From a virus, in IMG/VR virus record IMGVR_UViG_3300032753_000082, positions 1-38,718 of that record: 38,718 nucleotides of DNA; one strand, written 5' to 3'. Made by a program: the position numbers and the translations under genes. The notes beneath the pieces are model-generated. The model made no database searches and was not told the origin of the DNA. It saw only the letters and a program-made list of their open reading frames with translations. Below, in pieces: positions 1 to 38,718 of the stretch. How positions within the stretch are numbered: position 1 is the stretch's first letter; every line of letters begins with the position of its first letter.

Positions 1-2
1 TC

Positions 3-512
3 GATAGCCTGCATTGGGGTAATGGTGAAGCCCCGCTGATCTGGCAGGAAGTCAACGCCGCAGGCCGGTCGAAAACCTTGGAGCGCTTCTACGCCGCTTG
101 CGATATTCCCATCCCCTTGCTCTATCAAAAACTGGATAAGGCGTATCCCGGATCGAAGTTCATCTTGACTACCAGAGATGAATCCGAGTGGCTGACGAGC
201 GTGGAGAGGATGTGGGACGCGAAGTACAACCCAACGCGATGGCAGTGGGATGTTTGGCCGATTTCCAATCGACTGCATACGGCGTTGTATGGCCGCAGCG
301 ACTTCGACGCGCAAACGATGCTAAGCCGCTACCGCCAGCACAATGCCGAAGTTGTGGAGTACTTTAAGGATCGTCCTGACGACCTGTTGGTCATGGATAT
401 GTCGAACGGGGCCGGATGGCTGCAAATTTGCACCTTTTTAGGGAAGCCGGTCCAGAGCGCTCCCTACCCTAGGGAGTACCCAACGCGGGAAGTGGGGTCG
501 CCAGAATCATGA
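3..512 (+). CDS. sulfotransferase-like protein, 5' end cut by window
   Basis: The reading frame is open from the first bases of the window, so the start codon lies upstream; a TTG at 78 is only an internal leucine codon. The visible 169 residues match the C-terminal part of the P-loop sulfotransferase fold. The segment SKFILTTRDESEWLTS resembles the conserved PAPS-binding strand and arginine/serine region. The end, LLVMDMSNGAGWLQICTFLG followed by KPVQSAPYP, is the usual closing motif of this family (acidic MD, then GW..L..FLG.P.P.FP). The 5'-phosphosulfate loop would be in the missing part. Known family members move sulfate from PAPS to sugars, lipids or small molecules; the substrate here cannot be told. 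Its stop overlaps the start of the methyltransferase (ATGA at 509-512), so the two are probably translated together and may modify the same surface molecule. Confidence 0.75.
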   Translation, partial: DSLHWGNGEAPLIWQEVNAAGRSKTLERFYAACDIPIPLLYQKLDKAYPGSKFILTTRDESEWLTSVERMWDAKYNPTRWQWDVWPISNRLHTALYGRSDFDAQTMLSRYRQHNAEVVEYFKDRPDDLLVMDMSNGAGWLQICTFLGKPVQSAPYPREYPTREVGSPES

Positions 513-1090
513 ATATCGAACGAGCGCTAAAGATCAAAGACGGGTGGATGAGCAGGCAAGAACTTCAATGGCTTGCCGCGTCGGCGTCCGTAAACGCTCG
601 CATTGCCGAAGTCGGATCATGGACAGGACGCTCGACGCGTGCTTTGGTGGACAACACCCCCGGCACTGTCCTTGCCGTGGACACATGGTTGGGTTCCCCA
701 GGGGACTTGGATGATATTGTTGCCCTGCGAGGGGCATGGTGGGCATTTGGCAAGTTTCACCACAACCTGATGGATGCTTTCGAGGGGAACAGGCTCTCCG
801 TTATGCGAATGGACTCATTGAAAGCCGCCGCTGAATTGAGAGATCGCTACGAAAGTTTTAACATGGTCTTCATCGACGCCAACCATACTTACGAGTCCGT
901 AAAGGCTGACATTCTGGCGTGGACGCCACTGCTTAGACGTTCTGTTTCAGGGCGTGGGGGCTTGCTCTGTGGGCACGATTTTACAGAGCAATGGCCCGGT
1001 GTCATGCGAGCCGTGAGCGAACTGATTCCTAACTATCGTCTCATGGACAATCCGTCAACGGATAGAACGATCTGGTGGAAGCCAGTCTAG
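509..1090 (+). CDS. class I SAM-dependent methyltransferase (Methyltransf_24-like)
   Basis: A 193-residue protein with a Rossmann-type methyltransferase pattern. IAEVGSWTGRSTRAL is motif I (the glycine-rich SAM loop), VLAVDTW carries the acidic residue that usually holds the SAM ribose, and VFIDANHTYESVKADI followed by GGLLCGHDF is the typical core of the Methyltransf_24 family, which often acts on sugars or cell-surface components. It starts at an ATG that overlaps the stop of the sulfotransferase (ATGA). The substrate is unknown. Both genes lie just upstream of the packaging genes, where phages often carry accessory host-modifying functions. A DNA methyltransferase is unlikely because no DPPY/NPPY-type motif or target-recognition domain is seen. 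Confidence 0.8.
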   Translation: MNIERALKIKDGWMSRQELQWLAASASVNARIAEVGSWTGRSTRALVDNTPGTVLAVDTWLGSPGDLDDIVALRGAWWAFGKFHHNLMDAFEGNRLSVMRMDSLKAAAELRDRYESFNMVFIDANHTYESVKADILAWTPLLRRSVSGRGGLLCGHDFTEQWPGVMRAVSELIPNYRLMDNPSTDRTIWWKPV

Positions 1091-1102
1091 GAGGGAAAAA
1101 TT

Positions 1103-1306
1103 ATGCACCACAATCGCAGGAGGAAATGGATCAACCAGCAACGTGAAATAGCGAGGGCAATTGCCGATGTACAGATGCGACCGCAGCCGTTCACGGACTC
1201 CCCACTCGCCGCGCTGCGCAGATACTTCCAAGTATCTACCGCAAGTGATAATTACGAAAACGTGCAGACCCTACTGACGGCGCTGAAATTGGCAACCAAG
1301 AAATAG
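1103..1306 (+). CDS. small basic hypothetical protein
   Basis: A 67-residue protein starting MHHNRRRKWINQQREIARAI. The ATG follows a good Shine-Dalgarno (TAGGAGGG at 1088-1095). The first 20 residues are strongly basic and look helical; the rest is mixed with no motif I recognise. It sits between the methyltransferase and the genes leading into the terminase, with short gaps on both sides, so it is likely part of the same transcript. No function can be assigned. Confidence 0.6.
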   Translation: MHHNRRRKWINQQREIARAIADVQMRPQPFTDSPLAALRRYFQVSTASDNYENVQTLLTALKLATKK

Positions 1307-1315
1307 GAGGCTACA

Positions 1316-1885
1316 TTGATTTTTACCCCAGAGATGCGAGCCAAAGGAGCCGCAACACGAGCGGCAAACAAGTTGAAGCGGGAAGAAAAAGCAAGACGAA
1401 AGGAGGAGCGCGATACTGCAAATCATAGCCCGAACAATGGTTCCGAAAAGGAGTCGAGTCAAGTTGACCAAAGTGTTCGAGCAGAACTTCCCAGTAACCC
1501 GGTATCGATGGTACCTGGCAACGTGTTCGACTGGGAAAACTGCCCGCTGGTTGATGCGATCAACAAACAAGCAGACATGAAAAGGGAATATGAGCGCATC
1601 TCTCAAATCGTACTCCGCCGTCAGAACCCACCGGGGCGGAGATGGACCTGCTGGACGGACAGTCATAAAGACTTGATCCGGGCGAACATGACTGCGCCCA
1701 ATTCGCGGGCGGTCATTCAGGCGTGCTTGAAGTCTGGGGAAGACGGGAAGCAGAGTTTTCGTGATGACGGGCGGTTCATCATCGAGAACGGGGTGAAGCG
1801 CCTGCAACCGGCTTTTTGCTGCAACGCGTTCTGTTTCAGGGCGTATCAGCAGTTGCACAAGTTGGAGAATCAGCCATTAACCTAG
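1316..1885 (+). CDS. hypothetical protein upstream of terminase (positional small-terminase candidate)
   Basis: A 189-residue protein with a TTG start at 1316, chosen because AGGAGG at 1305-1310 sits 5 bases upstream. The N-terminus (residues 5-35) is a highly charged helix rich in Lys/Arg/Glu (KREEKARRKEER), followed by a polar linker and then a more structured C-terminal half. The C-terminus has three close cysteines (FCCNAFCF). I do not recognise the family. Its place directly before the large terminase is where a small terminase subunit is commonly found, but no DNA-binding HTH can be pointed to, so that is inference only. The last 70 bases overlap the extended frame of the terminase gene. 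Confidence 0.6.
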   Translation: MIFTPEMRAKGAATRAANKLKREEKARRKEERDTANHSPNNGSEKESSQVDQSVRAELPSNPVSMVPGNVFDWENCPLVDAINKQADMKREYERISQIVLRRQNPPGRRWTCWTDSHKDLIRANMTAPNSRAVIQACLKSGEDGKQSFRDDGRFIIENGVKRLQPAFCCNAFCFRAYQQLHKLENQPLT

Positions 1886-3639
1886 ATCACGCCAAGCAAC
1901 TACTGGCCAAGCTCGATATCAAGCACCGGGACGAAGGTGTGTCTGTTCCCTTTGTACTGAATCCCAACCAGCTTAAGTGTCACAACATTGTCAAAGAACA
2001 CTACAAGAAACACGGATCAATCAGGGTTGTGGTGCTCAAAGCTCGCAGGGTCGGGATGAGCAGTTACATCGACGGCCTGGCGACGATGCACTGCCTGGCC
2101 AAGCCCCAGGCCCACGCTCTGATTGTTGCGCACTTGAAAGACGTTGCCGACAAAGGCTTGTTCCGCGTGCCCCGCGACCTGGCTGTGTCACTGAATGACC
2201 GCCTTCCGGGCGCCTGCGACGTCAGGACGCGCAGCATCATCTTCCCGCATACGAAGGGCGCATCGAACCTCGACATCGCAACCGCGGGCTCCGTAGGCGC
2301 AGGGCGGGGGCTTACGCTTTCGTTCCTGCATCTTTCAGAAGCGGCCTCTTATCCCGGACAGAAATCATTCCTATCGATTCTCCCCAGTGTGTCGAAGGCC
2401 CCCGACACCGTCATCGCCTTGGAATCCACCGCTCAGGGCCGCACCGGAATTGGCGAGACGTTTTACAACTACTGGAACGGTGCCAATGAAACTGGATCGC
2501 ACTGGAACGGATACACGCCGATTTTCCTTTCGTGGCTGGACGATCCGACATGCCATCGCCCCGCACACGAAGCGGAAGATGCCCCTGCGACCGACCTGGA
2601 AAGGGAGCTGATGGGGAAACCGTTCAACGCCTCCCTGTCGCAGATAGCTTGGATGAGAATGGTCCTAGAAGGCGAGTGCGAAGGTTCCGAGTTGATGTTT
2701 AATCAGGAATATCCCCACTCCGCACTCGTCGCGTTCGTGGCTACCGGTGACCCCGCATTCACCGCTCCCGAGATCCGTTACGCGATGGGGACGAAGCAAA
2801 AGCCTGTAAAGAAGGGACATTTCGAGCGCCAAGGCAAAGGGGCGGCCTTTGTAGACAACGTGCGTGGCAAGGCCTTGATGTACGAGACGGTCAAAGAAAA
2901 ATGTACCTACTTTGTTGGAGTGGATTGTGCGAGAGGAATGGAGCAAGACAGCGGCCGCGCCACAGGAGACTTCGCGTCGTTCATGGTCTTGAATGGCACT
3001 ACCGGAGACTTCGCCATGCAATTCAGTGACTGGGTCAATCCGGTGGAAATGGCGAAGCACGTGGACGCTGTTGGGCGTTACTATAACAACGCCATGATGA
3101 TCGTGGAACTAACCGGCAACTTAGGGTTGTGGTGTCAGCAGGTTCTCCGCGATCAGTATCAATATCCGAATTGGTACATGTGGAAAGGCAAGGACGATAA
3201 GACCTGGGGCAAGGGTAAGTCGCCAGCTCTCGGCTGGGAGACGACGGGAAGAACGCGCGACCTGCTACTCTCGACTTTCCGTGGAGCGTTGCACAATGGG
3301 ATGAAGAATATCCCTGGCGGCCTCCGGGTAAAAGACGAGGAGTTCTGCCGCCAAATGGATCTGATGACGATGAGCACTGGGATGCGATGGGATGTTGAGC
3401 ACGGTCATGACGATGTCTTCATGGCGGGATGTCTCGCCGTTATCGCGTGCGCTCAGTACCCACCGACGAACATTATCAGCTTTAAGGGCAACACCTTGGA
3501 CAAAGACAAATCCGGCAATCCCGCACTCAGTAAACTGAAACCGCAAACGGACTTGGCCCATGCGCTATATCGGGACCAGTTGCAGATATTGAAGCCGGAT
3601 AAGAAATTTTGCCGAAGCGTGATGCAGCCGCCGTTCTAG
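1816..3639 (+). CDS. terminase large subunit (packaging ATPase/nuclease)
   Basis: This is the DNA-packaging motor. Counting from the TTG at 1816, the ATPase has a Walker A-like loop VVLKARRVGMSSY (residues 72-84), a Walker B-type strand LTLSFLHLSEAA (166-177, with SE instead of DE, as in many terminases) and a coupling motif ALESTAQGRTG (201-211). The C-terminal RNase H-like nuclease shows YFVGVDCARG (Asp370), IVELTGNLG (Glu431) and EHGHDDVF (Asp532/533), giving the three acidic positions. The start is uncertain. The TTG at 1816 has no ribosome-binding site and lies inside the upstream gene. An ATT at 1876 is preceded by GGAG at 1864-1867 and would give INLDHAKQLLAKLDI as the N-terminus. A GTG at 1939 is also in frame but would cut into the conserved N-terminus. 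Confidence 0.95.
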   Translation: MLQRVLFQGVSAVAQVGESAINLDHAKQLLAKLDIKHRDEGVSVPFVLNPNQLKCHNIVKEHYKKHGSIRVVVLKARRVGMSSYIDGLATMHCLAKPQAHALIVAHLKDVADKGLFRVPRDLAVSLNDRLPGACDVRTRSIIFPHTKGASNLDIATAGSVGAGRGLTLSFLHLSEAASYPGQKSFLSILPSVSKAPDTVIALESTAQGRTGIGETFYNYWNGANETGSHWNGYTPIFLSWLDDPTCHRPAHEAEDAPATDLERELMGKPFNASLSQIAWMRMVLEGECEGSELMFNQEYPHSALVAFVATGDPAFTAPEIRYAMGTKQKPVKKGHFERQGKGAAFVDNVRGKALMYETVKEKCTYFVGVDCARGMEQDSGRATGDFASFMVLNGTTGDFAMQFSDWVNPVEMAKHVDAVGRYYNNAMMIVELTGNLGLWCQQVLRDQYQYPNWYMWKGKDDKTWGKGKSPALGWETTGRTRDLLLSTFRGALHNGMKNIPGGLRVKDEEFCRQMDLMTMSTGMRWDVEHGHDDVFMAGCLAVIACAQYPPTNIISFKGNTLDKDKSGNPALSKLKPQTDLAHALYRDQLQILKPDKKFCRSVMQPPF

Positions 3640-3692
3640 GATAATATGTGCGGTAATTATATAGTTAACTCCCCGAAAGGAATCAGTGACTT

Positions 3693-3926
3693 ATGACGCT
3701 TTCTACATGGGTTTCTACGAACCACTCGGAGCCGGATGTTTACATCCGATGCCAAGGCCCAAATTGCGGCGGCGTCATCATGTTTAACGCTAAAGAGATA
3801 ACCGACCGCAAGAATCTTCCGACCAGCACCTCTACTCCGTGTCGGCATTGCGGATGGCACCCATCGTATCCGCCCGAACCGTGGTTGCCCCTGAAAGGCG
3901 CGGAAGGGCACGGAGTGATCTTATAG
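3693..3926 (+). CDS. small zinc-ribbon protein
   Basis: A 77-residue protein with four cysteines in a zinc-ribbon layout: Cys20 and Cys25 (RCQGPNCGG), then Cys50 and Cys53 (CRHCGW). This spacing suggests one structural zinc. The ATG follows AAAGGA in the AT-rich gap after the terminase stop. Proteins of this size and type are common in phages and may bind nucleic acid or proteins; no partner can be named. The 53-base gap before it (3640-3692) is AT-rich (AATTATATAGTTAAC) but contains no promoter with a convincing -35/-10 pair. Confidence 0.7.
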   Translation: MTLSTWVSTNHSEPDVYIRCQGPNCGGVIMFNAKEITDRKNLPTSTSTPCRHCGWHPSYPPEPWLPLKGAEGHGVIL

Positions 3927-3946
3927 GAAGGTACCTAGGGAGTTTT

Positions 3947-4189
3947 ATGGCGCATGACGAAGATCAACCTCTGCCGTGGAACGGGACTTATCTTTTCAGC
4001 AATACCGACGAGTGCTCGCGGGCTGACCGACTACGGCAAAGGATAACCAGGGCTTTCGAGAAAGCCGGAGAGGCGGGCGTGTTCTCCACTCTCCGCCCGT
4101 ACGAAGCAGATTTTATCATCCGGGAATTGGCCGACCAGTTGTTTGCGAGGATAGAACCGTTCTTCACTTTACCCGCCCGAAAAGGATGA
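3947..4189 (+). CDS. hypothetical protein, 80 aa
   Basis: Start chosen at the ATG at 3947, 4 bases after GGAG (3939-3942). The frame is open further upstream to 3839, but that part overlaps the zinc-ribbon gene and has no ribosome-binding site. The protein begins MAHDEDQPLPWNGTYLFS, is acidic at the start and then helical (ADRLRQRITRAFEKAGEAG, YEADFIIRELADQLFARIEP). No family is recognised. It is tightly spaced with the metallopeptidase-like gene downstream. Confidence 0.6.
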   Translation: MAHDEDQPLPWNGTYLFSNTDECSRADRLRQRITRAFEKAGEAGVFSTLRPYEADFIIRELADQLFARIEPFFTLPARKG

Positions 4190-4196
4190 GCCTATT

Positions 4197-4523
4197 ATGA
4201 AGACAACAATACCATCTAAAGTTCAGGTAGGTCCGTACCGGTACTCGATCAAGATCGTCAATCCAAATCAGTTGCCGGAATTGTCAGATTACGGAGCGGC
4301 TGACCACCATACGTTAGAAATTAGACTTCGCGAGGGCTTATGTGCCGATCAAATGAAGGTGACCCTACTGCACGAGATAATGCACTGTTGCTCGCGTGTA
4401 AAATTCGACTACTCAACGGCGTCAGATGTTTCTGAGGAAACGTGGATCTCCTTTACTTCCCCAACGCTTTACGGAACGATCCGGGACAATCCGATCGTAA
4501 GAAAATTCCTGTTCGGAGATTAA
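4197..4523 (+). CDS. HExxH metallopeptidase-like protein
   Basis: A 108-residue protein with HEIMH at residues 59-63, the zinc-binding and catalytic motif of gluzincin-type peptidases. The surrounding pattern (TLEIRLREGLCADQMKVTLL before the motif, an acidic SEETW region about 20 residues later, then a TLYGTIRDNP-type tail) matches a common group of small phage proteins: short strands with an IxI pattern, HExxH in a helix, and a C-terminal L..l.dNP segment. The third ligand may be one of the glutamates in SEETW. Its role in phages is not settled; such proteins are usually annotated only as putative metallopeptidases. It lies between packaging genes. Confidence 0.7.
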   Translation: MKTTIPSKVQVGPYRYSIKIVNPNQLPELSDYGAADHHTLEIRLREGLCADQMKVTLLHEIMHCCSRVKFDYSTASDVSEETWISFTSPTLYGTIRDNPIVRKFLFGD

Positions 4524-4526
4524 ACG

Positions 4527-4979
4527 ATGCCCCCCACTGACACCACCCCGCAGTCGCAGATCCGGTATTTTAAAAAGCTACTCGCTGCTCTGGTTATTCA
4601 GGCTGGTGGAGAACTCCGCATCCCGCAGAAGTTTATCCGGGAGGTTGCATCGGAGACTTCCCCGCAGGGCCTGTTTGAAGATTCCGACACTCCCGCCGAT
4701 GAACTTGTGCTACGATTCGGCTCGAAGCTCTCCGCTGTGTACACGGTAGAGCCAGAACCATGCGCTTCTCCGACGCCCCGATCACCGACCTCTCCGCAAC
4801 CATCCCCGCAAGTCGTAGACCCATTGTCCCGCCCGACAGCGGGACGCCCGCCCCTGACCGACGAGAAGCTGGCACAGATGGAGCGGGCGATAATGCAAAG
4901 GAGAGCGCGTATTCGCATGAAGCACGCACAAGAGCAGAACAACTCATCCGAGATATCGGAACTGAATTTTCCCGTCTGA
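4527..4979 (+). CDS. hypothetical protein with Pro-rich linker
   Basis: A 150-residue protein; the ATG follows GGAG (4516-4519). The first 75 residues look globular (YFKKLLAALVIQAGGELRIP, then VLRFGSKLSAVYTVEPEP). Residues 78-110 are Pro/Ser/Thr-rich and probably disordered, and the end is a basic helix (KLAQMERAIMQRRARIRMKH). The first domain resembles short phage proteins found near terminase and portal genes, but I cannot name it. The last 220 bases are shared with another open frame that begins at 4760, so either two genes overlap here or a frameshift joins them. Confidence 0.6.
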   Translation: MPPTDTTPQSQIRYFKKLLAALVIQAGGELRIPQKFIREVASETSPQGLFEDSDTPADELVLRFGSKLSAVYTVEPEPCASPTPRSPTSPQPSPQVVDPLSRPTAGRPPLTDEKLAQMERAIMQRRARIRMKHAQEQNNSSEISELNFPV

Positions 4980-5224
4980 GGAAGCAAAACCGGAGTGGAG
5001 CGTGGGCTGACCTTGAGGATAAGATAGCGAAGTCCGGAGATGTGATGATTTCGAGTGGAATGATCTCCTCGAAAGACTGGGTAGGGATGCTGATCGACAT
5101 TGAGCAGTTTCGGAAGGCGGAGACAGGAACAGCGGAGTCTCCGGGGGATGCCTTGGCAAAGTGGCTGTCGGAAGGCGCGGAAGATAAGCCAAAGCGCAAG
5201 AAGGCGAAGGAGGTAGCGCAATGA
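4760..5224 (+). CDS. hypothetical protein overlapping the previous gene
   Basis: A frame of up to 154 residues. Its C-terminal two thirds look real (TRAEQLIRDIGTEFSRLRKQ, GMISSKDWVGMLIDIEQFRK, then a basic tail KPKRKKAKEVAQ). The N-terminal 50 residues, which overlap the preceding gene in another frame, are Pro/Asp/Ala-rich and of doubtful coding character. The first ATG (4760) lacks a good ribosome-binding site and the next in-frame ATG is at about 5042, so the true start, or a frameshift from the preceding gene, is open. Its stop overlaps the start of the next gene (ATGA, 5221-5224), which supports translation through this end. Confidence 0.5.
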   Translation: MRFSDAPITDLSATIPASRRPIVPPDSGTPAPDRREAGTDGAGDNAKESAYSHEARTRAEQLIRDIGTEFSRLRKQNRSGAWADLEDKIAKSGDVMISSGMISSKDWVGMLIDIEQFRKAETGTAESPGDALAKWLSEGAEDKPKRKKAKEVAQ

Positions 5225-5658
5225 TGGAACGAAGAGGATTCTTGAAGAATCTAGCCCCGTTGGCGTTAATTAGCAGCATGTCTCCGCTAGCGGCAATCAA
5301 GCACGCGTTTGGTAAGGTGACCACTGCAATCGTTCCAAAGAAAGTTGTTCCAGTGCGGGACTTCGCTTTGCAAATCGCTGGACGCATTTTGTTTTTGGAA
5401 TCGAGAGGGGTGAACCTTGACGAGGTCGTTTTTGATGGCGACAACATAAGAGTGGCGAGCGGTAACGAGCCTGCGGAATCAGATCCGCTTGTTGAGGTAT
5501 TTAGCGATACGGAGGTCGATAAATTTAAATGCAACCTGATAGCATTTGAACCGTGCGATAGGATTGCTTTTGGGAACGAGAAATTGCTTAATGTCCCATC
5601 GATAAACGAGGATTTGAAACGATTGCGGGCAGGATTTGACACTGGACCGGCAAGGTAA
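5221..5658 (+). CDS. hypothetical protein with Tat-like N-terminus
   Basis: A 145-residue protein starting MMERRGFLKNLAPLALISSM. RRGFLK matches the twin-arginine pattern (RRxFLK) and is followed by a weakly hydrophobic stretch (LAPLALISSMSPLAA), as in Tat signal peptides. The rest is a mixed alpha/beta sequence (FALQIAGRILFLESRGVNLD, LVEVFSDTEVDKFKCNLIAF) with no recognised domain. The start is fixed by the ATGA overlap with the preceding gene. It sits just before the portal gene. If the signal is real the protein would be exported folded; otherwise the N-terminus is a chance resemblance. Confidence 0.6.
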   Translation: MMERRGFLKNLAPLALISSMSPLAAIKHAFGKVTTAIVPKKVVPVRDFALQIAGRILFLESRGVNLDEVVFDGDNIRVASGNEPAESDPLVEVFSDTEVDKFKCNLIAFEPCDRIAFGNEKLLNVPSINEDLKRLRAGFDTGPAR

Positions 5659-5663
5659 TTTAG

Positions 5664-7394
5664 ATGCCCCAATTTGTCGGCTACGACGTAGTAACGGAGC
5701 GTAAGACTTCTCCTGCTTACAACAACCCCGACAAGGTAGTTACGGACCAACTGAACGAACTGGAGCGTATTTCGCGCACCGAGCGCGACAAGCACCTTGG
5801 CAAAGACTACTTCGATGACATCAAAGACTTCTACGACCTGCAAACGGTAGGCTCTGGGTTTGTAAACTCGTTCAAGCCGCAGGTGATGATTCCACAGCTT
5901 CAAACCTTGGTACTGAACGAAGCCACCGACATCACCGACGCCTCAATCAAGGTCTACATCACAAACGACGGGAAGCGGGACAACGACCGCGAAAAATACT
6001 ATCAGGCCAACTGGCGGCAGGGCTGCTACAACAACCGTATTCTGGAATCAATTATCTGGGCCATGCTGACGAATCTGGGTTACCTCCAGATAGGGTTTTC
6101 CCCGTCGGCAAGGCGCGGCAAGGGGATGACGTGGATAGAGTCCCGCGATCCAGCCACGGTGAATCCTGACCCGTTCTGTAAGTCCGATTCAAACTGGTCA
6201 TGGACGCAGTGGTGGGACTGGATGTACATCGATGAAGTCCGGAGACGTTGGCCGGACGAGGGCTGGAAGATCAGGCCGAAACTTTATGCCGGCAGTGCAG
6301 ACCCCTACGGGCAGATTGACACCACGTTAGATTTCCCGGAATACTCCCCACTGAGCAACCAAGGGAACGAGCCGGAGAAGCGCATCTTCCGGGATAACCG
6401 GGTTCGGGTCAGAAGCACATTCCTGTTTGACAACACGAGAGAAAAAGTTGAGTCTTACGCTGGTAGTTCTAGTGAAGCTGCTGGTCTGGTTCATCCTCGT
6501 TTCGGGTATAAGTACCCGGACGGGCGGTGGCTCGTAGACTGCGATGACGTGGTTTTAGCGGACGGGAACAACTGGTGTCCGCAGTTGCCTGACGATGAGA
6601 GAGGCACGTTTCCGCTCGTCAGGGTGGCCGCCATGCCCACGATAGCGAATTTCTGGGGTCCAGCCCCCATAAACCTCTCGCGGAGCCTGCAGAACCTCGG
6701 GGAACGTATCTACACCCAGTTGTTCGAGAACATCGTTCGAATCAATAACGGCGTGATCGTGTTTGAGGAGCGTACGGGTTTAGATCCCAACTCAATCGGC
6801 TGGCTGCCGGGTGAAGTTCTGGTTATCAAGAATGGTTCTACTCCCCCGGTGGTGACTCCAATTACTCCCATGCCTCAACACATGATTACCGTGCCGGCGT
6901 CCCTGTTTGCGCTGCAAAAGGAATTGCAGGGCTTCTCCGAGGCTCGCCAGGGGCAGTCTGGGGGCGGGAACGTGTCGCCTGACCTATTTGACGCTACGCT
7001 GTGGCAGAGTCACTACCAGACTAGATTACGCGGGCGACTGCTGGCTGAATCGCTCCAGCGCCTCGCCCAGATTGTGTTCTATACCGACGCGCGGTATAAG
7101 AGCATCGCGGACAAAGTTTCCGTTCCCGACAAAGGGGACATGATGCGGGCCGAATGGACTCCGATCGATTCGACGTCGATGGATCAGTACGACGCGCAGT
7201 TAGATCCCGGTAGCCTCAAGGTAGTAAGCGCGGGGGCCATGCGCTCGGTCGTCATGGCGCTGAGTAAGACGGGCATGATTCCGACCGAAACGGTACTAGA
7301 AACATTTGATATTCCCGAGGCCCAGAAAATAAGCGAAATGAACATTCGCGAGAAGGAACTTTCTGCGATGGCTAAACTAAAGAAACCAAGGTAG
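5664..7394 (+). CDS. portal protein
   Basis: A 576-residue protein of the size and place expected for a portal, directly downstream of the terminase region. Typical features: an N-terminal helical region with many charged residues (NELERISRTERDKHLGKDYF), a wing segment with repeated Trp/Asp (NWSWTQWWDWMYIDEVRRRW), a stem/clip region followed by PINLSRSLQNLGERIYTQLF, and a C-terminal part with SEARQGQSGGGNVSPDLFDA, a pattern common in podovirus-type portals. It forms the dodecameric ring at the capsid vertex, where terminase docks and DNA passes. The ATG follows a modest AAGG. No truncation is seen. Assignment is by sequence style and order; a profile search would confirm it. Confidence 0.85.
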   Translation: MPQFVGYDVVTERKTSPAYNNPDKVVTDQLNELERISRTERDKHLGKDYFDDIKDFYDLQTVGSGFVNSFKPQVMIPQLQTLVLNEATDITDASIKVYITNDGKRDNDREKYYQANWRQGCYNNRILESIIWAMLTNLGYLQIGFSPSARRGKGMTWIESRDPATVNPDPFCKSDSNWSWTQWWDWMYIDEVRRRWPDEGWKIRPKLYAGSADPYGQIDTTLDFPEYSPLSNQGNEPEKRIFRDNRVRVRSTFLFDNTREKVESYAGSSSEAAGLVHPRFGYKYPDGRWLVDCDDVVLADGNNWCPQLPDDERGTFPLVRVAAMPTIANFWGPAPINLSRSLQNLGERIYTQLFENIVRINNGVIVFEERTGLDPNSIGWLPGEVLVIKNGSTPPVVTPITPMPQHMITVPASLFALQKELQGFSEARQGQSGGGNVSPDLFDATLWQSHYQTRLRGRLLAESLQRLAQIVFYTDARYKSIADKVSVPDKGDMMRAEWTPIDSTSMDQYDAQLDPGSLKVVSAGAMRSVVMALSKTGMIPTETVLETFDIPEAQKISEMNIREKELSAMAKLKKPR

Positions 7395-7402
7395 TTATAT
7401 CG

Positions 7403-7645
7403 ATGGAGCAGGAAATCACATGGGTTCCCGTATCGGTCATCGCCGCGGAGTATCAGCGCACCCCGCAGATGATCCGTAACTGGGTGCGCTCGGGATTCAT
7501 TGTCGAGATAGGTTTTTCGGTGCGCCGCGACATGACCGGCCACTTCATAATCGGGGTGCCAACCTCGGAGTATGAGAAGTTCCAAAATGCAAACAATGCA
7601 AAACTAGCAAACCAACCTGTTGTAAACCTCTCGCAAATCTTGTAG
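7403..7645 (+). CDS. small helix-turn-helix (MerR/excisionase-like) protein
   Basis: An 80-residue protein in which VSVIAAEYQRTPQMIRNWVR reads as a helix-turn-helix of the MerR/excisionase type: a helix, a short turn and a recognition helix with R-N-W. It is followed by a wing-like hairpin (EIGFSVRRDMTGHFIIGVP). Such proteins bind DNA as regulators or architectural factors. It is unusual to find one between portal and capsid genes, so it may regulate late genes or act in packaging. The ribosome-binding site is weak; the gene starts 9 bases after the portal stop. Confidence 0.65.
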   Translation: MEQEITWVPVSVIAAEYQRTPQMIRNWVRSGFIVEIGFSVRRDMTGHFIIGVPTSEYEKFQNANNAKLANQPVVNLSQIL

Positions 7646-7656
7646 TTCTCTGAGTC

Positions 7657-7887
7657 GTGGACGGCTTCTACCCTGAGATTGTAGGTCACCGCTTCGAGAT
7701 CCTCCGGCTGGAAAGCATGGGGGAAATGTGGTACGCCCAATTCGCGGTAGATGGCAGGCCATATCCGGCGTTCTTTGAGCCGAAAAGCAATGTGGATGCG
7801 ATGAAGGAAGACGAATTTTTGGCGTACATGAAGTGTCAATCGCTCACGATGGTGGCACACGTCGAGCAGAAAATGGGGCACGCATGA
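7657..7887 (+). CDS. hypothetical protein, 76 aa
   Basis: Start is a GTG at 7657. The protein is a single small domain with alternating strands (YPEIVGHRFEILRLESMGEM, WYAQFAVDGRPYPAFF) and a short C-terminal helix. No family is recognised. Its stop overlaps the ATG of the following tiny basic gene (ATGA at 7884-7887), so the two are probably translationally coupled. Confidence 0.55.
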   Translation: MDGFYPEIVGHRFEILRLESMGEMWYAQFAVDGRPYPAFFEPKSNVDAMKEDEFLAYMKCQSLTMVAHVEQKMGHA

Positions 7888-8006
7888 AGGGTCGAGGATC
7901 GAAACTGAAAAGATTTGGGCCGCACAAGATGGCGACGAAGCTCCAGACGAAGCGGAGCGGTGGCCGTGGTGGGCGCATGTCCGGCAAGCGCGGGATGCGG
8001 TCCTAG
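7884..8006 (+). CDS. tiny Arg/Lys/Gly-rich protein, 40 aa
   Basis: ATG at 7884 overlaps the stop of the preceding gene (ATGA). The 40 residues begin MKGRGSKLKRFGPHKMATKL and end in a Gly/Arg-rich tail (RSGGRGGRMSGKRGMRS); there is not one Asp or Glu. It is too small for most gene callers. The coupling to its neighbour and the likeness to other tiny basic genes in this window (8091, 13555, 21063, 21230) argue that it is real. A nucleic-acid-binding role is suggested by charge only. Confidence 0.55.
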   Translation: MKGRGSKLKRFGPHKMATKLQTKRSGGRGGRMSGKRGMRS

Positions 8007-8027
8007 CGAGGTTGTTAAGCAGTAATA

Positions 8028-8073
8028 GACGCTGATATTGCTCTGGTGCCGCAAGGCGTCCGTGTTCAGCGTC
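8028..8073 (+). promoter_or_regulatory. RNA hairpin in intergenic leader, with GCAA tetraloop
   Basis: GACGCTGA (8028-8035) pairs perfectly with TCAGCGTC (8066-8073). Inside the loop a second stem GGTGCC/GGCGTC closes on a GCAA tetraloop (8051-8054), a GNRA-type stable loop. The hairpin ends just before a ribosome-binding site (AGGGAG, 8077-8082) and the ATG at 8091. There is no T-run, so it is not an intrinsic terminator. It may be an RNA processing site, a translational control element or a protein-binding site; which one is inference. Confidence 0.5.
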
Positions 8074-8090
8074 GGAAGGGAGCACACACA

Positions 8091-8159
8091 ATGATCGACC
8101 GTTTCGAGTCCCAAGCCCGCAAGGGTGGACGCGGTGGCCGGAAACACAAGCGCCACTAG
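8091..8159 (+). CDS. tiny basic peptide, 22 aa
   Basis: ATG at 8091 with AGGGAG 8 bases upstream. The product starts MIDRFESQ and ends ARKGGRGGRKHKRH, sharing the GGRGGR element with the 40-residue protein encoded at 7884-8006. It is flanked on both sides by RNA hairpins (8028-8073 and 8177-8218). At 22 codons the coding call rests on the ribosome-binding site and on the likeness to the neighbour, so confidence is modest. Confidence 0.4.
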   Translation: MIDRFESQARKGGRGGRKHKRH

Positions 8160-8176
8160 AAAGAACGCAAGTCAAC

Positions 8177-8218
8177 TGAACTAGGGGCGGTCCACCGGGG
8201 TGTACTGCCCTAAGTTCA
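8177..8218 (+). promoter_or_regulatory. long RNA hairpin before the gene at 8229
   Basis: TGAACT (8177-8182) pairs with AGTTCA (8213-8218), and the stem continues inward with GGGGCGGT against ACTGCCCT (two G-U pairs) and CAC/GTG, closing on a four-base loop CGGG at 8196-8199. Two mismatches occur in about 18 pairs. It ends 10 bases before the ATG at 8229 and just before its ribosome-binding site (AGGGGAAA). No T-run follows. With the hairpin at 8028-8073 it encloses the 22-residue gene. Confidence 0.5.
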
Positions 8219-8228
8219 CAGGGGAAAA

Positions 8229-8432
8229 ATGGCAAAGAACATCCCAGGGTTGCACAACGATAGTCCGTTCAACGCGACTCGCGCGGACCGATTCACAACC
8301 CTAAGTCCCGCCCAAGAAAGTTTTGAAGGCAACAACCTGGCAGACCCTCCCCCGTTTAATGGTGAAGAACCACCGGACCCGCTAGGGATCTGTCCTGAGA
8401 GGGACAAAGTTTTTGGAAAGAAGAGGAGATAA
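8229..8432 (+). CDS. hypothetical protein, 67 aa
   Basis: ATG after AGGGGAAAA. The sequence is Pro/Asn-rich and probably largely unstructured (FNATRADRFTTLSP, DPPPFNGEEPPDPLG), ending in a basic GKKRR. No family is recognised. It is separated by only 2 bases from the next gene, whose ribosome-binding site (AGAGGAG) lies within its last codons, suggesting joint expression. Confidence 0.5.
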   Translation: MAKNIPGLHNDSPFNATRADRFTTLSPAQESFEGNNLADPPPFNGEEPPDPLGICPERDKVFGKKRR

Positions 8433-8434
8433 AA

Positions 8435-8617
8435 ATGTATCCAGACCCCTATGGAAAGGCGACAAAAGCTTTACCCGACATACTCGGACCGCTGAACATC
8501 GCATCCCAAGGCGACAAGTTGGTTCCCGAAAACGACATGGCAGAAGTAGCTCCGTCGTGGGCCTCCGGCAAAGAGAGCAAAGATCCTCTCGGCGTAGTGA
8601 TTAAAGGCGGCAAATAG
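8435..8617 (+). CDS. hypothetical protein, 60 aa
   Basis: ATG at 8435 with AGAGGAG just upstream. The protein reads MYPDPYGKATKALPDILGPL then a polar, Gly/Lys-containing tail. There are no motifs, no membrane segment and no cysteines. Its stop TAG overlaps the GTG start of the next gene by one base. It resembles the preceding small gene in low complexity and may be a minor head protein; this is inference from place only. Confidence 0.5.
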   Translation: MYPDPYGKATKALPDILGPLNIASQGDKLVPENDMAEVAPSWASGKESKDPLGVVIKGGK

Positions 8618-9042
8618 TGGCTGCTGGTCCTGGCGGAATCGGGCAGTTGATTATGTCTGCACTGCAGGCTCGCACTGGAGCTGGCGGTGGACAGCCCGGT
8701 CAGACTATGCCGGGGCAAGGTGGCCCTGACCAGCAAGATCCCGGAGCGCAGTATGCGCAGCAGGTAGCATCCCTCAAGGGTGCCGACCCCGGAATGCTTC
8801 TCCAGACTATGAAGGCCATGAAGCAGCAATGCGCCGTGCTCATGGTGCAGAACCTTGAACGGCTCCCGAATGTCAGCGGCCAGCTTTCGAAGTTGGTACC
8901 CATGTTTGACCGCGTGATTAAGGAGATAAGCCAGGCCCAGAACGTAAATTCAGCAGTACGAAATCCGATCGGCATGGGGGCCGCGATGCCCCCGACTGAT
9001 TCACCCAACGCAACCGCTCCACCCAACCCCGGAGGGATGTAA
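8617..9042 (+). CDS. hypothetical head-region protein, Gly/Gln-rich
   Basis: A 141-residue protein with a GTG start at 8617 that overlaps the preceding stop. Residues 20-45 are Gly/Gln/Pro-rich. The middle is helical (LLQTMKAMKQQCAVLMVQNL, FDRVIKEISQAQNVNSAV) and the end is disordered (PPTDSPNATAPPNPGGM). It lies directly before the scaffold candidate. A role as a minor head protein or scaffold partner is possible but is drawn only from position. Confidence 0.55.
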   Translation: MAAGPGGIGQLIMSALQARTGAGGGQPGQTMPGQGGPDQQDPGAQYAQQVASLKGADPGMLLQTMKAMKQQCAVLMVQNLERLPNVSGQLSKLVPMFDRVIKEISQAQNVNSAVRNPIGMGAAMPPTDSPNATAPPNPGGM

Positions 9043-9842
9043 TGAATCTAGAGCAAGTTTTGCAGGACAAAACAGGCTACGAGGACAGTATTGAGATTGT
9101 CATCAAAGGGGAGAAGGTTACCCTTGGCGATTTGCGAACTCTGTCCGCTACTCAGCAACGTCAACTTTCGGACAAAATTTCTGGTGCCGAACGGCGCGAA
9201 TCCGAAGCGCGAGATGTGGCCCAGAAGGCTGCCACGATGCTGGCCGAACTGAAAACCGCCCATGACGCATTACAGGCGCAGCGCACGACCCCGCCAAGTG
9301 AGGACGACTTCGACAAGGAAGAGTTCTGGGGCCCCGTGCGAAAAAGGTTTTCTGATCGTGATGCAAAGATCGATCAGGCCCTCAAGGGGATCGAGGCCCT
9401 AACGAACAGCGTGAAGCAGGCCGCTACCATTTGGGCGGAAGATCGCTTCCAGGGCCAGTTTGAAAAGAACGCCTCCCGGTTGAAGAAGGTTGATCAGTAC
9501 AAAGACTGGGATTACAAGAAAGTCCGCGACTACGCGGCTGAGCACAAGGTTCTCGATGACTACGGGATGCCTTCGGTCGAAAGAGCCATTCTCGAACTGA
9601 CCAAAGCCAACGACATTGAGACGATCCGCAAGGAAGCCTACGCGGAAGGCCTGAAAGCCGCCAAGACCAAAAATCGCCTCGAAGCTCAACCCCGCCCCTC
9701 GTCCGCTACCGGTGGGCGTCAGCCGGCAGACAAGAGCGCCGTTGCTGAAATCGGCCTTGAAGGTTTGGGGGATGACGCAATCAATGATCCCGAACTGATG
9801 GAAATGTTTGCCCAGATCCAGAATGGTGGAGAAGTTCAATGA
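9042..9842 (+). CDS. scaffolding protein candidate
   Basis: A 266-residue, strongly charged helical protein placed two genes before the major capsid protein, where scaffolds sit. A coiled-coil section (residues 40-80: QRQLSDKISGAERRESEARD and on) is followed by a helical middle (QALKGIEALTNSVKQAATIW) and an acidic C-terminus (GLGDDAINDPELMEMFAQIQ). This helical architecture, low Cys content and position match phage scaffolding proteins, which guide capsid assembly and are then lost. The start ATG overlaps the preceding stop and has GGAGGGA upstream. No protease domain is seen. Confidence 0.7.
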   Translation: MNLEQVLQDKTGYEDSIEIVIKGEKVTLGDLRTLSATQQRQLSDKISGAERRESEARDVAQKAATMLAELKTAHDALQAQRTTPPSEDDFDKEEFWGPVRKRFSDRDAKIDQALKGIEALTNSVKQAATIWAEDRFQGQFEKNASRLKKVDQYKDWDYKKVRDYAAEHKVLDDYGMPSVERAILELTKANDIETIRKEAYAEGLKAAKTKNRLEAQPRPSSATGGRQPADKSAVAEIGLEGLGDDAINDPELMEMFAQIQNGGEVQ

Positions 9843-10192
9843 AAAACGTATCGAGTTTCTTGTCAGGCACGATCGATAAGGCCCTGCTCGCTAACGGCGT
9901 GCAGTTGACCGGCAAAGAACTAACTCCGGTTTCAAGGCAGGTTGCGGAGTACGTCTACCTGAACGAGGAAGCATTCAATAAGGCGTTTGCAGAGGACAAG
10001 AAAGTGCGCGCCGAAGTGGATGCCGCCGAAGCACAAGCGGAGAGAGAACGCGCCGAGGCCGCGGGAGAGCCGGTTAAGGAAGCGCCTGCAAATTTGCAGC
10101 CAGCTCCGGCGCAAGGTGGCAAAAGCTGGTGGTGGAGACAGCAGCAGGCCCGAGCTGTGACGGCAGAAGATCAGGCGGGTGAAAAGGTTTAG
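9839..10192 (+). CDS. hypothetical protein next to capsid gene
   Basis: A 117-residue protein whose ATG overlaps the scaffold stop (ATGA 9839-9842). N-terminal half: TIDKALLANGVQLTGKELTP and a helical segment rich in Glu/Lys/Ala (AEDKKVRAEVDAAEAQAERE). The C-terminus has an unusual KSWWWRQQQARA motif. No family is recognised. Being coupled to the scaffold and placed just before the capsid gene suggests a role in head assembly. Confidence 0.55.
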   Translation: MKNVSSFLSGTIDKALLANGVQLTGKELTPVSRQVAEYVYLNEEAFNKAFAEDKKVRAEVDAAEAQAERERAEAAGEPVKEAPANLQPAPAQGGKSWWWRQQQARAVTAEDQAGEKV

Positions 10193-10226
10193 TAAGAGGG
10201 AGAAAATCACTCCCTAAGGAGACGGT

Positions 10227-11291
10227 ATGTTTTCAGTTATTCGATGGCTGGCGAGTTTCTGGATTAGGCAGATTCTAAACGCCATAGCACCGACCATTGG
10301 CGTCGTGGGTACTGGAATCTACTCGCCACCTGCGTTGATGCAGAACACGCTCGACGCTTTGACCCAGAAGAAAATCGCACCATATCTCGCGGACATCGTG
10401 AACAAGCCATCTCCGACGCATTGGGCCTTGCAGCGGTCGGGGAAGCATGTTACGGGTGGAGCTTTGATCTTTCCGCTGTTGACGGCAGAGGACCCCGCGG
10501 GCGGAGCGTTCTGGGGTGACCAGAATTTGAACACGTCGGTATTTGATCCGGTGATTCCGGCTGAGCAACAGTGGCGGTTTTACTATCAGAACATAGCCAT
10601 TGCGACGACCGACATCATTCTCGGATCTGGCGGGGCGTCTGCAGTAGACATCGTGAAGGCGAAGATGCAAATCGGGGCGGCATCATTGCTGCCGAAATTG
10701 GCCAGAGCGAACTGGGGCATTTACCCACAGAATACGTCGATTGACATCGACAACATCCCGAACTGGATTGGGGTTCAGGGGAACACCATCGCTGGCGTCA
10801 ACCGGTCTACGGTGACGGCTTGGAATCCTGGCGCCGCTGTATCGAACGGCTCAGGAGCTTTGACTATTCCGAACTTTGAACAAGCGTATCAGTCGGTAAC
10901 CTTTGGCTATGACGAGCCGGACACGCTGTTCCTGAACAACTACGACTACGGACGATTCAAGACTCAGTTCATCAATGCCGGCGCGGCGCCGGGGTCTGTG
11001 GTTCGAATGAATGACAACATCACAGACAAGGAGCCCGCTCAGCTTGGTCTGCGGTATCACTTCCGCGTGGATAACGCGGTGATTTTGGCCGATCAGTACA
11101 TCACGGCGGGAACCGGATGGCTGTGGAACTCAAAGTACATGTGGATGAACTACCACAAGAACGGTTACTACGTGGTTCGTCCATGGCTGATGTCGAGTTC
11201 TCAGGAAGTGATTGCCAGCCGCATTGTGGTGGCAGAACAGTTGACGAATGTGCGGCCGTTGAGCGCTTGCACGATTACGAACTTAACCTAA
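10227..11291 (+). CDS. major capsid protein
   Basis: A 354-residue protein after a strong ribosome-binding site (AAGGAG, 10216-10221). Position after the scaffold candidate and the overall style (SPPALMQNTLDALTQKKIAP near the start; FEQAYQSVTFGYDEPDTLFL; ADQYITAGTGWLWNSKYMWM near the end) fit an HK97-fold coat protein of the kind used by podovirus-like phages. Only one cysteine is present. The first 30 residues (MFSVIRWLASFWIRQILNAI) are hydrophobic and basic, unlike a normal coat N-terminus. A GTG at 10305 is an alternative in-frame start that would remove this part, but the ribosome-binding site favours 10227. The fold call rests on order and pattern, not on a computed alignment. Confidence 0.85.
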   Translation: MFSVIRWLASFWIRQILNAIAPTIGVVGTGIYSPPALMQNTLDALTQKKIAPYLADIVNKPSPTHWALQRSGKHVTGGALIFPLLTAEDPAGGAFWGDQNLNTSVFDPVIPAEQQWRFYYQNIAIATTDIILGSGGASAVDIVKAKMQIGAASLLPKLARANWGIYPQNTSIDIDNIPNWIGVQGNTIAGVNRSTVTAWNPGAAVSNGSGALTIPNFEQAYQSVTFGYDEPDTLFLNNYDYGRFKTQFINAGAAPGSVVRMNDNITDKEPAQLGLRYHFRVDNAVILADQYITAGTGWLWNSKYMWMNYHKNGYYVVRPWLMSSSQEVIASRIVVAEQLTNVRPLSACTITNLT

Positions 11292-11300
11292 GGAGCAGGT

Positions 11301-11981
11301 ATGGCGTTTAAAAATCGGCTTTTGAGTATGGTCAACGGGCCTGGAGTTCCACTCCAGAACGATGCGCTGTTCCTCTCGGTGGGCAATGCGCTGACGACGA
11401 CCAACACGACTTCTTTGACCGGATTGACTCCAACGATTTCGAAGGGGTTGATTCGGTGCAAGGTGTATCAGGGCTTATCGTCTCCGACGCTGGCGACTTT
11501 GGCGCTAATCGTTTCTGACGGAACGACCTTCGTGGAAGTCTTTGACTTCGCTCCGGGAACTGCTATCCCTCTATCCGCGACTCCTGCGGGTACGCAACTG
11601 GCAACCAATGGCGCCATGGCTTCGGCTTCGGCTATTTTGACCTCTGCGAGCGCACCGTTTACGCCTGCAATGGTGGGTTTGTCGATCGCCGTGTCTGCGG
11701 CTGGCAACACTGGTGGAACCCTGCCGCTGTACACCACGATTGCCAGTTACCAGAGTTCAACTCAAGTGACTTTGGCGACGGCTACTCTGCAAACGGGTGG
11801 AACTTCCGGAGCCACGGTGACCTTGACCGGTCAATATTCGAACGGTGGCTCAGACTCGGCAGTTGGCGGGGTGGACTTCGTGGTTCCGTTCGAAGTTGAT
11901 ATTAACGTTTCCCGGTTGGATGTGGTCACGACTGGCGCGGGTACGTCGCTGCTGGATGTCGAGATCAGTGGAACTAGCTAG
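11301..11981 (+). CDS. capsid decoration-like protein with inserted beta module
   Basis: A 226-residue, Thr/Ser/Ala/Gly-rich protein after AAGGAG. The ends (FLSVGNALTTTNTTSLTGLT... and VDFVVPFEVDINVSRLDVVT...) look like one beta domain. Residues 97-173 are an inserted module: ASAILTSASAPFTPAMVGLS, a short strand, then TTIASYQSSTQVTLATATLQ. The pattern 'SAPFT..MVG..I.V..AG......TTI......TQVTLATA' is common in phage fibre and decoration proteins. Its place directly after the capsid gene suggests that it decorates the capsid. It is followed by an intrinsic terminator. Confidence 0.6.
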   Translation: MAFKNRLLSMVNGPGVPLQNDALFLSVGNALTTTNTTSLTGLTPTISKGLIRCKVYQGLSSPTLATLALIVSDGTTFVEVFDFAPGTAIPLSATPAGTQLATNGAMASASAILTSASAPFTPAMVGLSIAVSAAGNTGGTLPLYTTIASYQSSTQVTLATATLQTGGTSGATVTLTGQYSNGGSDSAVGGVDFVVPFEVDINVSRLDVVTTGAGTSLLDVEISGTS

Positions 11982-12009
11982 ATTTTTGGTTGCCCTTGGG
12001 TATGGACTT

Positions 12010-12047
12010 GGGTGGCTGTTGGCTTCGGCCAGAAGCCACCCATTTTT
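12010..12047 (+). terminator. intrinsic terminator after capsid/decoration genes
   Basis: GGGTGGCT (12010-12017) pairs with AGCCACCC (12034-12041). The stem continues inward as TGGC/GCCA closed by a TTCG tetraloop, and it is followed by ATTTTTG (T-run 12043-12047). This is a textbook Rho-independent terminator. Its place lets capsid and decoration genes be expressed more strongly than the genes downstream. Confidence 0.85.
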
Positions 12048-12061
12048 GTTAGGAGCGAAAA

Positions 12062-13531
12062 TTGCCAACCGTAGGCGATATCCTATTTGCGGTAAGAGCA
12101 AAAATACCAGATTTGCCTCCGACGCTTCCCGCGCCCACGGGAGCGGGCAATATTGCGGTTTCCTCGATTCAGTTCCCAATTGAGTTTCCACTGGTGTTTA
12201 ACATAACGACGGTGAATAACTATACGCCGACGATTGGACAAGTTCTAGCCTACGTAGCGGGATCAGATTCAGCATTCAACGGCAATTACACGGTCACCCA
12301 GATTATTTCCGGAAACGAGTTTGCTTGCACGCGCTCGGCGCCGTATCCGTCGCACCATACCTGCACAGGCGGGACGCTCGGAACAAGCCAGATTGTGACA
12401 CTGTACACGGGTTCCTCTACGCTGCCGGCGGGGACGTACTACGTCGTCGTGACACAGCGGAATCCCTGGGGAGAGACTTTATCCTCGGAGGAAGATGGCC
12501 CTATTGCGGTTTCGACGGGGCAAGGTTTGACCGTCAATTCAGCACTACTCCCCGGAGCTACGACGATCCGGGCCTACCTGACGCTTCCCGGCGGGCAGAG
12601 TGGCTCAGAAATTCAGTACATTGAATCAGTTGCGACTCCGTTCAATATCATAGCGCCATTGACTGGGTTTGGAACTCCACCGACGCGTAGCACGGCGTAC
12701 TTGATGGATTCAGACGGGCCACAGTTTGGGGCCTCTACGCTCTATCAGTGGCTCAACGAAGCGTTAAACAAGCTCGCTAGGGCTGTAGGAGGCTTACAGG
12801 ACTACTCTGGCGTTCCCACGGTAGCAGGACAGCCGCTATATGTTCTTCCTGGAATGTGGGGTGAGATTTCAGACGTTTGGTATGGCGGATATTGGGTTCA
12901 AGGTGGAAAGCGGGCGGAATTCTTTCGGCGGAATAACATCAATTCGTCGGTTCTGAGCAAAGTCACAATCTCAGTGATGTCCGACAAGCAGGTGCTAGAA
13001 GTTTACCCGCAGCCGGATCGCAATGCAGGGGTCACAGCCACGAGCGCCCCCATGCTCGCTACAGATACCGCGGTAAATGTGGTCAATCCAGGGGTGTTCT
13101 ACCTGCCCTTCGGCTTCTGCCAGATTGGAAATGAAGTTTGCGCCTACGCGACGACGGCCCTAACAGGTCTAATCCGCGGTTTGGGGTCAACGGTAGCTAC
13201 GGCGTGGCCAGAGGGAACCACGGTGACGGAGTTGAGCCTATTCTGGTGCGGGAAGCGGTTAGTGCTCATTCCCTACCAGCCAGGGCAGTCGTTGATGAAT
13301 CTTGCCGCTCCGCAGGGTTGGGTTGCGATCCTGCCAAATTACATGCTCGCGCAGGCGAAGAAAGCAGAGTTGGACTTGGAATCGGCCAAGACTTTGGAGG
13401 ACGCGTTTTTCAAAGAAGCGAATGAATGGATGTTGGCTAATAAGCCAGTGCCTCGGTTTGTGCAGGTGGGTGGCGGAAGGGGCACACTTGCCTTCGATGT
13501 CGTATTGGACAATGGAGTGATCGTCCCGTAG
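12062..13531 (+). CDS. head-tail adaptor protein with inserted beta modules
   Basis: A 489-residue protein; TTG start at 12062 with TTAGGAGCG just upstream. The opening MPTVGDILFAVRAKIPD and the later FGASTLYQWLNEALNKLARA are the pattern of phage head-tail adaptors that bind beneath the portal. Three extra modules seem to be inserted: residues 40-115 (AYVAGSDSAFNGNYTVTQI), residues 118-195, Fn3-like (GTYYVVVTQRNPWGETLSSE), and about 320-395 (LATDTAVNVVNPGVFYLPFG then IGNEVCAYATTALTGLIRGL, ending EGTTVTELS). This makes the protein much longer than simple adaptors, commonly about 150-200 residues. The C-terminal region (MLANKPVPRFVQVGGG) closes the original domain. The adaptor call is supported by pattern and order. 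Confidence 0.65.
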   Translation: MPTVGDILFAVRAKIPDLPPTLPAPTGAGNIAVSSIQFPIEFPLVFNITTVNNYTPTIGQVLAYVAGSDSAFNGNYTVTQIISGNEFACTRSAPYPSHHTCTGGTLGTSQIVTLYTGSSTLPAGTYYVVVTQRNPWGETLSSEEDGPIAVSTGQGLTVNSALLPGATTIRAYLTLPGGQSGSEIQYIESVATPFNIIAPLTGFGTPPTRSTAYLMDSDGPQFGASTLYQWLNEALNKLARAVGGLQDYSGVPTVAGQPLYVLPGMWGEISDVWYGGYWVQGGKRAEFFRRNNINSSVLSKVTISVMSDKQVLEVYPQPDRNAGVTATSAPMLATDTAVNVVNPGVFYLPFGFCQIGNEVCAYATTALTGLIRGLGSTVATAWPEGTTVTELSLFWCGKRLVLIPYQPGQSLMNLAAPQGWVAILPNYMLAQAKKAELDLESAKTLEDAFFKEANEWMLANKPVPRFVQVGGGRGTLAFDVVLDNGVIVP

Positions 13532-13554
13532 CCGATTAGGGTAGGAGCATATAT

Positions 13555-13746
13555 ATGCCGGAATTTACAAGGCCAGGATTACTGACGGACAGGGAAACAG
13601 TCCCTCGTTCCTTGTCTCGCCCTCGAACTTCTCCCGGACAAGGATATGCGATGGGAACGATGTTAGATTCGGCTATGACAAACGCTCGCCGGGGGTCTAC
13701 CAGGAAATCTTCTCGGAGAAAAGGGAGAGGAGGTAAGCGTAAGTAA
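13555..13746 (+). CDS. small protein with basic Arg/Lys tail, 63 aa
   Basis: ATG at 13555 after TAGGAGC. The first 40 residues are polar (MPEFTRPGLLTDRETVPRSL); the end is a strongly basic tail RRGSTRKSSRRKGRGGKRK. This tail resembles those of the tiny basic genes at 7884, 8091, 21063 and 21230. Its stop TAA overlaps the ATG of the next gene (TAATG, 13744-13748). Function unknown; nucleic-acid contact is plausible from charge. Confidence 0.6.
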   Translation: MPEFTRPGLLTDRETVPRSLSRPRTSPGQGYAMGTMLDSAMTNARRGSTRKSSRRKGRGGKRK

Positions 13747-16700
13747 TGGGTGTTAAGCCATCTACGTTCGGCGCCTTCGTAAAAGGCTGTGACGCCTCGA
13801 CGGGAAGATTAATCCAGCCGAAGGGCTCGGTCCCTCGCGCGTCGAATCTGCTCATGTCAAAAAGAGGATCGCTCCGCACTTGCGATGGTACCGACATAAT
13901 CGACGCCTACAACGGCGTACCTACTTCCGGCCGCGGTCGCGCCATGGCTGAGTTCTTCTTTGCCCCTACTGGAGTTGCTGGCTACTACCTCCGGATCATG
14001 CAAGCTCTGGACCAGCATCTTGGGGCGCCCCGAAATCTCGCGGTGTCAGTCGTCAGTGGCGGTTCGCTGGTGTCAGAAACCTACTACTGGGTGGTCACGG
14101 CGATTGACGGGGCCGGGGGTGAAACAGTCATCTCCAATGAAGTTTCTGCGACGGTCAGCGGGGGAGAAACGGCCGACTTGACTTGGAACGTTGTACCGAA
14201 TGCCTTTGGCTACAACGTGTATCGCGGGACGACTCCGGGAGGAGAAGTTTTACTCGGCGGCCCGGGCTTGCCTGCTTCGTCCAACTCGTATCAGGACAAC
14301 GGCTCGGCTTCTCCGAGTGGTGGGACCTATGCCGTTGTGACCCTGCAGGCGACGTTTGAGGGGTTTGCGACGGTCACACTGACGACTCCGGTCAACAATG
14401 GTTTTATCGGCCAAGCAGGGGTGTACACGGCGGGCTCGAATGCGAGCTTCAATGGAAGCTATGAAATCGTCAATCAGACTGCTCCGACGGTGATTACCAT
14501 CAAGGGAGGCACACAGACCGAACCAGCATTTTCCGATGGTGGAACGTTTGCCATCGGTGTGGCGATTACCCCTCCTGACACCGACACGACGCAGCAGACA
14601 GCCTTATACGCCATGCCAGCGCCAATAGAGGGCGTTACCTACACCGACGAGAATATCGTTGCCCTGTTTCCCGCGGCTCAGGCTGGCGGGACCTTACAGC
14701 AAGGCTACAGCCCGTCTGGTGGGGTCATAGGTGCGGTAGGACTCCAGCCCCAGATGGCTCAGTTTACAAATCAGGCTGTGTTGGCCCTCGGGAACGGATT
14801 CGCTCCACAGGTCTACTCCGATCCGAATGGAACACTGACGAATCCGGCAACTATTGTGCCGATTTCTGCGATCAGCGTGGATGCGAATGGGGTGGTCACG
14901 GTGACGACCTCGAGCCCGAACAATATCAACCCGACCGTGAATTCTTTCCCATCGTGGCAGAAGGACACGGCTTACAGTGTTGGAGACACGATTGTTCCGA
15001 TTCCCGAAAACGGCTATTATTACACGGCCACGCGAGCGGGCACGAGCGGTTCAACGCAACCAATTTGGCCAACCACGATCGGGCAGAGCGTGGACGACGG
15101 CGGTTCCCTGTTTACCTCAGTGCTCTGGGACTGTGCCGGTCTGGTTTCGATCATTAACGCGCAGCAAGGCCTGGGAGCGAATGTTTACATCTCGGGGGTA
15201 GCAGACCCTGTTTATAATACAAACGGTTTTGGCGCGAGTGCCTTCACGACTATTTCGGTTCCGAGTGCAACTGAAGTGCAGATTGTGAATCCGCACGCGA
15301 TTGGACAACCCCCGTCCAGCGGTGGGTTTATGACGGTGACGACCATTCCTATCGTTTCCACATTCCTGCCGTCCTTTCCGGTGTGGACTACGGCTGTTTC
15401 CTACGCGGTTAACTCGGTGATTGAGCCCACGGTATCGAATGGGTACTATTACACCGCAACAACTTCGGGAATCAGCGGCGGGACACAGCCTACCTTCCCG
15501 ACAACCATCGGCGCCACGGTCACAGATGGCACGATCATATGGAAGAATTCAGGGACGTTGCTCAGTGCAGCTCCTCCCCCGCCTGGGTGTGGTCATCTTG
15601 CGGTCTATTCCGGGTCACTCTGGATGTTCAATACTTGGGTCACGAATACGGGCCCAAGTACGAACACGGGCACAGGTGCAACGCCGATCGCGCCTAATAC
15701 TTCGACCGGATTGGACGGCCCATGCAGTCTGCGAATGTCGGACGTGAACAACCTGCAGTCATGGAACCCAGTCAATCAGGCGTTCCTTGACAAAGATGAC
15801 GGCACGGAGGGCATGGGTTTAGGTTCGTTCACGATCGCCGCGCAGGGCATCCCGCCAGAGGGTAGCCTGTGCGCCTTTAAGAGACGTGCGGTTTATCAGA
15901 TTGTTGGAGTTTTCGGTGCTTCCAACTTCCTGATTCAGCGCGTACAGAGCGATATGGGGATATTGTCTCCCCGGACACTCCAGTTCGTTCCCGGCTTCGG
16001 ACTGATGCGGCTGACCTACATCGGCATTGGCGTGTTCGACGGGGTAAATGACCGCATTGTGAGCACGCAAGTTCAGCCCTACCTGATCGGTTCGAACGAT
16101 CCGGACACGGCCGACATCGTTCCGATGGACCCGGAGTGGCAGACGGTATGCCAGTCGGCTCTAGTGGCTAATCCTCCGATGTACGTGACGGCCATCCCGA
16201 TTGCCTCGACGCCGGGAGGTTCTGACGGGATGCTGACCAGAATCATGTGTTTCGATATGGTGCTCAAGGCGTGGGCCATTGTGGACCTTCCGTTTCCAAT
16301 TTCTACGATGTTCGGGGTGGTGACATTCTCCACTATCGCCGCGACGGTTATGGGCTCGTTTAGCGATGGTACCTTACAGCAGTGGCAGAACGAGGATTTA
16401 ACTTGGGCGACCTCCTCGAGCGGCTCTAGTATTCCGGGGCAGATCGCGTGGGCGATGCAGAGCCCGACGACAGCAAGCAAGGACGCTTCGGGTCGCTTCT
16501 ATCTCCGTCGGACGGTAGTTTTGGGCCAGCAAGATCCGAACGCTCCATCGACCATGACCATCCGGACTCGGAACGGTGGAGTGGTGTTTGCTACCCAGAA
16601 TCTACCGATGCCAAACTCGGGTGATATTCAGGTGCAGGCGGCGGCGGGCTCGACGGGACGACGTTTCGATGCGATTATCTCGGGGTTAGGCAGGATCACG

Positions 16701-16766
16701 ATCGACAGTATCGAATTTCAAATCGAGCCTCGGCCAAGTGGGGTTATGGCGGGAGCTATAAGCTAG
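13746..16766 (+). CDS. tail hub/nozzle-like structural protein with inserted modules
   Basis: A 1006-residue protein. The start (FVKGCDASTGRLIQPKGSVP, SKRGSLRTCDGTDIID) and the C-terminal half (RRAVYQIVGVFGASNFLIQR, QSDMGILSPRTLQFV, FDGVNDRIVSTQVQPYL, IMCFDMVLKAWAIVDLPFP) read as repeated beta blades, like the propeller-type tail nozzle/stabilisation proteins of P22-like phages. The middle is built from added modules: an Fn3-like part near residues 95-165 (TYYWVVTAIDGAGGETVISN), a beta module near 200-275 (AGSNASFNGSYEIVNQ), and two copies of a W..T.AY..G module (about residues 400-465 and 545-605). Modules account for roughly 40% of the length. It would close the tail and hold the DNA. The ATG overlaps the previous stop. 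Confidence 0.6.
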   Translation: MGVKPSTFGAFVKGCDASTGRLIQPKGSVPRASNLLMSKRGSLRTCDGTDIIDAYNGVPTSGRGRAMAEFFFAPTGVAGYYLRIMQALDQHLGAPRNLAVSVVSGGSLVSETYYWVVTAIDGAGGETVISNEVSATVSGGETADLTWNVVPNAFGYNVYRGTTPGGEVLLGGPGLPASSNSYQDNGSASPSGGTYAVVTLQATFEGFATVTLTTPVNNGFIGQAGVYTAGSNASFNGSYEIVNQTAPTVITIKGGTQTEPAFSDGGTFAIGVAITPPDTDTTQQTALYAMPAPIEGVTYTDENIVALFPAAQAGGTLQQGYSPSGGVIGAVGLQPQMAQFTNQAVLALGNGFAPQVYSDPNGTLTNPATIVPISAISVDANGVVTVTTSSPNNINPTVNSFPSWQKDTAYSVGDTIVPIPENGYYYTATRAGTSGSTQPIWPTTIGQSVDDGGSLFTSVLWDCAGLVSIINAQQGLGANVYISGVADPVYNTNGFGASAFTTISVPSATEVQIVNPHAIGQPPSSGGFMTVTTIPIVSTFLPSFPVWTTAVSYAVNSVIEPTVSNGYYYTATTSGISGGTQPTFPTTIGATVTDGTIIWKNSGTLLSAAPPPPGCGHLAVYSGSLWMFNTWVTNTGPSTNTGTGATPIAPNTSTGLDGPCSLRMSDVNNLQSWNPVNQAFLDKDDGTEGMGLGSFTIAAQGIPPEGSLCAFKRRAVYQIVGVFGASNFLIQRVQSDMGILSPRTLQFVPGFGLMRLTYIGIGVFDGVNDRIVSTQVQPYLIGSNDPDTADIVPMDPEWQTVCQSALVANPPMYVTAIPIASTPGGSDGMLTRIMCFDMVLKAWAIVDLPFPISTMFGVVTFSTIAATVMGSFSDGTLQQWQNEDLTWATSSSGSSIPGQIAWAMQSPTTASKDASGRFYLRRTVVLGQQDPNAPSTMTIRTRNGGVVFATQNLPMPNSGDIQVQAAAGSTGRRFDAIISGLGRITIDSIEFQIEPRPSGVMAGAIS
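14947..15141 (+). repeat. W-x-AY-G beta module, copy 1
   Basis: Inside the nozzle-like gene. It encodes SWQKDTAYSVGDTIVP, then NGYYYTATRAGTSGSTQPIW and PTTIGQSVDDGG. A related copy lies at 15375-15560 and a third in the fibre gene near 33900-34095. The pattern (W....AY..G..V.P..NGYYY.AT..GTSG.TQP..P) is a known type of small beta module in phage structural proteins, probably sugar-contacting; that role is inference. It appears to interrupt another module whose halves lie on either side (GVVTVTTSSPNNINP before; GANVYISGVADPVYNTNGFG after). Confidence 0.6.
15375..15560 (+). repeat. W-x-AY-G beta module, copy 2
   Basis: Encodes VWTTAVSYAVNSVIEP, then NGYYYTATTSGISGGTQPTF and PTTIGATVTDGTIIWKN. 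It is similar to the copy at 14947-15141 at the protein level, while the DNA has clearly diverged, so the duplication is not recent or the copies came from different sources. Confidence 0.6.
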
Positions 16767-17206
16767 TGATTACAGAGACGCAAGACTTCGATGTGATGCA
16801 GTTTTTAGCACCAAAGGATGAGGCTCGCCTGCTTGGTCCGGATGAGGAAATCCCCGCTGAACTGGAAGCAGGGTTCGATCAACTCGGAAAGTTAGATCGA
16901 AACTGGGTCTGGGTTGTGCAGTCGGATTGGAAGATTAAGGGGGTGTTGCTTGCATCGCCATGTCACGGGTCTGCGTTCGTCTGGAGGATATGTTTGGATC
17001 CATCGCTTTCTAATGTCGCCGTTATACGCCTTTTAAGGCGATTCCTGAGCGATATAAGAGCGCGGGGACTGGTAGGGTACATGACGATCATCGACCCCGC
17101 CAAGGCCCTGCAAGCGCGTCTAAAACACATCATCGTGAAAGCAGGCGGTCAGTCGTTCGGGAATTATGAGATGTTGGTGTCTCCAACGCCGCGGGAGGGG
17201 CTGTAA
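16766..17206 (+). CDS. GNAT-fold acetyltransferase-like protein
   Basis: A 146-residue protein with a GTG start at 16766 overlapping the preceding stop. The sequence follows the GNAT order: a central strand pair (GVLLASPCHGSAFVWRICLD), then a helix (SNVAVIRLLRRFLSDIRARG), a strand (LVGYMTIIDP) and a C-terminal helix and strand. The usual acetyl-CoA loop (Q/RxxGxG/A) is not clear, so enzymatic activity is doubtful. GNAT-like proteins are known among podovirus tail or internal proteins, where they may be structural. It sits between the nozzle and the ejection genes. Confidence 0.55.
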   Translation: MITETQDFDVMQFLAPKDEARLLGPDEEIPAELEAGFDQLGKLDRNWVWVVQSDWKIKGVLLASPCHGSAFVWRICLDPSLSNVAVIRLLRRFLSDIRARGLVGYMTIIDPAKALQARLKHIIVKAGGQSFGNYEMLVSPTPREGL

Positions 17207-17722
17207 GTGCCAGCAATCGCCGGGATTATCCCACTGATAACCGCTTCTCTGGCCGCAGTCGGCACCGGTGTGTCGATTGACGAGGCTCTGAACGCTCCGA
17301 GCGCCCCAAAGATTAGCACTACGCCCACGCCTTTGACTTCAACGCAGAATGCAGGGCAGGCAGCGGCGGTCAGCCAGCAACTACCGACGCTCCAAACTTT
17401 GACAGGCGGTTCGTTGTCGCCAGAGTATTACAGCCAGTTCGGTGGACAGGCGGCGGGAGTAGCGAATAACCCGCAGGCGACTGGTAATATCCAGTCTGCA
17501 ATCAATCAGTTGTTCGGGTTTTCCTCTCCCGGCCAGACTGGCTTAACGCCTGCGACTTCGACGGGAACAACTCCGGCGACACAGGGCGGTGGAAGTGGGT
17601 TACCGGGGATATTGGACTTGCTGCAGAAGCCGAGTGGCGGGAGTTCCCCATTCGGCGGCGGTGGCCCGGCATGGCTATCGCAGGCATTGAACAACAATCC
17701 CTATCAGGGACTACAGGCATAG
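17207..17722 (+). CDS. internal/ejection protein candidate 1
   Basis: A 171-residue protein with a GTG start right after the preceding stop, preceded by GGGAGGGG. An N-terminal hydrophobic helix (AIAGIIPLITASLAAVGTGV) is followed by Ala/Gln/Thr/Gly-rich sequence (GQAAAVSQQLPTLQTL, GGSLSPEYYSQFGGQAAGVA) and a Gly/Ser-rich, probably flexible C-terminus. No cysteine. This composition, with its place after the tail proteins and before three similar genes, fits the small ejected virion proteins of podoviruses, which form a channel across the envelope. No homologue is identified by name. Confidence 0.55.
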   Translation: MPAIAGIIPLITASLAAVGTGVSIDEALNAPSAPKISTTPTPLTSTQNAGQAAAVSQQLPTLQTLTGGSLSPEYYSQFGGQAAGVANNPQATGNIQSAINQLFGFSSPGQTGLTPATSTGTTPATQGGGSGLPGILDLLQKPSGGSSPFGGGGPAWLSQALNNNPYQGLQA

Positions 17723-17725
17723 CTT

Positions 17726-18277
17726 ATGGATGGACTTGGAGCAATTGTACCTTTACTCAGCGGCGGGGCGGCGGTAGCCGGAACCGGTGGGAATATTTTG
17801 GAAGACGTCAAGAAAAACGACTACCAGAATTTTATTCTCAATCTGGTTAAAAATCCGACCGCTTTTGCCGCGTTGATTTCCAAACTCCAGCAACCGTTGA
17901 ACGCTGGCCTAACGCAATCAGTGGGGAATCAGGTGCAGGGACAGATGGCAGAACGCGGGCTGTCGCAGGCCCCCGGTATCTTCGCTGGTGCGGAGTCTCA
18001 AGCCCTCGCTCCGTTCTATCAGCAGAACCAGAGCACGGCCACAAACGCTCTTTTACAAGCTCTTGGTTTGCCCGCGGGTACGTTTGGTCAGCCAGTTAAT
18101 ACGACTGGGGCGTGGCAGGGCTTGTTCAAGGGCTTACCGCCGCAGAGCAGTGGCAATTGGAGTGGACAGTTTAGCGACCCGGCGCTCGGCGGGATTCAGT
18201 ACATGCCGGGTGGCTACGGCGGGGCAGTTGGGCCTGATCCGGCAGCACCGACCTATGATCCTTCGTGGGGGAGTTAA
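17726..18277 (+). CDS. internal/ejection protein candidate 2
   Basis: A 183-residue protein. It starts with a small hydrophobic stretch (LGAIVPLLSGGAAVAGTGGN), then a helical part (YQNFILNLVKNPTAFAALIS) and the segment LTQSVGNQVQGQMAERGLSQ APGI, a pattern I associate with podovirus ejection proteins; the end is Gly/Pro-rich. It follows candidate 1 by 3 bases and shares its Ala/Gln/Gly-rich, cysteine-free composition. The function is inferred from composition and order. Confidence 0.6.
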   Translation: MDGLGAIVPLLSGGAAVAGTGGNILEDVKKNDYQNFILNLVKNPTAFAALISKLQQPLNAGLTQSVGNQVQGQMAERGLSQAPGIFAGAESQALAPFYQQNQSTATNALLQALGLPAGTFGQPVNTTGAWQGLFKGLPPQSSGNWSGQFSDPALGGIQYMPGGYGGAVGPDPAAPTYDPSWGS

Positions 18278-18280
18278 CAA

Positions 18281-19576
18281 ATGGCGTGGCTCACTTCGAT
18301 ACTCCAAAACGTCGGGCGAACAGGGAGCGATATTTCCGACGCCAAGAGTGCAAATTTGCAGGAGAAGCAAAGGACACAACAGTTCCAGACTCAACAAAAG
18401 GAACTGCAGCAGCGCTTCCAGCAGAACGCGGCTCCCACGGTGGTGCATACCTATCGCGCCTCAGACGGGAAACTGCATAACCTCGTTCGGAACCCGATGG
18501 ACGGGAAGATTACGGATCAGGTAGCAGAAGGGGCGGCGCAGGAACTCACTCCCGGCCAGCAGAAGATCAAAGACGCGGAAGTAGCGCTCGGGCGCCCGCT
18601 AAGCGACAAAGAAAAAGAGATTCTCACGGGAATCATTCCCAAGCCTTCCGCCTCGCAGGACTTGTCGGACAAGTGGACCGAGGCAACGAAGATCGGCCAG
18701 CAGCAGTTCCCGAATGACCCGCAGAAGGCGATGGAGTTTGCCCGCTCGCTCATGCCGGGAGGGGCGTCGGTCAATCAGATGGTCTTTCCGCAGTTGAAGA
18801 AAACGACTGGCCTCGACCCGATCATTACGGCTCAGATTGGCAAGCCTCCGGATCCGTCGATCTACCCCAAGGGCGAAGATGACCCGATTTACAAGGCCAA
18901 GGCGAAGCAGTGGGGCGTGGAGGCCGAAAACATCAAGAATCGCATGGTAGAGGCTCGAGGGATGGGCTACAACATGACCCGAATCGGGGCCTACGTCGAT
19001 GACGATGGAAATCTAATAACCACGACCGGCGGTACTGCCATGGCGAAAGGCTATACGCCGGCAGCTCCCACGTTTCAGTTGATGTCAAAGAACGCTCAGT
19101 TTCAGGAAATGGAGAATGCTTCCGGTAAACTTCGCGGAGCAATCGAAGCCTTGCAGCCGGGAGACGCTTTCACTCCCGATCAAGTGGCGAAACTATCACT
19201 GGCTTCGCGTGCGCCTGACGAGGGGGCATTCCACGCGATTATCAGTAATATGGCTTCCGGCACAACGAACGAGCGCCAACAAGACTATCTGATTTGGCTT
19301 GGCCAGATGGGGGAGCGCATCTTGTCGCTGCGAAACATCGCTGGCATGGGCCAAGGCGCGCAAGATCTACGCGCGGCGATTCAAGCTACGTTGCCGAATC
19401 TATCGTCTGGCTCGAAGGAATTTGCGCTGAAACGTCTGGATGCGGTGGATAACCAAATAAATCTGCTGCAGAAAGGTATCGGGAAACTGAAGAACAATCC
19501 GGCCACGAATGGTGCGGGACAGCTGCCTCCGGGTGCAAAGATTATCAAGTGGGACGACGTGAAACCAAATGCCTGA
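18281..19576 (+). CDS. internal/ejection protein candidate 3
   Basis: A 431-residue protein without cysteine. The N-terminus is a long Gln-rich helix (AKSANLQEKQRTQQFQTQQK), probably a coiled coil, followed by a DGKLHN segment and then helical sections (EFARSLMPGGASVNQMVFPQ; SGKLRGAIEALQPGD; DYLIWLGQMGERILSLRNIA; LDAVDNQINLLQKGIGKLKN). It resembles the large helical proteins that podoviruses carry inside the capsid and eject with DNA. It overlaps the next gene by 8 bases. Confidence 0.6.
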   Translation: MAWLTSILQNVGRTGSDISDAKSANLQEKQRTQQFQTQQKELQQRFQQNAAPTVVHTYRASDGKLHNLVRNPMDGKITDQVAEGAAQELTPGQQKIKDAEVALGRPLSDKEKEILTGIIPKPSASQDLSDKWTEATKIGQQQFPNDPQKAMEFARSLMPGGASVNQMVFPQLKKTTGLDPIITAQIGKPPDPSIYPKGEDDPIYKAKAKQWGVEAENIKNRMVEARGMGYNMTRIGAYVDDDGNLITTTGGTAMAKGYTPAAPTFQLMSKNAQFQEMENASGKLRGAIEALQPGDAFTPDQVAKLSLASRAPDEGAFHAIISNMASGTTNERQQDYLIWLGQMGERILSLRNIAGMGQGAQDLRAAIQATLPNLSSGSKEFALKRLDAVDNQINLLQKGIGKLKNNPATNGAGQLPPGAKIIKWDDVKPNA

Positions 19577-21062
19577 CCGCTACGTGCAATTACCGAACGG
19601 ATCCTACCTTCAGTGGCCAGAAGGTGTCAGTGCAGCCACGTTCAAAGCTAAGGCGACGAAGCTCATGGGCCCGTCGTTGCCAGTTTCGACGCGCAAGGCA
19701 GCGGATTTACCGTTGCCGACTGCTCAACCTCCAAAGCCGTTTATGAGTCGCCTGTCCGACTATGTTAGTCAAATCGCGCAGTCAACCGCCAAGACTCCCG
19801 GCTCGGTGATAGATAGTGCCCGGAACTACTACAAAGAAGGCGAGCAGCAGGGCGGTTTTACTGGTGGAATGAGGATGGCGGAAGCTCCTATCATGGCCGA
19901 AGGTGACGCTATTACCGGGATGCTCAAATCTGTGCTCGGCGTTACTGCGCCAGGTATTGCCTATCGCGTATCGAAGAATGAAGATCCCGCCAAGATTGCA
20001 GCGGACGCCGGTACGTTCCTTGGCGGCTACATGGCGGGAGGTCCGAAGGAAGCAACAGCGGGTGAAGGTTTGTCGGTAGGGGATGCAGCCAAGCAGATCA
20101 CTGATGCGGTAAACCCAGCTCCGAAAGAAATGGCAGCGTTTCAACGGAGCGTCAGTCAGCATCTTGACAAGATCACCACATTCGCCAAGCAAAACGGCAT
20201 TGACATTGGTTCAATCGGTGGCTTATCGGAGGCGATGAAGGGTGCCGGGAACTGGATCAGGACTCACTACTACAACGAGATTCTTGGACCCGTTAAAGAT
20301 CGGCCGGTTTCCATCGCCGGAACGATTCCGGGATATTCGGGCGAAACAGCCTCACCATCGACCGCCACGTTGGGCCAGTTGGACGCTCGCTTGTCGCAGA
20401 TTAATGCGGAACTCAACCCGAAGTATTCCAAGGGCGGGATTGCTGGGCAGGCGGCGGTCAAGTCTGCCACGGAACTGAACGCAGAAGCGGCGGGAATCAG
20501 GAAACAGCTTTACGATGCAGTCGGTAAAGCCACTGGCCTGACTCCGGAACAGGTAGCGCAGACTCGCGGGGCATTCGGATCGCTCGACTCGCTGGCCGAG
20601 AAAACTGCAACGGCGGCGGCAAAAGAGAGATTCGCGGCGAACAAGACTGCTCGGGCTCCGCTCACAGTCAATCCTTTCGGAGACAGCGGGAAGCAGTTTA
20701 TTGCGGACAAGGCGGTAAATGCGGTGCGCGGCGATGTGGTGGGCAAGGGACTAAAGACGGCGCTCGGCAAGGTTAAAGTCAAGCCTTACGAATTACCAGC
20801 GGCCAAGCCCACGTCAGTCACTGCGAGGATCCGCACTCCATTGCGCGGGGAATCTGGCATTAAGACGAACATTGAAACACCAGGTCCCGCGGAGCGTGCC
20901 GCGGTTCCAGAAAAACTAGACGCTCGCAGAACACTGAATGAAGTGACCCGAAAGAAAGCAGAACTCGACAGGGCGAATGCGGAACTGCAAAGGACAATTA
21001 AGAGTTCTCGGCATCCATTTTGGCAAGATCCAAGAGGTTCATTTGAGAAGGGAGATCAGTAA
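19569..21062 (+). CDS. internal/ejection protein candidate 4
   Basis: A 497-residue protein, no cysteine. The opening MPDRYVQLPNGSYLQWPEGV is a short strand module seen at the start of many phage internal proteins. The remainder is Ala/Gly/Lys-rich and helical (KAADLPLPTAQPPKPF linker; AKIAADAGTFLGGYMAGG, a Gly/Ala membrane-like stretch; LDARLSQINAELNPKY; KKAELDRANAELQRTIKSS, a C-terminal coiled coil). Size, composition and order fit the largest ejection protein. The ATG overlaps the previous gene by 8 bases. No lytic transglycosylase motif is seen. Confidence 0.6.
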   Translation: MPDRYVQLPNGSYLQWPEGVSAATFKAKATKLMGPSLPVSTRKAADLPLPTAQPPKPFMSRLSDYVSQIAQSTAKTPGSVIDSARNYYKEGEQQGGFTGGMRMAEAPIMAEGDAITGMLKSVLGVTAPGIAYRVSKNEDPAKIAADAGTFLGGYMAGGPKEATAGEGLSVGDAAKQITDAVNPAPKEMAAFQRSVSQHLDKITTFAKQNGIDIGSIGGLSEAMKGAGNWIRTHYYNEILGPVKDRPVSIAGTIPGYSGETASPSTATLGQLDARLSQINAELNPKYSKGGIAGQAAVKSATELNAEAAGIRKQLYDAVGKATGLTPEQVAQTRGAFGSLDSLAEKTATAAAKERFAANKTARAPLTVNPFGDSGKQFIADKAVNAVRGDVVGKGLKTALGKVKVKPYELPAAKPTSVTARIRTPLRGESGIKTNIETPGPAERAAVPEKLDARRTLNEVTRKKAELDRANAELQRTIKSSRHPFWQDPRGSFEKGDQ

Positions 21063-21230
21063 ATGGCGAAGAAGAAGAAACGCTCACCAGTTTCGATGAA
21101 GATCGGCAAGTTGATCAAGGAAGGCAAGGAACCCAAGGCCGCTGAGGGCGAGGCATTTGGAATGCAGCGCGAGGGCAGGCTGACAAAACGCGGCGGTTAC
21201 AGACGGACTCGCGGGAAGAAGAGGAAGTAA
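21063..21230 (+). CDS. tiny Lys/Arg-rich protein, 55 aa
   Basis: ATG immediately after the preceding TAA. It starts MAKKKKRSPVSMKIGKLIKE and ends LTKRGGYRRTRGKKRK; about 40% of residues are Lys or Arg. The next gene starts on its stop codon (TAATG). It belongs with the tiny basic genes of this window and is too short and biased for most gene callers, but start, stop overlaps and charge pattern support it. Confidence 0.6.
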   Translation: MAKKKKRSPVSMKIGKLIKEGKEPKAAEGEAFGMQREGRLTKRGGYRRTRGKKRK

Positions 21231-21328
21231 TGGCCAAAAAGAAACGTGGCGCAAAAGCATTATTCCTCAAGAACGTGAAACGGATTGCCGCCTACGACAA
21301 TCGCGGCAGAGGGAAAACGAGGTCATAA
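21230..21328 (+). CDS. tiny Lys/Arg-rich protein, 32 aa
   Basis: ATG at 21230 overlaps the preceding stop by one base. It starts MAKKKRGAKALFLKNVKRIA and ends in YDNRGRGKTRS. Its N-terminus (MAKKK..) is nearly the same as that of the preceding gene, suggesting a small duplication. The next gene begins directly after its stop. No domain is recognised; nucleic-acid binding is a guess from charge. Confidence 0.55.
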   Translation: MAKKKRGAKALFLKNVKRIAAYDNRGRGKTRS

Positions 21329-21604
21329 ATGGTTGTAAGTCTGCAGGTAACAATCACAACTACGGGCGTAGCTCAGCAGATCAGTACGGCCCAGACCCAG
21401 GTTCGTTTCATCGATTTTCAGAATAACGCTGCCGCTGCAATGCGGATCGGTGACTCGACAGTGAGCGCAACCAAAGGACATACCCTTGCGGCTACGGGAG
21501 GGGATTTCCCGGTCCACACAGGGGATGTGTATTTTTCCTACCTCAGCGATTGGTGGGTCGAAGGCACATCTGGTCAGTTGCTCGACGTGACGTACATAAC
21601 GTAA
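21329..21604 (+). CDS. small beta-rich structural protein, 91 aa
   Basis: ATG directly after the preceding TAA. The sequence VSLQVTITTTGVAQQISTAQ TQVRFIDF, then AAMRIGDSTVSATKGHTLAA, follows a pattern of small phage virion proteins (a beta barrel with repeated Thr strands and an IG(D)S.VS...G turn), often found next to tail or fibre genes. No cysteine, no signal peptide. Its TAA overlaps the ATG of the giant fibre gene (TAATG). Confidence 0.55.
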   Translation: MVVSLQVTITTTGVAQQISTAQTQVRFIDFQNNAAAAMRIGDSTVSATKGHTLAATGGDFPVHTGDVYFSYLSDWWVEGTSGQLLDVTYIT

Positions 21605-24600
21605 TGAAAAAGTGGATCGCCATCTCGTTGCTGTTCCTTGCAAGCATGGCCTTCGGGCAGTCCGTGGTTATCACGGGCACGGTTTTGAGCCCATCCGGGC
21701 AGCCTTACAGCAACGGCAACGGGAAGGCTCAACTACAGCCAAGTAACGTACAGTGGTTGTTCGGAAATTCGCCTGTTCCTAGTCCCATAACGATCGCAAG
21801 CCTGGATTCATTCGGCCGTTTCAGCGTTACCCTAACCAGTACGGCCGTAATCCAGCCACAGTCCCAAGGACCAACATGGCAGTTTAGCTTCTGCAGTCAG
21901 GTCTACGCCTCACAGACACAGCCTGTTTGCTTCACGATGACCCCGATGGCTCTAACGACATCGCAGGACATTAGCACGCAGATTCAGGCGCAGTCGGCAC
22001 CATTGCCTTCGTCTGGTGGGGGGATTACGAGCTTAGGGCTTAGCGTCCCTCAAGGTTTGAGCGTGTCTCCGTCCAGCCTCTCAGCGCCGGGTACGTTTGC
22101 GATCACTTGGAACGGAACTCCAATCCCAAACTCTGCCATTCCTGCCCCAACCGCCTCAGCGCTTGGCGGGGTGGAATCGATCACCTGCACGAATCAGTTC
22201 TTGAGTGCCATTTCCACCTTGGGAGTGCCACTTTGCACTACACCGTCGTTCGTGTCGCTAACCACCACAGGAACGGCTGGAGCAGCGACTCTTTCCGGGG
22301 GTGTCCTGAACATCCCCCAGTACACAAGTAGCGGCGGCGTTGTCTCCTCCACTGCGCCATTTCAAGCTCTGTACAGCGGCACGCCCGGCAGTACGGTAAC
22401 GACGGTTAGTGGCCAGCAGAAGCCCATCTATGACGTCCGAGATTACGGCCTCGCTTGCAACGGCTCAACAAACGACACAGCGGCAATGGTTGCGCTCCGT
22501 ACAGCGAACACACAAAATGCGGCAGTAGCGATTCCGGTTGACGCGACCCACCCGGGCCCCTGTGAACTTGGCGGCATCAATCTTCCGTTCGCGCTGGATT
22601 TCTCAGGCGGCGGCGCGATTGGAGTGATTGCCAACCCAGCTACTCCCGGCAACGGTGCTTTGGTGCAGGCGAGTCCTGGCACCGCGTACACCGGAAATAG
22701 TTGCACGGCAACTTTAAACTCGGCTCCGACCGCAGGCAATGCGGTCTTGATGGAAATTATCTATGAATTTGGTTCGGGCACGGTTCCAAATCTTCCCACG
22801 GACTCTGCCAACGACTCCTTCAATGTGCTGTTGCAATCGAACCTTAGTTTCGAATCTAACTCTACGTCGTGGGCTGCGGCTGCAGTGGCAGGGGGGAGCG
22901 CGAGTCAAGCGATCACAGTCACGCTCGCTGGTGCTTCCACGCACGGTGTTTGCTTCGCACAGGAAGTTTCCGGAGAAGGCACTGGAATCGCAGTCGATCC
23001 AGGCAGCACCTTTACATATGCTAGTGGCTCGTCGCCCTACAGTGGACCGTACAGCGTCACGGCGACCTTAGAGCCCGGTGACTTCGTTCTAGCCTACGGC
23101 GGGCAAGGCACAAATAACACGACATGCACCCAGGGCAGCGGATTTACTCAACCGTCCAGCACCGAGGGAAATGTCAATGGAATGTGTTTGCAGTACCAAG
23201 CGGATTCCTCCGCGGGCTCGGTAACCGCGACACAGACCACATCTCCCAACTCCTTCAGTGATTACTGGGTCTACAATATCGTCGGAATTCGGCCAGGAAC
23301 TTCCGTCGTCCATCCACAAGCAGGAATCATCGATCCGGACCTGCATCAGGTTTTCGTGAACGCTACTGGTGCGAATGGCGCAATCAGTTTCTTTCACAAC
23401 TTAGCCCTGAGTAGGGTCTATCCGGAATGGTGGGGCGGGTCCCCGCCTGTTTCGGCAGCAACCAATACTCCTGCTATCCAAGCGGCCATCAATGCGTCGT
23501 TCAATAACGGCGGACCGGCCTATAACAAAGTTCTCGACCTCGGCCGCGGCATTTACAACATCAACGCCGAAACCCAGTGGTACACGGTCGAAGGCAACGC
23601 GGGTGCGCGCTTTCAAGTAGACTGCGCGCCAGCCGGCGGAATCAACCAGACAACCGCAAATCTTCGTCTGATGGACTCGCAAGGTATGGACTACGGGCGA
23701 TTTGATAACTGCTCGTGGAGTTCTTCGGCAACCGACACACAGGCCACGGCCCTGCTTGATATCGACTGGAACGGCACGACGACGCCGAACAGTCAGAAAC
23801 CGCAGTTTCTGGACTTCTACTCAAACACGTTCGGCGGGAACAAACTCCGAGCAATCGGCGTCCTTGGAGCGAAAAGCGGCGGATCGGCACAGTTCTCAAA
23901 CATCAACTTCTACGACCCGGAATTCATTGGCTTTACGCAGGCGGCTTACCAGATCGGAACACCGACAGTTCTCGCGGATAACGCGATTGAGAACTTCATC
24001 TGGGGCGGTGACATGCAGGGGAATAATGACTACGGGGCAGCCGTTTATGGCGGCAACATCGAAATCATTGGCACCAGCATGGAGAATGGGTTTTCAGCCA
24101 CCACGAATGAAGGAGCGCAGACTGGTTACGACATGTACTGTGCTCAGAACCAAGGCAACTGCATCATGGAGTATGTCCGCTCTGAAAGTATGCACTTAGC
24201 GGCCTGCACAACCTGCATCATCAAGCACAGTTATACAACCGATCAAGGAGTATTCCCAGTTCCAGGTGGAACTCAGCCAGTAGGCACGATTGTAGATGGA
24301 CACAACGAAGCAAATGCTTGGGACGGACGATATTATATCGTCACAGCAGACAACGGAGCGTTCGGAGGAGTTGGAAGCACAAGCACGCCGGTCATCGCAT
24401 CAGGTGGGAGTGGGACGACCATCGTAGACACTAACGAAAATGTGGCAGGTTCGGTCACTACAAAAATTTCGCTCGCGGGAGAGACAGTTACCCAGACTGG
24501 AACTGGATCAACCGCAACTCTATTGAATGTTCCTGCCTCTATCGGTACGGTTGCTGGATCACTCGGCATAACTCTTTGCACTGGTTTGGAAACAATGACG

Positions 24601-26619
24601 CAATCGAGCAGTGGAGTAACAGGCGTTTTGCAATTCCCGACGCCAAACAATACTGGCACTCCGTTGACGATGAATAATTTCAGCGGTACGGCACTGGGAA
24701 CGTCAGGCTTAACGTGGACTGGAGGGACCAGTGGTTGCGTTTGGACTCAAACTTCAGGCCCAACATTCTCCGCAACTACGATGGTGATTACGGCAGCAAC
24801 GGGATCACCAAATTCCTCTGGGGCGTGGACTGGAGGAACTAGTGGATTTACTTTCACTCCGACAGCGGTTCCAGTTGCGATTGCGGCATGGACGACCAAT
24901 CAGTTTGTTGGCATGGTGGTGGCTGTTGTTGGAGGAACGAACGCAGGCTGCAACGGAGTTGTGACCGCGAACTCCGCCCAGACGATTACTCTCAGTGCGG
25001 GATGGACCACGCAGTATTCATTGCTTAATTGTTCTTCTCCGGCCCTCAGCAGCACATTCATCGTTGAGCCGAACTGGGGAAGTGCAGGCACATTATATTC
25101 GTGTGCAACGGGCGCAACTTCTGCCTGCGCTGGAAGTGGTATGACGTTCGCTTTGGTAACTGGAGATGGAATTGGAACCTGCAATGGATGCTCCAGCAAC
25201 ACAGTTCAAGCTGAAGATGTCAGCGTTCCAGGTTTACTCTGGAGGATTTCACCTTCCAGTGGAACACACCTTAAAAACGTTGTGGTTACCATGTCAAATT
25301 GGCTCGACACTACAGGCATAGGTGATCCACAGCAATGTTGCGCTCTCGACCGAGATTGGGACGTGCGAAGGTCTGAAACAATTGGCCTCCCTCTAGTGGG
25401 AGGGAACCTAGCAGGAACTTACTACCAAACATGGTCTCTACCTTCGACCGGGGGCATCCCAGCCACGGCTGCATTGCAAGAGAATCTAGGGACTAAACAG
25501 CTTACCTTTACAACTGGGATCGTTGGAAATATCGCCAACACTGGGTCCAATGATGTGTGGGTAGGAGGTCGAAGTGATCCAAATTGCGGTACAGACATTA
25601 CCCGCTGCCATCTTGAAGTAAGTCCTAGTATTGGTCCCGCCGCCCCTTACGGGAAACTGAATGCCAATGGATCACCTTTCACGTTTGTCGCGGGACTTTC
25701 GACGGGGACAGGGACGCCCGGATCTTTTCAGTGGTACTGCGGAGCCACCGGCTCATCGGGAAGTGTTCCTAACGGCGGAGGGAGCAGTCCGTCGTACTGC
25801 ATGACGCTAGGCACGAGCGGGCTTCTCCTTGGCGCTCCTACAGGCGGCGGGGAAGGTGCAGGAACACTGAACGCGACGGGCCTGTATGTCAACGGTGTCG
25901 CGGTGGGTGGCGGGTTCACGGCAGGCGGCGACCTATCAGGCACGTCTACCTCCCAAGAGGTTGTCGGGGTGCTGTCTCACGCTCTGCCGTCTATTGCAAC
26001 GGGTTTCTTGAACTGGACTGGATCGGCATGGGCATTTTCTAGCCAGTACATTTCGTCTTTGACGACAACCGGTACCAGTGGACCAGCTACAGTATCGGGC
26101 GGCGTTCTGAATATCCCACAATATGCAGGCGGTGGTGGAACCGGTTCTCAGTACCAATCCGCCTACTTCTCGAATACGAACACCGTGGGAGCCTTCGGAC
26201 CGGGAATCACTGGTCAGGTAGCCACAAGCCAAGGCGCGAGCTCTGCGCCCGCCTATACGTCACAGGGGCTAGGTTTAGGCAATGGTGGGAGTCCGGTCAC
26301 CGCATCAACCTACCTGGTGAAGTGTGACAGTGGAACAACGATCTTGGATCGGGGAACGGTCCTAGTCTTCCAGTCGGGCGCTTCCGCAATCACCGTGCCG
26401 GATACGGGCAATACTGGGTGCGGAGCCGGATTCGCCTTCAAGATTATTGACGATGCTGCGGGAACAATCACGATCAGCCGTCAAACGTCATCCACGATCA
26501 ACATAGCAAACGGGACGACGAATTCTGACGGCCAGACAAGTTTCACGATGGGAAATGGTGCATTTGCAACATTCAGCGCGGACGGATCAGGTCACTACTG
26601 GGTTACGCTGACGCAATAG
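21604..26619 (+). CDS. giant tailspike/fibre protein with Sec signal peptide
   Basis: A 1671-residue protein. The frame is open to 21550, but the ATG at 21604 is the real start: it sits on the stop of the previous gene and gives a classic signal peptide, MKKWIAISLLFLASMAFG|Q. Order after cleavage: a beta domain (VVITGTVLSPSGQPYSNG); a fibre motif (LTTTGTAGAATLSGGVLNIP); a pectate-lyase/tailspike start (YDVRDYGLACNGSTNDTAAM) leading into a parallel beta-helix; a module of about 220 residues inserted into it (bases about 22636-23300); repeats with TWTGGTSG-type strands; a second fibre motif; and a fibre tip (TVLVFQSGASAITVPD). About 32 cysteines, often in pairs (CTTC, CNGC, QQCC). Likely binds or degrades surface glycan. 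The signal peptide is odd for a phage fibre. Confidence 0.8.
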   Translation: MKKWIAISLLFLASMAFGQSVVITGTVLSPSGQPYSNGNGKAQLQPSNVQWLFGNSPVPSPITIASLDSFGRFSVTLTSTAVIQPQSQGPTWQFSFCSQVYASQTQPVCFTMTPMALTTSQDISTQIQAQSAPLPSSGGGITSLGLSVPQGLSVSPSSLSAPGTFAITWNGTPIPNSAIPAPTASALGGVESITCTNQFLSAISTLGVPLCTTPSFVSLTTTGTAGAATLSGGVLNIPQYTSSGGVVSSTAPFQALYSGTPGSTVTTVSGQQKPIYDVRDYGLACNGSTNDTAAMVALRTANTQNAAVAIPVDATHPGPCELGGINLPFALDFSGGGAIGVIANPATPGNGALVQASPGTAYTGNSCTATLNSAPTAGNAVLMEIIYEFGSGTVPNLPTDSANDSFNVLLQSNLSFESNSTSWAAAAVAGGSASQAITVTLAGASTHGVCFAQEVSGEGTGIAVDPGSTFTYASGSSPYSGPYSVTATLEPGDFVLAYGGQGTNNTTCTQGSGFTQPSSTEGNVNGMCLQYQADSSAGSVTATQTTSPNSFSDYWVYNIVGIRPGTSVVHPQAGIIDPDLHQVFVNATGANGAISFFHNLALSRVYPEWWGGSPPVSAATNTPAIQAAINASFNNGGPAYNKVLDLGRGIYNINAETQWYTVEGNAGARFQVDCAPAGGINQTTANLRLMDSQGMDYGRFDNCSWSSSATDTQATALLDIDWNGTTTPNSQKPQFLDFYSNTFGGNKLRAIGVLGAKSGGSAQFSNINFYDPEFIGFTQAAYQIGTPTVLADNAIENFIWGGDMQGNNDYGAAVYGGNIEIIGTSMENGFSATTNEGAQTGYDMYCAQNQGNCIMEYVRSESMHLAACTTCIIKHSYTTDQGVFPVPGGTQPVGTIVDGHNEANAWDGRYYIVTADNGAFGGVGSTSTPVIASGGSGTTIVDTNENVAGSVTTKISLAGETVTQTGTGSTATLLNVPASIGTVAGSLGITLCTGLETMTQSSSGVTGVLQFPTPNNTGTPLTMNNFSGTALGTSGLTWTGGTSGCVWTQTSGPTFSATTMVITAATGSPNSSGAWTGGTSGFTFTPTAVPVAIAAWTTNQFVGMVVAVVGGTNAGCNGVVTANSAQTITLSAGWTTQYSLLNCSSPALSSTFIVEPNWGSAGTLYSCATGATSACAGSGMTFALVTGDGIGTCNGCSSNTVQAEDVSVPGLLWRISPSSGTHLKNVVVTMSNWLDTTGIGDPQQCCALDRDWDVRRSETIGLPLVGGNLAGTYYQTWSLPSTGGIPATAALQENLGTKQLTFTTGIVGNIANTGSNDVWVGGRSDPNCGTDITRCHLEVSPSIGPAAPYGKLNANGSPFTFVAGLSTGTGTPGSFQWYCGATGSSGSVPNGGGSSPSYCMTLGTSGLLLGAPTGGGEGAGTLNATGLYVNGVAVGGGFTAGGDLSGTSTSQEVVGVLSHALPSIATGFLNWTGSAWAFSSQYISSLTTTGTSGPATVSGGVLNIPQYAGGGGTGSQYQSAYFSNTNTVGAFGPGITGQVATSQGASSAPAYTSQGLGLGNGGSPVTASTYLVKCDSGTTILDRGTVLVFQSGASAITVPDTGNTGCGAGFAFKIIDDAAGTITISRQTSSTINIANGTTNSDGQTSFTMGNGAFATFSADGSGHYWVTLTQ
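22255..22323 (+). repeat. fibre motif LTTTGT..AT.SGGVLNIPQY, copy 1
   Basis: Encodes LTTTGTAGAATLSGGVLNIP then QY. A second copy lies near 26056-26124 in the same gene (LTTTGTSGPATVSGGVLNIP then QY). The motif is common in trimeric phage fibres and tailspikes, where it often comes before or after a beta-helix. The copies bracket the beta-helix region. Confidence 0.65.
26056..26124 (+). repeat. fibre motif LTTTGT..AT.SGGVLNIPQY, copy 2
   Basis: Encodes LTTTGTSGPATVSGGVLNIP then QY; 18 of 22 or more residues match the copy at 22255-22323, while the DNA differs at many third positions. It comes before the C-terminal fibre tip of the giant protein. Confidence 0.65.
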
Positions 26620-26627
26620 GGAGGCTT

Positions 26628-28862
26628 ATGAAACGGATTATTTTGGTGCTTTTAGTGGCGGCCTGCTTCGGACAGAACGGTCTGCATGACTTCGCGCCTT
26701 CACTCGGCAGGGGGCTCAACGTCAACGTCGTTGGTGGGGTGGCGGCGATCAGCACCGTTCCAACGGCCATCGCAGGGACTTCCGTAGGAGTCGCGGCGAA
26801 TACCACAACCTACATCTATGTGGACCTGTCCGCGGCGATCATTTCGTCAAACACCAGCGGTTTTACCTCGACGGAATACCCCGTGGCCACGGTGGTGACT
26901 AATTCTACCCAGATTGTGACGTTGACGGATGATCGGCCGGGGGCCTATGCGGTGTCAGGCGGTGGGGGGAGCGGTACGGTTTCGTCTGTCTCTAACTCGG
27001 ACGGAACCTTAACCATTACCCCCACGACAGGGGCCGTGATTGCTGCATTGGCCTTGGCTCATGCGAACACTTGGACGGGACAGCAAACCTTTGTCGCTCC
27101 GATTTTAGGCACTCCTGCGTCCGGGATCATCACCAACCTGACCGGTACCTGTACGAGTTGCACGTCGAATCTGGCCGTCAACATCAGTACAAACGGTACA
27201 GCAAACCAGGTTTGGGGCATGAACTCTGGTGCGACTGCGCAGGGATGGCAGACGGTGAGCGCAGCCGGCGCTAATACGTCACTCTCGAACCTCGTTTCCC
27301 CCGTCGCCAATGTGCCGATCGGACTGCCGGCCGGCACCATTTCAGCGCCATCAATCTTCGATTCCACCGATGTGTCGACGGGAATTTACTTCGACGGGCA
27401 GGGCAGCGGGAGCATCGACTTCGTTCTGCATGGCGTCGAGTATTTGCAAATGGCGACGACGACCCATGGAGCATTTCAGATCCGTTCGCCCATCTGCGAC
27501 TACGTCACATCGACTGGCTGCTGGACGTTCGCCAGCTCTGGCCTCACCGCGTCGGTGCCGGTTCTTCTCGCTGGATCTAGCAGCGGCACATTCGAGCTCA
27601 GCGCCAATAGCACCGGCTCCCAGCTCAACCTTGGTCCGGATGCGAACGTGACTTCAGCGGGAGCGCTGACGGTCACGTCTTGCACGGGGTGCGGAGGCGG
27701 AGTCACATCTATTGCAACCACCTCCCCGATCACTGGTGGAACTATCACTACGACTGGAACTATCGCTTGCGCGACGTGCGTTACCTCGGCGGCTTCGCTG
27801 ACTAGCACGGCTATTATGACTGGCGCTGGTTCGCAAGCGTCGCAGACGCCGGATACGACCGCGACCTTGAGTTCTGGCGGCGTACTGGCCGGTGTGTCAA
27901 TGGCTGAAAATCTGCTCACCGGAGCGGCGGCGGCGGGGACAATCACCGAAGGCGGGTCAACTTTCAGCGTAACTCGCGCGGGTGTATCCACGGCTAACCT
28001 GACCGCCCCTTGGGTGTTTCAGAATACGAACTCCACTAACAACAACACGTCGATCACGCTGGGCATCACTTCTCCGGGAACATCTACAGGCCAAACTACA
28101 CTGAACATCAACGGCGCAACAACGGGGGGCGATCTCACAGATTGGGGCACCGGCGGGACATGGACGGCGGGAGTTTTGTCGGGACAGACGAACGTGGCCA
28201 AGGTCGGGATAACGGGCGGGTTTACCGGACTCAATTTCACAGGCAACGGAACAACTGCTGGATTCATTGATTTCGCGCAAGGTTCAACCAGTGCAGCGGT
28301 AGCACCCTGCAATACGGCCAACAGCATTTGCGATCAAGCTCCAACGGCGGTAACAGCCGGCGTTCGCACTCTTCCGCCCGCTCTGGCCCAAGGCGTGTTG
28401 ACGAACGCTGGTTCTTCGTCGGCATTGCAGCAAGGTTATAGCGGGGATGCGGGCCACTCAACTACGGTGACGATCAGTTCCGCAACTTCGGTTAGCTCCA
28501 CGTCTTTGTGCTCAACCACGATTTGCCCGGCCGGTACCTATCAGATCAATGGCTATCTTGATGTGACCACCGCCTGTTCGACGACCGGCGGATATTTTGT
28601 CAGCATCATCTTTACGGACGACGCGGGATCAAAGACCGTAGTGATGCCGCTGATCGGAACCGGGGTCACGGCCAGTCTGCTCACTTCAACGGGAATCAGT
28701 TCATCGCTGGCGTTGTCATCAACCAGCAACTTCGCCCAAGGCGATCTGTTCATCCGTTCAACGGGCGCGGCATCAATCAACTATTCGACGACCGCCAGTG
28801 CATGCGCGACGGGTGGTCCGGCTGCGGGCAAACTGTATTTATCAGTTATCCCAGTTCAGTAG
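26628..28862 (+). CDS. secreted fibre-like protein, possible lipoprotein
   Basis: A 744-residue protein; ATG at 26628 after AGGGAGG. The N-terminus MKRIILVLLVAACFGQ is a short signal peptide. VAAC fits a lipobox, so signal peptidase II processing at Cys13 is possible; cleavage at FG|Q is the alternative. The body is Ser/Thr/Gly-rich beta sequence (GTVSSVSNSDGTLTITPTTG, ATTSPITGGTITTTG, AENLLTGAAAAGTITEGGST) typical of phage fibres, with paired cysteines (CTSC, CTGCGGG, CATC). The C-terminal 140 residues form a jelly-roll-like tip (SLCSTTICPAGTYQINGYLD, FTDDAGSKTVVMPLIG). It lies between two other exported genes. Likely host contact or adhesion; the exact role is unknown. Confidence 0.7.
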   Translation: MKRIILVLLVAACFGQNGLHDFAPSLGRGLNVNVVGGVAAISTVPTAIAGTSVGVAANTTTYIYVDLSAAIISSNTSGFTSTEYPVATVVTNSTQIVTLTDDRPGAYAVSGGGGSGTVSSVSNSDGTLTITPTTGAVIAALALAHANTWTGQQTFVAPILGTPASGIITNLTGTCTSCTSNLAVNISTNGTANQVWGMNSGATAQGWQTVSAAGANTSLSNLVSPVANVPIGLPAGTISAPSIFDSTDVSTGIYFDGQGSGSIDFVLHGVEYLQMATTTHGAFQIRSPICDYVTSTGCWTFASSGLTASVPVLLAGSSSGTFELSANSTGSQLNLGPDANVTSAGALTVTSCTGCGGGVTSIATTSPITGGTITTTGTIACATCVTSAASLTSTAIMTGAGSQASQTPDTTATLSSGGVLAGVSMAENLLTGAAAAGTITEGGSTFSVTRAGVSTANLTAPWVFQNTNSTNNNTSITLGITSPGTSTGQTTLNINGATTGGDLTDWGTGGTWTAGVLSGQTNVAKVGITGGFTGLNFTGNGTTAGFIDFAQGSTSAAVAPCNTANSICDQAPTAVTAGVRTLPPALAQGVLTNAGSSSALQQGYSGDAGHSTTVTISSATSVSSTSLCSTTICPAGTYQINGYLDVTTACSTTGGYFVSIIFTDDAGSKTVVMPLIGTGVTASLLTSTGISSSLALSSTSNFAQGDLFIRSTGAASINYSTTASACATGGPAAGKLYLSVIPVQ

Positions 28863-28869
28863 GAGGCAT

Positions 28870-29673
28870 ATGCGTTTTAGGGTAGCGATTGCGTGGCTGA
28901 TTCTTGCGAACGGATTGATCTCCGGGCAGGGCATCGGAGGGCAAGCGGGAATAGGTGGTAAGGCTGGCTTGGGCGGAGGCGCACCGAGCGGCGGGGCTAT
29001 TCCTGGATATGTCCAAGGGAAGGTGTGCGATAACCCCGCGACAACTACGACCATCACCTGCACTTACACGAGCAACGTGACTTCCGGCGATTGTATGACG
29101 GTCGGGGGTGCCCTTTACGTGGGCGGCTTGGGCAGCAATCCAACAGTAACAATCACCTCCAGTGGAGACACTTGGACAACCGACACTTACTACATTCAGA
29201 TTGCTAACTATAGTCGGGCCGTGTTTCTTGCGCACGGTAAAGCTGCTTCTGGTGGAAGCAAAACTATTACGGCAACCTTCTCGGTTAGTTTTGGCGGCGG
29301 AGCATCCGAGGGGATTTTTGTCCAAGAATTATCCCATCTGAACTGTACTTTAGATAAGGCGATCACAGCCAATTCCGCCGGAAGCTTGAATTCCGGAACC
29401 ACTTCATTTACCAGTGGCACGATGACGACAACGAGTGACGCGGTGGATATGCTCGTCGCCAATTGCGGAGCCGGAGCTTCGGAAACATGGACCGCTGGAG
29501 GGGTGCAGGATTCCGGAGTTGGTTATGCGATCGACGCGACCAACGGAGTAGACACAGCTTCTAGTCCTGCCGCGATTGAATATCAGGCCGTAAGCGCGAC
29601 GGGGGCTTTTGCTGGGCTAATGACTATCAGTTCTGCGGCCAGTGGGCCGTGCGTGGTAGTAGCTCTGAATTAA
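28870..29673 (+). CDS. secreted Gly-rich beta-domain protein
   Basis: A 267-residue protein. The start is the ATG at 28870, after AGGAGG (28861-28866); the frame is open upstream but overlaps the previous gene. Signal peptide MRFRVAIAWLILANGLISG|Q, then a Gly-rich spacer (GIGGQAGIGGKAGLGGG) and one beta-sandwich-like domain (CTYTSNVTSGDCMTVGGAL, SGGSKTITATFSV, IFVQELSHLNC). The domain resembles the insertion in the tailspike gene at about 22636-23300: both have an early Cys-T segment, a T.G..... strand, KTITATF/ITVTLA and a following FVQE/FAQE strand. The protein seems to be a free copy of that module with its own export signal. Confidence 0.65.
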   Translation: MRFRVAIAWLILANGLISGQGIGGQAGIGGKAGLGGGAPSGGAIPGYVQGKVCDNPATTTTITCTYTSNVTSGDCMTVGGALYVGGLGSNPTVTITSSGDTWTTDTYYIQIANYSRAVFLAHGKAASGGSKTITATFSVSFGGGASEGIFVQELSHLNCTLDKAITANSAGSLNSGTTSFTSGTMTTTSDAVDMLVANCGAGASETWTAGGVQDSGVGYAIDATNGVDTASSPAAIEYQAVSATGAFAGLMTISSAASGPCVVVALN

Positions 29674-29674
29674 C

Positions 29675-32600
29675 ATGAAGCGATTTCTCCTAATCCTGAT
29701 TGTTTGCTGGGCGCGTCTAGCCTTCTCGCAAGGATCCTGCTCGAACTTTGCCGGAGGATCGTGTCCGGCGAACATCCCGTCGGGCGTTGTGCATTTTTAT
29801 TTCATCGACCCTTCGTCGGGCTCGGACTCTAACAGCGGAGCATCCGAATCGGCGGCTTGGGCACATCTGCCGGGAATGACCGGCGTCACTGCTGGCGTCG
29901 GACCGGGAGTCATCGACAACTACGCAGGCACGGGAACAGACAATTGCGGTTCAAGCACTTGCGATTTCCACGCCTATGGTTTCATCGTGCGCGGCGGCAC
30001 AACCTTTACATCTGCTTCGCTGCCGATGTTCATGCGCGAGATGGGAACCTCAGCCGCACCACTTTACTTCGGCGTCGATCCCGGATGGTATTCGGGCGGA
30101 TCCTGGTCGCGTCCGATCTTCAATGCTGGCGGATCGTCAGCTAACCTCTGCGGCAATACCGCGACCGCCGCCACCGGATCAACCTGCTTTGGCGGCAACG
30201 GGCTGATCACTTTTTCCCCGACCGGCTATGTCTACTGGGACAATTTCGAGTTCACGAACCTCTACTGGTATGCCTCCGGAGTTACTAACGGGCAAGAAAC
30301 CTATCTCAATTTCGCTCGCTGCAACAGCACCGGAAATTGCGTCCTCGAGCACAATTATGCGCACGGCTGGGCGCACCATGCCTACAGCTCGGGAGCGAAC
30401 GCCGACGTTTGCAATCTTTTCGCGGGCGACACTTCGGTCGTGGACCGCACGTCCATTGCCGAGTTCAACGTGGTTGACGGCTCGGATACGGCGGAAGATG
30501 CGTGCGTGGCCTTCTGGGGCGGTCCGCCCTTCGCCAACAACAACTACATCCATGGCGTCCCGAACGGGGCAGTCGTTGATAGCGTCATCTCGTGGTCAGG
30601 CAACTGGTTCGACACGATCACCACCTCCTACGATACGACGCAACACCAAAATACTTTCGAGGACAATGGAGCGCATAACAACGAATTCTTTTATAACAAC
30701 GTCGCCACGAACACGACAAATTCTGACGGTCTAACTCTAAACTTCGCACCATGCACAGGGACAACGACTTACGTCTTCAACAATGTGGAAGGAAACACCG
30801 ATGACACTCCGCTGAATGTGCAGCCAGAATGCGGCACCGGAACACTTTTCGTTTTCAACAACACCATCGAGCTCGGTGCGGACAGTGTGGCGGGCACCGG
30901 CAATAGTGGAGTGGGGACAGGCACTTATCCTGGCTGCCCAACCGGACTCGCGGGATGCACCTATCGCAACAACCAGTTCATCGGCACAAATACGCAAGCG
31001 GATCAGACCTGTAACGCAACTTGCACCAACACCACGGATCTGAGTCAGACCATCGCGGTGGCGAAGGCGAACTCGAGCCCGGCCTTTAACCAGTACGCAT
31101 TTTCGCAGTCCCCTTATATTTTCAGTCCCACCGCAAGCACCAATTCAACGGTTGGGGCGGGCACGAACACGGCTAGCGTCTGCACCACGATCTCTGGACT
31201 AAACTCGGCGGCTGGCACGGCTTGCAGCAGCGATACGAATTATGGCGTGACCTATAACTCCACGGCGCACACCGTCAGCGCTCCCGCTCGCACAGTGAAT
31301 TCGCGGCCAGCATCCGGTGCGTGGGACATCGCAGCTTACGAATACGCGCTTTCCCAAGCTACTGCTCCTACCTGCACTCCGACCTCGGGCAATGCACCAC
31401 AGAGCTTAACGTGTTCCAATTCTAATTCGGCTCCTACCGTGATGTGTGCGGCGATTTCTCCGTCGAATCCTGTAAGCAATGGAGCAGGAACAGGATGCCA
31501 TGTTGGCACCCCGCTAGGCACAGGAAGTTCAGAACCCTATTCAGCGCTCATCGGCGGAACCTACAATTTCATCGCAGGAACCGCCTCACTCGCAGATAGC
31601 AACGAAACGTCCTACACCTTCGGCAACTGCCCCACCTCCACCCAAGCCGGCGTCCCTGGCATCCCTAATTATGGCGGGCTACGAGTCGATACCTGCACCA
31701 TGAACATCGGAGCAATTCCAAATGTCTGGACGAGCTACTCCACAGACAATGGATTTACGGGTGCGGGGCTTTGCACAACGAATGATGCTGGGAATGTGAT
31801 TTGCCGGGTTTCAGACGGAAACTCTGACCCCACGCTAATCGGTGGAACATTTACCACGAACTACTCCGGTTCGGACGTTGACCAGCACATTTCCCTAGAC
31901 GGTTCACAGTTTGTCATCGGGCGGGATGGCTCATCGAATAGCTATCTGTACGTCTATTCTGGGATTGGAAGTCCACAACCTGTCACGATTTCCGGATCAC
32001 CTTACACCATCCCGACCAAGATCGTAGCTTTTAGCCAGAGTACTCCCAAAAAACTGTACGCGATGAATATCGTCCAGGGTGGACCATCGCCAGTGACGGC
32101 GGTTAACGGGTCGGGACAATACACCGGTACGATCGCAGCGGGGAGTTCCAACAACCTCGCGGGGGACTACGGTATAACGTCCGGCTTCGGGGCTGGCGGC
32201 AATATCACTTCCCCGACGCTCATAACCGCTTCGACGGGAACCAGTGTTTCTTTCAGTGTGACAACAACCGCGCAATCCTGTCCTGGAACCTGTACGCTGA
32301 CGGTCGTCTCGCAGGCAGCCATCTCGAGCTATAACCTCTCGGCCTGTACTGCAACCTCTTGCTCTCCAACCCCAACTGCTATTTACGATTTCGCGCAGGG
32401 CACCTGCCTAAACTGGGCGAATGGCTTTCAGCCGTCGTGGTCTAGCGTTTGGCGCGTCTCAAACGACGATTCGACGTTTAGCATTGCGTTTTCGAACAAT
32501 CAGGGCGCGGCGGGAGGACAGAATACTGGGACGCTCATAGCGACCTACAAAGTGGGGAGTGGGTGTCGGGTGATGAACAGTTTCCCTGCCTCGATAGCTC

Positions 32601-34219
32601 TCACAGCCGTAAACGGCTCTGGAGTCTATTCCTGCACCTGCCCGGGCGCGGCGGCAAACCTCTATGCCTACGCGACCATGACCGTCACCGGATTCACCAA
32701 TTCGGATAACGACGTCACCAACGCGCTTATAACGGCTTCTAGCGCGACTTCAATTACGATCTCGGCTACCACCACCACCGAGACTGCGAGCGCTTCAGCG
32801 GCCTTCTCTGTCGCAGGAATACCCGGTTCTACGATCGTTGGAGACTATGGACCGACCGGGGCCGTGGCGATGACCAATTGTGGTGGCACTCCGGGGGCTT
32901 GCTCAACTCCAGACGCTTACGCGATTCACGATATGTACCAATTTGGGAACGCCAATGCGAATTATACCGTTGGCGAGAAGTGCTTAGGAGGCACAGGCTG
33001 TACGCCGGGAACGACCACCTTGGATCAGCCTTACGCGTGGCTCATCGATTCCCTGAACGTTCTCGCAACGAACTCCTCTGGGCATTTTGGGGTGGGCTAC
33101 GACTACATCATGCACGGGACAAACAGTCCGCAGGGGCAAACAGGATTGTTTGAAGTGCAGAGTGGTGGTTCGCTCGTAAGTTCTCCGAGCAGCATCAACA
33201 TTGTCTCAACCACCTCGCCCGATAATCTGCCAAACCCCGGCGCCATCATTCTGGATATTCACTGCTCATGGAATGACAACTTGGGTATCGATTACTACCC
33301 AGTAGAATGCGGGAATACGACCGTTGCCATTGACATGGCACAGACGCCGCCTCACTTTGCGAACAACGGATGCGACCAGCACGGCTACCTCCAGAGTCCA
33401 CCGAATTGCCTGACGACGAATCCGTTTACAGGGCCACTTGTCAACGAACTGATTATCTACCCTACAGCACCTTTGGGAGGGCCAGTTTGCACTTCCGCGC
33501 CGTGCAGCGTCTTGCCCTTACTGCGCCTTGGGAATGGCTATATCAGTGCAGTCTCAAACGACTTTTCGGCAGCAAATCTGATTGAGAGCATATCCCCGAA
33601 TGGTGCCTACGTCCTGTACACGACGGATCACATGTGCACTTTGGGTGCAACATCGGTGTCTATTACCGGGTTTACGGGGTCAAGCGGAACCTTGACCTTT
33701 ACGGCGGTTAATGCGTTCTCTGCTGGAAATAGCTTCGCCCTCGGCGGATTCTCCGGAGCCAATGCTGGGCTCAACGGGCAGACGGTAACAGTCCTATCTG
33801 CCGGCCTAAGCGGGACACAGTTTGAGGCGACGGTGACAGGATCGGGCTATACGGGAGGCAACGGTAAGGCGATCAACGCCCCACCCTATATCTGTGGCGG
33901 TCCGTTATGGCAATCCACCAACAACTACAACGCTGGGGACGTAATGACCCCACTCACAGCGAATACACCGAACTGCACCTATCATGCCCAAGCGGCGGGC
34001 ACTAGCGGGAGCACACAGCCAACATGGGTAAGTAGCAATCTGTGCATCACCACACCGATTACAGACGGCACGGTAACGTGGATCTATGACGGGATGCAGA
34101 ACATGAGAGGTGACGTTTTTATGGTCAAAACGGGGATCGCGAACGTTGTCATCCCGCCGAACAATTTTTTGCTCTTAGGTTCGACCTACGCAAACCGTCT
34201 TTTCGATGGAGGATATTGA
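29675..34219 (+). CDS. giant secreted beta-helix/adhesin-like protein
   Basis: A 1514-residue protein with signal peptide MKRFLLILIVCWARLAFS|Q. An N-terminal right-handed beta-helix region begins with FIDPSSGSDSNSGASESAAW, a pattern common in parallel-beta-helix proteins, and has repeated Asn/Phe turns (VVDGSD.., YIHGVPNGAVVDSVI, FFYNNVATN). Near residue 570 a chitobiase-C-terminal-like domain follows (PTCTPTSGNAPQSLTC). Later come repeated modules starting TAVNGSGQYTG and TAVNGSGVYS, a module TFTAVNAFSAGNSFALGGFS, and a W-x-AY-G module at the end (about 33900-34095). It contains nearly 50 cysteines. No catalytic motif is seen. Like its neighbours it appears to be exported, and may be an adhesin or glycan-binding fibre. 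Confidence 0.75.
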   Translation: MKRFLLILIVCWARLAFSQGSCSNFAGGSCPANIPSGVVHFYFIDPSSGSDSNSGASESAAWAHLPGMTGVTAGVGPGVIDNYAGTGTDNCGSSTCDFHAYGFIVRGGTTFTSASLPMFMREMGTSAAPLYFGVDPGWYSGGSWSRPIFNAGGSSANLCGNTATAATGSTCFGGNGLITFSPTGYVYWDNFEFTNLYWYASGVTNGQETYLNFARCNSTGNCVLEHNYAHGWAHHAYSSGANADVCNLFAGDTSVVDRTSIAEFNVVDGSDTAEDACVAFWGGPPFANNNYIHGVPNGAVVDSVISWSGNWFDTITTSYDTTQHQNTFEDNGAHNNEFFYNNVATNTTNSDGLTLNFAPCTGTTTYVFNNVEGNTDDTPLNVQPECGTGTLFVFNNTIELGADSVAGTGNSGVGTGTYPGCPTGLAGCTYRNNQFIGTNTQADQTCNATCTNTTDLSQTIAVAKANSSPAFNQYAFSQSPYIFSPTASTNSTVGAGTNTASVCTTISGLNSAAGTACSSDTNYGVTYNSTAHTVSAPARTVNSRPASGAWDIAAYEYALSQATAPTCTPTSGNAPQSLTCSNSNSAPTVMCAAISPSNPVSNGAGTGCHVGTPLGTGSSEPYSALIGGTYNFIAGTASLADSNETSYTFGNCPTSTQAGVPGIPNYGGLRVDTCTMNIGAIPNVWTSYSTDNGFTGAGLCTTNDAGNVICRVSDGNSDPTLIGGTFTTNYSGSDVDQHISLDGSQFVIGRDGSSNSYLYVYSGIGSPQPVTISGSPYTIPTKIVAFSQSTPKKLYAMNIVQGGPSPVTAVNGSGQYTGTIAAGSSNNLAGDYGITSGFGAGGNITSPTLITASTGTSVSFSVTTTAQSCPGTCTLTVVSQAAISSYNLSACTATSCSPTPTAIYDFAQGTCLNWANGFQPSWSSVWRVSNDDSTFSIAFSNNQGAAGGQNTGTLIATYKVGSGCRVMNSFPASIALTAVNGSGVYSCTCPGAAANLYAYATMTVTGFTNSDNDVTNALITASSATSITISATTTTETASASAAFSVAGIPGSTIVGDYGPTGAVAMTNCGGTPGACSTPDAYAIHDMYQFGNANANYTVGEKCLGGTGCTPGTTTLDQPYAWLIDSLNVLATNSSGHFGVGYDYIMHGTNSPQGQTGLFEVQSGGSLVSSPSSINIVSTTSPDNLPNPGAIILDIHCSWNDNLGIDYYPVECGNTTVAIDMAQTPPHFANNGCDQHGYLQSPPNCLTTNPFTGPLVNELIIYPTAPLGGPVCTSAPCSVLPLLRLGNGYISAVSNDFSAANLIESISPNGAYVLYTTDHMCTLGATSVSITGFTGSSGTLTFTAVNAFSAGNSFALGGFSGANAGLNGQTVTVLSAGLSGTQFEATVTGSGYTGGNGKAINAPPYICGGPLWQSTNNYNAGDVMTPLTANTPNCTYHAQAAGTSGSTQPTWVSSNLCITTPITDGTVTWIYDGMQNMRGDVFMVKTGIANVVIPPNNFLLLGSTYANRLFDGGY
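33900..34095 (+). repeat. W-x-AY-G beta module, copy 3
   Basis: Encodes LWQSTNNYNAGDVMTP, then TYHAQAAGTSGSTQPTWVSS and ITDGTVTWIYDG. It is the same module type as at 14947-15141 and 15375-15560, so the nozzle-like protein and the secreted fibre share building blocks. This copy has two extra cysteines (PNCTYH and SNLCITT). Confidence 0.6.
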
Positions 34220-34608
34220 TGAAACAAATTCCGTACGCCTTAACCGCTCTGATGCTGATTGTCTTAGCTTGGCGGGAGCCTATCAAAACCGTTCAGGCTC
34301 AGTCCTCCTACGCCTTCTTAGCCCCTGTAGCGTCACTGCAAGCATGTGCTTGGCCTTCGGGGATGACGACAGGCTTTGCCCTATGCCCCATTACGGCAAA
34401 CGGGTCTACGGTAGTTGCCTTCGCCGCGAGTGGGGGACCGTTTACAGTGCCCTCCCAAGGGCCTAGCGGGGCCGCTGGAGCGCCCGGGCAAGGGTTTGCG
34501 ATAGGAACCGCCATCACGTTCAAAGAAACCTGCCCTAAGGGCTCCGGATCGATTCCGGCTGGATTTACGACAAGCGGGTGTACTCTGACCATAACTGGGC
34601 TCAACTAG
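34219..34608 (+). CDS. secreted small protein with collagen-like segment
   Basis: A 129-residue protein. ATG at 34219 is preferred over the TTG at 34216 because GGAGG (34208-34212) is 6 bases upstream and the TGATG overlap couples it to the previous gene. The N-terminus MKQIPYALTALMLIVLAW... is a signal peptide with likely cleavage at VQA|Q. The mature part contains a short collagen-like run (GPSGAAGAPGQG, four G-X-Y triplets) and four cysteines. Collagen-like repeats are known in phage fibres, where they help trimerise. It may be a short partner of the giant adhesin upstream. Confidence 0.6.
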   Translation: MKQIPYALTALMLIVLAWREPIKTVQAQSSYAFLAPVASLQACAWPSGMTTGFALCPITANGSTVVAFAASGGPFTVPSQGPSGAAGAPGQGFAIGTAITFKETCPKGSGSIPAGFTTSGCTLTITGLN

Positions 34609-34619
34609 GAGGCAAACAT

Positions 34620-34910
34620 GTGGAACTTTATTTGGCGCACCAGGTTACTGCGGGAGTAGTGCTGATGTGGGTAGTGTCCACGGCGATCGGGGCTATGCCG
34701 ACTCCGAAAGACGGTTCCAGTGGTTTTTACGTGTTCCTGTTTCAGTTCGCGCAGGGCATCGGCGGGGCAATTCCCAGATTGTTGGCGATCTATGCTCCGA
34801 CCACACTCAGTAGCCTGACTGGGCAGACGGTCAAAACCACGACGCCTCCGAATCCTCCGATTACTGAGGCGGCAGAGGAACGAATAGCTACTCCGGTGGC
34901 CCCAAAGTGA
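34620..34910 (+). CDS. small membrane protein, holin candidate
   Basis: A 96-residue protein with a GTG start at 34620; AGGAGG (34607-34612) is 7 bases upstream. An ATG at 34618 in another frame would encode only 13 residues and is not used. Two hydrophobic segments are visible: VTAGVVLMWVVSTAIGAM and a less clear FYVFLFQFAQGIGGAIPRLL. The C-terminal tail is polar and Pro/Thr/Glu-rich. Size, topology and position at the start of the membrane-protein cluster suggest a holin, but no family is recognised. Confidence 0.5.
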   Translation: MELYLAHQVTAGVVLMWVVSTAIGAMPTPKDGSSGFYVFLFQFAQGIGGAIPRLLAIYAPTTLSSLTGQTVKTTTPPNPPITEAAEERIATPVAPK

Positions 34911-34971
34911 CCATTTACTATTTCCGGAACGGGGTTGGAATGCGCCCAATATCTTAGCAAGTGTGAGGTAA

Positions 34972-35592
34972 ATGATGTGGCTGTGGATTCCGGTGCATAC
35001 ATACTTCTGGTCGCAACTGCTAGTCTTCAGCTTGTTGCTTCTGTCATTCGCTCTGACGTTAATCGACGTATCAGAAAGTCTGAGGCTGCTCGCGCGGAAA
35101 AGGAGCGAATTGAGAGAGATTGGCGTCAGCGGGTGGAGCGAGAACTTAATGAATTTCGGTCAATTTTCTACAGACTTGAGGAGCCGGTCAAGAGCAAGAT
35201 GGGAATTGATATTAGGTTGGAAAAATAAATGGCGTGGCCGCACGGTCATAGAGAATTTGGTCTTCGTGTTTCCTTGCATGTTGGTCATGGTCCTAGCCTC
35301 GCTGGTGATCCCGGCAGAACACGCGGCGGTGCTAAATCAGGTCACGACGACCGGGCCTCTGTATCTACCTCACATCGAACAGAACATGGACCAGTACCAC
35401 TTTTACGCCGATCCAGATGGGGACTCTAGCAGGCGCATGTTGCTGACGTTCTGCCAAGACAAGGGATTCAAGCCAGAGTGGGATGAGGGGCAAACATTGC
35501 GCTGGATTCGCTACAAGGCGTGGCCGGACTGCCTTGAACTCATTGGGGTAGCAGGAGAAAGAGATGCAAACGGGAAGCTAATTCAGCGGTAA
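34972..35592 (+). CDS. two-segment membrane protein, unknown
   Basis: A 206-residue frame with ATG at 34972 or 34975 (GAGG at 34965-34968). Two hydrophobic segments: WSQLLVFSLLLLSFALTLI near the N-terminus and LVFVFPCMLVMVLASLVI around residue 98-115, followed by a soluble C-terminal domain (YLPHIEQNMDQYHFYADPDG, FCQDKGFKPEWDEGQTLRWI) that looks well formed. The first 85 codons overlap another convincing reading frame (34977-35228). Either both are translated, or this gene really starts further down (for example at a TTG near 35260 or an ATG near 35278) and its N-terminal half is not translated. Function unknown; an exported C-terminal domain is possible. Confidence 0.5.
   Translation: MMWLWIPVHTYFWSQLLVFSLLLLSFALTLIDVSESLRLLARKRSELREIGVSGWSENLMNFGQFSTDLRSRSRARWELILGWKNKWRGRTVIENLVFVFPCMLVMVLASLVIPAEHAAVLNQVTTTGPLYLPHIEQNMDQYHFYADPDGDSSRRMLLTFCQDKGFKPEWDEGQTLRWIRYKAWPDCLELIGVAGERDANGKLIQR
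34977..35228 (+). CDS. one-segment membrane protein with coiled coil (inner spanin-like)
   Basis: An 83-residue frame with a GTG start at 34977 and GAGG 8 bases upstream. It has one membrane segment (AYILLVATASLQLVASVI), then a long charged coiled coil (RIRKSEAARAEKERIERDWR QRVERELNEF). This is the architecture of Rz-type inner-membrane spanins. It lies within the first part of the frame 34972-35592 in another phase. Phage spanin pairs often overlap, but the partner here is not a lipoprotein, so this is not a standard Rz/Rz1 pair. The coiled-coil sequence is strong evidence that this frame is real. Confidence 0.5.
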   Translation: MAVDSGAYILLVATASLQLVASVIRSDVNRRIRKSEAARAEKERIERDWRQRVERELNEFRSIFYRLEEPVKSKMGIDIRLEK

Positions 35593-35602
35593 AGGGGGTT
35601 TT

Positions 35603-35794
35603 ATGGTGGATCATGAAGGGAATGCAATCACGAACGGGTATCAGGGATTCATCCCGGTAACATTCAACATCGCCAACGACGGTACGGTGTCGATCGTGAC
35701 TGCGTACAACAATGTTACCCTGTCGGACAATCCGACACAGATTGCCCCGGACACGCACAAGGGTAATCCGCAGTGGCCAGATTTGCCTTCGTAA
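35603..35794 (+). CDS. hypothetical protein, 63 aa
   Basis: ATG at 35603 with AAAGGGGG upstream. It encodes a short beta-type protein (GYQGFIPVTFNIANDGTVSI, VTAYNNVTLSDNPTQIAPDT). No family is recognised. Its stop overlaps the ATG of the next gene (TAATG). Position is between the membrane-protein genes. Confidence 0.5.
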   Translation: MVDHEGNAITNGYQGFIPVTFNIANDGTVSIVTAYNNVTLSDNPTQIAPDTHKGNPQWPDLPS

Positions 35795-36012
35795 TGGTTG
35801 ACCGTCCCAAGTCCCCATGGCCGAGCCCGGACGATGTATTGCACGGGTGGAAACTGCTAAAGGCGAGCGATGGAGACGGGAGGGTTCACTTGGGCGACAA
35901 GTATTGGAAGTTTTCAGAACGCAGGTGGTATGACGTTAGGGATAAAAAGACGTTTCTCGGTGACAGCGTAGCAACGTCGATGGGCCGATTTATTCGCAGA
36001 ATCGGGAAGTAA
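35794..36012 (+). CDS. hypothetical protein, 72 aa
   Basis: ATG at 35794 on the preceding stop (TAATG); an upstream in-frame GTG at 35773 is less likely. The protein reads MVDRPKSPWPSPDDVLHGWK, then KASDGDGRVHLGDKYWKFSE, with a basic C-terminus (GRFIRRIGK). The D-G-D-G element could be a calcium-type loop but is too short to claim. Function unknown. Confidence 0.5.
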   Translation: MVDRPKSPWPSPDDVLHGWKLLKASDGDGRVHLGDKYWKFSERRWYDVRDKKTFLGDSVATSMGRFIRRIGK

Positions 36013-36023
36013 AGGGAGGCTGT

Positions 36024-36194
36024 ATGCCAATGTCAATCTTGTTCTGGGTTATCTACATCATTTCGTTGCTGGTTGGGTTTTGGGGCTATTACGAGCCAAC
36101 AGGAGCTTGGGTCCGCCGCGCAGGAGGCTATATTGCCCTGTGGGTGTTGGTGGGCATCCTAGGCTGGAGCGTCTTTGGACCTGCTATCAAGTAG
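36024..36194 (+). CDS. two-helix membrane protein, 56 aa (holin-like)
   Basis: ATG at 36024 after AAGGGAGG. It is a very hydrophobic peptide with two predicted membrane helices: SILFWVIYIISLLVGFWGYY and GYIALWVLVGILGWSVFG, separated by a short turn with two Arg (GAWVRRAGG). The size and hairpin shape suit a class II holin or a small membrane-inserted phage protein. It is too short to be called by many tools. The role is inferred from topology and neighbours. Confidence 0.55.
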   Translation: MPMSILFWVIYIISLLVGFWGYYEPTGAWVRRAGGYIALWVLVGILGWSVFGPAIK

Positions 36195-36220
36195 GGTTCT
36201 ATACGGTACTCTAGCAAACT

Positions 36221-36628
36221 ATGAGCGAACTGGCCCAAGGGTTAACGATCGCTGCGTTCTCAGTAATTCTCGCCGCGATACTGGCGTTCATCGTCAGGCT
36301 GAACGGTCGGATCGACGCTCTGACGGTCAGCACCGCGAAACTGGAAACGCAAATATCTCCCTTTTGGGCTAGCGTGCAGCTCCAGATTTCAAAGGACCTG
36401 CACCATCCGAATCCGCGCTATCACGAGATGGATGACCTACTGGAGAAGTTGGAGGCTCTGACGATCTCCCCGGAGGAGCGTGAGCGTCTAAAGGCTCTGC
36501 TGGTGGAGCGCTCCTCGGATACGCACGAGGACATATCCGAAGACCAGCGCAAAAAAGCCAGTCTCATGATTCCGCTGATGGACATGGTGACGGAAGAAGC
36601 GAAGCAGAGGGAAGTCCATGAACATTAA
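36221..36628 (+). CDS. membrane-anchored coiled-coil protein
   Basis: A 135-residue protein with one N-terminal membrane segment (LTIAAFSVILAAILAFIV), then a helical region (ALTVSTAKLETQI) and a charged C-terminal domain (DDLLEKLEALTISPEERERL, DISEDQRKKASLMIPLMDMV). The layout is like a spanin or a phage lysis-regulator type protein, but no family is recognised. No clear ribosome-binding site is present. Its last 11 bases overlap the start of the glycosidase-like gene. Confidence 0.55.
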   Translation: MSELAQGLTIAAFSVILAAILAFIVRLNGRIDALTVSTAKLETQISPFWASVQLQISKDLHHPNPRYHEMDDLLEKLEALTISPEERERLKALLVERSSDTHEDISEDQRKKASLMIPLMDMVTEEAKQREVHEH

Positions 36629-37538
36629 ACACGCCGTACAGAACGCCATCCCCGGCTGGACCGGTCGGCTCGCAGCCCACTACATTTCGTACAATGCGAA
36701 CGGACAAGTACATCGAGATTTACCCTACGCCAACCCAAACGATCCCAAGGTCATTGCCAAACAACTGGAACTGATTCAGGCGTGTGGATTCGATGTGGTC
36801 ATATCGACTTGGCAGGGGCCGTGGGCTACAGCCTGCAACCAGAACGCCATGGCCGTTTCGGCGCTCTGTACTGCGATGGGCCTCCAGTTCGCTCTGTTAC
36901 TGGACCCGTGGTGTGCCAAGCTCAATTCTCAAGGGCAGGCGACAGCACCGTCGATCAGTAACCTGATTGCAGCTTTGCAATACTCAACCACTCAGACCAT
37001 GCTCAAGGCGACGAGCTACGTCCCTGAAAAGTACGTGCTCGATTTCAACACCCTTAACCCTACGACGTTGACCAACCTGAACGCCCTGACCACGGCCATC
37101 CCGGGAGTTGAGTTTCTCGCGCAGAACACCGAGTTTTCGTGGATTGCCTACCCTCCGGCGACGATTACCGACTCGGTAGCCAAAAACGCTTGGGCCACTG
37201 CAAATTTGCAGGTGCAGAATAAGAACGCTGGGATGAAAGTTCCTGGCGTTTGCATGTCGTTTAACGATTCGGGCTTGCCATTGCCTCAAGGAGTTCCCAC
37301 GCAGGCCGCTTTTGATGCGTCAGGAGGCGTTCGGGACTGGTCTATGAGCGTTTGGCTACCCCCAGCCCCCAATCGCGTCCTAGGGAGCTTTGGAGGGCAA
37401 TTCCTCCTGCAGCAGTTGGCGGTTACACCAGCGGCCGCACCCATAATTGCCATAATTACCTGGAACGATTACGACGAGGGCACGGCGCTCGAGCCTAAAA
37501 TCTCTGAATTGCTGGGTGTAAACTGGGCTAGCCTATGA
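36618..37538 (+). CDS. GH71/GH99-like glycoside hydrolase (TIM barrel)
   Basis: A 306-residue protein; ATG at 36618 after GAGGGAA. Strands end in motifs typical of GH71/GH99-type barrels: AAHYISYNANGQVHRDLPYA at the first strand, FDVVISTWQGPWATACNQNA, LQFALLLDPWC, VEFLAQNTEFSW and the closing TWNDYDEGTALEP (residues 281-293), the best-known motif of the group, with an acidic pair at strand 8. Known relatives act on alpha-glucans or mannans. In a phage this may degrade a host capsule or cell-wall polymer for entry or release. No signal peptide is seen. Its stop overlaps the next start (ATGA). Confidence 0.7.
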   Translation: MNIKHAVQNAIPGWTGRLAAHYISYNANGQVHRDLPYANPNDPKVIAKQLELIQACGFDVVISTWQGPWATACNQNAMAVSALCTAMGLQFALLLDPWCAKLNSQGQATAPSISNLIAALQYSTTQTMLKATSYVPEKYVLDFNTLNPTTLTNLNALTTAIPGVEFLAQNTEFSWIAYPPATITDSVAKNAWATANLQVQNKNAGMKVPGVCMSFNDSGLPLPQGVPTQAAFDASGGVRDWSMSVWLPPAPNRVLGSFGGQFLLQQLAVTPAAAPIIAIITWNDYDEGTALEPKISELLGVNWASL

Positions 37539-37942
37539 TCTTCGTGGTTCAGCGCAGAGTCATCAGTTCGGTATGCACAATGGGAACGTTGTCGATCGAC
37601 TGGAAACAGAACTGCTACACCCTTGAGCCCCCCTACGCCGCCGATACGGTCAAGCCTCGAGCCATCCCCGCGGGAACCTATGATCTAGCCGTCGGATACT
37701 CCCCGCACTTCAACCGGCTAATGCCACAGGTTCAGAACGTGCCCGGATTTGAGGGCATACTGATTCACTGGGGAAACTATCCGGACGATACTGAAGGCTG
37801 TACCATCGTTGGCACCCTCGAGGAAGCGAATTTTGTTGGTCACTCCGTAATAGCCTTTGACGAACTGTTCAAAGTGATTCAAGATGCAGTTGCATCCGGT
37901 CCCCAGGTCATCACGTACCTAGATCCTCCCAAAGGAGCCTAA
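37535..37942 (+). CDS. DUF5675-family protein
   Basis: A 135-residue protein with its ATG overlapping the glycosidase stop. The pattern YTLEPPYAADTVKPRAIPAG, then TYDLAVGYSPHFNRLMPQVQNVPGFEG (given in two parts: TYDLAVGYSPHF and NRLMPQVQNVPGFEG) and ILIHWGNYPDDTEGCTIVG is that of DUF5675: IP.G.Y....S..F......NVPG...ILIH.GN...DT.GC...G. The conserved His-Asn-Asp-Cys cluster (IHWGN, DDTEGC) looks like an active site. The biochemical role is not established; the family is common near phage lysis genes. It is the best candidate here for a cell-wall-active enzyme besides the glycosidase. Confidence 0.7.
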   Translation: MIFVVQRRVISSVCTMGTLSIDWKQNCYTLEPPYAADTVKPRAIPAGTYDLAVGYSPHFNRLMPQVQNVPGFEGILIHWGNYPDDTEGCTIVGTLEEANFVGHSVIAFDELFKVIQDAVASGPQVITYLDPPKGA

Positions 37943-37943
37943 A

Positions 37944-38306
37944 ATGGCTAACAAGTTTCTCGGATTTCTCGAGGCAGTCGGACGAGACCTAAAAAAGGCT
38001 CTGCCGTGGATTCAGACGGCAGGAGAAGCCGCAGTTCAGGTATTCCTCCCCGGCGCCAGTGTGCTTTTTAACCAGACCGTTAACGCGGTCGTAACCGCCG
38101 AACAGAGTTATGCCGCCATCGGGCAGCAGGGCAAGACAGGAGTTTCAAAGTTGGCCGCTGTCGTCCAACTCATGGGGCCGCTTATTGCTCAAGGGCTGGC
38201 AGACGCGGGCAAAGCCAACGATCAGGCCGCGGTCGAAGCATACATTAACGCCATTGTGCTCATCTTGAACACTACGCCGGTGAGTACAGCGCCGGCCGCA
38301 ACTTAA
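37944..38306 (+). CDS. hypothetical helical protein, 120 aa
   Basis: ATG at 37944 with AAAGGAG upstream. It starts with an amphipathic helix (MANKFLGFLEAVGRDLKKAL) and continues with small-residue-rich helices (VQVFLPGASVLFNQTVNAVV, LAAVVQLMGPLIAQGLADAG, AYINAIVLILNTTP). Similar proteins sit in lysis cassettes of other phages but have no set function as far as I know. The segments are not hydrophobic enough for certain membrane helices. An intrinsic terminator follows directly. Confidence 0.6.
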   Translation: MANKFLGFLEAVGRDLKKALPWIQTAGEAAVQVFLPGASVLFNQTVNAVVTAEQSYAAIGQQGKTGVSKLAAVVQLMGPLIAQGLADAGKANDQAAVEAYINAIVLILNTTPVSTAPAAT

Positions 38307-38318
38307 CTTCTCTCCCGT

Positions 38319-38356
38319 CCGGGATGCTGTCTTAGAGGCCAGCGTCCCGGAATTTT
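38319..38356 (+). terminator. intrinsic terminator at end of lysis region
   Basis: CCGGGATGCTG (38319-38329) pairs with CAGCGTCCCGG (38340-38350), 11 pairs with one G-U, a loop of 10 bases, then AATTTT (T-run 38353-38356). It lies 12 bases after the stop of the preceding gene and 10 bases before the ATG at 38367, whose ribosome-binding site GAGG begins right after the T-run. Confidence 0.8.
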
Positions 38357-38366
38357 ACGAGGCTTT

Positions 38367-38718
38367 ATGAAACGACTCGCACTGCTTCTGCTGTTCGCTC
38401 TTACCTGTAGTGGCTTTGGACAAACCCTGAGCCAAGGAACCGTAACCTTCGCCCTCGAAGCCATCGTTCCCGGCACGACAGATTACATCTACGACTTCAC
38501 TGTCGCAGGCGGGTTTCCAGAGCAAAAGGGCGGTCACCTCCCAGATGGATTTGGTTACAACGCGGGCACGCTGACTCTGGAATACACCCAAGCCCAAGTA
38601 GGCAACGCATACAACGTCACAGCCAACTTTGTGGGCTATGCCCAGTCTCCGATGATGGATGACTTCTGCTCCATCGTCAGCGCTAATCTAACCGACGTAA
38701 CGCTGACTTCTACGAAGG
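38367..38718 (+). CDS. secreted protein, 3' end cut by window
   Basis: ATG at 38367, GAGG (38359-38362) 4 bases upstream, open to the window end (117 codons). Signal peptide MKRLALLLLFALTCSGFG|Q, followed by TLSQGTVTFALEAIVPGTTD, a beta-rich sequence with one cysteine (DDFCSIVSANL). The signal matches those of the other exported genes here (FGQ at the cleavage site). It lies just after a terminator, so it needs its own promoter or read-through. The mature function cannot be told from this fragment. Confidence 0.6.
   Translation, partial: MKRLALLLLFALTCSGFGQTLSQGTVTFALEAIVPGTTDYIYDFTVAGGFPEQKGGHLPDGFGYNAGTLTLEYTQAQVGNAYNVTANFVGYAQSPMMDDFCSIVSANLTDVTLTSTK

Follow-up and report, generated by a model that had tools for sequence, protein, structure and literature searches.

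Signal peptides and even cysteine numbers in the fibre genes of an uncultured phage family point to possible export of the fibre module

The stretch of DNA analysed here (the window; 38,718 nucleotides, positions 1 to 38,718 of IMG/VR record IMGVR_UViG_3300032753_000082) is a member of an uncultured phage family. It overlaps IMG/VR contig 3300032677_000040 (54.6 kb, with another start point), and the joint span is 56.5 kb. Across both, the gene order runs from terminase, portal, capsid and adaptor through more conserved genes to two cysteine-free proteins and the fibre cluster (21604-34608), downstream of which lie small hydrophobic proteins, a 306-aa protein without a family match and a DUF5675 protein. 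The portal gene is assigned by its size and place in the gene order, and the two cysteine-free proteins are taken for ejection proteins from their place. The major capsid protein (phrog_9953; 10227..11291, + strand), the query for finding relatives, has a signal peptide (SP) score below threshold, and the head-tail adaptor (12062..13531, + strand; Pfam SU10_adaptor above cut-off) has no SP. Directly before the first fibre lies a 91-aa protein without SP (21329..21604, + strand), 48% identical over 75 aa to protein 36985 of the relative G007, which occupies a similar place.

Six genes of the window start with SPs of Sec/signal peptidase I type, with a charged n-region, a hydrophobic core and small residues at -3/-1. 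The sequence-only reading had named these six, and inspection of the sequence indicates that their starts are real. A home-made detector was used for SP detection; it flags 6/6 but cuts too early by 4, 10 and 2 residues at 28870, 34219 and 38367, respectively. The first gene (21604..26619, + strand) encodes a large fibre/tailspike-like protein of 1671 aa with the SP MKKWIAISLLFLASMAFG, mature from the Q at 21658; it has 32 cysteines, none in the SP. Its ATG shares nucleotides with the upstream gene's stop codon. The longest open reading frame at this locus begins at TTG 21550, and the G007 homologue starts at the same SP.

The next gene (26628..28862, + strand) encodes a fibre-like protein of 744 aa with the SP MKRIILVLLVAACFG and 15 cysteines, 14 after cleavage; its partial homologues in G023, G009 and G022 are all SP-flagged. 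A 267-aa protein follows (28870..29673, + strand; SP MRFRVAIAWLILANGLISG) with 6 cysteines in the mature part. The 1514-aa product of 29675..34219 (+ strand; SP MKRFLLILIVCWARLAFS) has 49 cysteines, 48 after cleavage, and is labelled tailspike/beta-helix-like by eye, with no family match. Homologues occur in G007 (45057, 27% identity over 902 aa), G016 and G018, all with an SP; searches gave no plasmid match and, by sequence, no solved relative. The 129-aa protein at 34219..34608 (+ strand) has the weakest SP, 27 aa up to VQA↓Q with a charged c-region (WREPIKT), and 4 cysteines in the mature part; small SP proteins of similar layout exist in G012, G021 and G029. The mature cysteine counts in the window's fibre cluster are thus 32, 14, 6, 48 and 4. 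The sixth gene (38367..38718, + strand) is the start of a 153-aa protein with the SP MKRLALLLLFALTCSGFG and 3 cysteines, 2 after cleavage; it runs off the window and is complete in contig 3300032677_000040. All six genes do carry SPs, as claimed, but this last one lies outside the fibre cluster. In Pfam and PHROGs, the SP-bearing window proteins have only sub-threshold matches and go unrecognised.

A capsid profile search gave 33 loci, 4 of them bearing the window's own capsid. Fourteen relatives were assembled for gene calling, one of which (G024) ends before the fibre region and was dropped from the SP and cysteine counts. Capsid identity to the window is 42-87% in 13 relatives, with G007 at 87%; core genes are common to the relatives down to about 30-48% identity, and fibre bodies are mostly unlike one another. 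Cultured phages gave no match to the window capsid or the fibre N-terminal domain and one weak match to the 13746 protein, whose structure model is poor (pLDDT 53) and was left unused. The terminase best matches that of Roseobacter phage CRP-7 at 25% identity (among the best 15 of 63 records). With this match and the SU10-type adaptor above the Pfam cut-off, the phage may have a short, podovirus-like tail. In a prophage and host search of genome contigs, the capsid profile found no relative, the terminase profile gave 2 weak matches, and no host was found.

SPs are concentrated in the fibre region of the family, defined as 9.5-24.5 kb downstream of the capsid gene and counted for genes of at least 100 aa. 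Across 14 genomes, the detector finds an SP at some plausible start in 58/103 fibre-region genes vs 27/602 other genes (enrichment, Fisher p 9e-36, with genomes that are related and hence not independent), and at the start with the best ribosome-binding site in 46/103 vs 17/602. Among fibre-region proteins of at least 400 aa, 31/42 are flagged; by eye, the 11 unflagged ones comprise 5 missed or underscored SPs, 5 ejection-type or other proteins and 1 SP-less fibre in G007. The sequence-only reading had suggested looking for the same N-termini in related phages, and by inspection nearly every fibre-cluster gene of 13 relatives is headed by an SP; G012, for instance, has five consecutive SP genes, and G021 also has five. 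Two extra genomes, reached via the N-terminal domain, show similar SP-headed fibre clusters. The N-terminal stretch of the 21604 protein, SP included, is 61% identical over 158 columns in G007, and a related domain occurs in 10/25 further relatives, many of them fragments. The trait is not universal: G007 has four SP genes plus SP-less fibre-like genes at 37295 (beside the cluster) and 24930 (further upstream), and SP-less fibre-like genes are also present in contig L200. In the control phages lambda, T7, P22 and CRP-7, 0 annotated fibres are flagged, and the flags fall on 4/152 annotated genes (Lom, two Rz spanins and T7 4.2). This control set covers genes of at least 100 aa and 50 of the 58 kb of CRP-7, with a few overlapping or joined genes omitted.

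Behind its SP, the 21604 protein starts with a transthyretin-like domain (mature residues 1-120; 21658..22017, + strand) recognised by AlphaFold, fold search and alignments, with a cysteine pair at mature positions 79/91. In its AlphaFold model, 101 residues reach a pLDDT of at least 90. Fold matches include the neck fibre (Z 7.9, residues 1-93) and tail fibre (Z 7.1) of cyanophage A-1(L) and the Ur-lambda tail fibre (9e7m_Ta; Z 6.9, residues 1-90). Many non-phage proteins match as well, some of them ranked higher; the N-terminal domain of the bacterial exported protein SusC is also among the matches, and at Z below 8 the likeness may reflect only a common arrangement of the fold. Two proteins tie for best in a viral structure library (E 5e-5), a tail fibre of a podovirus and an uncharacterised protein of Rhodobacter phage RcapNL. 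The sequence profile matches the lambda fibre weakly, residues 3-62 to 3-62 (E 0.37). In a scan of 13 domain members, three Pfam families match at E<=1, and PF08400, which we take to be the family of the lambda-type prophage tail fibre N-terminal domain, is not among them. Docking on the virion via this domain is plausible, because the modelled fold resembles the starts of virion-attached fibres; the sequence links are weak (E 0.37) or, in Pfam, none. In the domain alignments, alternative cysteine pairs inside the domain are present or absent together. The G023 domain is scored odd since the end rule cut before its fourth cysteine, which is visible in a new alignment of 15 domains.

The cleavage sites, read by eye, are AFG↓Q (21604), CFG↓Q (26628), ISG↓Q (28870), AFS↓Q (29675), VQA↓Q (34219) and GFG↓Q (38367), so that residue -1 is G, G, G, S, A and G and residue -3 is A, C, I, A, V and G. 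FGQ and FSQ are indeed present, as first noticed, but they do not form a specific shared site; they belong to a general [A/G/S/C]↓Q pattern. Q at +1 occurs in 13/13 aligned N-terminal domains; seven columns are invariant, this one included, and the SP before it is variable; in the new alignment of 15, one row has its Q shifted by one column. An [AGSC]Q within 14 residues behind the hydrophobic core is found in 30/42 phage late-gene SPs. By the same measure, SPs of Granulicella plasmids score 27/36 (400 of 476 kb sampled) and 26/33 (300 of 300 kb), those of Cupriavidus 10/18 (200 of 2580 kb) and those of Sinorhizobium 1/13 (200 of 1683 kb). FGQ/FSQ is therefore a stylistic variant of an ordinary site, since a small residue followed by Q is common in Granulicella and Cupriavidus SPs. 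Such a site fits hosts like Acidobacteriota without proving any. A profile of the fibre N-terminus also matches a protein from a Granulicella plasmid, over its SP region and first residues (E 7e-5). Shine-Dalgarno-like motifs precede the window genes, which presumably speaks against a Bacteroidetes host. The Q-rule is called Bacteroidetes-specific in the available portion of Bochtler et al. 2018 (PMC5837995). A direct Q-rule reading, under which a Bacteroidetes host with glutaminyl cyclase would be expected, was set aside: [AGSC]Q is frequent in Granulicella and Cupriavidus SPs too, and the Q therefore does not name the host.

Cysteine parity offers a second line of evidence. According to the available excerpt of one study, even cysteine numbers are preferred in exported proteins of oxidatively folding bacteria, judged against a Poisson background (PMC7678975). 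The parity set comprises all fibre-region SP genes with any cysteine, including a few that are not fibre-like and excluding G024; the mature part was taken from the first [AGSC]↓Q at residue 15 onward, otherwise from the detector's cut. Mature SP proteins of the fibre region have an even count in 48/53 cases (46/53 with the detector's own cut throughout) vs 35/54 for whole precursors, and even counts are found in 70/142 core and 163/329 other genes without SP. When one protein is drawn per similarity cluster, on average 36.6/40 mature proteins are even. Under the Poisson null the even fraction is 0.49 (SD 0.07), and 0/20000 simulations reach the observed 0.91. Among 16 proteins with an odd cysteine number inside the SP, 15/16 are even once cleaved; one of those 15 is a lipoprotein-like gene without any further cysteine. 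Six SP genes added by eye give five even and one odd. Median cysteine content is 2.06% in fibre-region SP proteins (n=45) vs 0.51% in core genes (n=129), for proteins of at least 200 aa. A composition artefact was weighed: at counts of at least 6, an even excess also appears in genes without SP (106/165), and the argument therefore rests on the comparison over all counts, on the contrast between precursor and mature protein, and on the Poisson null. No even bias is seen among exported proteins from plasmids of Granulicella, which is a candidate host type (31/58). As a statistical signal of its own, the even mature count supports export as an independent sign.

A second set agrees only weakly. 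It consists of 33 new contigs among 64 loci, the other 31 being genomes already used, short, or ending within 4 kb of the match, and it contains fragments, doubtful starts and doubtful SP calls. SPs were found in 39/99 downstream open reading frames. Even counts occur in 29/37 mature proteins vs 20/37 precursors, in 25/33 vs 18/33 after removal of near-identical copies, and on average in 11.7/17 vs 10.7/17 with one protein per similarity cluster. Of 21 proteins with an odd cysteine number inside the SP (or a falsely extended start), 15/21 are even after the cut. Near-identical contigs occur in both sets, e.g. L203/L216 and L219/L220/L242. The parity contrast is thus poorly replicated here, and this counts against the strength of the test.

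Within the second set, a search for the N-terminal domain (28 of the 33 contigs) gives 27 domain proteins, 26 with an SP and Q directly behind it (the rule sought [AGSC]Q). Complete SP-bearing domain proteins have even mature counts in 16/18 cases, near-duplicates included. Some second-set contigs, e.g. L229 and L233, have no SP fibre in the stretch examined. The one SP-less domain protein (18010 of L226, contig 3300034819_000005) provides a natural control: the domain begins at Met1, and the protein has no SP and 0 cysteines in 445 aa. Upstream of it lie two cysteine-free proteins and a 98-aa SP-less one, as elsewhere in the family, and the contig also has one small SP-like gene (113 aa, four cysteines). 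SP and cysteines are absent together in this single case.

Five contigs share a fibre-shaft stretch with the L226 protein, and all five proteins are SP-like at their start. In those five records, one of just 11.8 kb, no homologue of the family terminase or of the 13746 protein was detected; the 13746 profile finds true family members as a control, and the terminase profile is without such a control. On this basis the SP-fibre trait may reach beyond one family. Four adjacent SP↓Q genes in G036 have even mature cysteine counts (10, 6, 12 and 4); parity is mixed in G038 (14, 3 and 25) and G037 (17, 4, 8 and 8; fibre-like, Q-type).

The sequence-only reading had pointed to a paradox, namely large phage fibre and beta-helix proteins bearing export signals, although phage fibres normally assemble in the cytoplasm and exported ones would be out of reach of new virions before lysis. 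The paradox stands: the Sec-type SPs on these large proteins are real and conserved over the phage family, and most mature cysteine counts in the first set are even. By a proposal that we rate marginally probable, the fibres, once exported and oxidised, reach the virions from outside the cytoplasm and join them, probably during lysis. The host Sec system would export the fibre/tailspike-like proteins rather than leave them to cytoplasmic assembly; signal peptidase I would cut behind [A/G/S/C], leaving Q as the first residue; and disulfides would form in the mature fibres within the envelope. The cytoplasm would produce heads and tail cores without fibres, and the fibres would use their N-terminal domain to dock on the tails once the inner membrane gives way, during lysis or shortly afterwards. 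P22 tailspikes can join tailspike-less particles in vitro, and late fibre addition is therefore chemically possible. The SPs, their family-wide conservation and the first-set parity are sequence statistics, from which we infer compartment, disulfides, docking and timing. Of the four roles suggested at the outset, joining the virion outside the cell fits best, shed glycan-binding proteins and surface exclusion are possible, and use of the N-terminal helix as a virion anchor is contradicted by parity.

That anchoring alternative, in which a hydrophobic N-terminus is retained and holds the fibre in the virion or a membrane, would give much the same detector signal. It is nevertheless very improbable: the +1 Q is invariant in the 13 aligned domains and present in 26/26 further SP-bearing ones, and the even count is spoiled by cysteines inside the SP and, in 15/16 informative proteins, appears only if the SP is removed. 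Idle SPs, captured as relics from host exported proteins while the fibres fold and stay in the cytoplasm, would explain why the SP style resembles that of Granulicella and why the fibre N-terminus profile matches a Granulicella plasmid SP region (E 7e-5). Against such relics, which we consider improbable, stand the conservation of SPs over divergent genomes on nearly all cluster genes, the even cysteine counts, unexpected in a reducing compartment, and the absence of cysteines from the SP-less L226 form.

The main rival, doubtful but to be taken seriously, is that these are secreted non-virion proteins, such as disulfide-bonded depolymerases, adhesins or exclusion factors acting on envelope or surrounding glycans, and that the virion uses another receptor-binding protein. 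SPs and parity indicate export and not virion membership, and the SP-less fibre-like genes of G007 and L200 could be the true virion fibres there. Bacteria export tailspike-fold enzymes, e.g. Pantoea WceF by a Tat signal, as the available text describes (PMC7949094), and Q-rule SP proteins whose function is unknown occur in Porphyromonas gingivalis phages, according to the accessible part of the source (PMC10367356). The transthyretin-like fold, too, is found in bacterial exported proteins. On the other side, only one SP-less fibre (in G007) is seen by eye among the fibre-region proteins of at least 400 aa in 14 genomes; a conserved N-terminus with a variable body, placed behind cysteine-free ejection-type genes, is the layout of virion fibres; and in the L226 homologue the domain comes first, from Met1 on.

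The usual view of tailed phages is that their virions are completed in the cytoplasm, a reducing compartment. Export followed by late docking would amount to a second assembly route, in which the whole receptor-binding module is Sec-exported, oxidised, cut back to an initial Q (perhaps as pyroglutamate) and added to fibreless virions no earlier than lysis, in one large uncultured family and in phages without detected homology; we advance this wider claim tentatively, at just short of an even balance. If true, disulfide-stabilised fibres would be possible, fibres would be kept apart from virions until lysis, and these phage receptor-binding proteins would form a class of their own, in need of oxidative folding for activity. 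An SP together with an even mature cysteine number would then be a simple sequence test for such fibres in other phages.

Known systems share single elements of this arrangement, and a literature search outside most subscription journals gave, among the matches listed, no earlier account of tailed phages that export a fibre module. As in the window fibre, a transthyretin-like domain starts the side tail fibre of Ur-lambda (9e7m_Ta), where the comparison is with the mature window protein; the lambda orf-401 fibre differs in that its domain starts at Met, with no SP and 0.5% cysteine. Filamentous phages have Sec SPs on the virion proteins pIII and pVIII and assemble outside the cytoplasm; unlike the window phage they are not tailed and leave by extrusion through the membrane, with no lysis. 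Pantoea WceF is a tailspike-like beta-helix trimer with an export signal, but in the available text it is a bacterial gene product with a Tat signal and no phage module (PMC7949094). P. gingivalis phages encode SPs with predicted cleavage exposing Q, yet the accessible part of that report gives five such genes of unknown function, not described there as a fibre module, in another host phylum (PMC10367356). Lys44 of Oenococcus phage fOg44 is likewise a tailed-phage protein exported by the host Sec system with a cleaved SP, as far as the available text describes it, and differs from the window fibres in being a lysis enzyme rather than a receptor-binding protein (PMC6116005).

A small gene whose product lacks a signal peptide (SP) precedes a fibre gene, whether SP-bearing or of the L226 type with its N-terminal domain at Met1, in the window (21329-21604, plus strand, before the first SP-bearing fibre) and in G017, G018, G022, G023, G029, G034, G035 and L226. 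Its products in the relatives are 70-98 aa long; in seven of these genomes the product is acidic and carries the common pattern NFERRLxETMDSELEPEMVTPNTAG.... The protein is possibly a cytoplasmic, tail-side partner of the fibre.

In the relative G007, two large extra genes (22414-28172) separate the capsid-side genes from the adaptor; one, with 19 Cys and no SP, is beta-helix/pectate-lyase-like by eye. In two other relatives (L228:2895 and L243:1346), the fibre that carries both an SP and the N-terminal domain is located upstream, not downstream, of the homologue of window gene 13746. About 1.9 kb of the window (~11568-13469) has no counterpart in contig 3300032677_000040, which matches elsewhere; the stretch falls in the gap separating that contig's two ends, probably reflecting an assembly break. 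When window and contig are joined, a Gly/Ser/Asp/Tyr-rich repeat protein (GSGYGDGSGDG) is encoded outside the window (41466-42197, minus strand), with 72% identity over 159 aa to its G007 homologue.

Several phages of the set encode a protein of ~190-210 aa whose N-terminus is twin-arginine-like (RRxF/RRD): G007 (51213-51806), L177 (10023-10658), L229 (6064 bases past the end of the match) and a piece of G037 (22566-23132), a phage without a detected terminase homologue. A weaker case is encoded at window 5221-5658 (145 aa). All but this window protein also contain a lipobox-like SAC, TAC or TGC. A Pfam scan of one member returned no match.

Passages of PMC5837995 describe the Q-rule as Bacteroidetes-specific. 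In plasmids NC_015057.1 and NC_015065.1 of Granulicella tundricola (L116-L135 and L156-L170), [AGSC]Q comes soon after the core in 27/36 and 26/33 of the predicted SPs (400/476 kb and 300/300 kb covered), compared with 10/18 in Cupriavidus (200/2580 kb) and 1/13 in Sinorhizobium (200/1683 kb). Granulicella tundricola is an acidobacterium, yet [AGSC]Q is common there.
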